From: Algoriphagus hitonicola
GTDB taxonomy: Bacteria; Bacteroidota; Bacteroidia; Cytophagales; Cyclobacteriaceae
Reading direction: 5' to 3'
DNA length: 64,000 bases
Assembly (NCBI RefSeq): GCF_900113375.1
Contig: NZ_FOPC01000012.1
Span: 1 to 64,000, forward strand
Below, piece by piece: positions 1-64,000 of the stretch. The notes beneath the pieces were generated by a model. The model searched no databases. It was given only the letters and a program-made list of their open reading frames with translations, and had not been told where the DNA came from. Position 1 is the stretch's first letter; every line of letters starts with the position of its first letter. A program made the translations under genes and the position numbers.

Positions 1-253
1 GTTCGATTTGGGCCTCTTTCAAGGCTTTCTTCAATTCGGCTATTTCCCGCTGTTCCGCACTCAGAATCGGCTTGCCATTACCTGCAAAACTCTGATCTCC
101 ACTGGACTCATACTCTCTACTCCAACGGCGAACCATGTCTCCGGGAATACCCAATTCTCTGCCAATCTCATTCGATGATTTACCACTCTTGTGAAGCTGG
201 ACAACCATCTTCTTGAATTCCTTGTCAAAACTTCTTCTTGTTCCTTCTTTCAT
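1..253 (-). CDS. IS3-family transposase OrfA (partial, runs off the window)
   Basis: Reading the minus strand from the ATG at 253 gives a basic N-terminus (MKEGTRRSFDKEFKKMVV). A helix-turn-helix of the IS3/IS911 OrfA type follows (SSNEIGRELGIPGDMVRRW), and then the start of the leucine-zipper-like helix (EQREIAELKKALKEA) at the window edge. OrfA binds the IS ends and is normally fused by programmed frameshift to the DDE-containing OrfB, which would lie to the left outside the window. The family assignment rests on the HTH pattern and is fairly secure. Confidence 0.85.
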   Translation of the reverse strand, partial: MKEGTRRSFDKEFKKMVVQLHKSGKSSNEIGRELGIPGDMVRRWSREYESSGDQSFAGNGKPILSAEQREIAELKKALKEAQIE

Positions 254-295
254 TGGTTCTAAGTTAAGGGGCTTAACTTACTGTCCAATCAAATG
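1..295 (-). mobile_element. IS3-family insertion sequence, one end
   Basis: The window opens inside an insertion sequence transcribed leftwards. It holds the start of an OrfA transposase (1-253). A terminal segment follows, with a palindrome AAGTTAAG-ggg-CTTAACTT at 261-279 in the likely promoter region and a candidate terminal inverted repeat around 280-290 (TGGACAGT read on the minus strand). The exact end is uncertain because only one end is visible. HsdS coding sequence resumes from about 303, so the element has landed inside hsdS. Confidence 0.75.
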
Positions 296-302
296 TAGCA
301 GA

Positions 303-1028
303 TCCATATCAGGGGATTGGAAATTCTACAAGCTCCAAAACATAGTTGAGAAACTTACACAGGGATGGAGTCCAAAATGTATAAACCAAGCTTCCAGCGA
401 TCCAAATGAATGGGCTGTTATTAAGACATCTTCCATTCAACACGGGAAGTTTGTCGAAGAAGAAAACAAAATTTTGCCTACTCATCTTGAACCTAGAATC
501 CAGCACGAAATTAAAGTAGGAGATATATTAATCACTCGTGCGGGACCAAGAAGTCGGGTTGGAGTATGTTGCGAAGTAAAGAAAATTAGACCAAGACTAC
601 TTAACTGTGATAAGGTTTATCTGATAAGGTTAAAGGAATCGGTTAATCTTTCATTTTTTATGCTAAAAATTAACTCTGCAGAATTCATAAACAAAATTGA
701 AGAAATTAAAACAGGAGGAAATGACAGTGGGGTTAATTTAACCCAAAATCGTCTTTTAGATCTTAATATAGAACTTCCTGAGATTATAGAGCAAATCCAA
801 ATCGTCCAAGAAATCGAATCTCGGCTTTCAGTAGCGGATAAGTTGGCTGAGACCATTCAGACTAATCTACTGAAATCAGAATCCCTACGACAAAGTATAT
901 TGAAGCAAGCCTTTGAAGGGAAGTTGCTTACTGAAGCAGAGTTGGAAGCCTGTCGCAAGGAGGCGGACTGGGAGCCAGCGGAGAAACTGTTGGAGAGGAT
1001 TAAGGGGGATAGAAAAATAAACAAGTAA
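303..1028 (+). pseudogene. hsdS: Type I restriction-modification specificity subunit HsdS, C-terminal half cut off by an IS
   Basis: About 240 residues remain, with the second half of an HsdS. The second target-recognition domain opens at GDWKFYKLQNIV, with the motif VGDILITRAGPRS. The C-terminal conserved helical region follows (IVQEIESRLSVADKL, then SLRQSILKQAFEGKLL). The normal protein has two TRDs and about 400-500 residues, and here the first TRD and N-terminus are missing. Upstream sequence in this frame is IS DNA, so any start there (for example TTG at 213) is artificial. HsdS sets the DNA target of the HsdM/HsdR complex. A half-HsdS can sometimes dimerise and work, but no proper start is visible. 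Genes for a nuclease-like protein and HsdM follow directly. Confidence 0.85.
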
Positions 1029-1031
1029 AAC

Positions 1032-2099
1032 ATGGCTAAGAAGAAAGAAATCACTGCTCGCTTGATGCGTTTAACGTGGAATAGATTCAACTGGGAAAGA
1101 CCTCAGGGACATGTTTGGTCAAAGTCCAAGCAAGGAGATACCGCATATGCTTATGAACATCAATATGGATTTGGTCATGAGGAGTGGCTTTTCAATCTCG
1201 ATTTCAATTTCGAAGGATATCAGTATGGGTACATCCGAGGGGTAGATGATATGCCTAGTGATGATAAGGTAATCGAGAAAGTGATTTTGTTTACAATTAA
1301 TAATGAGAATAAAGCAAGATACCTTGTCGGAGAGCTTCGAAAAGTTGAGATTTTAGACGACGATTTAGATTATCAAGATCAATTTGAGAAAGAATTAAAC
1401 ATCGTAATCGATCAGTTAAAAGAAGTAAAAGCTGATTATAAAAGTGCGAAAAAAGAGGGCTATTGGGTTAATGTTAGATTTAAAATGGAGGATGCTTTTT
1501 TGTATTCTGACCTTATTAGAAGTCCTTTTTTAGATAAAAATGAAAAGAGTTACAGGAGGTTTAAGCCATTCAAACTAACAGCGGATCAAGAGTCTGAGTT
1601 AGCTTTAGAAGCGATTAAATCCCCTTCTTTTAAGTTTAATCCAGGAGAAATAATTTTTTCGGGTTCTCATAAACGAATTACAAGTCAGTCAAAGAAGGAC
1701 ATTACTCGCTCTCACTCTTCATTGACACAAGACCTATATAAATATCATAAGAATTTCTTAAAAGTTGACCCTGAGTTTTTATCAGCTGAAAAATCAACTG
1801 TTGGAGATTGTATCGTTGATTTTGCAATTAACGAAAAAGGACTGGTTAGCATTTTTGAAGCTAAGACAAGTAGTACTGGACTTTTAAATTTTCGACAAGC
1901 TTTAGGCCAATTATTTGAATATGCATTCCTTGATAATGGTATTAAAATTAAAAAACTGGTCATCGTTGGTCCTGTAAAATTAAAGGATTTCGAAAATTCG
2001 TATTTAAATCAAATTCGGTCAGTAATCAGTGTGAGGCTGGAATATTGGGCTTACCAGAAAAACGAAAAGGACCTTGAAAACAGATTTTTGATTTACTAA
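1032..2099 (+). CDS. PD-(D/E)XK-type nuclease-like protein embedded in a type I RM operon
   Basis: This is a 355-residue protein of no family I can name. The N-terminal 60 residues are rich in aromatics and contain YGFGHEEWLFNLDF. The C-terminal part shows a plausible PD-(D/E)XK core: D at VGDCIVDF, then beta-strands leading to FEAK (E-x-K), followed by a helix RQALGQLFEYAF of the QxxxY kind seen in this nuclease superfamily. It starts 3 nt after the hsdS stop and ends 9 nt before hsdM, so it is probably co-transcribed with them. This points to an accessory nuclease of the RM locus. The nuclease call is inference from motif spacing; the N-terminal domain could be a recognition domain. Confidence 0.6.
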   Translation: MAKKKEITARLMRLTWNRFNWERPQGHVWSKSKQGDTAYAYEHQYGFGHEEWLFNLDFNFEGYQYGYIRGVDDMPSDDKVIEKVILFTINNENKARYLVGELRKVEILDDDLDYQDQFEKELNIVIDQLKEVKADYKSAKKEGYWVNVRFKMEDAFLYSDLIRSPFLDKNEKSYRRFKPFKLTADQESELALEAIKSPSFKFNPGEIIFSGSHKRITSQSKKDITRSHSSLTQDLYKYHKNFLKVDPEFLSAEKSTVGDCIVDFAINEKGLVSIFEAKTSSTGLLNFRQALGQLFEYAFLDNGIKIKKLVIVGPVKLKDFENSYLNQIRSVISVRLEYWAYQKNEKDLENRFLIY

Positions 2100-2108
2100 A
2101 AAAGAAAA

Positions 2109-3632
2109 ATGACCGAATCAGCATTAATATCAAAAGTCTGGAATTTTGCCAACGTGCTCCGTGATGATGGCGTTGGTTATGGAGACTATCTGGAGCAGAT
2201 TACCTATTTGCTATTCCTCAAGATGGCCGACGAAATGTCCAAGCCACCCTATTCCAAAAAAATGACTTTTCCCCGGATAAAGGATACCGAAGGAACTGAG
2301 CTCGAAGATGGAGAACTGTGTGATTGGGAGACACTTTCCAAGAAAAGAGGGGCAGAACTCGAAGCTTATTATTCACAGATGCTTCGTTCGCTAGGGACAG
2401 AGAAAGGGATTCTTGGCCAGATCTTCACGAAGTCACAGAACAAAATCCAAGATCCGGCAAAATTGCTTCGGGTGATCGACATGATCGGCAAGGAGCAATG
2501 GACCATGGTAGGCGCAGATATCAAAGGGGACATCTACGAAGGGCTTTTAGAGAAAAATGCATCCGATACCAAATCCGGTGCAGGACAGTATTTCACACCA
2601 AGAGCATTGATTCAAGCTATGGTGGAATGTTTGGCACCTAAGCCAGGCAAGAAAATCCATGATCCAAGTTGCGGTACGGGAGGCTTTTTCCTAGCTGCTT
2701 ACGATTACATCATCAATCACCATTCTCTAGACAGCGACCAAAAGAAGTTCCTTAAAAACAGCACTTTCTCAGGAAACGAGATTGTTGCCGGAACAAGAAG
2801 GCTGTGTCTGATGAATATGTTTCTCCACAACATCGGAGAAATTGATGGAGAGACCTTTATCTCACCGAATGATGCATTGATAGCAGACGAGGGGATACGG
2901 GTAGATTATGTGCTTGCCAATCCTCCGTTTGGAAAGAAGAGCAGCATGACAATCACCAATGAGGAAGGCGAACAAGAGAAACAAGACCTCAGCTATAACA
3001 GACAAGACTTCTGGGCCTCCACATCCAACAAGCAACTGAACTTCTTGCAGCATATCCGATCATTGATGAAGATCACAGGTGAGGCTGCTGTGGTATTACC
3101 AGACAACGTGTTGTTTGAAGGTGGCGCAGGTGAAACAGTTCGAAAGGAATTACTGAAAACAACTGAGCTTCATACGATACTACGACTTCCAACAGGAATC
3201 TTCTATGCCAATGGAGTGAAAGCAAACGTGCTGTTTTTTGATAACAAGCCTGCATCCAAAGAAGCTTGGACCAAGGAAGTGTGGATTTACGATTACCGGA
3301 CAAACATTCATCACACCCTGAAGAAGGGGACTATGCAGCTGGAGGACTTGCGAGATTTTATCACGCTCTACAATCCGTCCAACCGACACAAGCGAAAAGA
3401 AACTTTTTCGGAATCGAACCCCGACGGACGTTGGAGAAAATTCAGCTATGAGGAAATCATTGCCAGAGACAAAACCAACCTCGATATATTCTGGCTCAAA
3501 GACAAGAGCCTTGCTGACTTAGACAATCTTCCTGATTCTGATGAGTTGGCTCTAGAAATCTTGGAAGATGTGGAGGCTGCTTTGGATGGGTTTAGGGGGA
3601 TTGTGGGGATAATTAATACGAGTTCAAACTAA
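2109..3632 (+). CDS. hsdM: Type I restriction-modification DNA methyltransferase subunit HsdM
   Basis: This is a 507-residue N6-adenine methyltransferase of the type I family. An N-terminal helical HsdM domain (from SKVWNFANVLRDDGVGYGDY) is followed by SAM-binding motif I, DPSCGTGG near residue 185, and catalytic motif IV, NPPF near residue 269. With HsdS it methylates the recognition sequence and so protects host DNA. Length and motif order are normal, with no frameshift seen. The upstream hsdS is interrupted by an IS, so the enzyme may lack a working specificity subunit unless another is encoded elsewhere. HsdR is not in the window and would be expected upstream. Confidence 0.95.
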   Translation: MTESALISKVWNFANVLRDDGVGYGDYLEQITYLLFLKMADEMSKPPYSKKMTFPRIKDTEGTELEDGELCDWETLSKKRGAELEAYYSQMLRSLGTEKGILGQIFTKSQNKIQDPAKLLRVIDMIGKEQWTMVGADIKGDIYEGLLEKNASDTKSGAGQYFTPRALIQAMVECLAPKPGKKIHDPSCGTGGFFLAAYDYIINHHSLDSDQKKFLKNSTFSGNEIVAGTRRLCLMNMFLHNIGEIDGETFISPNDALIADEGIRVDYVLANPPFGKKSSMTITNEEGEQEKQDLSYNRQDFWASTSNKQLNFLQHIRSLMKITGEAAVVLPDNVLFEGGAGETVRKELLKTTELHTILRLPTGIFYANGVKANVLFFDNKPASKEAWTKEVWIYDYRTNIHHTLKKGTMQLEDLRDFITLYNPSNRHKRKETFSESNPDGRWRKFSYEEIIARDKTNLDIFWLKDKSLADLDNLPDSDELALEILEDVEAALDGFRGIVGIINTSSN

Positions 3633-3644
3633 TTATAATTTAAA

Positions 3645-4382
3645 ATGGGGTACTCTTCAAATGGAAATGACAGTATTCTCAAGGGATTTGCTTGGTTGCT
3701 TCTAGGTATAATTGTTTCAATTTTTTTAGTCCCATTATTTCTTCCCGAGAGCTTCTGTATTGCCTCTATCGATTATGCTATCTATGTTGGTGGCCTCGCA
3801 GGGCCATTAGCAGCTTTGGTAGGCTTTATTTATGTGTATCTAACTTTTCTAGGTCAGCAAAGACAATTGGATGAGCAGAGGGAAAGATTAGATAAGGAAG
3901 ATGCTTCTAAGGAGTTTGCGGAGTATCTAAACCTTTGGAATGAGTTTAGAGCCGAGGTTATATATACATGGGATCAGAATTCAGGTTCAAAGGCATTTGA
4001 TTCCTATTGGAAGAATGTCAGAAAGGCTGTAAGAGGTGATTCTAAAAAGGATTTGGGATTTGATTTAAATAGACCGGATGAATTCCGAAATTCGTTGAGA
4101 AATCATTTAACAAAAAGTGCTTTTAACAAGAATTCTGGCCAATATGAGGATTTCATTAGGATGATTTATCCATTGCTAGAAATTGCAGAAAGAGGCAAGC
4201 TTGACAATAAGCTCAAATATCTTGAAAATCTACTCAGCGATGGTGAGAAAGCAATCTTGGTTTATTCGGCCACTTTTTTGGATCAAAAAGATTTTGGAAT
4301 AAAGCTCTTCAAGTCTGGTTTCTGTAAGAGTATCTCTAACGAATATTTGATTTCTAAGGAGCATCGAAACCTGATTTTCTGA
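3645..4382 (+). CDS. Putative AbiC-like abortive-infection membrane protein (copy 1)
   Basis: This is a 245-residue protein with two N-terminal membrane helices (WLLLGIIVSIFLVPLFL and GGLAGPLAALVGFIYVYLTFL). A charged coiled segment follows (GQQRQLDEQRERLDKEDASKEF) and then a helical cytosolic domain with LRNHLTKSAF and YEDFIRMIYPLLEIAERG. This layout matches the putative phage abortive infection family putAbiC; the call is from memory of the family and moderately sure. A close paralogue lies at 23104-23844, and a 187-bp stretch of the two genes is almost identical. The gene ends just before the repeat and terminator that mark this island's tRNA-proximal end, the same position its paralogue holds in the second island. 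Confidence 0.6.
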   Translation: MGYSSNGNDSILKGFAWLLLGIIVSIFLVPLFLPESFCIASIDYAIYVGGLAGPLAALVGFIYVYLTFLGQQRQLDEQRERLDKEDASKEFAEYLNLWNEFRAEVIYTWDQNSGSKAFDSYWKNVRKAVRGDSKKDLGFDLNRPDEFRNSLRNHLTKSAFNKNSGQYEDFIRMIYPLLEIAERGKLDNKLKYLENLLSDGEKAILVYSATFLDQKDFGIKLFKSGFCKSISNEYLISKEHRNLIF

Positions 4383-4383
4383 A

Positions 4384-4403
4384 ATGTTTGCCAATAGTTT
4401 GCC
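4384..4403 (+). repeat. 20-bp island-end repeat, copy 1
   Basis: The sequence ATGTTTGCCAATAGTTTGCC starts just after the AbiC-like stop codon. Exact copies lie at 4748-4767, beside the integrase, and 23847-23866, beside the functional tRNA end. Each holds two TTTGCC words in direct order 11 nt apart. A role as an integrase or excisionase arm site is inferred from these positions. Confidence 0.8.
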
Positions 4404-4411
4404 TAAAAATG

Positions 4412-4448
4412 AAAAAACCCCTTCAAAATTGCTTCTGAAGGGGTTTTT
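4412..4448. terminator. Bidirectional hairpin terminator
   Basis: Stem AACCCCTTC/GAAGGGGTT (4416-4445) is flanked by an A-run on the left and a T-run on the right, so it can stop transcription both ways. A near copy at 23879-23912 sits between the second AbiC-like gene and tRNA-Leu. Confidence 0.85.
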
Positions 4449-4512
4449 GTACCCAGGCCCTCTGTCAAAGGTAGGGCCGGAGTTCCCGATATCCGCTACA
4501 CTTCATCGGGAT
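4449..4512 (-). pseudogene. Displaced tRNA-Leu 3' end remnant 1, with palindromic inserts
   Basis: GTACCCAG (4449-4456) matches the 3' acceptor end of the intact tRNA-Leu read from the opposite strand. It is split from GGCCGGAGT (4475-4483) by a short insert. A second palindrome follows, with TCCCGAT (4484-4490) pairing with ATCGGGA (4505-4511). The intact tRNA has the two tRNA pieces adjacent. This marks the old tRNA-side boundary of the left-hand island. Confidence 0.65.
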
Positions 4513-4541
4513 AGCCTTCTCCTCCCGCAATGGGCAAAAAA

Positions 4542-4567
4542 AAAGGCCCACATTTCTGTGAGCCTTT
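4542..4567 (-). terminator. Hairpin terminator reading leftwards
   Basis: Stem AAAGGCcCACA/TGTGaGCCTTT is followed, on the minus strand, by a long T-run (the A-run at 4536-4544). It sits immediately downstream of displaced tRNA fragment 2, where a tRNA terminator would be expected. It is therefore plausibly the original or an earlier terminator of tRNA-Leu. Confidence 0.7.
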
Positions 4568-4609
4568 GTACCCAGGCCTGCCTACCGAAGGTAGGGCCGG
4601 AGTCGAACC
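4568..4609 (-). pseudogene. Displaced tRNA-Leu 3' end remnant 2 containing the outer att core
   Basis: GTACCCAG (4568-4575) and GCCGGAGTCGAACC (4596-4609) match the acceptor end and T-arm of the intact tRNA-Leu. They are separated by a 20-bp hairpin-forming insert (4576-4595, CCTGCC...GGTAGG). The 14-bp block recurs exactly at 23922-23935 in the functional tRNA. This is what is expected of the att site at the tRNA-distal end of an element integrated into a tRNA 3' end. Confidence 0.75.
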
Positions 4610-4747
4610 TATTGAATTTTCTAACTTTTTATTCGTTTAAAATTCTTCCAAAATAGTCTTTAAATCAATTAAATGGATGAATTAAAGCTGTTTTTCAAGA
4701 TTGGATTAGTAGTATAAGATAGTATACGATCCAAAGAAATCCACAGA

Positions 4748-4790
4748 ATGTTTGCCAATAGTTTGCCAAAAATATAAATTTGGCAAACAT
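4748..4790. promoter_or_regulatory. Palindromic repeat cluster before the integrase
   Basis: Copy 2 of the 20-bp island repeat (4748-4767) forms a perfect inverted repeat with TGGCAAACAT (4781-4790), pairing with ATGTTTGCCA (4748-4757). A third TTTGCCA word lies between them at 4762-4768. It ends 7 nt before the integrase ATG. It could be an arm-type integrase site, an operator for int autoregulation, or both. Confidence 0.6.
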
Positions 4791-4797
4791 CAATTAA

Positions 4798-6063
4798 ATG
4801 GCGACAATCAAATTTCAGCTAAGGAGCGAGGCAAACAAGGCTGTTCCAATTTACTTTTACCTATCCATGGGAAGAGGTTCGTTTTTTAGAATACGGACAG
4901 GTTTTTCAATTCATCCATCAAACTGGAGTGAAGCCAAAGGTTTTCCCAAGCAGAATGATGAAGCCAATAAGAAGGTGGCAACTAATTTGAAAACGCTTGA
5001 GAAGTATCTGCTTGAATGTATCAATGATGCCCAAGCGAATGGAATCGAAATCAACAATGAGTTTCTGGAACGTAAAACAAACGAGTGTTTCAAGCGGAAA
5101 AAGCAGACAGATATTTCTCTTGTATCCTATCAGGTCCAATACATCATCGACAATGCAGATACTCGAAAGATTCCAGGAAAAAGTAAGATCGGGTTGGCCG
5201 CTAATACAGTCAAGAATTACCAAACCTTCAAACAAATCATTCTTGACTTTGAAAAGTATATCAGGAAGCCCTTTAGGTTTGGAGACTTGTCTCCGGAAAT
5301 GGTAGAGAAGTTTAAAAAATGGTTGCTGAAGGAGAAAGGATACTCAGTCAATCATGCAGGGAAGTCATTAGCATTCCTGAAAAGCATTTCCAAGGATGCA
5401 GAAAAGCTTGGAGTCACGGTGCATCCCAATGCTATGAAAATTGAATCATTCACCGAATCAAATGAGGATAGGAATATCGTCACCCTTTCACCGGATGAAT
5501 TAAAGCAAATTGAAGAAGCCGAATTGAAAAGAGAAGCATTGATCAATGCCAGAAAGTGGCTTTTACTTGGCTGTGAATTGGGTCAGAGAGGAGAGGATTT
5601 ACTAAAAATCAAACCCTCCGATATTCGGAGTATACCAGAGGGACAATTTATAGATGTGAATCAGCAGAAAGGTAAAAAGCATGTTTCTGTACCAGTTACT
5701 CCCAGAGCAAAGCAAATTTTGGATCAAGGGTTTCCAGAACGAATTGCCTTGCAGAACCTAAACGACTATATCAAAGAAGTGGCCAAAGCTGCCAACCTTA
5801 ATGAGCTAATCGAGGGGAAGAAGTACGACAAGGACACCAAACGCAAGGTGTTTGGGAAATACCCCAAACATGATCTGATAACTACCCATACCTGCCGTAG
5901 GTCCTTTTCCACCAACTACTACAAGAAAATCCCGACAACTGTGATCATGGGAATCACTGGGCATGTCAAGGAAAGCACCTTCCTTCAATACATTGGAAAG
6001 CCAAAGGATAAGGATGAGAATGCAAAGTTATTTTTGAAATATATTGGGACAAAAGTTTATTGA
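4798..6063 (+). CDS. int: Tyrosine recombinase / integrase of the tRNA-Leu island
   Basis: This is a 421-residue phage-type integrase. An N-terminal arm-binding region (to about residue 90) and a SAM-like core-binding domain (about 105-225) precede the catalytic domain. The catalytic set is visible: R264 (GQRGED), a basic QQKGKKHVSVPV strand, H364 and R367 in HTCRR, H389 in TGHVKE and nucleophile Y398 in FLQYIG. It would cut and join DNA at the tRNA-Leu 3' end to integrate and excise the island. Its ATG lies just after the repeat cluster at 4748-4790, the usual place beside the tRNA-distal att site. The gene looks intact. Confidence 0.95.
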   Translation: MATIKFQLRSEANKAVPIYFYLSMGRGSFFRIRTGFSIHPSNWSEAKGFPKQNDEANKKVATNLKTLEKYLLECINDAQANGIEINNEFLERKTNECFKRKKQTDISLVSYQVQYIIDNADTRKIPGKSKIGLAANTVKNYQTFKQIILDFEKYIRKPFRFGDLSPEMVEKFKKWLLKEKGYSVNHAGKSLAFLKSISKDAEKLGVTVHPNAMKIESFTESNEDRNIVTLSPDELKQIEEAELKREALINARKWLLLGCELGQRGEDLLKIKPSDIRSIPEGQFIDVNQQKGKKHVSVPVTPRAKQILDQGFPERIALQNLNDYIKEVAKAANLNELIEGKKYDKDTKRKVFGKYPKHDLITTHTCRRSFSTNYYKKIPTTVIMGITGHVKESTFLQYIGKPKDKDENAKLFLKYIGTKVY

Positions 6064-6116
6064 TAAATTCAGATTTTTATTTAAACTCGAATAATGATTC
6101 TAGTGAATTAAAAAGT

Positions 6117-6203
6117 ATGCAACACAATTTATCAGGCCTTGCCAAAAAGGAGAGCGAATTCCTGATCAATGCCTCTGAGAATATGAAAGAGTGTATTTTA
6201 TGA
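6117..6203 (+). CDS. Possible 28-residue leader peptide
   Basis: A short reading frame (MQHNLSGLAKKESEFLINAS...) runs from ATG 6117 to TGA 6203. Its stop overlaps the ATG of the next frame (ATGA at 6200-6203), the usual sign of translational coupling. A direct duplication ATGAAAGAGTGTATTT (6183-6198 and 6200-6215) spans the junction, so the pair may also be a slippage product of one broken gene. Low confidence. Confidence 0.25.
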   Translation: MQHNLSGLAKKESEFLINASENMKECIL

Positions 6204-6511
6204 AAGAGTGTATTTATAGGGTCCAATATTGGTTCGAGGATAAATGGTGGAGGATTTTCGTCTTATCGAATTATTCAAAAGACGAAAGGGTTCAATACAC
6301 CTTAGAGCAAGTCGGTACAGCCTGTAGAGTCATTTCAATTGGGACAGATGACAAAGGGGGATTTTCCATCGCACTCTTTATTTGCTATCATATTTATGAG
6401 AAAATCGGGCATTTCTTTCCTTCAATACTACATCGGAGGCTTTTTGACTTCACGCCAGAGTCCTGTGCTCATCATGTTCGGATTAGCAATTTTTCAAAGG
6501 ACTGCGATTAA
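6200..6511 (+). CDS. Small hypothetical protein
   Basis: This is a frame of about 103 residues from ATG 6200 (MKECIYRVQYWFEDKWWRIF...). The first 60 residues are rich in aromatics and look protein-like. The C-terminal part (SILHRRLFDFTPESCAHH) looks less so, and may be read-through into non-coding DNA after a lost stop or frameshift. I recognise no family. It lies between the integrase and an AT-rich unknown gene, in a stretch with no better candidate. It is real or a remnant with about equal likelihood. Confidence 0.35.
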   Translation: MKECIYRVQYWFEDKWWRIFVLSNYSKDERVQYTLEQVGTACRVISIGTDDKGGFSIALFICYHIYEKIGHFFPSILHRRLFDFTPESCAHHVRISNFSKDCD

Positions 6512-6670
6512 TATTTGAAAGTCGTCCTAGAAGAAAGAGAACAGGGGATAAGATTCCCTTCCGTTTCAGTGATTTATTTTGAAAGTTAGTGCCACAATAC
6601 TGATTTACATTACACTAATAAGCCAAAGGATGGAGATGGGTTATTTCTCTCTATTTTAAAATAAAAATTT

Positions 6671-7849
6671 ATGAAAAAAATATATGTAAAAATTGGTTTA
6701 CTTCCAATGGATAATAACTGTGAAATTCATTTTTTTAAAAGGTTTGAGTTTGGGGATGAGAATTTTTTTAAACCTTCTTGGGATAGAATTGATACAGCCG
6801 GATCCCGATTTTTAAAAGTTTGGGATTTAAAAGCTATTAATGAAATTCATGTTTTAGATTATATTGATTTATTTAACTTAAAGAAAATCCGAAAGTTTGG
6901 AGCTTTGGAAATGGAAGTGAGAAGAAAAATAAATGATTCATTTGAGAGAATAAATAAGAGTTACTCAGGTATAATTAGTGAATTGGAAAACGGAGTAAAA
7001 AACTTAAGTCCTAGAGACGTTTTTTTTCAAAAATATAAATTGGACTATAGTGATTCTGATAAATTATCAGAAGTTGCTTTATTGGATTTTTTTTTAGTTT
7101 ATCATTTGTTGGACCTCTCAGATTTAATTATCATTCCTTCACATAGTAATTTGATTTTCCCCGTAAAAAAATCTGAGTGGAATGAATTTCATCATTATTT
7201 AAAGGCTAATATTGATAAAATTTCAAGAGTTGGAGCCTTTGTTGTTGATCAAGACAATATTGATTCATTTCTTTCATTCGATAATTGGTCCTGTGGAAAT
7301 GTGAAAGTAGTTCAATATTTGAATTTTAAAGTACAAGAAAAATTTTTGGTCCCAGTTAGATTAGTAGATCTAATGAAATTCTCTCCGTCGTTTAGTTATT
7401 TTGTTTCAAATAATTGTAAGTCTGGATTTTTAGATTGGGAACATTTGTCTGCGGTATTATTTAGAAATAATCCATGGCGTGATGAGATTTTCAAAATTTA
7501 TAATGATGAAAAAGAAATTTTCGGATACGAACTAAAAAATATTCAAGGTAATATTGTGGATAAATCATTTTTAAATTATTTAGACACCATAGTTTTACAA
7601 TTGCAAAAAAGTGGAGCTGAAAGTGTATATAAAGATAGTTCTTTGCTTCAAATCCCATTTTATGAATTATATAGATATGTTTCTATTGATTTAGAAGAAA
7701 AGTTAAAAATGAAAAATGATAAGGAGGAAGACGATTATGAAGAACGTTTTTTGGAAAATAAATATCTTTCGAATGAAAAAGATGAAATTCGAGATGGGTT
7801 GGATGATTTGTTTTCGGCTGATCCTGATTGGTATTGGAACATTGATTAA
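6671..7849 (+). CDS. Large unknown protein, AT-rich, defence-island cargo
   Basis: This is a 392-residue soluble protein starting MKKIYVKIGLLPM. It has no signal peptide, no membrane helix and no motif I can name. The centre is hydrophobic and globular (LDFFLVYHLLDLSDLIIIP). The last 60 residues are very acidic (KEEDDYEERFLENK, GLDDLFSADPDWYWNID), a possible partner- or DNA-mimic tail. Base composition is clearly more AT-rich than the methyltransferase genes that follow, with many AAA/TTT codons, suggesting separate acquisition. It stands alone, with 159 nt before and 172 nt after. It could be a single-gene defence or toxin protein, but there is no positive evidence beyond location. Confidence 0.8.
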   Translation: MKKIYVKIGLLPMDNNCEIHFFKRFEFGDENFFKPSWDRIDTAGSRFLKVWDLKAINEIHVLDYIDLFNLKKIRKFGALEMEVRRKINDSFERINKSYSGIISELENGVKNLSPRDVFFQKYKLDYSDSDKLSEVALLDFFLVYHLLDLSDLIIIPSHSNLIFPVKKSEWNEFHHYLKANIDKISRVGAFVVDQDNIDSFLSFDNWSCGNVKVVQYLNFKVQEKFLVPVRLVDLMKFSPSFSYFVSNNCKSGFLDWEHLSAVLFRNNPWRDEIFKIYNDEKEIFGYELKNIQGNIVDKSFLNYLDTIVLQLQKSGAESVYKDSSLLQIPFYELYRYVSIDLEEKLKMKNDKEEDDYEERFLENKYLSNEKDEIRDGLDDLFSADPDWYWNID

Positions 7850-8021
7850 CCATTTTCTTTTTGATTTATAGGAAATTGGGTTGTTTTCATTTTCTCCATT
7901 GAAGCTACGGATTTTCTTTATGATCTAAACTGATCTTCTCCAAATTTAAAAATAATCTGAAATGGGTGTTTTTTATTAATTACAATTCTTTAGTTTGCAG
8001 TACATATAGATTTTTTGAAAA

Positions 8022-8612
8022 ATGGAAAAGAAAAAACATATCCAGCTAACCAAGGAGCAAATAGACAGTATTGAATACAGACCATTGGAAGCGTCTAAAT
8101 TCTTGGAGGTGCTTTTTTTACATGAGCTTGGAGGTATAATTGGGAGTTTCGGAAATGCATACCTGAAATTTCTATTGATTATTCAGGGAGTAGAATTTTT
8201 AGGAGCCTGTGAGGATGATAAACCCTTTGAACTTTACGAAAGAAAATTGCCAAAAGACCGATTTAACAAGGGCTTGAGAAATTTTAGGAAAGAATACCAC
8301 CCATTTACTGGAGAAGGAAGTAGCATCAAGTTTTTTGAAGATTTGAGAAGTCCAATGGTTCACCAGTTTCGGCCAAATCAATCCAAATTTAGGCTTTCTG
8401 AAAGAACTTCATCAGACTTTCAGGGCGAATTGCATCTTGCTTTTGACCACCAAGGTAGATTGATTTTGGTATTAGAGGATTTTTATGAAGATTTTGCAGA
8501 TGCGGTTAGATCAGTCATGCGAAAAATTGAATTGGGGGAATTGAATGCTTCAAAGCTGACCGATCCTCATATTACCGTCGAATCCATCCGAGATTTGATA
8601 CAAACTTCCTGA
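8022..8612 (+). CDS. Hypothetical helical protein with an R-x4-H motif (HEPN-like?)
   Basis: This is a 196-residue protein, mostly helical. A hydrophobic helix (YLKFLLIIQGVEFLGAC) is followed by charged segments, then EDLRSPMVHQFRP. R109 and H114 there form the R-x4-H spacing of HEPN RNases, set after a helix as in that fold. No antitoxin-like partner of the MNT type is adjacent; the next gene, 20 nt downstream, is the large methyltransferase. The HEPN idea is inference from one short motif and may be wrong. The gene may be an accessory of the neighbouring RM system or an independent toxin-like gene. Confidence 0.7.
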   Translation: MEKKKHIQLTKEQIDSIEYRPLEASKFLEVLFLHELGGIIGSFGNAYLKFLLIIQGVEFLGACEDDKPFELYERKLPKDRFNKGLRNFRKEYHPFTGEGSSIKFFEDLRSPMVHQFRPNQSKFRLSERTSSDFQGELHLAFDHQGRLILVLEDFYEDFADAVRSVMRKIELGELNASKLTDPHITVESIRDLIQTS

Positions 8613-8632
8613 AATTTTCCTTATTTTAAGTT

Positions 8633-11407
8633 ATGACCATTACGCAAATCGAGAAAAACCTCCAAAAGCTGATTTCCAATTTTAATCAGGAAACATTCAT
8701 TTTTGACTTGCTTTTGGCCTATGGTACATCCAAGGCTTCGATTGCCCGGCTGCAAAACGGAAATCTCAATCTGTTCAAAGGTCCCGGAGTGGTCAATTGG
8801 AAAAAGAAGGTATTGTTCAAGGAGGTCTTTGAGCAGGATTTGCATCAGGCACTTGCCGACCTGAAGCCTCAAGCCATCCATGACCAACGCTTTGTGATCG
8901 TGACTGATTACAGGCAGTTGGCGGCATTCGATACCAAGACAGCCGATTCACTCGATGCAGAAATCGAGAATCTGCCCAAGCACTTGGATTTCTTTCTTCC
9001 TTGGGCAGGAATGGAAAAGGCTCAATATGCCGAGGAGAATCCCGCAGATGTCAGGGCTGCTGAAAAGATGGCCCGTCTGTACGATGAAATCCGAAAGGAC
9101 AATCCCGATACCGCACCGGAATTTGTCCATGGGCTGAATGTATTCCTTTCCCGATTGTTGTTTTGCTTTTTTGCAGAGGATACCAATATTTTCAAGGAAA
9201 AGCAATTTACAGGGGCCATTGCCTCACATACGCAGGCAGACGGGACCGATCTGCATGTGTATTTGGACCGACTGTTTGAGGTGCTGAATACACCCAAAGA
9301 GCAGCGCAAAGACCTTCCCCACTACCTGAATGATTTTCCCTATGTCAACGGTGGTCTGTTTAGGCACAAGCATCCCTCTCCGGTATTTACACGGAGATCC
9401 AGGCAGGTAATCATTGATAGCGGGGAACTCGACTGGAGTGCTATCAATCCGGATATTTTCGGATCGATGATTCAGGCGGTGATCACACCTGAGCACCGTG
9501 GAGGCTTGGGGATGCACTATACCTCCGTGCCCAATATCATGAAGGTGATTGAGCCCCTGTTTCTGAATGAACTCTATGAGGCGTTTGAAGCCGCTAAGGG
9601 CAATCCCAAAAAGCTAAATGAACTCCTGTATCGACTGAGCAAGATTAAAATATTTGATCCCGCTTGCGGTAGTGGAAACTTCCTGATTATAGCATACAAA
9701 GAGCTTCGCAAGCTGGAAATCGCCATTATCTACCATTTGCAGGAACTTCAGCGAATGGCAGCAGGATTCAGCCCCAAGTCGGAGCAGATGAGCTTTATTC
9801 CAAAATCTCAACTGAGCTTGGCTGCATCCTTTCAGGTAGAGCTGTTTTCCAGGATTCATCTATCCCAGTTTTACGGGATCGAGTTGGATGACTTTGCACA
9901 TGAGATTGCTCAATTATCTCTTTGGCTTGCGGAGCATCAGATGAATGTGGAATTCAAAAAGGAGTTTGGTCAGACTTCACCTACTCTTCCGCTTAAAGAA
10001 TCCGGGCATATCGTCCATGGCAATGCCTGTCGAATTGATTGGGAATCGGTTTGCCCTAAAAGTCCTGATTCGGAGATTTATATTTTGGGGAATCCTCCTT
10101 ATTATGGAGCAAGACTTTTAAAGCCAGAACAAAAGGATGACATGGCAAAAGTCTTTGAGAACACGAAAATATCTTTCAATGATCTTGACTACATAACCTG
10201 TTGGTTTTTAAAAGCAAGTTTATTTGTTGAGAATTCAATTTCAGAAGCAGCATTTGTTTCAACGAACTCAATTTGTCAGGGATCACAGGTAGCTGTTCTT
10301 TGGCCTTTTATTTTAAGGCATTCGGAAATACGATTCGCATACCAGCCTTTCAAATGGGCGAATAATGCCAAAAATCAAGCAGGAGTTACCGTAATCATTC
10401 TTGGATTGGGATCAACCAGTTCTCAAAAGAAAATTATTTTCACTAATGAATTGAAAATACCTACTTCGGTAATTTCACCTTATTTGGTACAGGGCTCCAC
10501 AATTTTAGTATTGAGTAGAAGCAATCCCCTTTCAAATCTTCCAAAAATTGTTTTCGGAAGTATGCCTAATGATGGAGGACATTTGATTTTTAACACAGAA
10601 GAAGAGCTTGAAGAAGCTGTTGAAAAGGATTCTAGAATTAAAAAGTTTACTAAGACGATGTATGGAGGACAAGATTTTTTGTATGGGAAAAAAAGATATT
10701 GTTTATGGATTGAATCAGATCAATTTGCAGAGGCAATGGAAATTAAATCCATTGAAGAACGGATAAAAAAGGTGGAAAAATATCGACTAGAAAGTAAAAG
10801 AGAAGCAACAAGAAAATTGTCTAATATTCCTTATAGGTTTGGAGAAGTAAGGCATAAGGAATCAAGTTTTATTGTAATTCCAGCCACTTCTTCGGAAGGC
10901 CGTGAGTACATTCCTATGGGTTTTCTTCCAAAAGGGACTGTGGTAAATAATTCTACCCAAGCAATTTATAACGCTGAAGCTTTCCATTTGGGAATTATCA
11001 CTTCAAGAATCCATTTGATTTGGGTTAACACTGTTTCTGGAAGATTAGAGTCTAGGATCAGGTATTCTGCTGAACTTTCATATAATACATTCCCATTTCC
11101 TGAAATCACAAAGGAACGAAAAGAGGAAATAAATCGAAGTGTTTTAAGAATCCTTGAAGAACGAGAAAAGCACCCTGAGAAAACACTAGCCGAGCTATAT
11201 GATCCCGATAAAATGCCTGCCGGACTTCGTGCAGCGCACCAAGCCAATGATGAGGTGATCGAGCGATGCTACCGCAGTAAGCCCTTTGAGTCCGATGAGG
11301 AACGCCTAGAGCACCTGTTTAAGATGTATGAAAAGATGATTGCCGAGGAGCAGACGAGGGGGAGTTTGTTTGAGAAGGTAAAGAAAGCGTCCAAAAATAA
11401 GAAGTAA
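8633..11407 (+). CDS. MmeI/YeeA-like DNA adenine methyltransferase with nuclease-degenerate N-terminus
   Basis: This is a 924-residue protein built like the MmeI/DnmA(YeeA) family: N-terminal domain, helical spacer (about 150-330), methyltransferase domain, then a target-recognition and C-terminal region. SAM motif I is DPACGSGNF at residue 342 and catalytic motif IV is NPPY at 487-490. The N-terminal region where MmeI has its D...ExK nuclease reads LNLFKGPGVVNWKKKVLFKE with no ExK, so cleavage is probably supplied by other subunits. The helicase (13750) and GIY-YIG protein (15680) fit this, as in the yeeA-yeeB-yeeC set of Bacillus subtilis. The recognition part (about residues 530-760) is more AT-rich than the rest, as is common for swapped TRDs. 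Confidence 0.85.
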   Translation: MTITQIEKNLQKLISNFNQETFIFDLLLAYGTSKASIARLQNGNLNLFKGPGVVNWKKKVLFKEVFEQDLHQALADLKPQAIHDQRFVIVTDYRQLAAFDTKTADSLDAEIENLPKHLDFFLPWAGMEKAQYAEENPADVRAAEKMARLYDEIRKDNPDTAPEFVHGLNVFLSRLLFCFFAEDTNIFKEKQFTGAIASHTQADGTDLHVYLDRLFEVLNTPKEQRKDLPHYLNDFPYVNGGLFRHKHPSPVFTRRSRQVIIDSGELDWSAINPDIFGSMIQAVITPEHRGGLGMHYTSVPNIMKVIEPLFLNELYEAFEAAKGNPKKLNELLYRLSKIKIFDPACGSGNFLIIAYKELRKLEIAIIYHLQELQRMAAGFSPKSEQMSFIPKSQLSLAASFQVELFSRIHLSQFYGIELDDFAHEIAQLSLWLAEHQMNVEFKKEFGQTSPTLPLKESGHIVHGNACRIDWESVCPKSPDSEIYILGNPPYYGARLLKPEQKDDMAKVFENTKISFNDLDYITCWFLKASLFVENSISEAAFVSTNSICQGSQVAVLWPFILRHSEIRFAYQPFKWANNAKNQAGVTVIILGLGSTSSQKKIIFTNELKIPTSVISPYLVQGSTILVLSRSNPLSNLPKIVFGSMPNDGGHLIFNTEEELEEAVEKDSRIKKFTKTMYGGQDFLYGKKRYCLWIESDQFAEAMEIKSIEERIKKVEKYRLESKREATRKLSNIPYRFGEVRHKESSFIVIPATSSEGREYIPMGFLPKGTVVNNSTQAIYNAEAFHLGIITSRIHLIWVNTVSGRLESRIRYSAELSYNTFPFPEITKERKEEINRSVLRILEEREKHPEKTLAELYDPDKMPAGLRAAHQANDEVIERCYRSKPFESDEERLEHLFKMYEKMIAEEQTRGSLFEKVKKASKNKK

Positions 11408-11411
11408 GGAT

Positions 11412-11927
11412 ATGGAATCAGTTCAAACCAAAATATTAAAGGATCTTTTTGAATCACAGATTGGGATGATTCCGATCAATGATAGCATTTCAAATGAGGA
11501 GTTTCAGATATTGAGAAAGCTTGAGTCTTTTGGGGTTTTGAGAAAGGAAAAAGGATCATACAAGCCTGATACGAGATTTTATAAATACGGGAAGACCCTC
11601 ATGGCGCAAGATGTTCCGGTTGAGGAGTTTGATTTTGAATACCAACCCAAACCTCTTCAAGTATTCAATAATACGTTCCATGCTCACAATATTGGTCAAG
11701 TAAACCAAGGTTCCGTTAATTACAGCTTTGATCAGATCAATATTAAAATTGTAAAGGAATCCTTAGAGGCAGCCTTGACTCCAGAGCAATTAAAAGAGGT
11801 AATGGAAGCATTAAAACAGAATGGAAAACCGGGAGTAAAGCAGAAATTAAAAAGCTTCGGTGGAGATGTTTTGGCTAATGTGGTTGCTGGTATTCTTTCT
11901 AATCCCTTGCTTTATGGAAGGATGTGA
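11412..11927 (+). CDS. Hypothetical protein in the methyltransferase locus
   Basis: This is a 171-residue protein starting 4 nt after the methyltransferase stop, so almost certainly translated from the same message. The N-terminal half looks like a winged-helix (FQILRKLESFGVLRKEKGSYK). A low-complexity bridge follows (HAHNIGQVNQGSVNYSF), then an amphipathic helix pair (LTPEQLKEVMEALKQN) and a glycine-rich hydrophobic C-terminus (GGDVLANVVAGILSNP). The QVNQGS bridge is reminiscent of linkers between small adaptor domains in defence loci. I cannot name the family. It may regulate or tether the RM complex. Confidence 0.75.
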   Translation: MESVQTKILKDLFESQIGMIPINDSISNEEFQILRKLESFGVLRKEKGSYKPDTRFYKYGKTLMAQDVPVEEFDFEYQPKPLQVFNNTFHAHNIGQVNQGSVNYSFDQINIKIVKESLEAALTPEQLKEVMEALKQNGKPGVKQKLKSFGGDVLANVVAGILSNPLLYGRM

Positions 11928-12060
11928 GAAATGCTGAAGTTATACTTTGGCTAAAAAAAATAAATTAAAAATAAACTTCCCGAAATAGGCTCAATTGATC
12001 TGATTTAAGCCTTTTCTAAAGAAAATAACCGAAAATAAGTAAGCGCAAAGAGTTGATTAA

Positions 12061-13506
12061 ATGAATCAAGACCAGTTAAAATCCTTGTTGAATGATTTGG
12101 TCAAGCAGCCAAATGAAAGCGAATGGGTTGAGTTTAAGCTCAATTTTCATTCAGCTGAAGAAATAGGCGAGCGACTTTCTGCCCTGTCGAATGGAGCTTG
12201 TATTCACAATCAGCCATTTGGCTATTTGATTTTTGGGGTAGAGGACAAAACACATATCATCAAAGGGACCACCTTTAAAGCGAAATCGCATACAAAAGGG
12301 AAAGAGGATTTAGAGCATTGGTTGGCTACTAGGCTCAATCCCCGAATTGATTTCCAGGTTTATGAATTTGATTATGATTCCACCCGGCATATTTCACTTT
12401 TCGTTATTCCAGCTACCAAAAGTCAACCCGTAGAATTTCTTCATCAGGCATACATTCGAGTAAACACCATTACCAGAAAGCTGAATGAGTTTCCAGAGAA
12501 GCAGGCAAAAATCTGGAAAAAGGAAAGTGTGGCGTTTGAAAAGGAGATTGCCTTAGACAATCTTTCTATTTCAGACATTACGAAATACCTGAGTGGAGAG
12601 ACTTATTTTGACTTGATGAAAATCCCATATCCCTCCACGATTGAGGGTGTAATCTCAAAGTTTTTGGAGGAAGGGCTGATTGTAAAGCATAAGACTTATG
12701 CTATTACCAAGCTGGGAGCAATTTTATTCGCAAAACAACTCCGGGATTTTGAGAGCACCGAAAGAAAGGCTGTACGGGTAATTGTTTACAAAGGGAAGAA
12801 TAAAGTAGAAACTGAGCGGGAACAGATCGGAGGAAAGGGCTATGCCTTGGGTTTTGAAGGTCTTGTGGATTGGATAAACAGTCAATTGCCTGCCAATGAA
12901 GAAATCGGCAAGGCCCTTCGAACAGAAACAAGGATGTATCCTGAAGTAGCTATCCGAGAGTTGGTTGCAAATGCATTGATTCATCAGGATTTTTCTGTGA
13001 AAGGCTTTCCGATGATAGAGGTGTTTAGTGATCGAATTGAGATTTCCAATCCAGGAAATCCGTTGGTTACTCCCGATAGATTTATAGATGCTTACCTTTC
13101 CAGAAATGAGAAATTAGCCGATTTGATGCGAAGAATGGGCTTTTGTGAGGAAAAAGGAAGTGGAATGGATAAAGTAATTTTCTACAATGAGCTATTCCAA
13201 TTACCTCCTATCAATGTGGTGGTTTCAGAAAACAGGACTAGGGTTTCCCTATACAGCTACAAATCATTGAACGATCTTGATAAAAAGGAAAAAATAAGAG
13301 CTTGTTATCAGCATTCCTGTTTGAAGTACGTTTCCAATGAAAAAATGACTAATCAAAGTCTCCGAGATAGGTTTAAAATCGAAGATCATAATTATTCAGT
13401 TGCATCCAGGATAATCCGGGATGCCATTCAGGAAGGAGTAATCAAAGAAGAAGATCCGGAGAACAAGTCCAGGAAGTACGCTAGCTATATTCCTTTCTGG
13501 GCTTAA
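12061..13506 (+). CDS. AlbA_2 (Schlafen-like) / GHKL ATP-binding regulator
   Basis: This is a 481-residue protein. The N-terminus has the AlbA_2 pattern (ESEWVEFKLNFHS, then LSNGACIHNQPFGYLIFGVED). The centre shows a GHKL-type ATPase segment: AIRELVANALIHQDFS (N-box), then IEVFSDRIEISNPGNP (G1-like) and EEKGSGMDKV. A winged-helix-like C-terminus (NYSVASRIIRDAIQEGVIKEE) ends it. Proteins of this type are annotated as putative transcriptional regulators and are common in mobile elements and defence loci. It lies 133 nt after the previous gene and is followed by the repeat-rich region that precedes the helicase, so control of helicase-nuclease expression is a reasonable guess, not shown. Confidence 0.85.
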   Translation: MNQDQLKSLLNDLVKQPNESEWVEFKLNFHSAEEIGERLSALSNGACIHNQPFGYLIFGVEDKTHIIKGTTFKAKSHTKGKEDLEHWLATRLNPRIDFQVYEFDYDSTRHISLFVIPATKSQPVEFLHQAYIRVNTITRKLNEFPEKQAKIWKKESVAFEKEIALDNLSISDITKYLSGETYFDLMKIPYPSTIEGVISKFLEEGLIVKHKTYAITKLGAILFAKQLRDFESTERKAVRVIVYKGKNKVETEREQIGGKGYALGFEGLVDWINSQLPANEEIGKALRTETRMYPEVAIRELVANALIHQDFSVKGFPMIEVFSDRIEISNPGNPLVTPDRFIDAYLSRNEKLADLMRRMGFCEEKGSGMDKVIFYNELFQLPPINVVVSENRTRVSLYSYKSLNDLDKKEKIRACYQHSCLKYVSNEKMTNQSLRDRFKIEDHNYSVASRIIRDAIQEGVIKEEDPENKSRKYASYIPFWA

Positions 13507-13511
13507 TTCTT

Positions 13512-13736
13512 ATGTGACGGTCATGTGACAGATTAGCCTAGGTGATTTGTAAGTGATTGATTTACAAGTGTATTTTATGTGATGCTTATGTGATCGCATG
13601 ATTTGAAAAAGGTCTAAAGTTTATCTAATTATAAAATACGTTCAAGTGGTTTAGACGAACTTTTAGACGAAAAATGAATAAAAACAATTGAAAATCAATG
13701 TTTTGTGATTTTTGATTTAGACGAACTTTAGACGAA
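13512..13736. promoter_or_regulatory. Repeat-rich control region before the helicase-nuclease genes
   Basis: The gap holds two kinds of short direct repeat. ATGTGA words occur twice near 13512-13530 and twice near 13575-13592. An inverted repeat TTGTAA...TTACAA lies between them. Closer to the start codon, TAGACGAA occurs four times in two pairs: 13652-13659 with 13664-13671, and 13718-13725 with 13729-13736. Pair spacings of 12 and 11 nt put both members on one face of the helix, as for a repressor or activator. The last copy ends 13 nt before the helicase ATG. Confidence 0.6.
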
Positions 13737-13749
13737 AAACCTTTTTGTA

Positions 13750-15687
13750 ATGCCCAACATAGTAGAAGTCAACTACCATCAGACAGGCGAAAGCACAGTC
13801 ACCAATCCCATAGGAATGCGGGATATGCAAGCTAAGGCATTTGAAGCCCGTGATGCGCAGTATTTACTTTTGAAGGCTCCACCAGCCTCCGGGAAATCCC
13901 GAGCCTTGATGTTTTTGGCTCTGGACAAGCTGAACAATCAGGGAATCAAAAAAGTGATTGTCGCTGTTCCCGAACGATCCATTGGAGGTTCTTTTGAACG
14001 AACAGACTTGATGCGCCATGGCTTTTTTGCCAATTGGGAGCCCAACGATCAGTACAACCTGTGTACTCCCGGCAGTGATGGCAGCAATAGCAAGGTGCAG
14101 GCATTTCACAATTTCATGCGCAAGCCCAATGAGCGGATTCTGATTTGTACCCATGCAACCTTGCGCTTTGCCTTCGAGGAACTGGATGAAACAGCCTTCA
14201 ATGATACGCTGATTGCCATTGATGAATTTCACCATGTTTCTGCCGATGTAAACAATCGCCTGGGTGATTTGCTTCGAAACATCATAGACAAGTCCACAGC
14301 GCACATCATTGCGATGACTGGATCTTATTTCAGGGGCGACTCGGTACCGATCCTGACTCCGGAGGATGAAGCACGATTTACCAAAGTAACCTACAACTAT
14401 TACCAGCAGCTTAACGGATACCAGTATCTGAAGTCTCTGGGAATTGGATATCACTTTTATCAGGGCAGATATACGGAAGCAATCTCCGAAATCCTCGATA
14501 CAGACAAAAAAACCATCCTCCACATCCCCAATGTGAATGCAGGGGAATCGACCAAGAAAAAACACGATGAGGTAGATTTCATCCTCGATTCAATCGGTGA
14601 TGTTATCGGACAGGACCCTACAACTGGCGTGATCTTTTTGAAACGTGCTAAGGATGGCAAAGTCCTCAAGGTTGCAGATTTAGTGGAGGATAGTTCCAAA
14701 GAGCGAGATAAGATTGTCGCCTACCTTAGAAACATCAAATTAGTGGATGACATGGATTTGATCATTGCATTGGGGATGGCGAAAGAAGGCTTTGACTGGC
14801 CTTATTGCGAACATGCGCTGACGGTCGGTTACAGAGGTTCCCTGACAGAGATCATTCAGATTATTGGCCGTGCCACCCGTGACAGCGAAAACAAGACCCA
14901 TGCACAGTTCACCAACCTGATTGCACAGCCCGATGCAGCTGATGATTTGGTGAAGTTGTCTGTCAACAACATGCTGAAAGCCATTACAGCCTCGCTCTTG
15001 ATGGAGCAGGTTTTGGCTCCGAATTGGTCTTTCAAAACAAAAGTTTCAGACACAGACAAAGCCAAGCCGGGTGAATTGAAGATCCGTGGGCTAAAAGAGC
15101 CAAGCAGCAAGCGGGTGAAGGAAATCATTGAATCAGACTTGAATGATCTGAAAGCAGCCATCCTGCAAGACGATCAGATCATGAAAGCAATATCCGGAAA
15201 CGTGGTGGAGCCGGAAGTAATCAATAAGGTATTGACACCAAAAATTATCCGGGTGAAATATCCGGAGCTGTCAGAAGAAGAAGTGGAAGAAGTGCGCCAG
15301 TATGTGGTGACAGACTCTGTAGTCAAGAAAGCCGAGATTGTAGAGCAAGGGGACAAGCGGTTTATCAAGATGGCAGATCAGTTTGTCAATCTTGACGACT
15401 TGCACATTGATTTGATTGATCAGGTGAATCCATTTCAGCGAGCATTTGAAGTGCTGTCAAAATCTGTAGACACCAAGGTTTTAAAAGTGATTCAGGAAAC
15501 GATTTATGCCACACGGATTAAAATGGATTTTGAGGAGGCCAAGATCCTTTGGCCCAAGATTCAGGAGTTTGTAAAGACCTATCAAAAAGAACCGAATATC
15601 AATTCTAATAATCCATTGGAGCGTAGAATGGCCGAATGCGTGATTTACCTAAAGGAGGAAAAACGTAAACGAATGGCAAATGGATAA
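13750..15687 (+). CDS. SF2 DEAD/DEAH-type helicase of the YeeABC-like RM system
   Basis: This is a 645-residue superfamily 2 helicase. Walker A is APPASGKS (residues 43-50), motif II is DEFH (158-161) and motif III is MTGSY. The second RecA domain has a motif V-like AKEGFDWPYC and motif VI QIIGRATR (about 370-377). The C-terminal 230 residues are helical with no catalytic motif. In the yeeB position it would use ATP to move along DNA and drive restriction with the next gene's nuclease domain. Its stop overlaps the nuclease start by 8 nt, so the two are translationally coupled. The 243-nt repeat-rich gap before it suggests its own promoter, separate from the methyltransferase. Confidence 0.9.
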   Translation: MPNIVEVNYHQTGESTVTNPIGMRDMQAKAFEARDAQYLLLKAPPASGKSRALMFLALDKLNNQGIKKVIVAVPERSIGGSFERTDLMRHGFFANWEPNDQYNLCTPGSDGSNSKVQAFHNFMRKPNERILICTHATLRFAFEELDETAFNDTLIAIDEFHHVSADVNNRLGDLLRNIIDKSTAHIIAMTGSYFRGDSVPILTPEDEARFTKVTYNYYQQLNGYQYLKSLGIGYHFYQGRYTEAISEILDTDKKTILHIPNVNAGESTKKKHDEVDFILDSIGDVIGQDPTTGVIFLKRAKDGKVLKVADLVEDSSKERDKIVAYLRNIKLVDDMDLIIALGMAKEGFDWPYCEHALTVGYRGSLTEIIQIIGRATRDSENKTHAQFTNLIAQPDAADDLVKLSVNNMLKAITASLLMEQVLAPNWSFKTKVSDTDKAKPGELKIRGLKEPSSKRVKEIIESDLNDLKAAILQDDQIMKAISGNVVEPEVINKVLTPKIIRVKYPELSEEEVEEVRQYVVTDSVVKKAEIVEQGDKRFIKMADQFVNLDDLHIDLIDQVNPFQRAFEVLSKSVDTKVLKVIQETIYATRIKMDFEEAKILWPKIQEFVKTYQKEPNINSNNPLERRMAECVIYLKEEKRKRMANG

Positions 15688-16912
15688 GGACCGTGTTTTA
15701 AATGAGATTTTTGAAAATGATCCGTTCGGGTTATTGGCGACCAAACCTAAATCCTATTCGACTCGGACACCGGATGAGCGTATGAAATCATCTTTTGATG
15801 AGATTAATCAATTCTACAAAACAAACGGGCGAGAACCCTTGCCCAACACCAGTGACATTTCAGAATATCAATTGTATTTGAGGTTGAAGGGATTCAGGGG
15901 TGATCCTGACAAAGCTAATATGCTACGTGATTTGGATGAATTTGAATTGCTGAAAGAGCCAAGTGGATTTGTTGCAGAGCCAAAAGAAAACTATTTCAAA
16001 CCAAAGAAGATTGAGTCCATTGATGATATTTTCTCAGGTGATCAATTAGGCTTGTTAGATGATGATTTGGGGCTGTTTGAGTTCAAACATACTCCGAAAG
16101 ATTATGATAGAGCGCAGGCAGATTTTGTTGCACAGCGCCGACCTTGCAAGAATTTCGATCAGTATGAAGCAATTTTTAAAGCCGTGCAGCAGGAGCTTTC
16201 ACAAGGAAAAAGGAAGCTGATTCCCTTCAAGCAAGACAATCTGAGAGCAGGTGATTTTTATGTCAACAATGGTGTTTTGCTGTACCTGGAGAATGTGAAT
16301 TTAGATGAAGACGTGCAGAAATTCAAAAGTGGTTCAAGACAAAGAAAAGATGGAAGGACCCGGACCATATTTGAAAACGGTACCGAATCGAACATGCTCT
16401 ATCGGTCCCTTTACAAAGTCTTATTGATGAATGGCAAGGCTGTCACACAGAATTTCGAGAAGGTTAATGAGGGATTTGCAGAAACATTTGGCCAAATCTC
16501 AGAGGAAGATGAAGAAGCTGGATACATCTATGTGTTGAAATCCCAAAGTCAGGATAAGCAAATCCAATCCATCAGCAATCTGTACAAAATCGGGTATTCC
16601 AAAGTTGATATTGAAGACAGAATCAAGAATGCGGAGCGTGAGCCTACTTATTTAATGGCGAAAGTGGAGTATATAGCCGGATGGAAATGCTACAATATGA
16701 ATCCCCAGAAGTTCGAGCAGTTGATTCATACCTTCTTTGGAACCTCTTGTTTAAACATAGATATATTTGACGAGCGAGGACAGCGACACACCCCTCGGGA
16801 ATGGTTCATTGCACCTCTAGCTGTGATCGAACAAGCCATTGAATTAATCATTAATGGGAAAATTGTAAATTACAGGTATGATGGGGAGAGTGAAATGATT
16901 GTGAGGAGGTGA
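15680..16912 (+). CDS. GIY-YIG (T5orf172-type) nuclease protein, RM subunit
   Basis: This is a 410-residue protein. The N-terminal two thirds is charged with no clear motif, probably an interaction domain. The C-terminal third is a GIY-YIG domain of the T5orf172/MUG113 kind: GYIYVLKS at 281-288, LYKIGYS at 301-307, an arginine in the helix IEDRIKNAE near 313, and a late acidic and basic segment ending PREWFIAP. It overlaps the helicase gene by 8 nt. It is the best candidate for the cleaving subunit, since the methyltransferase lacks a recognisable nuclease site. This mirrors the yeeC position in B. subtilis. Single-strand nicking is also possible. Confidence 0.85.
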   Translation: MDKDRVLNEIFENDPFGLLATKPKSYSTRTPDERMKSSFDEINQFYKTNGREPLPNTSDISEYQLYLRLKGFRGDPDKANMLRDLDEFELLKEPSGFVAEPKENYFKPKKIESIDDIFSGDQLGLLDDDLGLFEFKHTPKDYDRAQADFVAQRRPCKNFDQYEAIFKAVQQELSQGKRKLIPFKQDNLRAGDFYVNNGVLLYLENVNLDEDVQKFKSGSRQRKDGRTRTIFENGTESNMLYRSLYKVLLMNGKAVTQNFEKVNEGFAETFGQISEEDEEAGYIYVLKSQSQDKQIQSISNLYKIGYSKVDIEDRIKNAEREPTYLMAKVEYIAGWKCYNMNPQKFEQLIHTFFGTSCLNIDIFDERGQRHTPREWFIAPLAVIEQAIELIINGKIVNYRYDGESEMIVRR

Positions 16913-16972
16913 AACAGTTTCTGAAATTGTAATTACTGAAAATAATTGAAATCCCTAAACCCAATATAAAAG

Positions 16973-17776
16973 GTGGCTGATTTTTCTAGAAAAGAAATAC
17001 AAAAGTTAATTGTCTCTCCTAGTGGAATAATTAATCTAGCAGGTGCAAATTTGTCTGGCATAGACTTATCAAAACTCTGGTTAAAAAATTTAATGTTTTT
17101 CAAAGGCAATTTATCAAAGATAAACCTTTCAGAATCTAGGCTTCATGAAGCTGATATGCAATGGGCCATTTTGGAAAATGCTAATTTAGAAAAGACCGAT
17201 TTATTGAATAGCTATTTTTTTAGGACTAAATTAGACCATGCTAATTTATCTCAGTCAACTATCCGGAATACAGATTTTTCATTTTCGTCGTTAAGGAATT
17301 CCATATTAAATGGTGCAAAAATCACCTCTTCTGACTTTGAAGATGCTAATATTTATGAAGCAAAGTTGCAGAAAGTCATTTTAATTAACTCTAGTTTCGA
17401 GCGAGCTAATCTAAATGGTGTAAATCTATCCTTTTCTTACCTAGATTATATCAATTTTGAAAAAGCCATATTAACAGATTCAAATCTAGAAGGTATTAAT
17501 ATCAAAAGTGGGAGCTTTATAGATTCTGATCTTTCTTGGTCAAATTTTAGAAACGCATCAATTAAATCTTCAGATTTTCGATTTTCAAATATCGAAGGAG
17601 TAGATTTTTCAGGATCAAAGGTGGAAGGAGTAGATTTTTTTGGATCTAATCTTACACATTCAAATTTCGAAGGAGCAATTATTAGAAATTCTAGCTTTCA
17701 AGGTGCTAAAACAGATTACATTTCTTTCCAGAGAGCAACTTTGCAGGATGTAAGACTTGACCAAAACTGGAATTAA
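16973..17776 (+). CDS. Pentapeptide-repeat protein
   Basis: This is a 267-residue protein made almost entirely of pentapeptide repeats of the A(N/D)LXX type (AGANLSGIDLS, ENANLEKTDLL, FERANLNGVNLS, NFEGAIIRNSSF). It should fold as a right-handed quadrilateral beta-helix. GTG at 16973 is the only start giving the full protein. Such proteins can mimic DNA (Qnr/MfpA) or serve as scaffolds. A KAP-like NTPase gene starts 45 nt downstream, similarly AT-rich, and the two probably form one unit separate from the GC-richer RM genes to the left. No signal peptide or membrane helix is seen, so a cytosolic role is likely. Confidence 0.9.
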   Translation: MADFSRKEIQKLIVSPSGIINLAGANLSGIDLSKLWLKNLMFFKGNLSKINLSESRLHEADMQWAILENANLEKTDLLNSYFFRTKLDHANLSQSTIRNTDFSFSSLRNSILNGAKITSSDFEDANIYEAKLQKVILINSSFERANLNGVNLSFSYLDYINFEKAILTDSNLEGINIKSGSFIDSDLSWSNFRNASIKSSDFRFSNIEGVDFSGSKVEGVDFFGSNLTHSNFEGAIIRNSSFQGAKTDYISFQRATLQDVRLDQNWN

Positions 17777-17821
17777 CCTACGACTCTTATCTAAACTTAC
17801 GCCTCAATTACTTTAAAAAGC

Positions 17822-19720
17822 ATGAGAAATATTTCTGAAAGTATCCTTAATTATTTAAAAATGAAGCACTCTGGAGCAATTCTGATATCTGGAGATTGGG
17901 GTAGTGGAAAATCATATTTTTTGAAAAATAAAGTACTTCCTTATGTTAAGGATCATACAGAGTTTTTACCCGTTATGGTCTCTTTGTATGGTGAAGAAAC
18001 TAGGTCGGGGATTGCAAAAAAAATTATTTATGGGTTCTTAGACTCAAAAGTTGGAATAGGTAAATTCTCATTTCAAAAGATTGCAGGTTGGATTAGTAAA
18101 GCAGCGCCTTATATTCCTAAAATAAACGACTATGTTGATTTGTCGAAGATAATTGATGGATCTGAGGAAAATATTCTTAGGTTTTTACCAAGTGAAAAAG
18201 TTTTAGTTGTATTGGACGATTTGGAGAGGAAAAGCGATAAATTGAGAATGGAGGATTTACTCGGTCTTGTAAATGACTTGGTAGAAAATTCGGAAATTAA
18301 AGTCATTCTAGTTGCAAATAAGAAACAGATAAACCCAGAAGATCTTAAATTTGAAGAAAAAACTATTGAGAGGTCACTTGAGTTTTCACCAGACTTAGTG
18401 GAGGTTTTCGAATCTCTCAATGAAGTTTACAAGAATACCAGCATTGGGGATTTTTTGAACAACCATAAGGATTTAATAATCGAATCATTAATAAAGAAAA
18501 CAGATGATGATTCCTTAAACCGTGAGATTACTGAAGCATTTTCTAACATAAGGACCTTAAAATTTGCCCTGGAGCATTTTAAATTCATTTTTGAAACCTT
18601 TTTCAATGACAGTAAACTTTCGGAAGTTGAAATCAGTCAATTAAAGAATATTTGGATTTTTGTTCTTTCAGTATCTGCGGAATTTAAGTCAAATAGTTTA
18701 ACTCTTCATGACAAAAAGAATATAGACAAACAGGTTACAACTTTTTTAGACCTTGATTTATCTGAAATTTTTGAAGAATCAAAAGATACTGAAGAGCCAA
18801 AAGAGAATTACTCAAAATCATTTAAAGATAAGTACTACAACCGTCTTGGTGAGAAATATATTTTCTATCCAGAGATATATGATTTCCTACTAGGAGGATT
18901 TCCAATTGAGCAAAGTAAGTTTTCCGCAACATTGGAAAATGCATTCCACTTGGAAGAAGGAGAAGTAAAAGAATCTTACATACTCTTAAATGAGGTTTTA
19001 AGGGAACGAATGGATATGTCCTCTCAAGATTTTATCTCAAAATTGAAAAGGTTACTATCCTTAGTAGAAATTGGAGAGTTTGTTGGTCCATTAGATTATA
19101 TCAATATAGCAGCTGTCTCTCTTGAGTATGCAGGTTTTATTGGTTACAATAGAGACGAAATAAAACAGAAAATTGGCGAAGGGCTTAGATTGGGTATGAT
19201 GAAATCAGATTTTGTAGAAAGAGATATAACTACATTAGAAATGGCTTTAGGTGGAAATATGAATGATGAACTCAAAGACCTTGTAGATATCGCAAATTAT
19301 ACATTGAATGAGAGAAAGGTTCAATTGAAACAACAAGAAAGGAATGAAATTATTGCATTATTTAAATCTGATTTTTCTGATTTTGTAAATCAATTTACCG
19401 ATGAAAATAGTGTAGGTGATGGTAAGTACGTGTATAATTCATACCTTGATATTTTAACAAAAGATGAAATTGAGAGCTTTGTAAAAGGTATAAAATGGGA
19501 AGAGACTTGGAAGTTACAGCAACTTATTGATTCACGTTATCTAAGGAGTCACAACGTATTCAATTATTCTAGAGAAGAAATATTCTTAAAGAGACTTAAA
19601 ACAGAGATAAACTCATATTCTGATCAAAATTCGAATATTATATGCCATGAATTTAAAACAAGAATTCTACCCAAGGTAGAAAAAGCGATCGAGAGGTTTA
19701 CCTCACCTAAAATTTTGTAG
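17822..19720 (+). CDS. KAP-like P-loop NTPase
   Basis: This is a 632-residue protein with an N-terminal P-loop ATPase: Walker A GDWGSGKS (residues 24-31), Walker B VLVVLDDLER (D132/D133) and a sensor-like KVILVANKKQ strand. This pattern fits KAP-family NTPases, which include the phage T7 exclusion protein PifA. The usual membrane-helix insertion of many KAP proteins is not obvious. The remaining 430 residues are helical, charged and unassigned, with an effector or sensor role possible. AT-rich like the pentapeptide gene just upstream. A two-gene defence module is a plausible reading, but no neighbour proves it. Confidence 0.8.
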   Translation: MRNISESILNYLKMKHSGAILISGDWGSGKSYFLKNKVLPYVKDHTEFLPVMVSLYGEETRSGIAKKIIYGFLDSKVGIGKFSFQKIAGWISKAAPYIPKINDYVDLSKIIDGSEENILRFLPSEKVLVVLDDLERKSDKLRMEDLLGLVNDLVENSEIKVILVANKKQINPEDLKFEEKTIERSLEFSPDLVEVFESLNEVYKNTSIGDFLNNHKDLIIESLIKKTDDDSLNREITEAFSNIRTLKFALEHFKFIFETFFNDSKLSEVEISQLKNIWIFVLSVSAEFKSNSLTLHDKKNIDKQVTTFLDLDLSEIFEESKDTEEPKENYSKSFKDKYYNRLGEKYIFYPEIYDFLLGGFPIEQSKFSATLENAFHLEEGEVKESYILLNEVLRERMDMSSQDFISKLKRLLSLVEIGEFVGPLDYINIAAVSLEYAGFIGYNRDEIKQKIGEGLRLGMMKSDFVERDITTLEMALGGNMNDELKDLVDIANYTLNERKVQLKQQERNEIIALFKSDFSDFVNQFTDENSVGDGKYVYNSYLDILTKDEIESFVKGIKWEETWKLQQLIDSRYLRSHNVFNYSREEIFLKRLKTEINSYSDQNSNIICHEFKTRILPKVEKAIERFTSPKIL

Positions 19721-19818
19721 GTGCCGAATTAAGTAATCCCTCAGACGTATGCTTTACTTTGAATAAGATCTATGGTTTTTCTAATCACAGAGTTTATTCT
19801 CGAAAAACTAATTTTACC

Positions 19819-20268
19819 ATGCGACATCAAATCCAAAATGATAAAGAACACATTGAATTAACTGACAAAGAGTATCGATTTGCAAATTACTACCTCGGTG
19901 AAGCACGGTTCAACGCCACTGAAGCGGCAAAACTTGCAGGTTACAGCGAGCGAACAGCCCGGCAGCAAGGTTCCAGATTGTTGACAAATGTTTACATTGA
20001 AAAGTACATCCAGAAGAAGTCGCAAAGTGTTCTGGACAAAATGGGTATAACCCAGGAAAGGATTCTAGCAGAGTTTGCCAAAATTGCTTTTGCAAATGTG
20101 ACAGATTTGTTTGAAGGTGATTGGCAATTAAAAAGTCAATCCGATATCCCAAAAGGGAGTTTATCAGCCGTCAAAAATCTGATGAAAACCGAAACAGGAG
20201 TAAAAGTAGAAATGCATGATAAATTAGGTGCTTTGTTAAAACTTTGGGAGTTAGTGAAGGATAGGTGA
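19819..20268 (+). CDS. terS: Phage terminase small subunit-like protein (orphan)
   Basis: From ATG 19819 this gives 149 residues. A longer frame opens at 19759, but the domain begins after 19850. The Terminase_2 signature is present: LTDKEYRFANYYLGEARFN, then the HTH ATEAAKLAGYSERTARQQGSRLL and KMGITQERILAEFAKIAFAN. TerS recognises packaging sites on phage DNA. No large terminase, portal or capsid gene exists in the island. An orphan TerS beside a Rep-like gene and HTH regulator is the pattern of phage-inducible islands, which redirect a helper phage's packaging. It could instead be a decayed prophage remnant. Confidence 0.85.
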   Translation: MRHQIQNDKEHIELTDKEYRFANYYLGEARFNATEAAKLAGYSERTARQQGSRLLTNVYIEKYIQKKSQSVLDKMGITQERILAEFAKIAFANVTDLFEGDWQLKSQSDIPKGSLSAVKNLMKTETGVKVEMHDKLGALLKLWELVKDR

Positions 20269-20278
20269 TTTTTGAGCG

Positions 20279-21229
20279 ATGCAAGAAAAGTATGTAAACA
20301 AGTTCTTGGAAGAGGTTGTAAGTTTTGAAGGCACTATTTCGCCTGAAAAAGTAGACGAACTGAAAGCAAAAGCATCTAACTTTATTGATGCTATTTGTCA
20401 AAAAAGGCTGATTGTTCATGATCCAGGGACATTTGCAATGCTCTTTATTATTGGTCCAAACCCTATTTACTTAAATGATTTTTTTCAATACAAATCAGCA
20501 ATCAAAATGCTGCTATCATTTCTTGAGACAGAGGAATGTTATTTTGAAGTTATTGACAATAGATTGGCCGAAAGGGTGGAATACGTTACGTTGCTAAAGG
20601 TCAACTTGAGAAAATCTTACGAAGTGTTTAACTATTTTTTCAAGCAGGATCAGGAGGAACAAGAACGGATTCTATTCACCATTAAGAATTTGAGATGGAT
20701 GTATTCCAGAGAGGGTATTCTAAAACAAATTGGAGGTCTATTTGAGTCCGTAGAAGAAGAATTATCCTATATCTCCAATTTGCTTCAAGACTTAAAGTCT
20801 GATGCAAATTTCGTCCTCTTTTTCGGAAAAGAGAGAGACATTTTTGAAGCTAAAATAAATCAACTTTTGGCGGAGAAGTCGGCTGAAAAAGCATTACTAT
20901 CTATCCAAGGCAAGATCAAAGAAAACTATGATGAGGTTAATTCCCATCCAGATATTTTTAAGCCAAATGGCTTTCGGCTATTTAATTTTTTGATGAAAAA
21001 TCACCTTACCTCAGGAAAAGGATGGCAATCTGATGTTTCATTTTTCTACAGAGTTATGGAGGAACGAGATCAGTTGATTCATGCTAAGCAAAAAAGATTC
21101 AAAGAATTTCTTGCTGATGAATACCCCTATTTGGAGCCTATGGGAAAATTTAAAGTATGGAATGATATCAATACTGAAAAAAGAAGGCAGGCTTATTTGT
21201 CCGCAAAAAGTGCTATTGGATTAAAATAG
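20279..21229 (+). CDS. Hypothetical helical protein of the island core
   Basis: This is a 316-residue, mostly alpha-helical, charged protein (ELKAKASNFIDAICQ, VEEELSYISNLLQDLKSD) with no signal peptide, membrane helix or catalytic motif that I recognise. It starts 11 nt after terS, so it is probably in the same operon. An operator-like region and the HTH gene follow. Position suggests an island-core function such as interference with a helper phage or replication, but nothing in the sequence shows it. Confidence 0.75.
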   Translation: MQEKYVNKFLEEVVSFEGTISPEKVDELKAKASNFIDAICQKRLIVHDPGTFAMLFIIGPNPIYLNDFFQYKSAIKMLLSFLETEECYFEVIDNRLAERVEYVTLLKVNLRKSYEVFNYFFKQDQEEQERILFTIKNLRWMYSREGILKQIGGLFESVEEELSYISNLLQDLKSDANFVLFFGKERDIFEAKINQLLAEKSAEKALLSIQGKIKENYDEVNSHPDIFKPNGFRLFNFLMKNHLTSGKGWQSDVSFFYRVMEERDQLIHAKQKRFKEFLADEYPYLEPMGKFKVWNDINTEKRRQAYLSAKSAIGLK

Positions 21230-21256
21230 CCCCATTTTTTAAAGCCTCTTAAAAAT

Positions 21257-21283
21257 GGTACGGTTTAGTACCTTGAAGGGTAC
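21257..21283. promoter_or_regulatory. Operator-like GGTAC/GTACC repeats before the HTH gene
   Basis: GGTAC at 21257-21261 and GTACC at 21268-21272 form an inverted repeat, and a further GGTAC lies at 21279-21283. They sit 41-67 nt before the start codon of the HTH protein, a natural place for an autoregulatory operator. Binding is inferred only from position and symmetry. Confidence 0.45.
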
Positions 21284-21323
21284 GCACTTACCAGGAATTT
21301 GCGTGGGTTAAAGGAATATAGCC

Positions 21324-21620
21324 ATGCAAATACAAACAATTCAAATCACTCAACTGACTCCTGATCAATTCGAGGAGACCATCAAGAAAGCGGTTAAATC
21401 CCAATTGGATTTCTTGAGAAAGGAAATCGCTCCGATTCAGCCAAAAGAGGAATACCTAAGTAGGAAAGAGGTCGCTGACCTTCTTAAGATCGAGCTTAGT
21501 ACTTTGCACAATTGGTGCAAGAAAGGGAAACTCAAGCCTTACGGAATCGGGAACCGGGTTTATTTTCTCCGATCAGATATTGAAAAGGCCTTAGTACCAC
21601 TAAATCAGAAGGGGCTATGA
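21324..21620 (+). CDS. HTH_17/AlpA-like regulator or excisionase
   Basis: This is a 98-residue protein. The C-terminal half is a MerR-like winged HTH of the HTH_17/excisionase kind: EYLSRKEVADLLKIELSTLH followed by NWCKKGKLKPYGIGNRVYF and RSDIEKAL. The N-terminal 40 residues form a helix. Small proteins of this type act as excisionases (bending att DNA with the integrase) or as AlpA-like activators in satellites and prophages. It overlaps the next gene by 4 nt (ATGA), so HTH, orf134 and the Rep-like gene form one coupled operon. Confidence 0.85.
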   Translation: MQIQTIQITQLTPDQFEETIKKAVKSQLDFLRKEIAPIQPKEEYLSRKEVADLLKIELSTLHNWCKKGKLKPYGIGNRVYFLRSDIEKALVPLNQKGL

Positions 21621-22021
21621 AAAAGAACGCCTCTCCCTCTATGGTCATTACATACCAAAGATGTAATGCTCACAATGATCAATTCCAATTACAAGATTGG
21701 AAATCTAGTCAGGCTGATGTGCTTTGGGTTGCTTTGGTGCTTGATCGTTTGCCTGCATCCCTTACAGTTAGATTTAGCCAGTTGGCAAATAGAAATGTGG
21801 TTTTTAATTCGAATGAACCGTCTAGGTATTTTCTGACCCAAGTTCCAGAAGAGAGTAAGTTTGAATTCAAGGATGTAATCACCAGTCCATTTCTTCCGGA
21901 GACAGGGCTCCAAGATTTGACCGTTAAATTAAAGTTCAGCTGGGAAAGATTGACTCTCCGGGTTGAATTTCCGGTAGGGCTGGTTCATTTGGAAACCCTA
22001 AAATTGAGAGGGGTATGGTAG
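21617..22021 (+). CDS. Hypothetical protein between HTH and Rep-like genes
   Basis: This is a 134-residue protein that I do not recognise. It has no signal peptide or membrane helix and looks beta-rich (FKDVITSPFLPETGLQDL, VKLKFSWERLTLRVEF). Its start overlaps the HTH stop (ATGA) and its end overlaps the Rep-like start by 7 nt, so it is translated with both. Conservation of the trio in related islands would show whether it belongs to the replication module. Confidence 0.7.
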   Translation: MKKNASPSMVITYQRCNAHNDQFQLQDWKSSQADVLWVALVLDRLPASLTVRFSQLANRNVVFNSNEPSRYFLTQVPEESKFEFKDVITSPFLPETGLQDLTVKLKFSWERLTLRVEFPVGLVHLETLKLRGVW

Positions 22022-22941
22022 ATGATTTGAAAATTGAAATTCCAATTGAACCACCGATGGAATTCAAGGAAAAAGTGACCCATCCCTTTCAATTGAATGG
22101 TTTTGTATTTAGCCCTGATTTCAATAAAAACGGAGATGTGGTTTCCTATTCCGGCCATTGCAGAAATCTGTTTGTAAAAATGATTTCAGGGAAGCTTTTG
22201 GTAATGAACTCTTGGCATAAGTTCTGCTATGGCGAAAACTACTCGGATTTTACTTGGTTGGAATTGCAGGTGTGTATGGAGACTTTGGCAGAGGTATTTG
22301 GAGAAGAATTTTGGAAATCCAGAATAACTAAGCTTACCGTGTCGATTAATCTGTCTATTGATGCGGAGCAGGTCATGTCAAGGTTAATTTCGTTCGATGG
22401 CATTCCAATGGAACCTATGAGGCCAAGAACTAGCCGCTTGGTGTATGGGAAAAGATTCGCCTCAACAAACTACAATGTCAAGGTTTACAATAAAGGATTT
22501 GAGGTAAAAAAGGTAGCGGGAATAGAAATTCCACCTACACTCCGGATTGAGAAAGAAATGAAAATGACCTATTTCCAGAAAAGGAGGAAGAACCCAATTA
22601 GGATTTACACGCCAATGGATCTTTTGGAGCCAAGCTCTTTTGAAATGCTTGCTTTCGAGCTCTACAGGACCGTTTGGTCTTTAGGCTTTTCGTATGGTCT
22701 AGATCCAATGGCAGTTAAAGATTTCCATGATGCGACTGTAGTGGTATTTATGGGTGATCCTGATTACAGGAGGGTGTTGAAGAAAAAGTCGAATTACCGA
22801 ACATACAAGAATCATGAACGGCGGTATGAGGAATTGCGAAATGAGTTCAAGGTTGAGAATTACATTGACGTTTTGAATTCCTTGCTTAAAGAAAAGCTTG
22901 ATTTTTTAAAGCCTGCAAGTTTCGCCCAAAAAACCATGTAA
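22015..22941 (+). CDS. Replication-initiation (Rep_trans/rolling-circle)-like protein
   Basis: This is a 308-residue protein resembling rolling-circle replication initiators of small mobile elements. A strand pattern FWKSRITKLTVSINLS is followed by NYNVKVYNKGFEVK and then TLRIEKEMKM, corresponding to the (V)YNKG...R(I/F)E blocks seen in Rep_trans and phage replication initiation factors. A tyrosine in VYNKG is conserved, but the catalytic residue cannot be assigned by eye. It would nick the excised circle to start replication. The last gene of the coupled HTH-orf134-rep operon; a strong hairpin terminator overlaps its stop. Confidence 0.55.
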   Translation: MVDDLKIEIPIEPPMEFKEKVTHPFQLNGFVFSPDFNKNGDVVSYSGHCRNLFVKMISGKLLVMNSWHKFCYGENYSDFTWLELQVCMETLAEVFGEEFWKSRITKLTVSINLSIDAEQVMSRLISFDGIPMEPMRPRTSRLVYGKRFASTNYNVKVYNKGFEVKKVAGIEIPPTLRIEKEMKMTYFQKRRKNPIRIYTPMDLLEPSSFEMLAFELYRTVWSLGFSYGLDPMAVKDFHDATVVVFMGDPDYRRVLKKKSNYRTYKNHERRYEELRNEFKVENYIDVLNSLLKEKLDFLKPASFAQKTM

Positions 22942-22961
22942 TTTTTGCATGGTTTTTTCTT
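22928..22961 (+). terminator. Intrinsic terminator after the Rep-like gene
   Basis: AAAAAACCATG (22928-22938) pairs with CATGGTTTTTT (22948-22958) around a 9-nt loop, followed by more T-rich sequence. The stop codon of the Rep-like gene lies in the loop. Confidence 0.85.
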
Positions 22962-23103
22962 TTTGAAAGGTTGGCATCAAATACAATGATTACTGCCTCA
23001 GGTGAAAAATGGAAAGGCTTCGAGCTTCAAACATGTAGTATAGTGGAAAAGTAGTGTGTTTTTTACCCGTTTAATCAGTATTCAAAAATTATTACTTTCA
23101 AGT

Positions 23104-23844
23104 ATGAAAAAGGTAGATCAATTTACCGATCAAGAAAAGGTTTTGAAATCAGTATCTTGGATTCTGATCGGTTTAGTAATTTCCATTTTTTTAGTGCCTC
23201 TATATTTGCCAGAAAGGTTCTGCTACGCATCATTGGATTATGCAGTTTTTGTTGGTGGATTAGCAGGGCCTTTAGCATCCTTGGTCGGGTTTATTTATGT
23301 GTACCTGACTTTTCTTGGTCAACAAAGGCAACTGGATGAGCAGAGGGAAAGGCTTGATCGAGATGAGGCATCCAAAGAGTTTTCAGAATACTTGAATCTT
23401 TGGAATGAGTTTAGATCAAAAGTGTTTTACAACTGGGATAAGCAAACAGGATCTAAAGCTTTTGATTCTTTCTGGGGCAATGTAAAAGGATCTGTTCAAA
23501 GCAATTCAGCAACTGAAAAATTTGACATTGATGATCCTAAGGCTTTTCTCCATTCCTTGAAACATCATTTGACAAAAAGTTCTTTCAACAAGGGGTCAGG
23601 CCAATATGAGGATTTCATTAGGATGATTTATCCATTGCTAGAAATTGCAGAAAGAGGGAAGCTAGATAATAAGCTCAAATATCTTGAAAATCTACTCAGT
23701 GATGGTGAGAAAGCAATCTTGGTTTATTCGGCCACTTTTCTGGATCAAAAAGATTTTGGAATAAAGCTCTTCAAGTCCGGTTTCTTCAAAAGTATTCCTG
23801 ACGATTATTTGATTTCGTTAGGCCACAGAAATCTTATTTTTTGA
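23104..23844 (+). CDS. Putative AbiC-like abortive-infection membrane protein (copy 2)
   Basis: From ATG 23104 this gives 246 residues, matching the 245-residue paralogue at 3645-4382; a GTG at 23056 would add an unmatched leader. It has the same layout: two membrane helices (WILIGLVISIFLVPLYL and GGLAGPLASLVGFIYVYLTFL), a coiled QQRQLDEQRERLDRDEASKEF segment and a cytosolic helical domain. The stretch 23599-23785 differs from copy 1 at six positions by my count, while the upstream half is much more diverged. This suggests gene conversion between the islands. Expected role: membrane-linked abortive defence, from the family only. Confidence 0.6.
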   Translation: MKKVDQFTDQEKVLKSVSWILIGLVISIFLVPLYLPERFCYASLDYAVFVGGLAGPLASLVGFIYVYLTFLGQQRQLDEQRERLDRDEASKEFSEYLNLWNEFRSKVFYNWDKQTGSKAFDSFWGNVKGSVQSNSATEKFDIDDPKAFLHSLKHHLTKSSFNKGSGQYEDFIRMIYPLLEIAERGKLDNKLKYLENLLSDGEKAILVYSATFLDQKDFGIKLFKSGFFKSIPDDYLISLGHRNLIF

Positions 23845-23846
23845 AA

Positions 23847-23866
23847 ATGTTTGCCAATAGTTTGCC
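23847..23866 (+). repeat. 20-bp island-end repeat, copy 3
   Basis: This is an exact copy of ATGTTTGCCAATAGTTTGCC, 56 nt inside the tRNA-proximal att core. Together with the copy beside the integrase it gives the island one such site near each end, both in the same orientation. Confidence 0.8.
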
Positions 23867-23878
23867 AAAAAATGGAAA

Positions 23879-23912
23879 AACCCCTTCAAAATTACTTTTG
23901 AGAGGGGTTTTT
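23879..23912. terminator. Bidirectional terminator between the AbiC-like gene and tRNA-Leu
   Basis: Stem AACCCCT/AGGGGTT has an A-run on the left and a T-run on the right. It serves the AbiC-like gene on the + strand and the tRNA on the minus strand. It is near-identical to the terminator at 4412-4448. Confidence 0.85.
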
Positions 23913-23913
23913 G

Positions 23914-23997
23914 TACCCAGAGCCGGAGTCGAACCGGCACGAGTGTAACCTCATTGGTGTTTGAGACCAACGCGTCTACCAATTCCGCCATCTGGGC
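23914..23997 (-). tRNA. tRNA-Leu (anticodon CAA)
   Basis: Reading the minus strand gives an 84-nt class II tRNA. Acceptor GCCCAGA pairs with TCTGGGT, with discriminator A at 23914. The D-arm is present. Anticodon stem TTGGT/ACCAA carries loop CTCAAAC (anticodon CAA at 23961-23963, reading UUG), and a long variable arm and T-arm GCCGG-TTCGACT-CCGGC follow. CCA is not encoded. The island lies immediately beyond its 3' end, and the 14-bp att core (23922-23935) is its T-arm, so the island supplies the 3' part and keeps the tRNA functional. Three broken 5' halves of the same tRNA precede it at 24001-24289. Confidence 0.97.
23922..23935. other. Inner att core (tRNA side)
   Basis: GCCGGAGTCGAACC inside the tRNA-Leu T-arm is identical to 4596-4609. 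The true crossover may be shorter. It is the tRNA-proximal attachment site of the 19.3-kb island. Confidence 0.75.
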
Positions 23998-24000
23998 AGG

Positions 24001-24289
24001 TACTTATTTTCAATTTCTACTAGTTGGTGTTTGAGACCAACGCACCTGCCTGCCGGCAAAGGCAGGTCTACCAATTCCGCCATCTGGGCAGGTACTTATT
24101 TTCAATTTCTACTAGTTGGTGTTTGAGACCAACGCGCCTGCCTGCCGGCAAAGGCAGGTCTACCAATTCCGCCATCTGGGCAGGTACTTATTTTCAATTT
24201 CTACTAGTTGGTGTTTGAGACCAACGCGCCTGCCTGCCGGCAAAGGCAGGTCTACCATCCCGATAGTTATCGGGACCGCCACCTGGGCA
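24001..24289 (-). repeat. Three tandem tRNA-Leu 5'-half fragments with palindromic inserts
   Basis: The units are 24001-24092, 24093-24184 (92 bp each) and 24185-24289. Each, read on the minus strand, starts like tRNA-Leu (GCCCAGATGGCGGAATTGGTAGAC; GCCCAGGTGG in the last). It then has a 22-bp hairpin insert in the D-loop region (CCTGCCTTTGCCGGCAGGCAGG), continues with the intact anticodon arm including CAA, and runs into CTAGTAGAAATTGAAAATAAGTA in place of the variable and T arms. Units 1 and 2 differ at one position seen by eye. The third unit carries a further palindrome, TCCCGATA...TATCGGGA, before the D-arm. None can fold as a complete tRNA. They lie directly upstream of the intact tRNA and may be part of its precursor. 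Confidence 0.85.
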
Positions 24290-24317
24290 TTTCAAACAAG
24301 TTTTTGAACTTAAACTT

Positions 24318-24339
24318 TCCCGTTCCTTGCCGAACGGGA
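24318..24339. repeat. Palindromic repeat upstream of the tRNA fragment array
   Basis: TCCCGTTC (24318-24325) pairs with GAACGGGA (24332-24339) around a 6-nt loop. It lies between the tRNA fragments and the likely tRNA promoter region (CATATTTG on the minus strand, 24342-24349, one mismatch from TAnnTTTG). It is similar in size to the inserts within the fragments. Confidence 0.6.
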
Positions 24340-24374
24340 TGCAAATATGAGTACAAATTTTTTTTCCTACAAAC

Positions 24375-24674
24375 TCAACTTCCCACTTCCTGCAATTTTT
24401 TTGAGCTGAATGCCTGTGGTTTCTCCGCAAATAACTGCTTGGTAAACGCCCAAACGGATTTAAAAAGCTCAGAATCACGGTATTGATTTAAGGCTTCCTC
24501 GCTTTCCCAGTATGAATACGTCAAGAAAATATTTTCCTGATTTTCGTCTTGCCAAAGTTCCAAATGATGACATCCTGGAAAGCTTCGAATTTTCTCTTTG
24601 TTGTCTTCGAAATTTTCCAAAAAATCAGCTATCCGATCTTTTTGAAATGTCATCCGTACGATTCTAATCAACAT
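24375..24674 (-). CDS. Antibiotic biosynthesis monooxygenase (ABM)-fold protein
   Basis: This is a 99-residue protein with the dimeric alpha/beta-barrel pattern of the ABM family: MLIRIVRMTFQ, FLENFEDNKEKIRSFPGCHH, LELWQDENQENIFLTYSYWE and SEEALNQYRDSELF. Members include small monooxygenases, haem-degrading enzymes and many of unknown substrate. No active-site residue decides which. It lies just downstream of the SAM hydrolase gene on the same strand (2-nt gap), so the two are probably co-transcribed. It is the first core gene after the island and tRNA. Confidence 0.85.
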   Translation of the reverse strand: MLIRIVRMTFQKDRIADFLENFEDNKEKIRSFPGCHHLELWQDENQENIFLTYSYWESEEALNQYRDSELFKSVWAFTKQLFAEKPQAFSSKKLQEVGS

Positions 24675-24676
24675 GC

Positions 24677-25447
24677 CTAGGGGATAAAATTGACATAAAC
24701 GACCGAGTCAAACTTCAATCCCAGCAGATTGCCCCCATGACCATGATTGATGCCGATTTCCAGTAGGTCCAAGCTATTGAAAAAAGCAAAGCAGTCGCCC
24801 GGCTCTACTTGATCACAGCCCGTGTGGAGTTTATCGACGGACTCCCGTCCAAATTCGATGGTGAATTTCCCTGGGTTGAGTTTTTCGAAAATTTCCTTTC
24901 GGATATTGGTAATTAGATTTCCGTAGCGATCCACCCGAACGACATGTCCGATGATTTGCTCTCGCGTTGCTTTGGGGTTTCGTGGCATCAATTTCCTAAA
25001 ATTGGTCAAGGGGCCACCAAAATCATGAATTGCCGCTCCTGAGGCAACTTTTGCCGCGATAGGAGCCAATATATCTTTACTTGGAAATGAAGTGTCTTTC
25101 AAATGAATATCTGCAAACTGCACCATGATTCCCGGCTCTTGGTCGGCAAGCAAGCTCAGAATGCCATTGTTCGGTCCGATAAAAATGTGCTCCTCCAGTT
25201 TGACGCCGATATAACCCTGCGTCATCGATCCAGTTGTATTGATGGCAACGAGGTGAACTGTGCCTTTGGGGAAATCCCGAAAAGTGGACCTGAGAATAAA
25301 GGCCGCATGGGCCAGATCGAAGGTGTCGATTTGATGGGAAATGTCGATAATATTCAACTGCGGATTAATTGCCAGCATTTTGGCTTTCACTGCAGGTACG
25401 TAGTAGTCTTTTTCCCCAAAGTCAGAGAGGAATGTCACCAATGCCAT
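24677..25447 (-). CDS. SAM hydrolase / SAM hydroxide adenosyltransferase (DUF62)
   Basis: From ATG 25447 this gives 256 residues beginning MALVTFLSDFGEKDYYVPAV, the typical N-terminus of the SAM_HAT family. An upstream start at 25531 would add an unlikely leader. Conserved parts include NIIDISHQI, AHAAFILRSTF, VHLVAINTTG, FIGPNNGILS and VDRYGNLITNI. The enzyme hydrolyses S-adenosylmethionine to adenosine and methionine. It is divergent from the phoH gene, and the two share a short intergenic region with a TACTTTTG promoter element. Confidence 0.92.
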   Translation of the reverse strand: MALVTFLSDFGEKDYYVPAVKAKMLAINPQLNIIDISHQIDTFDLAHAAFILRSTFRDFPKGTVHLVAINTTGSMTQGYIGVKLEEHIFIGPNNGILSLLADQEPGIMVQFADIHLKDTSFPSKDILAPIAAKVASGAAIHDFGGPLTNFRKLMPRNPKATREQIIGHVVRVDRYGNLITNIRKEIFEKLNPGKFTIEFGRESVDKLHTGCDQVEPGDCFAFFNSLDLLEIGINHGHGGNLLGLKFDSVVYVNFIP

Positions 25448-25471
25448 AGAAGCAAGTCGATTAAAATTATG

Positions 25472-25479
25472 TACTTTTG
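25472..25479 (+). promoter_or_regulatory. Bacteroidota -7 promoter element before phoH
   Basis: TACTTTTG fits TAnnTTTG. No TTG is seen 19-21 nt upstream, so the promoter is partial by sequence. Distance to the phoH start is 71 nt. Confidence 0.4.
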
Positions 25480-25550
25480 TTAGAGGGGCTAGGGACAAAA
25501 ATAGAAATTTTATCCGTACCCATTCAAGCATATTTAATTAAAGAAAAAGA

Positions 25551-26543
25551 TTGGTAGAAAAAGTAATCACACTTGAAAATGTACCCTTGACGGAGTTTCT
25601 TGGACAGGCCAATGAAAATATCCGACAGGTAGCTCAGGCTTTTCCACAAAGCAAAATCATCTCCCGGGGCAATGAAATCCGCATTCAGGGCGGTGCGCCG
25701 GAAATCCTCAGAATCAATAATCTGATCAACTTACTCTTGGAGCATGTGGATCGCTTTGGGCATCTGACTCCGGATACAGTCAAGGACTACTTGGATGTAG
25801 AAGGGGTGCCCTTTGAGGAAGCAAACCGGGATCAGGTGATCGTTTTTGGAAACAAAGGGCTAGTCATCAAGCCTAAATCACCCAATCAGCGCAAACTGGT
25901 TGAAGCAGCCGTAAAAAATGATTTGGTTTTTGCCTTGGGACCGGCAGGTACGGGTAAGACATACATTGCCGTGGCCCTTGCGGTGAGGGCTTTGAAAAAT
26001 CGAGAAGTCAAACGGATCATCATCACTCGGCCAGCGGTAGAGGCAGGGGAAAATCTTGGATTTTTGCCGGGAGATCTTCAGGAAAAACTAGATCCCTATC
26101 TGCGCCCGATCTATGATGCACTTCAAGATATGGTGCCGCCCGAAAAGCTCAAATATTATCAGGAAACCCGGGTGATCGAAATTGCCCCCTTGGCCTACAT
26201 GCGTGGGCGAACGCTTCATGATGCTTTTGTCTTACTAGACGAAGCTCAAAATACGACTTCCGAGCAAATCAAAATGTTCCTAACTCGAATGGGCCCCAAC
26301 TCCAAGGTCATTATCACCGGAGATCAAACACAGGTGGATTTGCCAGTGAGGCAAAAATCTGGTCTGTCAGAAGCACTCCGTATCCTTAAAGATGTCAAAG
26401 GCATCGGGATCGTCAACCTCAGTGGCAAAGACGTCATTCGGCATAAATTGGTCAAAGCAATTATCGAAGCTTACGAAAAGAATCAAGCAGAAAAATCACA
26501 AGTGAGACATGAGCCTTCTGGTAGAAAAGGTAACGGGGAATAA
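25551..26543 (+). CDS. phoH: PhoH family ATPase
   Basis: This is a 330-residue PhoH-like protein: N-terminal domain to about residue 105, then a P-loop ATPase with Walker A GPAGTGKTY, EAGENLGFLPGDL and Walker B VLLDEAQN, plus TGDQTQVDLP. TTG at 25551 after AAAGAAAAAG is the best start and matches the usual N-terminus (VEKVITLENVPL). It is a cytosolic ATPase linked to RNA metabolism and stress. Its end overlaps the next gene by 35 nt. Confidence 0.93.
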   Translation: MVEKVITLENVPLTEFLGQANENIRQVAQAFPQSKIISRGNEIRIQGGAPEILRINNLINLLLEHVDRFGHLTPDTVKDYLDVEGVPFEEANRDQVIVFGNKGLVIKPKSPNQRKLVEAAVKNDLVFALGPAGTGKTYIAVALAVRALKNREVKRIIITRPAVEAGENLGFLPGDLQEKLDPYLRPIYDALQDMVPPEKLKYYQETRVIEIAPLAYMRGRTLHDAFVLLDEAQNTTSEQIKMFLTRMGPNSKVIITGDQTQVDLPVRQKSGLSEALRILKDVKGIGIVNLSGKDVIRHKLVKAIIEAYEKNQAEKSQVRHEPSGRKGNGE

Positions 26544-26943
26544 GGGGTTTGAACTAGCCTTCAAGATTAGACGGGAGGTTTTTGTGGATGAGCAAGGAGT
26601 GAATCCGGAGGACGAATACGATGAGTTTGAGGAGGAATCGGTTCACTTTTTGGCATCTAAAGATGGCATTCCCGTCGGTACCGCCCGATGGAGATTTACA
26701 GAATATGGAATCAAATTGGAGCGTTTTGCGGTTTTAAAGGAAGCGCGTGGAAAAGGCGTTGGTGAAGCGTTGGTGTCGGCCGTATTGCGGGATATCATGG
26801 TTCATCCCGAGGCACAAGGCAAAAAACGCTATCTACACGCTCAGCTTCAGGCGGTTCCCTTATATGCCAAATTTGGGTTTCAGAAAGTTGGGGATATGTT
26901 CGAAGAATGTGCCATCCTGCATTATAAAATGGAATTGGCTTGA
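26509..26943 (+). CDS. GNAT N-acetyltransferase
   Basis: This is a 144-residue GNAT-fold enzyme resembling ElaA and YjcF: FKIRREVFVDEQGV, then LERFAVLKEARGKGVGEALV (acetyl-CoA binding R/Q-x-x-G-x-G/A pattern) and KKRYLHAQLQAVPLYAKFGFQKVG. The substrate is unknown. ATG 26509 lies inside the end of phoH, which implies coupled translation. Confidence 0.9.
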   Translation: MSLLVEKVTGNKGFELAFKIRREVFVDEQGVNPEDEYDEFEEESVHFLASKDGIPVGTARWRFTEYGIKLERFAVLKEARGKGVGEALVSAVLRDIMVHPEAQGKKRYLHAQLQAVPLYAKFGFQKVGDMFEECAILHYKMELA

Positions 26944-26979
26944 GTTTTGAAATAATTCAGTAAACAAAACTATTTAGGT

Positions 26980-27552
26980 ATGAAAAAGATAATTTTTGCT
27001 CTCGTTTTTGTATTGGGTCTGGGAACAGTACAGGCACAGCAAGTGATCTCAAGCAGCGGAAATACGATCAGCACCTCCCGTGGTGATTTTAGCAATGAGG
27101 TAAAGCTGAATTTTCTTAATCTAATCGCATTGGGATCTATCGAAGCTGGCTATGAAAAATACCTCTCCGAAGATCATTCCCTTGATTTTCAGGTTCATAT
27201 TAATGATCGTTTTGGGTTTAACTCCCAAGGAAGCGGCAAAGAGTATAAAACCAATTCACTTCAGGCAGGGATGAATTTCTATTTTGGAAATGGACTAAAC
27301 GGGCGGTTTCATCTTTTTCCTTTAGCCAAATTGCGTTTTGGAGAATTTGAGGAGCCGGGAGTAGAGGGAGTGATTACCACCAATATGAATTCCTTTATGA
27401 TCGGGCTTGGAGGTGGATACAAATGGGAGCTTTCTTCCAATTTTGCCTTTGGACCTTTTGTCAGTGTAGCTCGAAATTTCAGCGATGAGGTCTCCAACCG
27501 GTTTACCCGAATCGAACTAAACGGTGGATTTAGCTTAGGATACCGCTTTTAA
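26980..27552 (+). CDS. Small outer-membrane beta-barrel-like protein
   Basis: This is a 190-residue protein with a signal peptide (MKKIIFALVFVLGLGTVQAQ, cleavage expected after AQA/Q). Alternating beta-strands follow (HSLDFQVHINDRFGFN, NSLQAGMNFYFGNG, NGGFSLGYRF), ending in a C-terminal Phe as in outer-membrane barrels. No specific family is recognised. It probably resides in the outer membrane. A strong terminator follows. Confidence 0.8.
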   Translation: MKKIIFALVFVLGLGTVQAQQVISSSGNTISTSRGDFSNEVKLNFLNLIALGSIEAGYEKYLSEDHSLDFQVHINDRFGFNSQGSGKEYKTNSLQAGMNFYFGNGLNGRFHLFPLAKLRFGEFEEPGVEGVITTNMNSFMIGLGGGYKWELSSNFAFGPFVSVARNFSDEVSNRFTRIELNGGFSLGYRF

Positions 27553-27574
27553 TCAGAAATTTTTGAATTAATCC

Positions 27575-27598
27575 AGCCCCTTTTGGGGCTATTTTTTT
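27575..27598 (+). terminator. Intrinsic terminator
   Basis: Stem AGCCCC-tttt-GGGGCT followed by a T7 run. Confidence 0.9.
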
Positions 27599-27638
27599 GC
27601 TCTATTTTTTTTAACTTAAGGTTTAAAGGATTTTTACA

Positions 27639-29567
27639 ATGAGGTTTTCAGATTTTCCTTTCTTGAGGTATTTACCGTTTTTGCTATTAGGAATCTTTTT
27701 GGGAAAATCAGGTATCCATGTGGAATGGGAGCTATTGGCTATTAGTTTGATTGGAGTCAGTTTTCTATTTGGCTTTTTGGTGATCCATAGGAAATCAATG
27801 AAGACTCGGTCAATCTTGGCTTATTTTCAATTATTGCTTCTCGGTTTATTTTGTGAGTCCTTTCAGCGGGAATTCGTTTCAGGCCAATCTCAAGTAGCAA
27901 TAAATCAAGGCTATATCGCCGAAGTTCAGGAGTATGACCTCCAAAAACCCAATTCCTTTCAAAACTTGCTTTCGCTACGATTTATTCAAACAGAAGACGA
28001 ATGGCTCCCTGCCGGCGGCAATATTTTGGTGTATCATCAGTCAGAGAAACCCCTGAATCCGGGAGATTTGATTTGGGTAAGAGAAAAGCCCGAAGAAGTC
28101 CCTTCCCCTGTAAATCCGCATGAATTTGATTACCGGGGCTATTTGGCCAAGCAGGGAATTTACTATCGCCAATTTTTAGGTGAGAATTTTACTCTGATCG
28201 AACAGAATGCAGGTTTTGATTTTTCTTTTTTGATGGTGTATTGGCGTAAGGAAATGGCCACCATGCTTAGTCGTCACATCCAACATGAAAAGGCCCAACA
28301 AATTGCTTTGGCTTTACTTTTAGGTCAAAAGCAGGAACTCGATCGAGATACCAAAAAGGCATTTTCTGAAGCGGGTGTAATGCATGTTTTGGCAGTTTCG
28401 GGACTCCATGTCGGGATTTTGGTGGGCGTATTATTGCTGTTAATTAAGCCTCTGAAGCTAAAAAAAGGGCCGAAGCGATTTTACCTCATCGGTGTGTTGT
28501 TGGTGATTTGGATTTATGCCATGCTGACGGGTATGGCTCCGTCGGTGATTAGGGCTTCGGTGATGTTTTCATTGTTGACCCTAGGGCAGTTACGGGAAAG
28601 GCGTCCGTCCATTTTTAATATTTTAGCATTTTCGGCTATTTTGATGATTGTGCTTGACCCGGATGTGATTTTCGAGGTGGGCTTTCAGCTTTCTTATTTG
28701 GCAGTTGCAGGGATCGTTTTGATTCAGCCTTTGATCGCTAGACTTTGGCTTCCCCAAACTGTAATCACTGAGTATTTTTGGCAGCTTGCCAGCGTTAGCA
28801 TTGCAGCACAATTGGCGACGTTTCCCTTGTCGATTTATTATTTTCACACTTTCCCAACTTGGTTTTTACTTGCCAATATGATAGTCATTCCCTTGACATT
28901 CATCAGTATGCAGCTAGGAATTCCACTGATGATGGTGGGTTGGATTGAGTCGCTGGGTAATTTTTTAGGCTTTATTACGGAGCTGTTTTTACGACTCGAA
29001 ATTTGGGTTTTGGATGGGTTCAAAGAATTGCCATTCAGCAGTTTTCAGTTTTTAACGATTTCTGTTTATGGCATGCTTGCGGTCTGGATGTTGTTATTGC
29101 TTTGGGCGGCATGGGAAAATTATCCCAAGAAAAGAATTATTCGATTTGCTGCAATCCTGCTGGTGGGTTGGGTGATAAAAACAGGGATTGACCAAGTAAA
29201 CTATCCTGATCGACAGCTTGTCCTGTATTCATCCGAGCGAGGATGGTTTCTGGATTATTGGGAAAATGAAAGCCTTTACTCTTGGAATCATCAAGTGGAT
29301 CCCGAAAATCTGGATTTTTTGGTCAAACCCAATCGAATCCAAAACCAATGGAAAAACTTTCCCAAGCCTTTGGCAGTGTATAAAAATCAAGCAGGATTGC
29401 TCTATTTCCCCAGTTTGGATTTAAAAGTCGATTCTAAGAAAAAGATCTTTTTTGGAAGTCCAACTCAAAGAGGTAAGCTACAGTATTGGACTAATGGGAA
29501 ATGGCAAGCCGAATCCAATCGGGATTCCTTATCGCTCGAGGGTAAATCCTATCGAATTCTTTTTTAA
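27639..29567 (+). CDS. comEC: ComEC/Rec2-family DNA uptake membrane protein
   Basis: This is a 642-residue polytopic membrane protein. An N-terminal helix pair and DUF4131-like soluble domain (about 60-190) are followed by the competence domain with the signature VMHVLAVSGLHVGILVG and several helices (GMAPSVIRASVMFSLL, ALLLGQKQELD). The C-terminal metallo-beta-lactamase-like domain of ComEC is absent or much reduced (the last 120 residues lack HxHxDH). ComEC forms the inner-membrane channel for single-stranded DNA during transformation. Confidence 0.9.
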   Translation: MRFSDFPFLRYLPFLLLGIFLGKSGIHVEWELLAISLIGVSFLFGFLVIHRKSMKTRSILAYFQLLLLGLFCESFQREFVSGQSQVAINQGYIAEVQEYDLQKPNSFQNLLSLRFIQTEDEWLPAGGNILVYHQSEKPLNPGDLIWVREKPEEVPSPVNPHEFDYRGYLAKQGIYYRQFLGENFTLIEQNAGFDFSFLMVYWRKEMATMLSRHIQHEKAQQIALALLLGQKQELDRDTKKAFSEAGVMHVLAVSGLHVGILVGVLLLLIKPLKLKKGPKRFYLIGVLLVIWIYAMLTGMAPSVIRASVMFSLLTLGQLRERRPSIFNILAFSAILMIVLDPDVIFEVGFQLSYLAVAGIVLIQPLIARLWLPQTVITEYFWQLASVSIAAQLATFPLSIYYFHTFPTWFLLANMIVIPLTFISMQLGIPLMMVGWIESLGNFLGFITELFLRLEIWVLDGFKELPFSSFQFLTISVYGMLAVWMLLLLWAAWENYPKKRIIRFAAILLVGWVIKTGIDQVNYPDRQLVLYSSERGWFLDYWENESLYSWNHQVDPENLDFLVKPNRIQNQWKNFPKPLAVYKNQAGLLYFPSLDLKVDSKKKIFFGSPTQRGKLQYWTNGKWQAESNRDSLSLEGKSYRILF

Positions 29568-29627
29568 GGTCGGTTTTGGCGAAAGGGCTTTCTACTGCTA
29601 ACTTGAATGCTCAGAAAAACCCCAACC

Positions 29628-30404
29628 ATGGAAAATGTAGTTTTAAAATCTATTGAGAATCGAATCGGCACTATTACCCTCAATCGTCCTGAAAAGAGAA
29701 ATGCCATGAGCCAGGATTTGGTCCGGGCTCTGCTGGAGGTCTTGGATGAATTTGAGCAGGACACAGCGGTTAAAATCGTCAGAATCCGTGCGGAGGGAAA
29801 GGCTTTTTGTGCAGGGGCAGATTTGGGATACTTGCAAAAATTGCAGCAGTTTTCGGAGGAAGAAAACTTAGCTGACAGCCGGCAGCTGATGAGCTTGTTT
29901 AACCGGATTTATGAATTTCCAAAGGTGGTGATCGCGGAGATCCAAGGTCATGCTTTAGCCGGAGGCTGTGGTTTGGTGACGGTATGTGATTTTGCTTTTT
30001 CTGTCCCTGAGGCGCTTTTTGGCTATACCGAGGTACGAATCGGGTTTATCCCAGCCTTGGTTTCTGTTTTTCTGCAAGAGCAAATTGGGGCCTCGAGAGC
30101 TCAGGAGTTGCTGCTTTCTGGAGAGCTCATTTCAGCTTCCAAAGCAGCCGAATTAGGATTGATCACCTCAGTCGTCCCTTCGGATTTTTTGGAGAAATCG
30201 GTCTTGGATTTTGCCATTAAATTAACTAACCAAAACTCAGGAAACTCCATGACCGAAACCAAGGCACTTTTGCGTAGCTTTCACGCTAAGGAGCGAAAAC
30301 TTGCCTTGGATTATGCCGCTGAGGTCAATGCCAAGGCGCGCTCGCATGCCGATTGCAAAAAAGGAATCGCTTCATTTTTAAACAAAGAGACAATCAACTG
30401 GTAA
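29628..30404 (+). CDS. Enoyl-CoA hydratase/isomerase family protein
   Basis: From ATG 29628 this gives 258 residues (MENVVLKSIENRIGTITLNRP). An upstream ATG at 29607 is less likely. It has the crotonase fold: CoA-binding AFCAGADLGYLQKL, oxyanion-hole LAGGCGLVTVCDFAFS and GFIPALVSVFL. One of the two usual catalytic Glu residues is visible in the FGYTEVRIGF strand. Candidate substrates are methylglutaconyl-CoA or enoyl-CoA; the sequence does not decide. The recQ start follows immediately. Confidence 0.9.
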   Translation: MENVVLKSIENRIGTITLNRPEKRNAMSQDLVRALLEVLDEFEQDTAVKIVRIRAEGKAFCAGADLGYLQKLQQFSEEENLADSRQLMSLFNRIYEFPKVVIAEIQGHALAGGCGLVTVCDFAFSVPEALFGYTEVRIGFIPALVSVFLQEQIGASRAQELLLSGELISASKAAELGLITSVVPSDFLEKSVLDFAIKLTNQNSGNSMTETKALLRSFHAKERKLALDYAAEVNAKARSHADCKKGIASFLNKETINW

Positions 30405-32327
30405 GTGGAAAAACAGGCCAAGGAGGTATTAAAAAAGTTTTTTGGTTGGGATGATTTTCGTCCTGTCCAAAAAGACGTGATCGATGCAGTCATTGCAGAT
30501 CAGGATACGCTTGCCCTGATGCCCACAGGAGGAGGAAAATCTCTTTGCTATCAGATTCCCGGATTAGTTAAAGAAGGGATTTGTTTGGTGGTGAGTCCTT
30601 TGATTGCATTGATGAAAGATCAGGTCGATCAGCTTCGAAAAAGGGGAATTAAAGCCACGGCAATTTATTCGGGGATGAGTTACCGGGAAATAGACCGAAC
30701 TTTGGATAATTGTATTTATGGCGATTTTAAATTCCTTTTTGTTTCTCCGGAGCGGTTAAAATCAGACTTATTTCTTGAGCGCTTCAAGCAGATGAAGGTC
30801 AATTTGATCGCGGTCGATGAGGCGCATTGTATTTCTCAGTGGGGGTATGATTTCCGACCTCCCTATTTGGAGATAGCGGCGATCCGACCCCATCATCCCA
30901 ACGTGAATATTTTGGCTTTAACTGCCTCAGCCACCCCACAGGTTCAGGAGGATATTCAGGAAAAGCTGGAGATGAAAAAGCCAGCAATTTTTCGACAGAG
31001 TTTTGCCCGGAAAAACCTCAGTTTTAATGTCCGAATTGTAGAAAATAAACTGGAGAAAGGGAAGGAAATCCTTGACCGGATTCCAGGAACGGCGATTTGG
31101 TACGTCAGAAACCGACAATCCACCCATCAGATTGCCAAAGCACTAAGTCAAATGGGAATTTCGGCAGGGGCTTATCATGCGGGTTTGCCTATGACTGATC
31201 GGGTGAAACGTCAGGAGGAATGGATGAGCAATCAGATCCGGGTAATGGTCAGCACCAATGCCTTTGGGATGGGAATAGACAAATCTGACGTGCGGGTGGT
31301 GATTCACTCAGATTTACCCGAAAACCTTGAAAATTACTATCAGGAGGCAGGTAGAGCCGGTAGGGACTTGAAGAAATCCTATGCGGTCCTGCTCACCAAT
31401 GAAGAAGATTTTGAACTGGTTTTGGGTCGGTCCGTATTGGTTTATCCCTCGATCGATTTTGTGCGAAAAGTATATCAGTGTCTGGCAAATTATTTTCGGA
31501 TAGCTGTCGGGAGTAATATGCTCAGTAGCTTTGATTTTGAATGGGGAGAATTTGCCAAAACCTATAATCTGGGCGTTTTGGAGACTTTTTACGCGCTGAA
31601 AGTACTCGAGGAGGAGGGGTTTATCGGGATGAATGAAAGTTTTTTTAGCCCTTCCAAAATCAATTTTTCGGTAAATTCCCAGCAGCTATATGAAGTACAG
31701 ATCGCTCATGCAAAACTGGACCCAGTCATCAAAATTCTTCTTCGTACCTATGGTGGAAATCTCTTTTCTGAATACATGGCCATCAATGAATCCAAGCTGG
31801 CCAAAACCTTGACTATTCCCGAAAATCAGCTGATCCGTTTTCTGGAACAACTCGCCCAAATGGAAGTCATCGACTATGAGAAGCGAAAGGATAAACCACA
31901 AATCACTTTTTTGACAGCTAGATACGATGCAGGTAAACTGCCCATGAATACACGAAGGATCGCTCAGCGAAGGGAATTAACCATCGAAAAGGCCAAAAGT
32001 ATTGTAGCTTATGCTAATCAGGAGGTCATTTGCAGAACTCAGTTTATTCAGGAATACTTTGGAGAAAATACTTCAGAGGGCTGTGGGATTTGTGATTGGT
32101 GTGTTGAAACCAAAAAAAGCCGGGATCCCGAAAGCCGGGAAAAAGTATTGATTGAGAAAATCCTGAAAACTTTAGCTGAATCGGGAGAGTTAAATCAGAG
32201 AGATTTATTTGACGCGATGCGGATTCCGACAAATGCGTATACCTTGGGAGTTCTTCGAAAAATTTCCGAGGAGGGATTAATCCGGATAGATCAATCAGGG
32301 ACCATTTCAATTCAAAATCATGGGTAA
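30405..32327 (+). CDS. recQ: ATP-dependent DNA helicase RecQ
   Basis: This is a 640-residue RecQ helicase. Motif 0/I region: FRPVQKDVIDAV and MPTGGGKSLCYQIP. Motif II is VDEAHCISQWGYDFRP, III is ALTASAT and VI is YYQEAGRAGRD. A Cys-rich zinc-binding segment (CRTQ...GCGICDWC) and a winged helix follow; an HRDC domain is not obvious. It unwinds DNA in recombination and repair. The start is GTG, directly after the preceding stop with no gap, so translation is coupled. The end overlaps the next gene by 8 nt. Confidence 0.95.
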   Translation: MEKQAKEVLKKFFGWDDFRPVQKDVIDAVIADQDTLALMPTGGGKSLCYQIPGLVKEGICLVVSPLIALMKDQVDQLRKRGIKATAIYSGMSYREIDRTLDNCIYGDFKFLFVSPERLKSDLFLERFKQMKVNLIAVDEAHCISQWGYDFRPPYLEIAAIRPHHPNVNILALTASATPQVQEDIQEKLEMKKPAIFRQSFARKNLSFNVRIVENKLEKGKEILDRIPGTAIWYVRNRQSTHQIAKALSQMGISAGAYHAGLPMTDRVKRQEEWMSNQIRVMVSTNAFGMGIDKSDVRVVIHSDLPENLENYYQEAGRAGRDLKKSYAVLLTNEEDFELVLGRSVLVYPSIDFVRKVYQCLANYFRIAVGSNMLSSFDFEWGEFAKTYNLGVLETFYALKVLEEEGFIGMNESFFSPSKINFSVNSQQLYEVQIAHAKLDPVIKILLRTYGGNLFSEYMAINESKLAKTLTIPENQLIRFLEQLAQMEVIDYEKRKDKPQITFLTARYDAGKLPMNTRRIAQRRELTIEKAKSIVAYANQEVICRTQFIQEYFGENTSEGCGICDWCVETKKSRDPESREKVLIEKILKTLAESGELNQRDLFDAMRIPTNAYTLGVLRKISEEGLIRIDQSGTISIQNHG

Positions 32328-32916
32328 TTTTCTAGAAGATTTATTGAGCAAAGTTTTTAAAGGATCTGAAAAAATCCCGGTAAATCACAAAGAGAATTTC
32401 ACTCTGAAGCCCGCTGATTTGGATGGAATTGATCAGTGGATCTATTCTTCCGAAGGAATGGAGGTTTTTGGTAAAATTTACAAAAACTATCATTTCAAAA
32501 AATCTCAAATCAACGATTCTCCGCAGGTTCATTTGTTGGAATCCCCTTATGCCAATGGCTTCGCAGTGACGTATGATCATCCGCTGACTCCCGAAAGTTT
32601 TTCCAAACTTTTCTTGGCTTTTTCCCGCCGCGTCTTAGCTTTGGGGTATCAGCAGGTAAGCTTGGATCGAAAAATTGAGGAAATCAATGAGCAGGTAAGG
32701 ACAACCGAGAAGTTTTACCTCAAACCACCCATTCAAGCTCCACTGCCGAATGAGAAGATTACCCAGCTATACGGGAATGTCAGTATCGAAAAAATCAGTA
32801 TCAACAATCAGCCCAGTTACCTCAAATTAGTAGTCACCGTTTACTCCGATCGATTATATCAAGACGCTATGCCCTTTGAGCAATTGATGGACAAGGTATT
32901 CAATTTAGAAACATGA
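32320..32916 (+). CDS. Conserved hypothetical protein in the recQ-nudix operon
   Basis: This is a 198-residue soluble protein with no named motif (starts MGNFLEDLLSKVFKGSEK; later PLTPESFSKLFLAFSRRVL). It overlaps recQ by 8 nt and the NUDIX gene by 4 nt (ATGA), so it is an operon member. Function unknown. Confidence 0.85.
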   Translation: MGNFLEDLLSKVFKGSEKIPVNHKENFTLKPADLDGIDQWIYSSEGMEVFGKIYKNYHFKKSQINDSPQVHLLESPYANGFAVTYDHPLTPESFSKLFLAFSRRVLALGYQQVSLDRKIEEINEQVRTTEKFYLKPPIQAPLPNEKITQLYGNVSIEKISINNQPSYLKLVVTVYSDRLYQDAMPFEQLMDKVFNLET

Positions 32917-33464
32917 ACAGACTTACTCTAAAAGATCAACTACAGAAATACCGTACTCCCTACGAGGAGGAAGCGGCATTCATTGAGGGGTTTATTGGGT
33001 TGACAGATGATCCATTGGCTTACAGCCGTGAGCGTTTGGCGGGGCATTTTACGGCTTCTGCTTGGATTGTAAATCCGCAGCGAACCCATACGCTTTTGAC
33101 CTTGCATCGCAAACTCGGAAGGTGGCTTCAGCTTGGAGGGCATGCCGATGGTAATGAAAATCTCCTCGAAGTGGCGATGAATGAAGCCGAGGAAGAAAGC
33201 GGCTTGAAAAATCTTCGTCTGGTAGAAACTTCCATTTTTGATTTGGACAAACACATTATCCCGGAGCGTCCGCATGTGCCGGAGCACTTTCATTATGATG
33301 TTCGTTTTCTGATCGAAGCAGATATTCAGGAGAAACTGGTCATCAGTACCGAGAGTGTTTCGCTAGCTTGGTTTACATTTGACTCTGTAGTGGATATGAT
33401 CGGGTACAACCCCTCTATCCTTCGAATGCTGGAGAAAACCAGTAAGTCAGAAATTCTCCTTTAA
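32913..33464 (+). CDS. NUDIX hydrolase with a variant Nudix box
   Basis: This is a 183-residue NUDIX protein. The Nudix box region reads GGHADGNENLLEVAMNEAEE and then ESGL. It keeps the Glu pair that binds the metal, but the usual Arg of the R-E pair is Asn (MNEAEEESG). Such enzymes cleave nucleoside-diphosphate-linked compounds; the substrate cannot be told. An N-terminal EEEAAFIEGFIGL helix precedes the fold. It is coupled to the upstream gene by ATGA overlap. Confidence 0.9.
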   Translation: MNRLTLKDQLQKYRTPYEEEAAFIEGFIGLTDDPLAYSRERLAGHFTASAWIVNPQRTHTLLTLHRKLGRWLQLGGHADGNENLLEVAMNEAEEESGLKNLRLVETSIFDLDKHIIPERPHVPEHFHYDVRFLIEADIQEKLVISTESVSLAWFTFDSVVDMIGYNPSILRMLEKTSKSEILL

Positions 33465-33473
33465 ATAATTCAA

Positions 33474-33911
33474 ATGGATCAGCCTAATCTCGCGGATTTT
33501 CATTTTTTCACCCCTATTCAAATCCGTTTTTCTGACATTGATGGCTACATGCATGTCAATAATGGGGTTTATTTCAACTATTTTGAGCATGCTAGAGCAG
33601 ATTTTTTGTATCGACACTGCGACTGGAATATCATGGAAACCGGCACAGTAGTCGCCAAAATTGAAATCAATTACTTTCGTCCAGTTCATTTGCACGATCA
33701 GTTGAAAATAGGAGTGAGAGTGGCTAGGATCGGAAATTCCTCTTTTGCCCTAGAGCAAGTTCTTTTTGGCAATGACGGTTCTGGCAAAGATCAGCTATTT
33801 GCCAGTTGTCACTGCGTGATGGTTTCGGTGAATATGAAAAATATGAAGCCAGTTTCCATTCCTGTCGCACAGCGGGCAAAATTGGAGGAAATGCCTGAAA
33901 AGACCGCCTGA
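33474..33911 (+). CDS. Acyl-CoA thioesterase (4HBT hotdog fold)
   Basis: This is a 145-residue hotdog-fold protein. The 4HBT active-site pattern is clear: IRFSDIDGYMHVNNGVYFNY then FEHARADFLY, with Asp and His-Val-Asn-Asn. It probably hydrolyses acyl-CoA thioesters. It starts 9 nt after the NUDIX gene. Confidence 0.92.
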   Translation: MDQPNLADFHFFTPIQIRFSDIDGYMHVNNGVYFNYFEHARADFLYRHCDWNIMETGTVVAKIEINYFRPVHLHDQLKIGVRVARIGNSSFALEQVLFGNDGSGKDQLFASCHCVMVSVNMKNMKPVSIPVAQRAKLEEMPEKTA

Positions 33912-33916
33912 ATGCC

Positions 33917-33924
33917 TATCTTTG
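33917..33924 (+). promoter_or_regulatory. Bacteroidota -7 element before the TPR lipoprotein gene
   Basis: TATCTTTG fits TAnnTTTG, 17 nt before the GTG start. The TTG box is not seen at the usual distance. Confidence 0.35.
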
Positions 33925-33941
33925 CGGCAAATTAATTTACC

Positions 33942-34655
33942 GTGAAGAATCTTTGGATAGTGTGGTTTTTGACCCTGATCATTAGTGCTTGTAGTCCCAG
34001 TGAGGAAGAATTGATGCAAGCAGGCATTCAGAAAATGGACGAGCAAAACTGGCCGGAAGCGATCAGCTATTTTGATCGAGTCCTTGAGCAAAATCCCACA
34101 CAAGCTACGGCATTAAACGCCAAGGGTGTGGCGCTTTTTCAGCAGAGTGAATATCAGGAAGCCATTCCGGTTTTTTCAGCAGCAATTGAAGCTGATTCCG
34201 CCAGTTACAAGCCTTGGTTTAACCGGGCCAATGCGAATTTAGAACTCAAAAATTTCAAAGAAGCGGTGGCCGATTACAATATGGCCAATGGCTTGGATCC
34301 CGAGCAAACGGACGTTTATTACAACCGGGGTTTGGCGCTTTTAGGCTTGGAGGAATACGAGGATGCTTTGTTTGATTTCGATATGGCCCTACAGGTCAAT
34401 CCCAATCAGGCATTGGTTCATTTCAACAAAGGGAAGGCCCAACTGGGCAATAATGATCCTATGGGAGCAATGGAATCCCTGACGAATGCCGTGAATCTAG
34501 ACGGGAAAAATGCAGCAGCATATTATCTTCTTGGAGTCACTCGAATGAGTGCACTCGGAGAAGAAGAAGAGGGATGCGCAGACCTGAAAATGGCATTAAG
34601 TCTCGGCTATACCGAAGCAAAATCATGGATTGACGAATTCTGTGAAAATGGCTAA
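33942..34655 (+). CDS. TPR-repeat lipoprotein
   Basis: This is a 237-residue protein starting at GTG 33942. The signal sequence has a lipobox (LIISAC), predicting a lipoprotein. At least five TPR units follow (AISYFDRVLEQNPTQATALN, YQEAIPVFSAAIEADSASY, FKEAVADYNMANGLDPEQTD). It is a likely periplasmic-facing scaffold in protein assembly. Its stop overlaps the tsaC/sua5 start by 8 nt. Confidence 0.9.
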   Translation: MKNLWIVWFLTLIISACSPSEEELMQAGIQKMDEQNWPEAISYFDRVLEQNPTQATALNAKGVALFQQSEYQEAIPVFSAAIEADSASYKPWFNRANANLELKNFKEAVADYNMANGLDPEQTDVYYNRGLALLGLEEYEDALFDFDMALQVNPNQALVHFNKGKAQLGNNDPMGAMESLTNAVNLDGKNAAAYYLLGVTRMSALGEEEEGCADLKMALSLGYTEAKSWIDEFCENG

Positions 34656-35613
34656 AATCGGTCAAGATATCGCGCTGGCAAAACAGCTTTTGGAGCAAGG
34701 GGAGTTGGTCGCTATTCCTACCGAAACAGTTTATGGATTGGCGGCAAATGCCTTAAATCCCGATTCAGTCAGTCGCATTTTTGAAACTAAAAATAGACCA
34801 GCTTTTGATCCCCTGATCATTCATACAGATGCGATTGAAAAAGTGGGTCGCTTCGTATTGGAGTTTCCTGATCCCTTAAAATTACTTGCCGAGGCATTTT
34901 GGCCGGGGCCTTTGACCTTGCTTTTGCCTAGAAGACCTATCATTCCTGATTTGGTCACCTCCGGGCTAGACCAAGTTGCCGTTCGGATACCCAGTCATCC
35001 CTTGACAAAATCACTTTTGTCTACGTTGGATTTTCCCCTGGCGGCTCCCAGTGCCAATCCATTTGGTTATATCAGTCCTACCTCTGCAGCACATGTTCAA
35101 AAGCAGTTAGGGGAAAAAATCCCCTATATTTTGGATGGAGGAAAGTGCGAAGTGGGCTTGGAAAGTACCATTGTGGGAATGGAGGACGGAGAGATAATCA
35201 TTTATCGATTAGGTGGATTGGAGCTTTCCGCGATCGAAGCTCGGGTTGGGCAGGTGCAGGTTAAAACTCACAGCAGTAGCAATCCTTCGGCACCGGGACT
35301 TTTGGAGTCCCACTATGCGCCCCGTAAGCGGTTGATCCTTGGTGATCTTGAAGCCATGGTTTCAGCACATATTCATAAGGAATTGGATTTTGGAGTGTTG
35401 AGTTTTCAAAGAAAATTCAGGGATGTGCCACACAATCGACAGGTTCAATTGAGCGAATCCGGGAATTTGAGAGAGGCGGCACAAAAGTTATTTTCCGCCA
35501 TGCGGGAGCTGGACGAGCTAGAAGTGGATTGCATTCTTGCCGAACGGCTTCCAGATGAAGGTTTGGGGAAGGCGATTAATGATCGGCTTCAGCGGGCTTC
35601 AGCTGGAAACTAA
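34648..35613 (+). CDS. sua5: L-threonylcarbamoyladenylate synthase (Sua5/YwlC type)
   Basis: From ATG 34648 this gives 321 residues. The YrdC domain is clear (VAIPTETVYGLAANALN, KNRPAFDPLIIH, WPGPLTLLLPR, APSANPFGYISPTSA). A Sua5 C-terminal domain follows after the linker SAPGLLESHYAPRKR. It makes threonylcarbamoyl-AMP for the t6A37 modification of ANN-decoding tRNAs. It overlaps the TPR lipoprotein gene by 8 nt. Confidence 0.95.
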   Translation: MAKIGQDIALAKQLLEQGELVAIPTETVYGLAANALNPDSVSRIFETKNRPAFDPLIIHTDAIEKVGRFVLEFPDPLKLLAEAFWPGPLTLLLPRRPIIPDLVTSGLDQVAVRIPSHPLTKSLLSTLDFPLAAPSANPFGYISPTSAAHVQKQLGEKIPYILDGGKCEVGLESTIVGMEDGEIIIYRLGGLELSAIEARVGQVQVKTHSSSNPSAPGLLESHYAPRKRLILGDLEAMVSAHIHKELDFGVLSFQRKFRDVPHNRQVQLSESGNLREAAQKLFSAMRELDELEVDCILAERLPDEGLGKAINDRLQRASAGN

Positions 35614-35722
35614 TTGGGTGGAAAGTTTAAATGGCCGGTAAAGACGGCTGATTTTTGACCAAATTTTTAATAACTTGAAGTCTGATAAGTAGAAAAACCG
35701 AAATTTATATAAAACCTATTTT

Positions 35723-36922
35723 ATGAATCCTAGAATCAAAAACGTTGACAATTTGAGTTTTAAAGGGATGAAAGCCCTGATCCGGGTTGATTTTAATGTG
35801 CCTCTTGACGATCATTTTCATGTCACCGACGATACCCGAATTGAAGCTGCCCTTCCCACGATTAATAAAATTCTGAATGATGGGGGAGCGGTCATCTTGA
35901 TGTCTCACCTGGGAAGACCAAAGTCAGGCCCAGAGGATAAATTTTCCCTGAAACATATCGTGCTGACTTTGGAGAAAGCCCTGGGAAAATCGGTCAAATT
36001 TGCCCCTGATTGTATTGGAAGTGAAGCAAAGAACTTGGCTGAAGGCTTAAAGGCAGGAGAGGTTTTGCTTCTTGAGAACCTTCGTTTTTACAAAGAAGAG
36101 GAAAAAGGAGATGCGGATTTTGCCAAAAAACTAGCAAGCCTTGGGGATATTTATGTCAATGATGCTTTTGGAACAGCGCACCGAGCACATGCTTCCACAG
36201 CGGTAATAGCCCAATATTTTGACATTAAAGTTTGTGGATATCTGATGCTGTCTGAGTTAAAAAATGCGGACAAAGTTTTGGGTAATCCTGAGCGGCCTTA
36301 CACGGCAATTATGGGTGGCGCTAAGATTTCGGATAAAATTCTGATTATCGAACGGCTTCTGGACAAAGTGGATAATCTCATTATTGGAGGAGGAATGTCT
36401 TATACCTTTGCCAAAGCGCAAGGCGGCAGTATCGGAGATTCGTTGTTGGAGCCGGATAAGTTGGACTTTGTCTTGCAGCTGATGGAAAAGGCAAAAACCA
36501 AAGGTGTAAACTTGATTCTTCCCGTGGATACGGTGATTTCCAAAGCCTTTGCCAATGATGCAGAGCAAGGTTTGGCGAAAAAAGGAGAAATTCCTGATGG
36601 CTGGATGGGCTTGGATATCGGACCTGACACCAGAAAGATTTTTGCAGAAACAGTGCTTAAGTCTAAAACTATCCTTTGGAATGGTCCCATGGGTGTCTTC
36701 GAAATGGAGTCCTTTGATAAGGGAACCAAAGCCATTGCTGAGGCCGTCGCTGAGGCTACCCGAAACGGGGCTTACTCACTGATCGGTGGTGGAGATTCCG
36801 CTGCTGCGGTCAATAAGTTTGGCTATGGAGATCAGGTTTCTTTCGTATCTACCGGTGGAGGAGCCTTGCTGGAGCATATGGAGGGCAAGGTTTTGCCGGG
36901 AGTAGCGGCATTGGAGCCCTAA
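35723..36922 (+). CDS. pgk: Phosphoglycerate kinase
   Basis: This is a 399-residue enzyme of normal length. Signature pieces: [63 protein letters not shown] and [13 protein letters not shown]. It converts 1,3-bisphosphoglycerate and ADP to 3-phosphoglycerate and ATP. It is monocistronic, ending before a pair of hairpins. Confidence 0.98.
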
Positions 36923-37002
36923 GGAAGAGTCAAGATACAAGATAATAGAGAATAGAAAATTGCTCTCAAATCCTTTCTGTTTATGAAAAGGAAAAAATAA
37001 GA

Positions 37003-37084
37003 AAAAGGTCGCTGGAAACAGTGGCCTTTTTCTTTGTGCTGATCCAAAGAAAAACCCTTCTAGATTTCTCCAGAAGGGTTTTTG
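37003..37084. terminator. Two hairpin terminators between pgk and tsf
   Basis: The first has stem AAAAGGTC...GGCCTTTT around 37003-37032. The second has AAACCCTTCT (37052-37061) pairing with AGAAGGGTTT (37072-37081), flanked by A- and T-runs. They serve the convergent pgk (+) and tsf (-) transcripts. Confidence 0.85.
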
Positions 37085-37105
37085 GTATCCATTAGATCAG
37101 GAAAA

Positions 37106-37936
37106 TTACCCGATAGAAACGCGTTTGAACGCAGAAACGGTCATTCCTTTGCTTACGCTGTCAAGGTACTGAGCGATGGTCTTGCTATTGTCTTTGACAA
37201 ATTGCTGGCTGAGCAAGGTATTTTCCTTGTAGAACTTGTTCAATTTACCCAAGGCAATTTTTTCCAACATTTCTTCTGGCTTTCCTTCTGCTCTAGCCTG
37301 CTCTTTTCCTACTTCGATTTCTCTTTCTACCGTAGAAGCATCCACACCGTCTTTGTCTACAGCTACCGGATTCATCGCTGCGATTTGCATGGCGACATCT
37401 TTACCTGCTTCTTCTACATCAGCACCGCTAGTGTTGGTCAATCCTACCAAAACACCCAATTTGCCATTGGAGTGAATGTATGGAACGACGGCTTCAGCGA
37501 TGACGATTTCATAGTGGGAGATTTCGATTTTCTCACCGATTTTACCGGTCATTTCGATGATTTTCTCTGCTACTGTAATGCTTTCGAAAGGCAAGGCAAC
37601 AATTTCTTCAATAGAAGACGCGCCTTTTTCCACTGCCAAATCGAGAAGAGTATTGGCGAAAGCACCGAATTCCTCATTTTTAGCAACGAAATCAGTTTCG
37701 CAAGTCAAGGAAAGTAGTGTTCCTTTGGCGCCATTTTCAGTCACCTTGGTCACGACAGCACCTTCTTTGGTTTCTCTGTCTGCTCTGGAAGCGGAGACTT
37801 TCTGACCTTTCTTACGAAGGATATCGACTGCTTTTTCGAAGTCGCCTTCTGCTTCGGTCAATGCTTTTTTACAATCCATCATTCCTGCACCGGTCATTTG
37901 GCGCAGCTTGTTTACTTCTTGTGCAGTAATTGCCAT
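37106..37936 (-). CDS. tsf: Elongation factor Ts
   Basis: This is a 276-residue EF-Ts. The N-terminal UBA-like domain (ITAQEVNKLRQMTGAGMMD then CKKALTEAEGDFEKAVDILR) and the conserved core (SLTCETDFVAKNEEF, VLVGLTNTSG) are clear. It promotes GDP/GTP exchange on EF-Tu. It is the last gene of the rplM-rpsI-rpsB-tsf cluster, with a terminator-like hairpin separating it from rpsB. Confidence 0.98.
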   Translation of the reverse strand: MAITAQEVNKLRQMTGAGMMDCKKALTEAEGDFEKAVDILRKKGQKVSASRADRETKEGAVVTKVTENGAKGTLLSLTCETDFVAKNEEFGAFANTLLDLAVEKGASSIEEIVALPFESITVAEKIIEMTGKIGEKIEISHYEIVIAEAVVPYIHSNGKLGVLVGLTNTSGADVEEAGKDVAMQIAAMNPVAVDKDGVDASTVEREIEVGKEQARAEGKPEEMLEKIALGKLNKFYKENTLLSQQFVKDNSKTIAQYLDSVSKGMTVSAFKRVSIG

Positions 37937-38021
37937 TTTATGAGCTGTTTTTTTGAATTAAACGATTCTGTGTGTTAGGTACGGAGAGTTTAAAAAAACC
38001 ATCCGAAAGTAGATAAAACAA

Positions 38022-38058
38022 AAAATTGAACATCGACCGGAGCCTGATGTTCAATTTT
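38022..38058 (-). terminator. Hairpin in the rpsB-tsf gap
   Basis: AAAATTGAACATC (38022-38034) pairs with GATGTTCAATTTT (38046-38058) and is followed on the minus strand by a T-rich run. It could reduce read-through from rpsB into tsf. Confidence 0.8.
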
Positions 38059-38088
38059 ATTATATATCAAATCTAGGAGTGATGTGAC

Positions 38089-38850
38089 TTATTCTTTGGT
38101 GTCAGCATCTACGGCTCTCTTTGCTTCTTCCTCTTCAGAAAGTTTAGCGTCATCTTTGTCCTTCTTGCGCTCAGAAAGACCTTCTTCGATGGCTACTCCG
38201 AAAGCTTTTACTAATAAGTTAACTGATTTGAATGCATCATCATTGGCTGGGATAGGGAAATCCACCTCGTTCGGGTTGGAGTTTGTATCGACCAATGCGA
38301 AAACAGGGATACCAAGCTTTTGTGCTTCGGCGATCGCGATGTGTTCTCTTTTGATGTCCACCACAAAAAGGGCCGCAGGAAGTCTGCTTAGGTCAGCGAT
38401 ACCGCCGAGAACAGATTCCATTTTCTCCTTTTGACGTGTGATCATCAGTCGTTCTTTCTTCGCCATATTCTTGTAGGCGTCTTCCTTCATCATTTTTTCG
38501 AGGGAGGACATCTTTTTCAAGGATTTGCGGATCGTAGCGAAGTTAGTCAACATCCCACCTAACCATCTTTCGGTTACGTATGGCATGTTAAGACGACGAG
38601 CTTCATCAGCTACCAAGTCTTTAGCTTGTTTCTTAGTAGCGACAAACATCACTTTTTTGCCGGAGCGTACGATTTGCTTCACTGCAGCGGATGCTTCGTC
38701 GAGGCAGGCAAGCGTTTTATTAAGGTCGATAATGTGGATACCGTTTTTCTCCATAAAAATATATGGAGACATACGGGGATCCCACTTTCTCGTCAAGTGT
38801 CCGAAGTGAACACCAGCATCCAGTAAGTCTTTGTATTCGATTTTTGACAT
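38089..38850 (-). CDS. rpsB: 30S ribosomal protein S2
   Basis: This is a 253-residue S2: [20 protein letters not shown], then [26 protein letters not shown] region, and [20 protein letters not shown]. The acidic/basic C-terminal tail ([16 protein letters not shown]) is typical of the phylum. Thirty-nine nt after rpsI in the same operon. Confidence 0.98.
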
Positions 38851-38889
38851 GAATAAAATTGTTTTCTATTGATGGAAGAATAGATCCGA

Positions 38890-39276
38890 TTAACGCTTGG
38901 AGAACTGGAACTTTCTTCTTGCTTTTCTACGTCCTGGCTTCTTACGCTCGACCATTCTCGGGTCACGAGTTAAGAATCCTTCTTTTTTCAAAGGACCTCT
39001 GTGCTCTTCGTTGAAATCACACAAAGCTCTGGAGATCGCCATACGGGCAGCCTCAGCTTGTCCTTTGATTCCGCCACCGTCCACATTGATTTGGATGTCG
39101 TAGTTACCGTCCTCACCGACTAGGGCAAGAGGTTGCTTCACGACGATCTGATGCAGATCAAATGGGAAGTACACGTTCAGTTCCTGATTGTTTACGGTGA
39201 TATTACCTTTTCCCGGAGCCATGTAAATACGGGCTACGGAGGTTTTTCTTCTACCGATTTTGTTGATCATTTCCAT
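38890..39276 (-). CDS. rpsI: 30S ribosomal protein S9
   Basis: This is a 128-residue S9 with the standard start INKIGRRKTSVARIYM and the basic C-terminus DPRMVERKKPGRRKARRKFQ ending in SKR, which reaches the P-site tRNA. It lies 12 nt after rplM, the usual L13-S9 pair. Confidence 0.98.
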   Translation of the reverse strand: MEMINKIGRRKTSVARIYMAPGKGNITVNNQELNVYFPFDLHQIVVKQPLALVGEDGNYDIQINVDGGGIKGQAEAARMAISRALCDFNEEHRGPLKKEGFLTRDPRMVERKKPGRRKARRKFQFSKR

Positions 39277-39288
39277 GAATTCAGTCGA

Positions 39289-39732
39289 TTAAAGAGTGAT
39301 GGTTTTGGGCTGCTGTGCTGCATGAGGATGCTCAGATCCTTCATATACGTACAGATTTCCGTACAATTTTCTTCCTAATCTGTTTTTAGGAAGCATGCCT
39401 CTGACAGCTTTTTCAATCAAAATAGTTGAAGACTTCTGCTTCAATAATTTTGGAGTTGAAATTCGCTGACCACCTGGGTAACCGGTGTGACGCACATAAA
39501 CTTTGGCATCCCACTTATCACCGGTCAATCTGACCTTGTCTGAGTTGATTACGATGACATTGTCTCCGCAATCCACGTGTGGGGTAAAGCTAGGCTTATT
39601 TTTTCCCCTTAAGATTTTTGCTACCTCACTGGCCAACCGACCCAAAACTGCAGCTTGGGCATCCACAATCACCCATTGCTTCTCTACAGTCGAGTTGTTA
39701 GCCGATACGGTCTTATAGCTTAAAGTATCCAC
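39289..39732 (-). CDS. rplM: 50S ribosomal protein L13
   Basis: This is a 147-residue L13: WVIVDAQAAVLGRLASEVAK, RGKNKPSFTPHVDCGDNVIV and KAVRGMLPKNRLGRKLYGNL. First gene of the ribosomal operon, with a full promoter upstream at 39789-39819. Confidence 0.98.
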   Translation of the reverse strand: MDTLSYKTVSANNSTVEKQWVIVDAQAAVLGRLASEVAKILRGKNKPSFTPHVDCGDNVIVINSDKVRLTGDKWDAKVYVRHTGYPGGQRISTPKLLKQKSSTILIEKAVRGMLPKNRLGRKLYGNLYVYEGSEHPHAAQQPKTITL

Positions 39733-39788
39733 TGTGTAACTGTTTAATTTTTAGCTTGTTAAATATGTTCGACCCCCAAAAAGGGACA

Positions 39789-39819
39789 CAAAGATAGAAG
39801 TATTTTATTTTCTATGCAA
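39789..39819 (-). promoter_or_regulatory. Full Bacteroidota promoter for rplM operon
   Basis: On the minus strand TTG (39817-39819) lies 20 nt from TATCTTTG (39789-39796), matching the TTG-N19-21-TAnnTTTG consensus of the phylum's housekeeping sigma factor. The leader to rplM is about 50 nt. Confidence 0.8.
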
Positions 39820-39899
39820 AATATTTCCAAGACTACTTCCTAATTTTCATTGGATTAGCCTTAAAACGCCAAATTTCTAGTTGTCTTTTTCGATGAAAA

Positions 39900-40610
39900 T
39901 CAGGCTGTTTTCTCCAACTGTTGGATCAAAACCTGAAAATCCTTGGGATAGGGTGCCTGTACGGTGATTTCTTTTCCGTCCAGACCTTCAAACCCGATCG
40001 AAAAGGCATGCAAAGAAACCCGCTGCATAATGGGTAATTCTTCTGTCTCTTTTTTCAAATTGAAGCGACGCTTGAGTGAAGAAAGATAGAGCGGTTTCCC
40101 ACCGTAAAGTTCGTCCCCGCATATCGGTGACTGAAGGTAGGCCAAGTGTATTCGGATCTGATGTAATCTTCCCGTAATGGGTCTGCACTCGATCAGCGAA
40201 TGTGCCCGGTAGGTTTTGATGGTGTGAAACACCGTCTGGGCGGGCTTGCCTTCTTTGCCAACTTTGGCGACTCCTTTGGCCGATGCGATGAGATTGCGGT
40301 CTACGAGCTGCTTATCGTATTCCCGAATTCCATCGACGACAGCATGGTAGACTTTGTTCACTTTTCGGTTTTCAAACTGCATCGCCAAGTGCCGGTAAGC
40401 GATGGGATTCTTGGCAATCACCAGACAGCCGGAGGTCTCCTTATCCAAGCGATGACACAGCTGGGCATCTGCTGTGTGCATTTTGGCAAGGTCCAGGATG
40501 TTCTGCGCCTCATGTCTATCGTCTAAGCTCGACAGGTAAGGCGGCTTGTTGATTACCAGGTAATCCTTGTTTTCAAACAGAATAAGTTTCTGAAAATCTA
40601 CTTTCTTCAT
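39900..40610 (-). CDS. RluA-family RNA pseudouridine synthase
   Basis: This is a 236-residue synthase: VINKPPYLSSLDDR, HRLDKETSGCLVIAKN (catalytic Asp in HRLDKETSG), NKVYHAVVDG and ITGRLHQIRIHL. No N-terminal S4 domain, so nearer to the RluC/RluA-small group. It probably modifies rRNA or tRNA uridines. A TACCTTTG element (40641-40648, minus strand) lies upstream. Confidence 0.92.
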   Translation of the reverse strand: MKKVDFQKLILFENKDYLVINKPPYLSSLDDRHEAQNILDLAKMHTADAQLCHRLDKETSGCLVIAKNPIAYRHLAMQFENRKVNKVYHAVVDGIREYDKQLVDRNLIASAKGVAKVGKEGKPAQTVFHTIKTYRAHSLIECRPITGRLHQIRIHLAYLQSPICGDELYGGKPLYLSSLKRRFNLKKETEELPIMQRVSLHAFSIGFEGLDGKEITVQAPYPKDFQVLIQQLEKTA

Positions 40611-40669
40611 GGATTCTCCCGTGTCTCTTCAACGAGCTTGCAAAGGTAGGGAAAGGAAAGGTCAAAAAA

Positions 40670-40692
40670 AATCCTTCCGGCGGGAAGGATTT
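40670..40692 (-). terminator. Terminator after the small lipoprotein gene
   Basis: AAATCCTTCCG/CGGGAAGGATTT hairpin followed on the minus strand by a T-run. Confidence 0.85.
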
Positions 40693-40714
40693 AGTAAGAA
40701 TTCTTTCAGGAGGA

Positions 40715-41209
40715 TTATTGCCGTTGTTTGATGATTGTAAATTCCCTTCGCGACAGTGCAGGTATGTTGCTGTGTTTTAACTCTCCTTGATGATAGACCT
40801 TACGAACCGACATTTTATTATATTTCTCGTCATAGTCGATTTCCGAGTAAAGGGTGTCTGCCTCTAATTCATTCCACTGGATTACCTTAACTTCGGATTC
40901 TATAATTAATTTCATTCGATGCTGCTTTTCATCCAGTTCTGGAGGATCGATCCGAAAGTTTCGACGCATATTGGTTAGGCCACCATTGTAGAATTCTTCG
41001 AGTTGACCCTCTCGCTCATAGAAAATTTTGATGACATTCGCCTTGTAGGATTTTGCTTGGGTTTGATCCAATAAATCAACGCCCTGTTCATCCAGAACTT
41101 TGATGAATACTCGATTATCATCTATAGGGTAATGGGGTAAATTCTCTTCTTTGCAAGAAATGATAAACCCTGCAAAAATGATTAGGAAAACAAGTATTAG
41201 CTTTTTCAT
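40715..41209 (-). CDS. Small lipoprotein of unknown function
   Basis: This is a 164-residue protein with a lipoprotein signal (MKKLILVFLIIFAGFIISC). The mature part is beta-rich (HYPIDDNRVFIKVLDEQGVD). No family recognised. Ends before a clear terminator, so monocistronic. Confidence 0.85.
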   Translation of the reverse strand: MKKLILVFLIIFAGFIISCKEENLPHYPIDDNRVFIKVLDEQGVDLLDQTQAKSYKANVIKIFYEREGQLEEFYNGGLTNMRRNFRIDPPELDEKQHRMKLIIESEVKVIQWNELEADTLYSEIDYDEKYNKMSVRKVYHQGELKHSNIPALSRREFTIIKQRQ

Positions 41210-41373
41210 TAGTCTGAAAAGTTTGGTTATTAAAACTAATAAAAAGGTTCTAAAAAAAACACTTCGGTGAATTTAATTGACTCTAAACTAGGGATTAGCC
41301 AATTATAATAGGGTAATTGATTCAAACAAGCTCCGCTTAACTTCAAAAAAGCCAAGAGTTCAAACTAACTTTT

Positions 41374-42453
41374 TTAAGCAGGCTGTTCTGCTTTGGTAGT
41401 CTGATCCAGCTCCTTCTCTTTCGCTAAAGGCAAAGAAAAGCTAAAAATTGACCCTTTGCCCACAGTAGAACTGACAGAAATCTTACTTTTGTGGCCTTCC
41501 AGAATATGCTTCACGATGGCCAAGCCGAGCCCGGTTCCTCCTTCTTTTTTGTTTCGGCTTTTTTCTACCCGGTAAAACCTTTCAAAAATCCGCTTCAAGT
41601 CTTCTGGAGGAATTCCCTGCCCATCGTCTTTGATATCCACTTGGATATGATTTTTATGCGCTTTGAGGGAGATTTTGACTTCTCCCTCGTCGTGGTTGTA
41701 TTTGACTGCGTTGAAAATCAGATTTTGACAAACTCGATAGATTTTTTGCCGGTCGGCATGGGTCAAGTAGTTTTTATCCGGTTCGTATTTGAAGTCAATA
41801 TGAACATGACGCTTGCTCGCTTTATGCTCAAGTTCTTCGATGACTTCCTCGATGACTTCCTTCAGGTCAAAATCTTTGAAAACAAACTTGATCACCCCAC
41901 TTTCCATCTGATTCAGGGTCAGCAGGTCCTGGACAAGATTGTCGAGCGAATCCAGGCTTTTGGCTGCACGCTTGAGAAATTTCATCCGCACCTGCTTATC
42001 ATCAATCGCTCCATCAAGTAGCGTATGGATGTAACCCTGTGTAGCAAAAATGGGGGTTTTCAATTCATGCGAAATATCGGCGATAAACTCCCTTCGGAAT
42101 TCGGCGTTTTTCTGAAGTGCATCGATTTCCTTTTGTCGGGCTAGGGCATAGGAATTAATCACGGCATTGATTCTCCGAAGGGGAGAGATGGAGCTTTTAC
42201 CACTTTTTTCAGGGATTTGAGAGAGCTCTTTCTTTTGGATTTTTTCCAACAATGAATAGATATTGGCAATCTCCCTGAAGACCAAAAACTCCAGGGTAAT
42301 ATTGATTAATAAGTAAGAGGCAGAAAATGCCAGTCCGGATGCCACAAAAATCAACACCGCCGTGGAATCATCCATCAAGGACAAAAAAGCACCCACTAAG
42401 GCCGAAATAGCCAAAGCCAATATCAATGAAATACCACGGGAACTTACAAGCAT
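41374..42453 (-). CDS. Sensor histidine kinase (PhoR-like)
   Basis: This is a 359-residue kinase. Two N-terminal membrane helices (ISLILALAISALVGAFLSL and VLIFVASGLAFSASYLLINI) come first. The phosphoacceptor H-box is FIADISHELKTPIFATQGYI. The catalytic domain has VCQNLIFNAVKYN (N-box), DIKDDGQGIP (G1), FERFYRVEKSR and GGTGLGLAIVKHI (G2). It is encoded 2 nt after its response regulator, so the pair is one operon. The signal is unknown; the short periplasmic part suggests membrane sensing. Confidence 0.95.
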   Translation of the reverse strand: MLVSSRGISLILALAISALVGAFLSLMDDSTAVLIFVASGLAFSASYLLINITLEFLVFREIANIYSLLEKIQKKELSQIPEKSGKSSISPLRRINAVINSYALARQKEIDALQKNAEFRREFIADISHELKTPIFATQGYIHTLLDGAIDDKQVRMKFLKRAAKSLDSLDNLVQDLLTLNQMESGVIKFVFKDFDLKEVIEEVIEELEHKASKRHVHIDFKYEPDKNYLTHADRQKIYRVCQNLIFNAVKYNHDEGEVKISLKAHKNHIQVDIKDDGQGIPPEDLKRIFERFYRVEKSRNKKEGGTGLGLAIVKHILEGHKSKISVSSTVGKGSIFSFSLPLAKEKELDQTTKAEQPA

Positions 42454-42455
42454 TT

Positions 42456-43148
42456 TTAGGAGCCCAACTCGAATTTATATCCTACACCTTTTACTGTAGT
42501 GATGTAGTCATCTCCGATTTTTTCCCGGACTTTGCGGATGTGTACATCGACTGTGCGGGCGAGTACAAAGACATCCGAACCCCAGATATTCTGAAGAAGC
42601 TCATCTCTACTGAATACCATATTAGGGTTTTTGGCGAGGAAATACAATAATTCAAACTCCTTCTTGGGCAGTGTGATGGTTTTGCCGGATTTTTCGATGG
42701 TGTAGCTGCCCCGATCGATGATCAAGTCCCGGATTTTGATCTGGGATTGCTCTTGTTCTTTTTTGGATTCCCTGCGGAAAAGCGCTGCGATCCTACTCAT
42801 CAAAGCCCGGGGTTTGATTGGCTTGGTGATGTAGTCATCAGCACCCACGTCAAAAGCGGCTACTTCGGAGTATTCTTCCATTCGGGCAGTCAGAAAAATA
42901 ATAAAGGTGTTTTTCAACTCTGGAATCTGCCGAAGCTGAAGACAGGTTTCCACTCCGTCCTGATTGGGCATCATGATATCCAAAAGGATGACATCAGGTA
43001 GAAATTTGGAAGCGGTCTTGACCCCCTTGATTCCGTCTTCTGCGGTGGCTACATCGTATCCCTCTTTTTGCAGGTTGTATTTAAGAATTTCAACGATATC
43101 CGGTTCGTCATCTACGACCAGAACTTTGATTTTCTGTTTTTCGCCCAT
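42456..43148 (-). CDS. OmpR/PhoB-family response regulator
   Basis: From ATG 43148 this gives 230 residues; a longer frame from 43253 adds a leader with no match to the receiver fold. Receiver: KVLVVDDEPDIVEIL, phosphoacceptor Asp in VILLDIMMPNQDG, and KPIKPRAL. Winged-helix DNA-binding domain: ITLPKKEFELLYFLAKNPN, DVHIRKVREKIGDDYI, TVKGVGYKF. Partner of the adjacent kinase. Confidence 0.95.
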   Translation of the reverse strand: MGEKQKIKVLVVDDEPDIVEILKYNLQKEGYDVATAEDGIKGVKTASKFLPDVILLDIMMPNQDGVETCLQLRQIPELKNTFIIFLTARMEEYSEVAAFDVGADDYITKPIKPRALMSRIAALFRRESKKEQEQSQIKIRDLIIDRGSYTIEKSGKTITLPKKEFELLYFLAKNPNMVFSRDELLQNIWGSDVFVLARTVDVHIRKVREKIGDDYITTVKGVGYKFELGS

Positions 43149-43298
43149 TTGGATTGTTCTTGTTTGCTGGATAAAATTAAACAATATTCTAGCATACCCA
43201 CCAAACAATTTGTCATCACTTAGGGTTTGATTTTGCTTTTGAAGGAAGGCCAATTGAAAAAGTGAGTAAATATTACCCGAAAATTACCCGAATGTTTC

Positions 43299-44081
43299 CT
43301 AATTATACCGTAATCCCTTAGCGGAGATAATGTCAAAATTAAGCGAACCTAAAAACAGGTTTGCTTTGATTTTAACAGGAATTTTGTTCTGATCCTGTGT
43401 GACCCACACTTTTACCGGGTATTCTCCGCGGAAGAGTTTGTTTTTGGGAACTTGGGGAGAAAAGATAAAGGTGTCCTTCTCGCCGAGCTCCGTTTTGATG
43501 CGTTCGGTCCCTTCAAAGATTAACTTTATGTTATATATTTCTTTATCAAAGAAACCTTTGATCGTGACGTAATCTCCAGCCTTAATATCTCGAAGATCCA
43601 AACTGCGCAGATAATAAAATCCACTGACCAAATCCTGCACCTGTCCCGGTAAGTCAAACTCTTTGACTTCTGTCAACACCTTATTTTCCCGGTCAAAAAG
43701 CTGCATTTTGGCTTTTCGATTTTTCTGATCAAAGAAGACTTTTTCATGCTTTCGGTATTTGCCTTCCTCAATGTGACGATAGGAGATTTTAGGCAGCCGA
43801 GTATCACCGTCCCAATAGGTTCCCCAGTTGTCATTGACCCTGCCAAAAAGTGCCGCCGCACCTTTGGTCTGTCCATACACGTCGATTTTGTAATGCGGTT
43901 TTTGGTCGTGGATATGGGGTTGATTGCTGACTTGCATTTTGGCATCCGCGAGATTGATCCAGCCATAACTCACTTCAAAATTCAGCTCCTCTCCAAATGT
44001 AAAAGGAACGGTCGGTGCTTGCTGAGTCAAGCCCAAAGTTGGTAAAAGAAAGAAGAGAAGGAGTAATCTAAACTGAATCAT
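43299..44081 (-). CDS. DUF3108 secreted protein
   Basis: From ATG 44081 this gives 260 residues with a signal peptide (MIQFRLLLLFFLLPTLGLTQ). The mature part matches DUF3108: FTFGEELNFEVSYGWINLAD, YKIDVYGQTKGAAALFGRV and VKVWVTQDQNKIPVKIKAN. Function unknown; probably periplasmic. Confidence 0.85.
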   Translation of the reverse strand: MIQFRLLLLFFLLPTLGLTQQAPTVPFTFGEELNFEVSYGWINLADAKMQVSNQPHIHDQKPHYKIDVYGQTKGAAALFGRVNDNWGTYWDGDTRLPKISYRHIEEGKYRKHEKVFFDQKNRKAKMQLFDRENKVLTEVKEFDLPGQVQDLVSGFYYLRSLDLRDIKAGDYVTIKGFFDKEIYNIKLIFEGTERIKTELGEKDTFIFSPQVPKNKLFRGEYPVKVWVTQDQNKIPVKIKANLFLGSLNFDIISAKGLRYN

Positions 44082-44259
44082 GATTTTTTTTGACAATACC
44101 TGACAAAAAGAAGTTATTTTTATAGGTAATACGAAAAAACGTGCCGAATAGTGACGAAAAGTACGAATTTGGTATCCGAATTCAAAAGTAAGCCAGTTTT
44201 GGCAAATGGATTCTCTTCTTGTAAATTCATTGTTTTCATTCTTTTAAAATCCTAAATAA

Positions 44260-45288
44260 ATGAGTAATAACGCAGAAAAATTAAAAGCGCTTCAACTGAC
44301 CATCGATAAGTTGGAAAAAACCTACGGTAAAGGTACCGTGATGAAGCTTAGTGATAATAAAGTGCAAGACGTTCCCGCCATTTCTACGGGTTCTCTAGGT
44401 TTGGATATGGCCTTGGGAATAGGGGGAATTCCCCGCGGACGGGTCATTGAGATCTATGGTCCGGAATCTTCCGGTAAGACGACCTTGACCATGCATTGCA
44501 TTGCCGAGGCGCAGAAGGCAGGAGGTTTGGCAGCCTTCATCGATGCCGAGCATGCATTTGATAAAAGCTATGCCGAAAAACTGGGAATCGATATCGAAAA
44601 CCTGTTGATCTCACAGCCGGACAATGGGGAGCAAGCGCTGGAAATCGCTGAGCATTTGATCCGATCAGGAGCGATAGACATTATTGTGATTGACTCCGTG
44701 GCGGCATTGGTACCCAAAGGCGAGCTCGAAGGAGAAATGGGGGACAGCAAAATGGGACTTCAGGCCCGATTGATGTCCCAGGCTTTGCGAAAGCTCACCG
44801 GCGCAATCAACAAAACCGGGTGCTCTTGCATCTTTATCAATCAGCTTCGGGAAAAAATCGGGGTGATGTTTGGTAATCCAGAAACCACTACGGGCGGTAA
44901 TGCCCTGAAATTCTACGCTTCCGTGCGATTGGACATCCGAAGAATCGGTCAAATCAAAGAAAGTGCGGATAATATTCTTGGCAACCGTACCCGAGTCAAA
45001 GTGGTCAAAAATAAAGTAGCACCTCCATTTAAAGTGGTTGAATTTGACATCATGTACGGACAGGGAATCTCCAAAGTCGGCGAAATCATTGATTTGGGAG
45101 TGGAGTTTGACATCATCAAAAAAGCCGGATCCTGGTTCTCTTACAATGGAGAGAAGCTCGGTCAGGGCCGGGATGCGGTAAAGAATCTACTGCTGGATAA
45201 TCCGGAATTGATGGACGAATTGGAGCTTAAAATCAAATCGGCATCTGGACTTTTGCCTAAAGTTGGAAAAGATGCGGTTGAAGAATAA
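44260..45288 (+). CDS. recA: Recombinase RecA
   Basis: This is a 342-residue RecA: Walker [10 protein letters not shown], Walker [20 protein letters not shown]2 loop region [20 protein letters not shown] and [15 protein letters not shown]. It forms filaments on single-stranded DNA for recombination and SOS. Normal length, no intein. Confidence 0.99.
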
Positions 45289-45303
45289 AGACCAACAGGA
45301 GAT

Positions 45304-45334
45304 AAAAAAAGGGAAGCTTCGGCCTCCCTTTTTT
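45304..45334. terminator. Terminator between recA and the ABC permease gene
   Basis: Stem AAAAAAGGGAaGC/GCcTCCCTTTTTT, usable from both convergent genes. Confidence 0.9.
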
Positions 45335-45351
45335 ATTTCTAAAGAACTGGA

Positions 45352-46599
45352 TTAGGTGGTACGAATTGCTTCTACGGGATCCATCCGTGCAGCAAGTGTG
45401 GCCGGGACTATTCCAGACACTACGCCAATGATGGAAGATACTCCGAGGCCAAGAATGATGTTTTGGAATGAAAGGATCAAATCCAAACTTCCTAGCTGAA
45501 TGAAACTCAGGAAATACACGAGAATGATTCCTGTGCCCCCACCTATCAGGCTAAGGCAAACCGCCTCAAACAGAAACTGAAAAAGGATAAAGTAATTTTT
45601 TGCCCCGAGGGACTTTTGGATGCCGATAATGTTGGTTCGCTCCCGCACCGAAACAAACATAATATTAGCAATGCCAAATCCTCCCACCAAAATGGAAAAG
45701 CCTCCAATCACCCAGCCTGCAGAAGAAATCACGTCAAATATCGATCCGATGGTATTTTGGATAAACTCAGTTTTGTTTAGAGAAAAATTATCTTCCTCCG
45801 TGGGTTTCAGTCCTCTTTTTGCGCGGAGCAAGCCAATCATTTCATTTTCTAAAGCCACCAAGCCAATGTCATCTTCCATTCCTTTGACAGCTATATTGGG
45901 CTCAACTCCATTTCTACCTGTAAAGTAGAGTTTATTGAAGGCTCCGTATGGAATCAAACAGGCTTCATCCTTTGAGGGTAGGTCAAAGAGGCCTTCGCCC
46001 TCTTCCTCCAACACCCCAACGACGATGAATTTCAAGCCTCGGATTTTTATTTCTTCGCCAATGATCGACTGATTGGGATAGAGCGTGTTTGCAATTTTTT
46101 TACCGATTATCGCCAGATTTCTGGCACCTCCCACTTCCACTTCTGTGAAATACCGGCCTTCCTCCAAGGCTACATCATAAACATCCTGATAGGTGTAGGC
46201 TATTCCGGAAAGTTGCGTACCCTCGTAGGCATTGCTACCAGCCTGCATGGTAGTGCGAGCAGATGCCGAAATGGTCACTCCCTCGGCGTTTTGAAGATTT
46301 TCTTCTAAAAACCGGTATTCCGAAACCGTGGCATAGGGACGTCTGATAAATTCCCACCAAGGTCTGTTTTGGGGGGGTCCATCAAAAGGAAAACGGTCGA
46401 TGCGAATCACGTTAGTCCCGAGAAAAGAGAAGGAGGATTTGATGTTGTTTTCTAACGAATCGACGAGCGTAAATACCGCAATAATGGCAAAAATCCCTAC
46501 AGTCACCCCCAATAAGGACAAAATCGTCCGGGTAAGATTGGATTTCAATGCACTAAAGGCAAATAGAAAACTTTCCCAGGTAAGTCGGAAAAAAAGCAT
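45352..46599 (-). CDS. MacB-like ABC transporter permease
   Basis: This is a 415-residue permease. MacB-type topology: one N-terminal helix (TILSLLGVTVGIFAIIAVFTL), a large periplasmic domain (about 45-270) and three C-terminal helices (GWVIGGFSILVGGFGIANIM, then FVSVRERTNIIGIQKSLGAK, and LGVSSIIGVVSGIVPATLAAR). No ATPase gene is adjacent, so its partner must lie elsewhere. Such permeases export or extract lipids, lipoproteins or antimicrobial compounds. Confidence 0.92.
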   Translation of the reverse strand: MLFFRLTWESFLFAFSALKSNLTRTILSLLGVTVGIFAIIAVFTLVDSLENNIKSSFSFLGTNVIRIDRFPFDGPPQNRPWWEFIRRPYATVSEYRFLEENLQNAEGVTISASARTTMQAGSNAYEGTQLSGIAYTYQDVYDVALEEGRYFTEVEVGGARNLAIIGKKIANTLYPNQSIIGEEIKIRGLKFIVVGVLEEEGEGLFDLPSKDEACLIPYGAFNKLYFTGRNGVEPNIAVKGMEDDIGLVALENEMIGLLRAKRGLKPTEEDNFSLNKTEFIQNTIGSIFDVISSAGWVIGGFSILVGGFGIANIMFVSVRERTNIIGIQKSLGAKNYFILFQFLFEAVCLSLIGGGTGIILVYFLSFIQLGSLDLILSFQNIILGLGVSSIIGVVSGIVPATLAARMDPVEAIRTT

Positions 46600-46659
46600 G
46601 CTTTGAATAGTTGGTTAAAACAATTTGTCAAGTTACGTGAAATTGGAGATTATTGTTAT

Positions 46660-46667
46660 TATCTTTG
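46660..46667 (+). promoter_or_regulatory. Bacteroidota -7 element before queA
   Basis: TATCTTTG fits TAnnTTTG, 57 nt before the ATG. No TTG at the usual distance. Confidence 0.45.
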
Positions 46668-46724
46668 CATTTTTTAGAGTTATTCTAAAAGATTTAATCA
46701 AGCGTAGATATCTAAAGCTTATAT

Positions 46725-47774
46725 ATGAAATTATCTGATTTCAAATTTGACGTCCCCAAGAAGTTAATTGCCCTTTATCCCACAGACAACCGAGACGAGT
46801 CGAGGCTGATGGTGGTTCATCGTAAAACCGGGGAAATCGAGCACAAAACTTTCAAGGACATTATCGAATATTTCGGAGAAGGAGATGTTTTCGTAACCAA
46901 CGATACCAAGGTTTTTCCGGCCAGACTGTATGGAAATAAGGAAAAAACAGGTGCTGAAATCGAAGTTTTTTTATTAAGAGAATTGAATCCTGAGCTTCGG
47001 CTTTGGGATGTATTGGTAGATCCAGCTCGTAAAATCCGGGTTGGGAACAAGCTTTATTTTGGAGATTCGGATTTGGTAGCTGAGGTGATTGATAATACGA
47101 CCTCGCGAGGAAGAACAATCCGCTTCTTATTTGATGGCACGGAAGAGGAATTTCACAAGACCATCGATACTTTAGGTGAGACTCCACTTCTCAAGGAAAT
47201 CATCGAACGAAAAATTGAGCCGGAAGATCGCGAGCGATACCAGACGGTATTTGCTAAAAATGTGGGTGCTGTAGCTGCTCCAACGGCAGGTTTGCACTTC
47301 ACTCCTCATCTATTGAAGCGCCTGGAATTGCAGGGTGTGGAAGTAACTCCGATTACGCTTCACGTGGGATTGGGGACTTTTAGACAAGTGGACGTAGAAG
47401 ACCTGACCAAGCATAAAATGGATTCTGAGAATTATAACATTCCGGATGCTACCGTAAAATTGGTCAATGAAGCCTTGGATCATAAAAAGCGAGTCGTAGC
47501 TGTCGGAACTACTGTGTTAAAAACCGTGGAATCATCAGTGACTGCAAGCAATCATCTGAAAGCTTCCAGTGGATGGACAGATAAGTTTATCATTCCACCT
47601 TACGAGTTCAAAATCGCCAATGCGCTGATCACCAATTTCCATTTGCCAGAGTCAACTCTTTTGATGACCGCTTCTGCTTTTGGAGGATATGATTTGATTA
47701 TGAAAGCTTATAAAGAGGCCATCAAAGAAAAATACCGCTTCTTCTCCTATGGAGATGCGATGTTGATTTTATAA
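46725..47774 (+). CDS. queA: tRNA ribosyltransferase-isomerase QueA
   Basis: This is a 349-residue enzyme: [78 protein letters not shown] and [18 protein letters not shown]. It transfers the ribosyl part of SAM to preQ1 in tRNA to make epoxyqueuosine. Followed by a strong terminator. Confidence 0.98.
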
Positions 47775-47784
47775 AAAGATTCAG

Positions 47785-47811
47785 AAAGCTCCCAACCGGG
47801 AGCTTTTTTTT
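47785..47811 (+). terminator. Terminator after queA
   Basis: Stem AAGCTCCC-aa-CCGGGAGCTT with T-run. Confidence 0.9.
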
Positions 47812-47887
47812 CGACTTCATTTTTTAGTGATTCTGGAGTAACAGCCCATTTGATTACAATAAACTAAATTGCTTGAAATTTAGAAGC

Positions 47888-48577
47888 ATGAAAAAAGCCG
47901 CCGTACTCGTCGCAGGAGGAAAAGGAACCCGAATGGGTGGGTCTATTTCAAAACAATATTTGCCAATCGCAGGCAAACCGGTATTGATGCATACGCTGGA
48001 GGTATTTTATCGAGTGGACCCAAGCATAGAACTGATTGTTGTTTTGCCTGAGTCGGACTTTGAGCTTTGGGAAGAATTAGTAAAGAATCATCAATTTACT
48101 GTTCCCCATCATCGTGTGGCAGGAGGAAACTCCCGGTTTCAGTCTGTACGAAATGGATTGAAAAGTATTTCTTTTGATGAAGGCTTGGTGGCCATCCACG
48201 ATGCAGTTAGGCCTTTTGTCAAAGAAGAAGTGGTTGCCGCGAGTTTTGAAGAGGCTGCTCGCTCGGGGAGTGCGATAGCAGTAGTAGCCTTAAAAGATTC
48301 CATCCGTAAACTCACCGATGACGGCAAATCATTTTTTCAGGAACGGCAGTATTTCCGACTGGTTCAGACACCGCAGACCTTTCAGTTGGCAAAAATTCGC
48401 AAAGCCTTCCAGGTTACCGAATTGCCACAATTTACCGATGATGCCACAGTCTATGAGCATCAGGGCTGGCAGGTAAGTCTTATCCCCGGCAATCCCGAAA
48501 ATATCAAACTGACCACACCCGAGGATATGGTTTATGCTGATTTTTTGATCAATCTCTCTAAAACACCCAAGATATAA
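47888..48577 (+). CDS. ispD: 2-C-methyl-D-erythritol 4-phosphate cytidylyltransferase
   Basis: From ATG 47888 this gives 229 residues: MKKAAVLVAGGKGTRMGGSI then SKQYLPIAGKPVLMHTLE (the nucleotide-binding loop), VAIHDAVRPFV, RLVQTPQTFQ and FTDDATVYEHQG. It makes CDP-ME in the non-mevalonate isoprenoid pathway. Confidence 0.95.
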   Translation: MKKAAVLVAGGKGTRMGGSISKQYLPIAGKPVLMHTLEVFYRVDPSIELIVVLPESDFELWEELVKNHQFTVPHHRVAGGNSRFQSVRNGLKSISFDEGLVAIHDAVRPFVKEEVVAASFEEAARSGSAIAVVALKDSIRKLTDDGKSFFQERQYFRLVQTPQTFQLAKIRKAFQVTELPQFTDDATVYEHQGWQVSLIPGNPENIKLTTPEDMVYADFLINLSKTPKI

Positions 48578-48698
48578 CAGTTTGGGCTTTACCGACTTTT
48601 TTGCAGCATTTACCGACTTTTTCTCGCTTTAGACGAAGACCATGCGGTCATTTTTGGCAGTAGACCTACTTTTGGATATCATTTAAACCAAAAAGCAA

Positions 48699-49532
48699 AT
48701 GGCAAATTATTCTAATCCTAAATCCAATAATGAAAGCGGGCTCATATTCGGATTTATCATCTTAGGAGTAGGTATCCTGATTCTACTACGCAAACTGGGG
48801 ATTTTCTTTCCCGGCTGGATTCTTTCCTGGCCCATGATTCTTATTGCTATCGGTACCATCGTTTTGATTAAACATCAATTTCAATCTTTCTTTGGAGCAG
48901 TCATGCTTGGCTTTGGGTTTTATTTTCTAGCAGAGCGGGAGTTTGGTTTTGACCTTGGCTTGGAGCAATATATCCTACCGATTGGTCTGATTCTTTTGGG
49001 GATCTATTTGATTACCCAAAAACAAAAAGAAAATAGGGTGATGGATGACGTGATGTCTAAAATGCAACAAAAATCTTTCAAAAGTTCTTCTTCTTCCTTC
49101 GCCTCTACCGAACATTCGGGTGATACGATAGAGACAGAACCAACCCTCGGAAGCAGTAAATCCGGAATAGGAGGCACTTCTGGGATTTCGTATTCGGACA
49201 AAGCGAATATCGATGCGATATTGAGTGGAGTAAATAAGCGGATTTTATCCAAAAACTTTCAAGGCGGGAAACTTACTGCCGCCTTTGGAGGAATAGATTT
49301 GGACCTGTCTCAGGCAGACCTACAGGGAGTTCAAACCATGCAGGTGGATGTGATTTTTGGTGGAATGAAACTGATTGTGCCTCCTCACTGGGATGTGCGT
49401 ACCGAGGTGACCAATATTGCTGCCGGGGTAGAGGACAAGCGAATTTACCGTCAGTCAGAAGTCGATACGGATAAGGTATTGGTCTTGAGAGGAACGATTT
49501 TATTCGGAGGTTTGGAAATCAAATCATTTTAA
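48699..49532 (+). CDS. LiaF/DUF5668 membrane protein
   Basis: This is a 277-residue protein with four N-terminal membrane helices (LIFGFIILGVGILILLRKLG, ILSWPMILIAIGTIVLI, FFGAVMLGFGFYF, ILPIGLILLGIYLI). A serine-rich linker leads to a C-terminal beta-helix-like LiaF domain (LTAAFGGIDLDLSQADLQG, MQVDVIFGGMKLIVPPHWDV). LiaF-like proteins modulate envelope-stress two-component systems, and a LytS/LytTR pair follows 28 nt downstream. Confidence 0.88.
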   Translation: MANYSNPKSNNESGLIFGFIILGVGILILLRKLGIFFPGWILSWPMILIAIGTIVLIKHQFQSFFGAVMLGFGFYFLAEREFGFDLGLEQYILPIGLILLGIYLITQKQKENRVMDDVMSKMQQKSFKSSSSSFASTEHSGDTIETEPTLGSSKSGIGGTSGISYSDKANIDAILSGVNKRILSKNFQGGKLTAAFGGIDLDLSQADLQGVQTMQVDVIFGGMKLIVPPHWDVRTEVTNIAAGVEDKRIYRQSEVDTDKVLVLRGTILFGGLEIKSF

Positions 49533-49560
49533 CGACCTTTTCTTTTAAAAAATCAGCGAT

Positions 49561-50601
49561 TTGTTTTCCAAGGCATTCTCTACTCCATCACGCGCTAATT
49601 GGGTGATTCAAGGAGCCGGTTTGATCTGGCTTCTGGTCACCGCCTCGATTCTGAATTATTATGGATTGAGTTTGGCTCTAGCTTTTACGGATGCCTTGGT
49701 TTACGCCCTTGCTTTTTTAGGCGGTGTCGTTGTGCTTGATCGTATTTTTAGCTTTTACATTCCCAAGGGGGCAAATACTTGGCTGCTTTTAATTTTACCT
49801 TTGATTTTGAGTTTGATCGGGACATTGCTTCATCGATATGTGGGGGCATGGATTTTTGAGGAAGATGATTTATATCGAAAATTGCTCGGGGATCATTTTT
49901 ACCTGCGGTGGGCTATTCTCGCCATAATGGAGGCAATGGTCACGTTGCTTGCCATCGTGGTTTCCAAGCTGGAGCAGCAGGAGGCTAGTCAAAAGCGTGA
50001 GTTGCATATCATGGAGCTATCCAAAGAGGCCGAGTTGACTCAATTGCGGCAGCAGCTCCAGCCTCATTTTCTTTTCAATAGTTTGAATTCAATCAATGCG
50101 CTGGTGGTTTCCGAATCCAAAAAAGCCAGAGAAATGGTTTTGCAGCTATCTGATTTTTTGAGAGGAACAATCCGAAAAGATCATCAAACCTGGATTAGTT
50201 TGGAGGAGGAATTGGCCTATTTAAAATTATATCTGGAGATCGAAAAAGTCCGATTCGGCCATCGATTGCAGGTTGAATTTGAGGTTTCTGAGGAAGCTTC
50301 TCAAATGCAATTGCCTCAACTCTTGATTCAGCCCCTTTTGGAAAATGCGATTAAACACGGACTCTATGGCATCACCGGAGAGGTAAATATCCTTATCAAA
50401 GCAGCCAAAAAGCAAAATTATTTAATTATCATGATCGAAAATCCTTACGATCCAGAAACTCCCGCACAGGATGGGACCGGTTTTGGACTTTCCTCTGTAG
50501 AGAGAAGGCTGTATTTACTTTTTGGAAGAAATGATTTATTGACTAAGGAAGCAAAAAATTCCACTTTTAGTATTGAGTTAAAAATCCCACAACTGAAATG
50601 A
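49561..50601 (+). CDS. LytS-family sensor histidine kinase
   Basis: This is a 346-residue kinase starting at TTG 49561. Four membrane helices at the N-terminus, then a coiled segment and the His_kinase motif LRQQLQPHFLFNSLNSINAL. ATP-binding region: QLLIQPLLENAIKHGLYG and DGTGFGLSSVERRL. It overlaps the regulator gene by 4 nt (ATGA). Confidence 0.92.
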   Translation: MFSKAFSTPSRANWVIQGAGLIWLLVTASILNYYGLSLALAFTDALVYALAFLGGVVVLDRIFSFYIPKGANTWLLLILPLILSLIGTLLHRYVGAWIFEEDDLYRKLLGDHFYLRWAILAIMEAMVTLLAIVVSKLEQQEASQKRELHIMELSKEAELTQLRQQLQPHFLFNSLNSINALVVSESKKAREMVLQLSDFLRGTIRKDHQTWISLEEELAYLKLYLEIEKVRFGHRLQVEFEVSEEASQMQLPQLLIQPLLENAIKHGLYGITGEVNILIKAAKKQNYLIIMIENPYDPETPAQDGTGFGLSSVERRLYLLFGRNDLLTKEAKNSTFSIELKIPQLK

Positions 50602-51320
50602 TCCGTACCTTAATTATCGACGATGAACCTTTGGCTGCGAGTGTAGTCAGGGAATTTTTATCCGAATATGCCCAGTTTGAGCTGATGGAGCAATGCTCAG
50701 ACGGGTTTGAAGGGCTAAAAGCCATACAGAAACATCAACCGGATTTGATTTTTTTGGATGTGCAGATGCCAAAAATCACCGGTTTTGAAATGCTCGAGCT
50801 ACTCGATGAGGCTCCTGCGGTAATTTTCACCACGGCATTTGATCAATATGCCCTTAAAGCCTTTGATACCAAAGCCATTGATTATCTGTTAAAACCATTT
50901 TCTCAGGAGCGATTTAATCAAGCCATCCAAAAGTTTCTAGCCACTCAAGGAGCTCCCCGTCCGACTTCGGGACTTCAGGAAATGGCCGAGAAAAGCAATC
51001 GACTGGTCGTTCGGGTCAAAAATGAGATCAAAATCATAGCGGTCTCAGAAGTATTGTATTTCGAAGGGGCGGATGATTACATTGCCATCTACACGGAGAA
51101 AGGTAAATTTTTGAAAAAAATGACCATGAAATCATTGGAGGAAGCCTTGGCACCGGATCGCTTTGCGCGGATCCATCGATCTTACATGCTCAATGTCAAT
51201 GCGGTCACACGGATCGAACCCTACGAGAAAGATAGTTACTTGGTTTTTCTGAAAAACGGGGAAAAGCTGCCCGTAAGCAAAACCGGTTATGGGAGATTGA
51301 GACAGGTGTTAGGCGTATGA
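50598..51320 (+). CDS. LytTR-family response regulator
   Basis: This is a 240-residue regulator. Receiver domain: RTLIIDDEPLAASVVREFL, phosphoacceptor Asp in LIFLDVQMPKITGFEML, KAIDYLLKPF. LytTR DNA-binding domain: VLYFEGADDYIAIYTEKGKF and FARIHRSYMLNVNAVTRIE. Partner of the upstream LytS-like kinase. Confidence 0.95.
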   Translation: MIRTLIIDDEPLAASVVREFLSEYAQFELMEQCSDGFEGLKAIQKHQPDLIFLDVQMPKITGFEMLELLDEAPAVIFTTAFDQYALKAFDTKAIDYLLKPFSQERFNQAIQKFLATQGAPRPTSGLQEMAEKSNRLVVRVKNEIKIIAVSEVLYFEGADDYIAIYTEKGKFLKKMTMKSLEEALAPDRFARIHRSYMLNVNAVTRIEPYEKDSYLVFLKNGEKLPVSKTGYGRLRQVLGV

Positions 51321-51349
51321 GAAAAATTAGGATTAACCAAATAAAACGA

Positions 51350-51378
51350 AAAAAGCCCCGAAAATATCCGGGGCTTTG
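51350..51378. terminator. Bidirectional terminator
   Basis: AAAGCCCCG pairs with CGGGGCTTT between the convergent LytTR regulator and DUF2795 genes. Confidence 0.85.
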
Positions 51379-51381
51379 GTA

Positions 51382-51603
51382 TTAATATTCGTCCTCGTTG
51401 AAGAAGAAGTCATCTTTGGTCGGGTAATCCGGCCAAATCTCTTCGATGGTCTCATAAGGTTCTCCATCATCTTCCAATTCTTGAAGATTTTCTACTACTT
51501 CTAGCGGAGCGCCAGATCGGATGGCATAGTCAATCAGCTCATCCTTGGTGGCTGGCCAGGGAGCGTCCTCTAAATAGGAAGCTAGTTCAAGTGTCCAGTA
51601 CAT
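51382..51603 (-). CDS. DUF2795 protein
   Basis: This is a 73-residue acidic protein: MYWTLELASYLEDAPWPATK then DELIDYAIRSGAPLEVVENL. The DUF2795 family is small, soluble and widely conserved in Bacteroidota; function unknown. Confidence 0.9.
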   Translation of the reverse strand: MYWTLELASYLEDAPWPATKDELIDYAIRSGAPLEVVENLQELEDDGEPYETIEEIWPDYPTKDDFFFNEDEY

Positions 51604-51680
51604 AGTGTTTGTTTTAAGTAGTTCCGGATTTTTAAGGTTGCAAAATTATCCTTTTTTTTAGATATGTAATCGTGTACTGA

Positions 51681-52928
51681 TTATTTAAAAGAAAGTTGCT
51701 TCAAAATGTAATTTTTTACGTCAACTTTCCGCTTCAGTGCCGATAGTTTTTTCTTCATCATGATCTCAAAATCGCTGCTCCTGACTTGAAAATTGTCTGT
51801 ATTATTTTGAGCAGTCTCATATTCTGTCTGATCCCGGTGAAGGAGGTCTTTGAGTAAAGCGACTTTGATCTGATTTTGTTCCGTTTCGGGTTTTTGATCA
51901 AAGTCCGGGTATTTTCCATGAAGGAGTTTTTCCAGAAATGCCTTCTCAAAAACGATGTCAGAAAAGAACTGAAAAGATCTGGCCAATAAATTTGAGTCTT
52001 TGGGTTTTCGGGGAGGAAGCTTTCGCCATTCTTGCTGGATTTCCTTTGCCCGGCCGATCAGTTCGTAGCTGGTGGGCTGTCCTGCTAGTTTTTTGATTTC
52101 CTCGGTTAAGCTTTCGACCTGTTTCATTACTTCGCGAGGATGCATTTGAGGCCCAGGATTCAAAGCCCTGCGATAGCGGGAAAAGATCCGGTTGTTCAGC
52201 TTCGAAAATTCATCCCAAAGCGGCTGTCGCTTCTCGGCGGGAACTTTACCGGCTGATTTCCATTCTTTTTGGATTTTTTTGCTGATTTCGAAAGCCATTT
52301 TGGCATCAGGAAGATCATGTGCCTCTCGAGCTTGCTCGACGAGCGCTTCATAGACTTTGATGTTTTCCTCTGCCTGCAAAGCCAATCCCTCAAAGAAATG
52401 TCTTCTGTTTTCGAAGAAGTGCTGCACGTGGTCATTAAACTCCTGCTCTATTTCTTCTTCGATTTCTTTATCCACCGGACCGGTTTTGATCCAGCGCATT
52501 TTCAGATCTTTGTAAAATTCGGTGGTCGCTTTCCAGTCGGTATCATCCCGCATGGATTCTGCTTCTTGGATAAGGACTTTTTTTACCTCAAGATTTTTAG
52601 CTCGATTGGCTTGGATGATTTCATTTAGGTAGACTTCCTGCTGATTGAGTTCATCGATTAGGGGAATAAAATCACCCAGGGCATCAGATTCATACAGGGA
52701 GTCCCGTAGGTGAATCAGTTTCATCAAGAAGGAACCCTTGTTTTGATTTTCCGCAATATCGGATTTGAGTTTTTCGACTTTCTCTTTGATTTGCTCAAAA
52801 CGACCTTCAAAATAGGCAATCGTAGAGGCCTCATCCTCTTTTACTTCGCCGATCTCCCTGTCCGCCTTTCCCAGAAATCCTTTTAAATATACTTTGTTGT
52901 CTTTAATGTATCCGTAGGGATGCTCCAT
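51681..52928 (-). CDS. DUF349 protein
   Basis: From ATG 52928 (MEHPYGYIKDNKVYLKGFLG) this gives 415 residues; a longer frame to 53018 adds an unconserved leader. Repeated charged helical DUF349 units with the W...P..DLWxEF-like pattern (IQKEWKSAGKVPAEKRQPLW then DEFSKLNNRIFSRY). Function poorly known. Confidence 0.9.
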   Translation of the reverse strand: MEHPYGYIKDNKVYLKGFLGKADREIGEVKEDEASTIAYFEGRFEQIKEKVEKLKSDIAENQNKGSFLMKLIHLRDSLYESDALGDFIPLIDELNQQEVYLNEIIQANRAKNLEVKKVLIQEAESMRDDTDWKATTEFYKDLKMRWIKTGPVDKEIEEEIEQEFNDHVQHFFENRRHFFEGLALQAEENIKVYEALVEQAREAHDLPDAKMAFEISKKIQKEWKSAGKVPAEKRQPLWDEFSKLNNRIFSRYRRALNPGPQMHPREVMKQVESLTEEIKKLAGQPTSYELIGRAKEIQQEWRKLPPRKPKDSNLLARSFQFFSDIVFEKAFLEKLLHGKYPDFDQKPETEQNQIKVALLKDLLHRDQTEYETAQNNTDNFQVRSSDFEIMMKKKLSALKRKVDVKNYILKQLSFK

Positions 52929-53058
52929 TGCGCTACAGTAGGTTAGGTGGTCGTTCTCAATTTTCCGCAAATTAATTAATTCAAAAGCACTTATCCTAAG
53001 AAAGAGCTTTTTTTGCATCTTTGCTGTTTAACGCAAATTTTCAAGAAAAATTCAACTC

Positions 53059-54738
53059 ATGAGTGCAGAAAAAATCATCTTTTCCATGGCGGGTGTTTCC
53101 AAGATCTATCCACCACAGAAAAAAGTCCTGAAAGATATCTACCTCTCATTTTTTTACGGTGCCAAAATCGGCGTTCTCGGCCTCAATGGCTCAGGTAAAT
53201 CCTCCCTTCTTCGCATTATTGCCGGGGTGGATAAGGAATATCAGGGAGAAGTCGTGTTTTCGCCCGGCTATACCGTAGGGATGCTGGAGCAGGAACCCAT
53301 ACTCGATCCTACCAAAACAGTAAAAGAAGTAGTCGAAGAGGCAGTGGCAGATACCGTCAATTTATTGAAGGAGTTTGAGGAAATCAATGAGAAATTTATG
53401 GATCCGGCCCTGATGGAGGATCCGGATGCGATGGATAAATTGATCACGCGTCAAGGAGAGGTACAGGAGAAACTCGATGCTGCCAATGCCTGGGAGCTTG
53501 ATGTCATGCTGGACAAGGCCATGGATGCGCTGCGTCTTCCTCCGGCTGAGGCCAATGTCGCCAACCTATCCGGTGGAGAAAAGAGACGCGTGGCTCTTTG
53601 CCGGCTTTTGCTTCAAGAACCGGATGTCCTGTTGCTTGACGAACCTACCAACCACCTCGATGCAGAATCGGTGCATTGGCTGGAGCAACATCTGAAAAAC
53701 TATAAAGGAACTGTCATCGCTGTGACGCACGACCGATATTTCCTCGATAATGTAGCAGGATGGATTCTCGAACTCGATCGTGGCGAGGGAATTCCCTGGA
53801 AAGGAAATTATTCTTCTTGGCTAGACCAAAAGCAACAGCGTCTCAAGCAAGAGGAAAAAACCGAATCCAAGCGTCAAAAAACGCTAGAGCGGGAACTTGA
53901 ATGGATCCGAATGTCGCCCAAAGCTCGTCAATCCAAAGGGAAAGCCCGTCTCAATGCTTATGATAAACTGGTCGGTGAGGAAGCAAAAGAGAAAGAAGCC
54001 AAGCTGGAATTATTTATCCCGCCGGGACCGAGATTGGGCTCTAAAGTCATCGAGGCAAATCATGTATCCAAGGCTTTTGGAGATAAACTGTTGTTTGAAG
54101 ACCTTAGCTTTTCACTGCCTCAGGGAGGTATTGTAGGGATCATTGGTCCAAACGGTGCAGGAAAATCTACACTTTTCAAATTGATCACGGGACAGGAAAA
54201 AGCCGATTCCGGGAATTTCGAAGTAGGGGAAACCGTAAAGCTAGCCTATGTCGATCAGGAGCATGATTCACTAGATCCAAATAAAACGGTGTATCAGCTG
54301 ATTTCCGAAGGGAATGAGCTGATGAAGCTGGGAAATAAGGAGGTTAATTCTCGTGCTTATGTATCCAAGTTCAACTTTGCAGGCTCTGATCAGGAGAAAA
54401 AAGTTGGGGTGCTGTCTGGTGGGGAGCGAAACCGCGTTCACTTGGCCATTACCCTCAAGGAAGGCGGAAACTTACTTCTTCTTGATGAACCGACCAACGA
54501 TCTTGATGTGAATACACTTCGGGCTTTAGAGGAAGCTTTAGAAAACTTCGGAGGCTGTGCGGTGATTATTTCCCACGACCGGTGGTTTTTGGATCGGATT
54601 TGTACCCATATTTTGGCTTTCGAGGGAGATTCTCAGGTGTATTGGTTTGAGGGTAACTTCTCCGACTACGAAGAGAATAAGAAAAAGCGCCTCGGTGATG
54701 TGACGCCGAAGCGGATTCGGTATAAGAACCTGAAATAA
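53059..54738 (+). CDS. ettA: Energy-dependent translational throttle protein EttA (ABC-F)
   Basis: This is a 559-residue ABC-F protein with two ATPase domains: Walker A GLNGSGKSS and GPNGAGKST, signatures LSGGEKRR and LSGGERNR. The linker carries the EttA arm (LEWIRMSPKARQSKGKARLN). It binds the ribosomal E site and gates entry into elongation by ATP/ADP ratio. Confidence 0.96.
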   Translation: MSAEKIIFSMAGVSKIYPPQKKVLKDIYLSFFYGAKIGVLGLNGSGKSSLLRIIAGVDKEYQGEVVFSPGYTVGMLEQEPILDPTKTVKEVVEEAVADTVNLLKEFEEINEKFMDPALMEDPDAMDKLITRQGEVQEKLDAANAWELDVMLDKAMDALRLPPAEANVANLSGGEKRRVALCRLLLQEPDVLLLDEPTNHLDAESVHWLEQHLKNYKGTVIAVTHDRYFLDNVAGWILELDRGEGIPWKGNYSSWLDQKQQRLKQEEKTESKRQKTLERELEWIRMSPKARQSKGKARLNAYDKLVGEEAKEKEAKLELFIPPGPRLGSKVIEANHVSKAFGDKLLFEDLSFSLPQGGIVGIIGPNGAGKSTLFKLITGQEKADSGNFEVGETVKLAYVDQEHDSLDPNKTVYQLISEGNELMKLGNKEVNSRAYVSKFNFAGSDQEKKVGVLSGGERNRVHLAITLKEGGNLLLLDEPTNDLDVNTLRALEEALENFGGCAVIISHDRWFLDRICTHILAFEGDSQVYWFEGNFSDYEENKKKRLGDVTPKRIRYKNLK

Positions 54739-54780
54739 GTGCGCAGCTGCAATTGGCAAAAAGTCAGAAGTCTGAAACCA

Positions 54781-54814
54781 AACCCCTTGAAGAGAAATCT
54801 TCGAGGGGTTTTTT
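54781..54814 (+). terminator. Terminator after ettA
   Basis: AACCCCTtGAAGA pairs with TCTTCgAGGGGTT and is followed by a T-run. Confidence 0.9.
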
Positions 54815-54951
54815 AAGGTTTTAAAAGTTAAATAATTAAAAACCAGTCATTTAAAATCATTTTTATTCTAAAGCATGATGCCGTGTTGTGAATATTCAGT
54901 GGGTTTATTTGCCTTAAATTCGAAATAGCCTGACTATCGGTTAACTTACTT

Positions 54952-54959
54952 TAACTTTG
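54952..54959 (+). promoter_or_regulatory. Bacteroidota -7 element
   Basis: TAACTTTG fits TAnnTTTG, 64 nt before the beta-propeller gene. No TTG at the usual distance. Confidence 0.4.
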
Positions 54960-55023
54960 AACTAGAAATAGAGACTGAGATAGTACAATTGTCTTTAGTA
55001 CCTTTTCCAAAAATGAAAGAAAA

Positions 55024-56217
55024 ATGAGGGGGTTTTTACTTTTCATAGTCTTCTTAGTAACTGGTTTTGCTTGCCAATCCAATTCTGAGAAAACTGGTGA
55101 TATCCAAGTCAAAGAAATTTTTATCGATTTAGATCAACCTGTAAATTTCAAAGCCAGTCAGTTTTTTGACACCTGTTTTATTGTCCCTTTAGATAATCGG
55201 GAATTGATCGGGGAGGTAAGTGAGCTTTTTTTAGATGAAAATCATATGTTGATAACAGATAAAAGGAGTACCCAGAAGATTTATCTTTACGATTGGGAAG
55301 GAAGCCTAATTCAATTTTTGGGTACTGAGGGAGAAGGACCCGGGGAATATAAATTCCAGCGAAATATTCAACTTTTGTCAAAAGACGAATTTGTGTTGTA
55401 TAGCAGTGCGACAAATAAACTGGTTTATCAGAAATTTTCAGAGCAACTGGGGCAAGATTTGAATTTGGATACCTTGGGGCCATTAAAAGATTTTAAGCTG
55501 TTGAATGGCAACTACTATTTTGCCAGAGAAAATGAATCAAAAACCACCAATCAGATTTTGGTTTTTGATTCGGATTTTGAGCTTTTAGAAGAAATTAAGT
55601 TGGATGAAAAATTCCTCTCTCAGGACCAATCTAAATATGGGATGGGAAAGGAAAATTACTTTTTTCCGAAATGGGATGGTAAAGGGTTTTATTTTTCTGA
55701 TGTAGAAAATCCACATTTCTTGGATTTTGAAAATGATCTACTGAAGACCATTTATCGAGTTCGACTTTCTGAGCGAGAAATAGACTATTCGAAAATAAGT
55801 ACTGGCTCTGACCAGGGTAGACTAAACCTGGCCCGAAGTCAAAATCTAACTTACTTTGCTAATGCAGTTCAGGTTCATCCTGATTTTCTATTTATAGGGT
55901 ATGGTGATGGACCTATTTCAAAAATGGCCATTTGGGATAAGAAGTCGGATATCGCATATCCGGTTGAAAAAATAGAAAACGACTTTGCGGTCTTGCCAAA
56001 TATCAATTCAATAGGGATGAGTGCGGGTCTTACTGCTCAACCAGGATTTTATATATTCATGTTGGAGGCACCAATGTTAATTGATGTTTTGGAAAGAATC
56101 GATGAAAAAGATAATGTTTATTTAAAAAAACTGAGAGCCCTGAATATCCAAAAAGATGATAATCCGATACTGTTCATTTATCGATTTAAACAAAGTGTTA
56201 ATTTGAAATGGCCTTAA
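55024..56217 (+). CDS. 6-bladed beta-propeller lipoprotein
   Basis: This is a 397-residue protein with a lipoprotein signal (MRGFLLFIVFLVTGFAC, lipobox GFAC). The mature part shows NHL/6-bladed propeller blades (VSELFLDENHMLITDKRSTQ, LYDWEGSLIQFLGTEGEGPG, EYKFQRNIQLLSKDEFVLY). Typical of Bacteroidota BF3164-like lipoproteins; binding partner unknown. Confidence 0.88.
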   Translation: MRGFLLFIVFLVTGFACQSNSEKTGDIQVKEIFIDLDQPVNFKASQFFDTCFIVPLDNRELIGEVSELFLDENHMLITDKRSTQKIYLYDWEGSLIQFLGTEGEGPGEYKFQRNIQLLSKDEFVLYSSATNKLVYQKFSEQLGQDLNLDTLGPLKDFKLLNGNYYFARENESKTTNQILVFDSDFELLEEIKLDEKFLSQDQSKYGMGKENYFFPKWDGKGFYFSDVENPHFLDFENDLLKTIYRVRLSEREIDYSKISTGSDQGRLNLARSQNLTYFANAVQVHPDFLFIGYGDGPISKMAIWDKKSDIAYPVEKIENDFAVLPNINSIGMSAGLTAQPGFYIFMLEAPMLIDVLERIDEKDNVYLKKLRALNIQKDDNPILFIYRFKQSVNLKWP

Positions 56218-56538
56218 TTTTAGCCCTTTCTCCAATTTCTTCACTTTTCTTTTCTACGGAAATTTAATGTCTATGACCCCACTTTTTTATATTCCCGCTA
56301 ATATTGATTTTTATGTTTTCTTTCTTTAGATACCTCAAACTAAGATTTTTGGCAAAAAGTGGTCTATCTCTTAATTGGAGTCTGGATCAACGTCATCCTG
56401 TTTCCTCTTTAGTTAAATAATCAATAGAGTAGATTTAGCTATTGATCGGGAACTCACAATTTTCCTCCCAATTAAATTTTATAAGATGTTGCTTTTTAAA
56501 AGCTTGTTTGAGAAATTGTTAAAAAATGATTTCAGCCG

Positions 56539-56733
56539 ATGAGTCAGCGAAGATTTAGATTTCACATAGCCATGATTCTGATAGCTTTGGTCATCGGAGG
56601 CCTTTCCTAATGGCAAAGTGGCGTGTGGATGGAAGGGAGAAATCATGTTCCTAATTTTACTGCGATTGCAATGGTTTTTCTGGTTTTCTCGCAGGGAATA
56701 GCGCTTCGAATTGGGTTGAAGGAGAAAAAGTAA
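56539..56733 (+). pseudogene. Small two-helix membrane protein gene with an in-frame stop
   Basis: From ATG 56539 the frame reads MSQRRFRFHIAMILIALVIG then GLS, a TAA at 56608-56610, and continues in frame with WQSGVWMEGRNHVPNFTAIA then MVFLVFSQGIALRIGLKEKK to a stop at 56731-56733. Ignoring the internal TAA this is a 64-residue two-helix membrane protein. A mutation to stop or a sequencing difference both fit. The rest of the 534-nt gap (56218-56751) shows nothing else clear. Confidence 0.6.
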
Positions 56734-56751
56734 TGATTTGAATTTTAAAAT

Positions 56752-57159
56752 ATGAGATACCTTTCAATCGTGATTTTGATTGGACTTTTTTCCTTCGGCC
56801 AAAAGGCAGAGCGGGATCCTAGATTGATAGGACAGTGGATTACTTTATATTCTACCAATGGTACAGGTGAAATCCAAAGAGATATGCTCTTTGGTAAAAA
56901 CTATGTAGAAACGTTCACAAAAAGTGGCAAGTACATTTTAGATCCTCAATTTTTGAGGGATGATATGAAAAGTCGTGGTATCAATGAGCCTTTGGATTAT
57001 GCTTCTATTCCTACGTTTTCCTGGAAAACTGAAAATAACGAAGTTTTAATAATAGACTCTGGACAAGGTAGCCAGAAAATCCGATATGGCTTCTCCGGTG
57101 ATACTTTGCTTAAAGGCTACCCAAATGGGCATATTCGATATTTATTGAAGCGAAAATGA
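56752..57159 (+). CDS. Small secreted protein
   Basis: This is a 135-residue protein with a signal peptide (MRYLSIVILIGLFSFGQ). The mature part is beta-rich (LIGQWITLYSTNGTGEIQRD, QKIRYGFSGDTLLKGYPNGH), lipocalin-like in feel but not assigned. Its stop overlaps the ATG of the next, broken frame (ATGA). Confidence 0.7.
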   Translation: MRYLSIVILIGLFSFGQKAERDPRLIGQWITLYSTNGTGEIQRDMLFGKNYVETFTKSGKYILDPQFLRDDMKSRGINEPLDYASIPTFSWKTENNEVLIIDSGQGSQKIRYGFSGDTLLKGYPNGHIRYLLKRK

Positions 57160-57289
57160 GTCAAAAACCATACAAATACCTGAATGCTTTCATTTTCCAC
57201 TGCCCACATGGGTTTTGGGAGTAGTTATTGCATGGGGAGCAATTGCTTTTTTTATGGAAGTGATACGAAATAGAAAGAAATTCAACTAG
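57156..57289 (+). pseudogene. Frameshifted small membrane protein gene
   Basis: From ATG 57156 the frame gives MSQKPYKYLNAFIF then stops soon after a shift. In the next frame PLPTWVLGVVIAWGAIAFFM then EVIRNRKKFN continues to TAG 57287-57289. Joining them gives a plausible one-helix membrane protein, so a single-base indel near 57198-57215 is likely. With the pseudogene at 56539 it brackets the small secreted protein gene. Confidence 0.55.
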
Positions 57290-57404
57290 CTAAATTTTTG
57301 AATTTCAATTAATTTAAAAGGCTTGTTTTGGTACTACAAGATATTGTGTAATACTAACACAAGCTTTTTCCTTTTGATGATTATAACATTCGAGGAAATT
57401 CGGA

Positions 57405-58637
57405 TTACCCCTTTTTCCTCCTCAACTCCAATACCGTAATCTCCGGCCAAATTCCCACCCGTCCCGGAAAAGCAAGAAATCCAAAACCCCGATTCACATG
57501 TAAGAAGCGCCCCATTTCTTCGTAGAGTCCAGCCCATTTGGGATAGCGAAAGGAGGCAGGGCTCCATTTGACCCAGCCCGGTATTTCGATCCCAAACTGC
57601 ATTCCATGAGTATGTCCACTCAGGGTGAGATGAATAAATTGAGAGAAATTCTTTACCTGCTCATCGAAATGGGAAGGATCGTGACTCATTAAGACTTTAA
57701 AGCTTTGGTCCTTTAGGGTGGCAGTGGCTTTACCCAAATCTCCGTATTGCGCAAAGCCTTTCCCCCAGTTTTCTACCCCGATCAGATCAATACGGGCTTG
57801 TCTTTTTTGGATTTGGATGCTTTCATTTCGAAGAAGCTTAAAGCCAAGATCTTCGTGAACCTGAAAAAGACGCTGCAGATTGCTCACTTTAGCTTCTTTG
57901 CTCGGCCAATCCATGTAGTCTCCGTAGTCATGGTTGCCGAGTACGGAATATTTACCCATGGGAGCTTTTAGCTTATTGAATACTTCAATCCAAGGCTCCA
58001 TTTCTGCTGCCTGATTGTTGACCAAATCTCCGGTGAAAAGAATGACATCCGAATTTTGCTGATTGATCAAATCCACGCCGTACTCCAGTTTCTTTTTGTT
58101 GTCAAAACTCCCTGAGTGAATATCTGAAATCTGGGTGATGGTAAATCCGTCAAACTCCTCTGGGAGTTCGTCGAATTCCAAGCTGTGTTTGACCACTCGG
58201 TAGCGGTATTTCCCAATGAGCACTCCGTGTAAAATTCCCAAAAATGGAACTGCCGCAAGAATCAGAGCAGTTTGACTGATCATTTTTCTCCGTTCAGGCA
58301 AAAAATCGCCTTCTCTTTCTCCAGCGAAAGATTGAAAAGCCCCAGAAAGCAATCGCAGGATATCTTCTCCAAAAAGGATAGCGAGGATAATCAGTTTTGG
58401 GATGAGTGAGAGTATGAGTAGGGAGACCATTCGGCCAAAGCTGAGATTGATCGATCCTCTTTCGAAGGTCAAAAACACATAGCCGACAAAGAAATAGACC
58501 AGAATCGAAAAGCCCCAAAAGGCATATTTGACCCAAGGTTGGGAAGCGAGGGCAGTTTTGAAAGCTTGAAAGGAATACCAGTCGATCAGACCAAGGAAAA
58601 GGATGAATAAAATTAATCGAATTAGGATGCTGAGCAC
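57405..58637 (-). CDS. Membrane-anchored metallophosphoesterase
   Basis: This is a 410-residue protein. Four N-terminal membrane helices (LIRLILFILFLGLIDWYSF to SQTALILAAVPFLGILHGVL) precede a calcineurin-like phosphoesterase with ITQISDIHSGS (D-x-H), VILFTGDLVNN (GD), SVLGNHDYGDY (GNHD) and LSGHTHGMQFGI (GHTHG). Metal ligands are complete. Substrate unknown. Confidence 0.94.
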   Translation of the reverse strand: MLSILIRLILFILFLGLIDWYSFQAFKTALASQPWVKYAFWGFSILVYFFVGYVFLTFERGSINLSFGRMVSLLILSLIPKLIILAILFGEDILRLLSGAFQSFAGEREGDFLPERRKMISQTALILAAVPFLGILHGVLIGKYRYRVVKHSLEFDELPEEFDGFTITQISDIHSGSFDNKKKLEYGVDLINQQNSDVILFTGDLVNNQAAEMEPWIEVFNKLKAPMGKYSVLGNHDYGDYMDWPSKEAKVSNLQRLFQVHEDLGFKLLRNESIQIQKRQARIDLIGVENWGKGFAQYGDLGKATATLKDQSFKVLMSHDPSHFDEQVKNFSQFIHLTLSGHTHGMQFGIEIPGWVKWSPASFRYPKWAGLYEEMGRFLHVNRGFGFLAFPGRVGIWPEITVLELRRKKG

Positions 58638-58874
58638 GTGATAGCGGTTAAGTGGAAAGTTGGTTATTTGGCTGAAATTACCTGAACGGGAAGTAGAAAA
58701 GCAAGTTGGAAATATTGAAACGAAATTCTGGATTCTAAAATCTCGAGGAGTAAAATTTTTAAGTTATAGCCTGGGAAATTCTTTAGATGGTGGCTTTTTG
58801 GGCTCTTTGTGAATTTTAGTCTGTGTTTTCCTTTTCTTTGTAGCGGAATTTTTTCCCAACCAGCCTATTGACCT

Positions 58875-60185
58875 ATGAGACAGCTACTCCTCAGACCCGG
58901 AGCAGAGGAACTTTCCTATGAAATCCGCGGAATCGTAAAAAAAGCCCGACAGATCGAAGCGATTGGCTATTCGATCACCTGGGAAAATATCGGTGATCCC
59001 ATTCAAAAAAGTAATCAGGTGCCCGATTGGATGAAGGAAATTATTGCCGATCTGCTCAAAGAAGACAAAACCTACGGCTATGCGGATTCCAAAGGCGTAC
59101 TGGAAACCCGACAATTTTTAGCAGACCTAAATAATGATAAAATCGGGAGTCAAATTACAGCCGAAGACATTTTGTTTTTCAATGGTTTGGGGGATGCCAT
59201 AGCCAAGCTTTATCAATTCTTGATCCCAACAGCACGGATTATCGGGCCATCGCCTGCTTATTCGACGCACAGTTCGGCCGAGGCTGCCCACGCTAATACC
59301 GCCCCAATTACCTATAAACTCGATCCGGATAATCAGTGGCTGCCCGATATGGAGGACCTCTACCTGAAGGTCAAATACAATCCCTCGATTGTCGGGATTT
59401 TGATTATCAATCCGGATAACCCAACCGGCATGGTCTATCCGAAGGAAGTTTTGGAAGGCTTTGTCAAAATCGCCGAGGAGTTTAATCTGCTTTTGATTGC
59501 AGATGAAATCTATCACAATATCACCTACAATGGAATCGAGGCAGTGGCTTTGGCAGAAGTCATCGGAAGCCGTCCTGCCATTTCGCTTAAAGGGATTTCC
59601 AAAGAATTTCCTTGGCCCGGTGCTCGATGCGGCTGGATGGAGTTTCATAATCGGGAGGCGTCTGTAGAATTTTCCAAACTTTGTCAAACCCTCGAAAACG
59701 CCAAGATGATCGAGGTTTGCTCGACGATTTTACCTCAATTGGCGATCCCAAAAATCATGAATCATCCCGCTTATCAACCTTATCGGGAAAAAGCGAATGC
59801 AGCCATTGGGAAGCGCAGCGATTGGATGCGGGAGATTTTGGGAGATATTGAGGGGATCAAATTTAATCCTACTCAGGGCGCCTTTTACAATACGATTGTC
59901 TTTGATGAAAAACTTCTAAGCCCAGATCAATCCCTTCCGATTAGCGATCCGCGTTTGCAAGTCATGCTGGATTCTTGGCTGCTGGATAAAAGTATGCCTT
60001 TGGACAAGCGATTTGTGTATTATTTGCTGGCTGCTGAGCAAATCTGCGTGGTTCCGATATCTTCCTTTTGCTCAGATTTGAGAGGCTTCCGAGTGACGCT
60101 TTTGGAAGAAAACGAGGAAGTGTTTAAGGACACCTTTGAGCGATTGGGGAAAGCGATTAGGCAATATCTGAAATCAGAAATATAA
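58875..60185 (+). CDS. PLP-dependent aminotransferase (class I/II)
   Basis: This is a 436-residue enzyme. Fold-type I pattern: FNGLGDAIAKLYQFL, ILIINPDNPTGMVYPKEVLE (NPDNPTG), LLIADEIYHNITY (ADE-Y) and PLP-lysine region SLKGISKEFPWPGARCGWME (K in SKEF). Substrate unclear. Confidence 0.92.
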   Translation: MRQLLLRPGAEELSYEIRGIVKKARQIEAIGYSITWENIGDPIQKSNQVPDWMKEIIADLLKEDKTYGYADSKGVLETRQFLADLNNDKIGSQITAEDILFFNGLGDAIAKLYQFLIPTARIIGPSPAYSTHSSAEAAHANTAPITYKLDPDNQWLPDMEDLYLKVKYNPSIVGILIINPDNPTGMVYPKEVLEGFVKIAEEFNLLLIADEIYHNITYNGIEAVALAEVIGSRPAISLKGISKEFPWPGARCGWMEFHNREASVEFSKLCQTLENAKMIEVCSTILPQLAIPKIMNHPAYQPYREKANAAIGKRSDWMREILGDIEGIKFNPTQGAFYNTIVFDEKLLSPDQSLPISDPRLQVMLDSWLLDKSMPLDKRFVYYLLAAEQICVVPISSFCSDLRGFRVTLLEENEEVFKDTFERLGKAIRQYLKSEI

Positions 60186-60252
60186 AGTCAGAATTGAGGA
60201 GTAGGCAGTCACAGTTGGCAGTTGGCAGGCTATCTCACCTTGCCGATTTGAC

Positions 60253-60624
60253 TTATATCCTTTTAGAACCAAACTTTTCAGGATTTTCCATCATGTAGTT
60301 TAGAAGTTTCCCTATTTCAACGACTTCTTGGTCCAATTCTGAAAAAGTGGATGCATCAATATATTTACAAGCTAATGCGAAATTAAGCCAGACTTGGGTT
60401 TCCGTATTTTCCATATCCGAGTCGCTCAATTTGGAAATGAAATGTGCGGGATATCGTCGTTTTCGGTAACTGTCACCAATACAAGAACATACAGATCTGC
60501 TCGATCTTCGAATTTGATCCGTTAACGAATAAATTTCTTCCTTTGGAAAGTTTTTACTGATTTCAAAAATCCGCATAGCCAATTTGAATGCTTTTTGATA
60601 TGCGATTAAATCTCGATAATCCAT
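60253..60624 (-). CDS. Four-helix-bundle protein (23S rRNA intervening-sequence type)
   Basis: This is a 123-residue helical protein: DLIAYQKAFKLAMRIFEISK, SLTDQIRRSSRSVCSCIGDS and NFALACKYIDASTFSELDQE. The family was first seen in 23S rRNA intervening sequences but here is a free gene between core genes. Function unknown. Confidence 0.93.
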   Translation of the reverse strand: MDYRDLIAYQKAFKLAMRIFEISKNFPKEEIYSLTDQIRRSSRSVCSCIGDSYRKRRYPAHFISKLSDSDMENTETQVWLNFALACKYIDASTFSELDQEVVEIGKLLNYMMENPEKFGSKRI

Positions 60625-60690
60625 TTATTCCTTTTTACGTGATGAATTCTTTAATCTCTGCTTACTGTTTACTTCCACTGCCTACTATCG

Positions 60691-61626
60691 TCAATGATCT
60701 CTGACCTTCAAATCCGGGTCGGCGTCCCAGTTTTCCTCGGTTAAAATTGCACCTTCGAGTGTGCTGAGGTCAGGCTGTCCGGCATTGATCCAGGCGGTAT
60801 ACCAAAAGTCCGCGATCATTTTGATGGATTTGCGCATTTGTCGCTGCACCATGTCGTCCAAAGCGGCGGCATACGCTTCTGTAAATTCCCGGGAATAAAC
60901 TCGGACGGTCAGTCGGTTGCGCTCTTCAAAGCTGTATTTCTGATCTTCGGGAAACTGCGCGGTGAGTTCCTTTTCCACTCGCAAAACCGAATCCACCTGC
61001 GCATGGGATTCAGCCACTGCCTGCCAAATCGCTTGCTGTGGACGCTCGATGTATTCTGCTTTTCCCACCCAAAGAGTAAAATCCTCAGCCATCAATTCGG
61101 GGACCCTGCTTTCCCAAAATCCATGGATCCCTTCCTGCCCCGTCAGTTGACCGTTGTAATTTTGAGTGGTGTGAAGCGGTACATTTAGATCTCCCAAGTA
61201 ATGTCCCAAATCCGCCGAAATCCGAAGGATCGCCTCCCCGTTTTTTTTCTCCATCGCTTGGGTGAGGTTCAGGAAATTCAAATAGGCAGACCAAGGCCCA
61301 ATGCCATGAGCCCGGAGACTATCCTCTCCAAATTTTTCCACGGCATCAAACCAGTATTCCGGTAAAATATGCAGGGCCGAATCCCCGTAAACATCCAAAT
61401 CAATGTAATGCTTTTCGGCTTCGCCTTTGACCGCATATCTCCTTCGGTCAGGATTGACTGCCTTTTCGGTAATGAATTGAATATGTGGCTTGTAGAATGC
61501 AATCAGCTCAGGAGGCAGGGAATACACAGCCATTCGATTGATCAAGCTATGCGCATAAAATCCCCAAGGTGAAGGGATCAAAAACGGGGCAACCCAATAA
61601 AAAATCAACAGGCTCAAAAACTTCAT
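60691..61626 (-). CDS. Zinc-dependent phospholipase C / S1-P1 nuclease-like protein
   Basis: This is a 311-residue secreted protein. The signal peptide ends near ...FLIPSPWGFYAH, with the mature N-terminal Trp at WGFYAHSLINR as metal ligand. Later HYIDLDVYGDSAL and ADLGHYLGDLNVPLHTTQN give the D...HxxxD..H zinc set. Bacteroidota members are annotated as zinc dependent phospholipase C family; substrate unproven. Confidence 0.88.
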   Translation of the reverse strand: MKFLSLLIFYWVAPFLIPSPWGFYAHSLINRMAVYSLPPELIAFYKPHIQFITEKAVNPDRRRYAVKGEAEKHYIDLDVYGDSALHILPEYWFDAVEKFGEDSLRAHGIGPWSAYLNFLNLTQAMEKKNGEAILRISADLGHYLGDLNVPLHTTQNYNGQLTGQEGIHGFWESRVPELMAEDFTLWVGKAEYIERPQQAIWQAVAESHAQVDSVLRVEKELTAQFPEDQKYSFEERNRLTVRVYSREFTEAYAAALDDMVQRQMRKSIKMIADFWYTAWINAGQPDLSTLEGAILTEENWDADPDLKVRDH

Positions 61627-61756
61627 ATTTGAAGTTATTCAGAATTTTCAACTTTAAAAAGTCGAATTATCTCCTATATTTGCTGCAGATTAGTGCAATT
61701 GTAAAAAAAATCACTGATCAAAAATACCTGTGCAGAAAGGAATGTTGTAAATTCCT

Positions 61757-61787
61757 TTGGCAGAATTAATTATTTACAATAACTTTG
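61757..61787 (+). promoter_or_regulatory. Full Bacteroidota promoter for rpsT
   Basis: TTG (61757-61759), 20-nt spacer, TAACTTTG (61780-61787). Fits the consensus exactly. Leader to the ATG is about 45 nt. Confidence 0.85.
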
Positions 61788-61837
61788 CACTCCGATTCGG
61801 TATAGGGGAACAAAAAGAACTTTATTTAAATCAAGAT

Positions 61838-62092
61838 ATGGCAAATCACAAATCAGCTCTGAAAAGAATTCGTGCCAACGAAGCGAAGCGTTTGAGAAAC
61901 AGATATCAGGCCAAGACTACCAGAACTTTCATCAAAAGATTGAAGGCAGCTACTGACAAAGTAGAAGCTCAGGAGCTTTACCAGAAAGTATCTTCCTTGC
62001 TTGACAAACTTGCGAAGAAAAACGTGATTCATAAAAACAATGCTAGCAACAAAAAGTCTAGATTGGCCAAATTCGTTAACGCCTTGGCGTAA
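61838..62092 (+). CDS. rpsT: 30S ribosomal protein S20
   Basis: From ATG 61838 this gives 84 residues (MANHKSALKRIRANEAKRLR and AAT...QKVSSLLDKLAKKNVIH). The frame opens further upstream at 61757 inside the promoter, which cannot be the start. Terminator follows. Confidence 0.98.
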   Translation: MANHKSALKRIRANEAKRLRNRYQAKTTRTFIKRLKAATDKVEAQELYQKVSSLLDKLAKKNVIHKNNASNKKSRLAKFVNALA

Positions 62093-62117
62093 TTCCTTTT
62101 CGTAAAGAAAAACATTG

Positions 62118-62144
62118 AAAACCCTGCTAGTCAGGGTTTTTTTT
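62118..62144 (+). terminator. Terminator after rpsT
   Basis: AAACCCTG-ctagt-CAGGGTTT followed by T-run. Confidence 0.9.
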
Positions 62145-62190
62145 ATCCCTGAAAATCAGTATTTTTAGTTTTACATTTTTTTAATCAGTT

Positions 62191-62886
62191 ATGGATACTT
62201 ATACCTCGATTAAAATTTCACAACTTGCCGAGGAGGATCGTCCTCGCGAAAAGCTCCTGCTTCGCGGGAAAGGCTCACTCACTGATGCTGAATTGATTGC
62301 CATTTTGATCGGTTCGGGTACTCCCAAGATCAGTGCGGTGGATTTATCCCGGCATATTTTAGCCTCAGTCAATCATGATTTGGCGGCCTTGGCCCGGATG
62401 AGTATTCAAGATCTCAAAAAATTCAAAGGAATCGGCGAAGCAAAAGCCATCAGTATCGTCAGCGCTTTGGAACTGGGGCGGAGACGAAAGGAAGTTGAGC
62501 CTCAAAAACGATTTAAAATCTCCAGTTCAAAGGATGTATATGATGTGATGAAACCCGAAATGTATGATGAAGTGGTAGAGCATTTTTACCTTCTTTTGCT
62601 TACGCGAAGAAATCAGGTAATCAAAAAGGAGCGGATTTCCCAAGGGGGAACTTCCGGAACCGTGGTCGATGCCAAGGTCGTTTTCAAATCTGCCTTGGAT
62701 CATCATGCCCAGTCAATTATCCTGGTTCATAATCATCCCAGCGGTAGTCTCAGTCCTTCCGAACAAGACCGTCGGTTGACCAATCGACTGACAGAAATTG
62801 GTCGTGCGATGGATTTACCTATTCTCGACCATGTAATTTTTACAGATACGGGGTATTTTAGCTTCGCCGATGAAGGCATTTTATAG
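62191..62886 (+). CDS. radC: RadC family JAB/MPN+ protein
   Basis: This is a 231-residue protein. N-terminal HhH-like part (DRPREKLLLRGKGSLTDAEL, KKFKGIGEAKAISIVSALEL) then the metalloprotease-like domain with VHNHPSGSLSPSEQDRRLT (HxH...S..D). Despite the name a role in DNA repair is not established. Confidence 0.95.
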   Translation: MDTYTSIKISQLAEEDRPREKLLLRGKGSLTDAELIAILIGSGTPKISAVDLSRHILASVNHDLAALARMSIQDLKKFKGIGEAKAISIVSALELGRRRKEVEPQKRFKISSSKDVYDVMKPEMYDEVVEHFYLLLLTRRNQVIKKERISQGGTSGTVVDAKVVFKSALDHHAQSIILVHNHPSGSLSPSEQDRRLTNRLTEIGRAMDLPILDHVIFTDTGYFSFADEGIL

Positions 62887-62995
62887 ATAAAAGAAGATTA
62901 GAAATAGTGCCGATCGAGGATAGGTTGTATTTTTGAGGACTAGTTGAACTAACCTGCTGTTAAAGAAAGGAGCACGGGAAAATCCATCTTGATTC

Positions 62996-63613
62996 ATGAA
63001 ATCCAACCATATCATTTTAATTTTTGTCTCTGTGGTCATTTTGGCTGCTATCACTTATACCTTGACGAGTGCTGAGGACCCGGAGACCTATATCGAAAAA
63101 ATCGAAGCTGAGCGGGATCGACAGTACAAATTCGTCCGATACAATATCGAATCTCCACTGACTGAGGAACAAAAGCGGGAGTTTAAGGAATTGAATTTTT
63201 ATCCCATCGATCCCGCATATAAAGTCCGGGCGCGATTGATTCCCGTAGAAGATAAAAAGGTTCGTGAGCTTCCCATGACCGATGGGACTGAGGAGCGCTA
63301 TATCGAGCATGCTTTTGCCGAATTTGAATTGGGAGGCAAAACCAATCGCTTACTTTTGCTCCAAGCCATGGACGAACCGGATAAGCGGAATTTCTTTTTG
63401 GCTTTTGCGGACGATACCAGTGGTGGAGAGACTTACGGAGGTGGTCGCTACATCAATGCCCGTCAGGATGGTAAAAATAGCATCGCGATTGATTTCAATC
63501 TTGCCTACAATCCCTATTGCGCTTACAATCCCGACTATGCCTGTCCGTTGCCACCGAGAGAAAATTTACTGGAGATCCCGATTGAGGCTGGGGAGAAAAA
63601 TTATAAGGAATAG
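62996..63613 (+). CDS. DUF1684 protein
   Basis: This is a 205-residue protein with an N-terminal hydrophobic anchor or signal (IILIFVSVVILAAITYTL). DUF1684 hallmarks: TYGGGRYINA and LAYNPYCAYNPDYACPLPP. Function unknown; likely periplasmic or membrane-anchored. Confidence 0.92.
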   Translation: MKSNHIILIFVSVVILAAITYTLTSAEDPETYIEKIEAERDRQYKFVRYNIESPLTEEQKREFKELNFYPIDPAYKVRARLIPVEDKKVRELPMTDGTEERYIEHAFAEFELGGKTNRLLLLQAMDEPDKRNFFLAFADDTSGGETYGGGRYINARQDGKNSIAIDFNLAYNPYCAYNPDYACPLPPRENLLEIPIEAGEKNYKE

Positions 63614-63636
63614 GCTTTAGCCTCATCTAAAAGCGT

Positions 63637-63644
63637 TAAATTTG
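63637..63644 (+). promoter_or_regulatory. Bacteroidota -7 element before pheT
   Basis: TAAATTTG fits TAnnTTTG; no TTG at the usual distance. Lies 83 nt before the ATG. Confidence 0.4.
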
Positions 63645-63726
63645 TGATCGTTTAAGTGTAAAATCAAGGGTTTTCGAACCCTTTTTCTTTAGATAAGGTC
63701 CGGAAAGTACCGAATTGCTGTTTACT

Positions 63727-64000
63727 ATGAAAATCTCAATCAACCGATTAAAAAAATACATTGCTCTGACCGAATCCCCGGAAGAGATTGCCGCACTGTT
63801 GACCCAGTCAGGCTTGGAAGTGGAAGGAATCGAAGAATTTATTTCGATACCTGGAGCGTTGGAGGGAATTGTAATCGGAGAAGTGCTAACCTGTACCAAG
63901 CACCCGGATGCGGATAAATTAAGCCTCACTACGGTGGATATCGGGGCAGGAGAGCCTTCGCAAATTGTATGTGGCGCATCGAATGTAGCTGCCGGTCAGA
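63727..64000 (+). CDS. pheT: Phenylalanyl-tRNA synthetase beta subunit (partial, runs off the window)
   Basis: From ATG 63727 the N-terminal 91 residues are visible: MKISINRLKKYIALTESPEE, LLTQSGLEVEGIEEF, GIVIGEVLTCTKHPDADKLS and IVCGASNVAAGQ. This is the usual PheT start, including the tRNA-binding (EMAP-like) domain with HPDADKL. The rest lies beyond the window. Confidence 0.95.
   Translation, partial: MKISINRLKKYIALTESPEEIAALLTQSGLEVEGIEEFISIPGALEGIVIGEVLTCTKHPDADKLSLTTVDIGAGEPSQIVCGASNVAAGQ

Follow-up and report, generated by a model that had tools for sequence, protein, structure and literature searches.

The island and its features

The window, by which we mean the whole stretch of 64,000 nucleotides analysed here, comes from Algoriphagus hitonicola and carries a mobile DNA of about 19 kb (19.3 kb; positions 4568-23935) inserted in the 3' end of a tRNA-Leu gene. 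The features of this island, and of an element in tandem upstream of it, are as follows.

213-4448, + strand: upstream tandem element, with an hsdS-like gene, a 355-aa gene, hsdM, a 245-aa protein and a terminator
4568-4609: attL, tRNA-Leu 3'-end core GTACCCAGG...GCCGGAGTCGAACC with a palindromic insert of about 20 nt between the halves (repeat search, empty-site comparison)
4747-4792: putative integrase arm-type sites, TTTGCCAATAGTTTGCC and inverted TTTGGCAAAC, with like spacing in five aligned islands
4798-6063, +: tyrosine integrase, 421 aa (Pfam Phage_integrase, 2.9e-8; SAM-like, 7.3e-9)
6671-7849, +: cargo, 392 aa, no family
8022-8612, +: cargo, 196 aa, no family
8633-11407, +: type IIG (MmeI-like) restriction-methylation enzyme (PADLOC, E 4.8e-303)
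11412-11927, +: cargo, 171 aa, no family above cut-off
12061-13506, +: SLFN/AlbA_2 and RecG C-terminal-like protein, candidate defence gene
13750-15687, +: ResIII/DEAD helicase, candidate defence gene
15680-16912, +: T5orf172/MUG113 protein, presumably of GIY-YIG type, candidate defence gene
16973-17776, +: pentapeptide-repeat protein
17822-19720, +: KAP P-loop NTPase, PADLOC candidate system PDC-S49 (1.2e-40)
19819-20268, +: TerS, small terminase subunit, 149 aa (Terminase_2, PF03592, 2.3e-33)
20279-21229, +: X, conserved core protein, 316 aa
21257-21272: putative operator-like palindrome GGTACGGTTTAGTACC upstream of the HTH gene
21324-21620, +: HTH_17 protein, excisionase/AlpA-like (Pfam, 3.6e-14)
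21617-22021, +: orf134, with a homolog in the Rhodonellum island
22015-22941, +: Rep, predicted pT181-type rolling-circle replication initiator (fold, not sequence family)
23056-23844, +: 262 aa, judged by eye a putative membrane protein; no family match
23846-23871: putative right arm-type site
23876-23935: island-borne terminator and attR core inside the tRNA-Leu 3' end
23913-23997, - strand: tRNA-Leu(CAA), the integration target

The join between island and tRNA gene was established by comparison with empty sites. The 14-nt att core GCCGGAGTCGAACC occurs just twice within the window, at 4596 and 23922, with one mismatch allowed, against a mean of 0.00 occurrences in 100 shuffles, and a longer shared stretch, GTACCCAG, lies at 4568 and 23913, its left copy holding a short palindromic insert. 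An earlier note had placed a tRNA att site beside the island and mentioned att repeats. A native-type tRNA terminator (about 4534-4567) directly precedes attL, whose flank is that of the congeners' empty sites and is nearly letter-identical in loci L137 and L123. The operator-like palindrome was matched at two or fewer mismatches in 14 of 100 shuffles.

Core genes and cargo

Pfam matches bear out the integrase seen at one end and the TerS and HTH/AlpA-like regulator at the other, the regulatory role of the HTH_17 protein being suggested by homology. The comparison of 19819-20268 with Terminase_2 that the earlier note had proposed gave 116.2 bits (cut-off 26.1), and the start at 19819 agrees with the length of an identical database protein (P0031, 149 aa). 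The integrase is 58-81% identical across five other islands.

The gene at 22015-22941 had been called Rep-like, with Rep_trans as the family to be sought by HMM. The first part stands: a predicted pT181-type initiator fold spans most of the 308-aa protein, which supports a replication protein by fold, though by no sequence family. The second part does not, as PF02486 (Rep_trans) found no match up to E 1 in the window Rep and the nine relatives scanned. Pfam and NCBIfam had no model matching 22015-22941, nor did PHROGs have an informative one, and two distant relatives match Phage_CRI (PF05144). Tyr158, shared by all 29 aligned rows, is a candidate nucleophile. The predicted fold is common to the initiators of pT181-family plasmids (RepD/RepDE, RepSTK1; Rep_trans), but unlike these the island Rep has no Rep_trans family match and sits in an integrated island.

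The defence-type cargo described mid-island held for two genes with strong PADLOC matches, those of the type IIG enzyme and the KAP NTPase of PDC-S49. The other four are only plausible as defence genes: the SLFN/AlbA-RecG and ResIII helicase genes match PADLOC weakly, and the T5orf172 and pentapeptide-repeat genes had no PADLOC match.

Relatives in other genera

In related genomes, an int-terS-rep type cassette, with terS-X-HTH, lies at the same tRNA-Leu in Rhodonellum, Cyclobacterium, Echinicola marina and one congener, each time with different cargo, as expected of the mobile unit that the earlier note had proposed to look for. The Pararhodonellum island at tRNA-Leu is a decayed copy without terS. 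Five genera have this reduced layout at one and the same tRNA, with the core complete in four. These relatives, of 15.5, 18.2, 19.1, about 19.4 and 31.8 kb, indicate a recurring family. More widely, at least six Cyclobacteriaceae genera have related TerS elements without an adjacent TerL, which differ in cargo and replication genes. The TerS reading frame is open in the best match of all 12 genomes, and in most of them TerS is accompanied by an integrase gene and a replication gene.

Taking phoH as a yardstick (71-72% identity between genera), we found identities to Rhodonellum of 75% for int, 77% for HTH, 68% for rep and 67% for terS; those to Cyclobacterium were 64-68% for int and 74% for HTH, while blastn gave no match there for terS and rep. 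Between genera, then, the core is no more similar than phoH is, and recent transfer is therefore evident for the cargo, not for the core.

Replication genes appear to be exchanged. In sister TerS elements the place of Rep is taken by unrelated primase/helicase-type genes, and some of these elements have D5_N/DUF5906 proteins, domain types seen in P4-like primases. Conversely, Rep relatives occur in 11 genomes, only 5 of which have TerS in the fetched locus, and the elements of distant Rep relatives have the form int-(HTH)-rep, without TerS. In a TerS tree with rough bootstraps, most island rows are separate from the 12 sampled phage TerS; that of G011 groups with phage TerS, and those of Echinicola 20G, E. 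marina and G078 have no clear placement.

Search for structural genes and a helper phage

In line with the earlier note, the TerL, portal, capsid and PF03432 models had no match within the island. The large-terminase or structural remnants in sister islands that would have pointed to a decayed prophage were also not found, portal and capsid models having no match in any of six tRNA-Leu islands and the TerL model none in the five scanned (congener G290 lay outside that scan). PHROGs searches on 98 ORFs returned TerS as the sole packaging gene among the matches listed (25 of 55 families). A TerL-sized ORF is also absent from 3 of 10 out-of-family TerS loci, so the absence of TerL is not peculiar to the island TerS family. 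Of the 17 island ORFs of at least 90 aa, 16 were scanned with Pfam and none showed a relaxase or conjugation family; PF03432 is absent from the island's own genome.

Profile searches of that genome found no helper: portal and capsid models had no match, and phrog_2 matches were background only, one of them inside phoH. Rhodonellum (R. psychrophilum) and Echinicola sp. 20G each have both an element like the island and a tailed prophage. They are culturable environmental bacteria, in which the satellite case can be tested directly. In the two co-resident prophages seen (G070 and G220), the small gene before TerL has no TerS-profile match, and neither prophage shares a match longer than 34 nt with the island of its own genome.

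A likely phage satellite

We consider it likely that 4568-23935 is an integrated, phage-satellite-like element. It encodes an integrase, a protein that is likely to copy it and a packaging protein of phage type, without detected virus shell genes; it is therefore probably carried in the particles of other viruses, taking anti-phage genes along. The satellite life style, which the earlier note had only inferred, we likewise infer, the reading being supported overall. The integrase, judging by its position, would insert the island at the tRNA-Leu(CAA) 3' end, restoring the tRNA. The HTH_17/AlpA-like protein would switch on excision, and the pT181-type initiator, if its activity follows its predicted fold, would replicate the excised circle in rolling-circle mode. 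Concatemers for packaging do not usually arise in this way, which counts against the reading. TerS would then guide a helper tailed phage's large terminase to island DNA, which would be packed into helper particles. By homology, the cargo, which includes the type IIG enzyme and the candidate defence NTPase, may shield the host and counter competing phages.

Rep may instead act as a relaxase, the island being an integrative mobilizable element that borrows conjugation and carries TerS as a passenger. Some Gram-positive ICEs can use proteins of pT181-type fold as relaxases, there are int-(HTH)-rep elements that lack TerS, and PF03432 relaxase genes occur elsewhere in 7 of 14 genomes. However, none of the PF03432 matches in the 14 genomes lies within an island, sister elements keep TerS while swapping Rep, and TerS stays open in the best match of each of 12 genomes, which makes this reading unlikely. 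The defence genes and the lack of a helper match would suit a defence island that moves by integrase and general transduction only, its TerS re-used for regulation or phage interference, without packaging; this leaves the recurrence of TerS with integrase and replication gene unexplained and seems similarly improbable. A decayed prophage, to which the phage-type int and TerS (with rep) would be left, is very unlikely given the layout recurring in five genera, the lack of structural matches in the islands scanned and the separation of most island TerS from phage TerS.

The satellite reading can be set beside known systems. PICIs are defined by an integrase, replication module and master regulator in conserved organisation, and those of Gram-negative hosts are typically 12-15 kb (PMC6092414). 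The island has the same organisation, with int, HTH_17 (role by homology) and rep (by fold); at 19.3 kb, and 15.5-31.8 kb in relatives, it is larger. It shares with PICIs (SaPIs and Gram-negative PICIs), which have neither structural nor lytic phage genes, an int at one end, att repeats, an AlpA-like regulator, a replication module and no structural genes. PICIs are induced by a helper phage, interfere with it and are packaged in its particles through TerS or helper pac/cos sites; TerS is present in the island, as in some PICIs. A PICI att site is never used by prophages, and among 20 congener tRNA-Leu loci fetched, 8 were empty, 1 held a sister island, 1 held an integrase remnant and 10 lay outside the phage-gene screen. 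The island, known here from sequence alone, differs from PICIs in host phylum, conserved protein X and its rolling-circle-type Rep, a type to which the usual PICI replication genes do not belong. P4-like satellites resemble it in their integrated state, helper-dependent logic and variable defence cargo, whereas P4 is not known to have the island's TerS-Rep core. Bacteroides NBU-type IMEs likewise have an int and a tRNA-Leu target; the island has TerS and no PF03432 relaxase.

Satellites are described in Gram-positive cocci and Gram-negative Proteobacteria (PMC6092414), and also in Cyanobacteria and Actinobacteria (PMC11389934). With somewhat less confidence than for the island itself, we favour a previously undescribed Bacteroidota satellite family: TerS islands with a rolling-circle initiator or exchanged primase/helicase modules that would hijack tailed-phage terminases and use tRNA hotspots to spread type I/IIG restriction, DRT, Hma and further defence genes across the Cyclobacteriaceae. 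If so, satellites, here with a replication logic of their own, would be known from another dominant phylum, the island TerS, X and attP layout would serve as markers for further members, and the jumping of restriction systems between genera at one tRNA gene would be partly accounted for.

The upstream tandem element

The earlier note was silent on the second element, directly upstream (1-4567). Its hsdS-like gene shows a weak Methylase_S match and has a broken 5' part, the break lying near an apparent insertion-sequence fragment (by eye) at the contig start. By synteny, the element's hsdR and an integrase remnant are on contig C13. The gene that ends it (3645-4382) is related to that of the island's 262-aa putative membrane protein.

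Island ends and insertion site

The ends of the island were examined around a single tRNA gene:

23913-23997, minus strand, tRNA-Leu(CAA)

A 14-nt core, GCCGGAGTCGAACC, occurs in the window at positions 4596 and 23922 only (up to one mismatch; shuffle mean 0.00, n=100), and TTTGCCAATAGTTTGCC is found at 4387, 4751 and 23850 (shuffle mean 0.02 when as many as two mismatches are allowed). Between the core copies lie, in order, int, about 13 kb of cargo, terS, the gene of a conserved 316-aa protein termed X, HTH_17, orf134, rep and a gene for a putative membrane protein. The tRNA-PhoH flank was matched in 58 of 59 genomes of the genus, the host's own counted, and 20 congener loci were fetched for empty-site comparison. 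Eight of these are empty, with an ABC-transporter ATPase gene 93-597 bp from the tRNA. A hairpin terminator stands immediately past the tRNA in all nine flanks compared (empty or similar loci); those of L137 (G286) and L123 (G268) are nearly identical to the window's ~4534-4567, at the island's left end. At the window tRNA, an island-borne terminator takes the place of the native-type one, and the island-borne type is also present in two congeners, G290, which has a sister island, and G198, which has an integrase remnant. Judged from sequence, the island ends are genuine, and comparison of loci places the insertion at the tRNA 3' end.

The 5' half of tRNA-Leu is repeated in 92-bp tandem copies at 23974-24257, on the intact gene's promoter side, and each copy has a small palindromic repeat. 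Short palindromes of the CCTGCC...GGCAGG type lie within the att copies and tRNA fragments (4450-4600 and 24040-24260).

Sister islands in related genera

Relatives of Rep were found in 11 of 245 Cyclobacteriaceae genomes, including the host's own. Islands at the same tRNA occur in Rhodonellum psychrophilum, Pararhodonellum marinum, Cyclobacterium sp., Echinicola marina and G290. All five carry int (58-81% identical), and the cassette search at tRNA-Leu proposed in the earlier note was borne out, recovering terS, X and HTH together with int in four. The fifth, from P. marinum (L018), has a truncated rep, no terS match and a DRT2-like reverse transcriptase, and is a decaying copy. Core repeats flank four of the five islands (19.1, 18.2, 15.5 and 31.8 kb); the E. 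marina island yielded only the tRNA copy of the core repeat, with an int-to-tRNA span of ~19.4 kb and no arm repeat, and in P. marinum the left arm repeat alone was found. The attL-to-int stretch is alignable over five islands, the window's included, together with the arm repeats and one inverted copy. Compared in this way, the island recurs in five genera, and it belongs to a family.

Operator-like palindromes lie 5' of the HTH gene, one type shared by the window and Rhodonellum and another by Cyclobacterium and G290. The window palindrome, matched at two mismatches in 14 of 100 shuffles, is weak evidence taken by itself.

The retrieved text of PMC6092414 supplied the PICI features for comparison. 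That of PMC11389934 describes satellites beyond the classical groups, in Cyanobacteria and Actinobacteria, and mentions "Bacteroid" twice, both times for NBU elements. Lateral transduction in Bacteroides is reported in PMC12946183, whose retrieved text does not contain the word "satellite". Our literature search, mostly of titles, met no TerS satellite from Bacteroidota.

TerS and phage genes

The earlier note had named a decayed prophage as an alternative to a satellite. Remnants of structural and large-terminase genes were sought in the window and sister islands at tRNA-Leu, and none was matched by the portal and capsid models (PF04860, PF05065) or by the TerL model phrog_2, the latter run on 17 genomes including G050 and excluding G290. 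PF04860 and PF05065 matched three of 17 genomes, in prophages of G070 and G220 that lie apart from the islands and on two contigs of G176. Across 98 ORFs of six islands, TerS was the sole packaging family among the 25 of 55 PHROGs families listed.

The island TerS profile matched 16 of 240 family genomes, and its context was examined in 15. No TerL match adjoined TerS in 12 of these, most of which have an integrase nearby and also an HTH or replication gene. The locus is prophage-like in G125 and G176 (where the contig stops near TerS), and G076 has a small element in which TerS and TerL are both present. This element (L067) lies near a tRNA-Asp, carries int and a BT4734-like/AAA protein besides the two terminase genes, and may be a remnant phage or a satellite of a different type. 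Comparison of loci shows exchange of the replication genes beside TerS.

In an order-level search of 291 genomes, 13 matched TerS at <=1e-15, 11 outside the family and two within. We examined 10 of 13 out-of-family places, calling TerL by ORF size or motif rather than by model: six have a 446-549-aa ORF directly downstream, one has a 421-aa ORF ~1.1 kb on, and three have no TerL-sized ORF, among them G510 (L171; another family of the order), with an int-HTH-TerS arrangement. A TerS relative occurs on 21 viral contigs; 15 were inspected, and in eight of them TerS is followed directly by an ORF of 413-472 aa that has a Walker-A-like motif, called in the same way.

A tree of 140 TerS rows included 14 from islands and 12 from phages, context being known for few of the rest. 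Ten island rows fall in two groups free of phage rows, of 17 (100/99) and 62 rows (93/98), the bootstrap values being rough; G011 groups with phages, and three fall in no clear group.

Proposed mechanism

HTH_17 would control excision, the island would be copied by rolling circle, its TerS would direct packaging by a helper's TerL, and the cargo may give defence. The G070 and G220 prophages are candidate helpers. These related-looking tailed prophages (L152-L155; G070 C10, G220 C1) occur in genomes with TerS elements and have another small gene type before TerL. The predicted structure of X (pLDDT 86.9, pTM 0.62) gave no fold match. Distant Rep relatives occur in int-HTH-rep or int-rep elements lacking TerS (L022-L026), and two of these relatives match Phage_CRI.

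Cargo and transfer between genera

The window cargo gave strong PADLOC matches to type IIG and PDC-S49. Nine sister cargo proteins from six loci, three of them TerS elements not at tRNA-Leu, were also tested. Strong matches were HmaABC, DRT2, a type IIG enzyme and a type I enzyme; weaker ones were DUF262-like (HEC-05), PLD/Snf2-like and McrB-like, the latter two labelled partly by eye. Comparison shows that cargo has been exchanged among islands. In L056 (G174), an int-HTH-rep-terS element, the HmaA, HmaB and HmaC matches are adjacent.

Between the tandem element upstream of the island and the Cyclobacterium island, hsdM and hsdR are 88% and 86% identical in DNA, against 71% for phoH. This excess is absent from the core genes: int is 64-68% and HTH 74% identical to Cyclobacterium, with no blastn match for terS or rep, and the Rhodonellum values are 75% (int), 77% (HTH), 68% (rep) and 67% (terS), with phoH at 72%. 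Because hsdM and hsdR exceed phoH and core genes do not, the comparison shows recent inter-genus transfer of cargo but not of the core.

The upstream element (window 1-4567 plus C13, L144) uses the same tRNA and holds an integrase remnant and type I restriction genes. By synteny it appears split over two contigs that are presumably joined, C24, which begins with the window, and C13; C13 has an ABC ATPase, an integrase remnant and hsdR near its end. The contig break lies at an apparent insertion sequence. In Rhodonellum, too, hsdS-hsdM genes are found upstream of attL.
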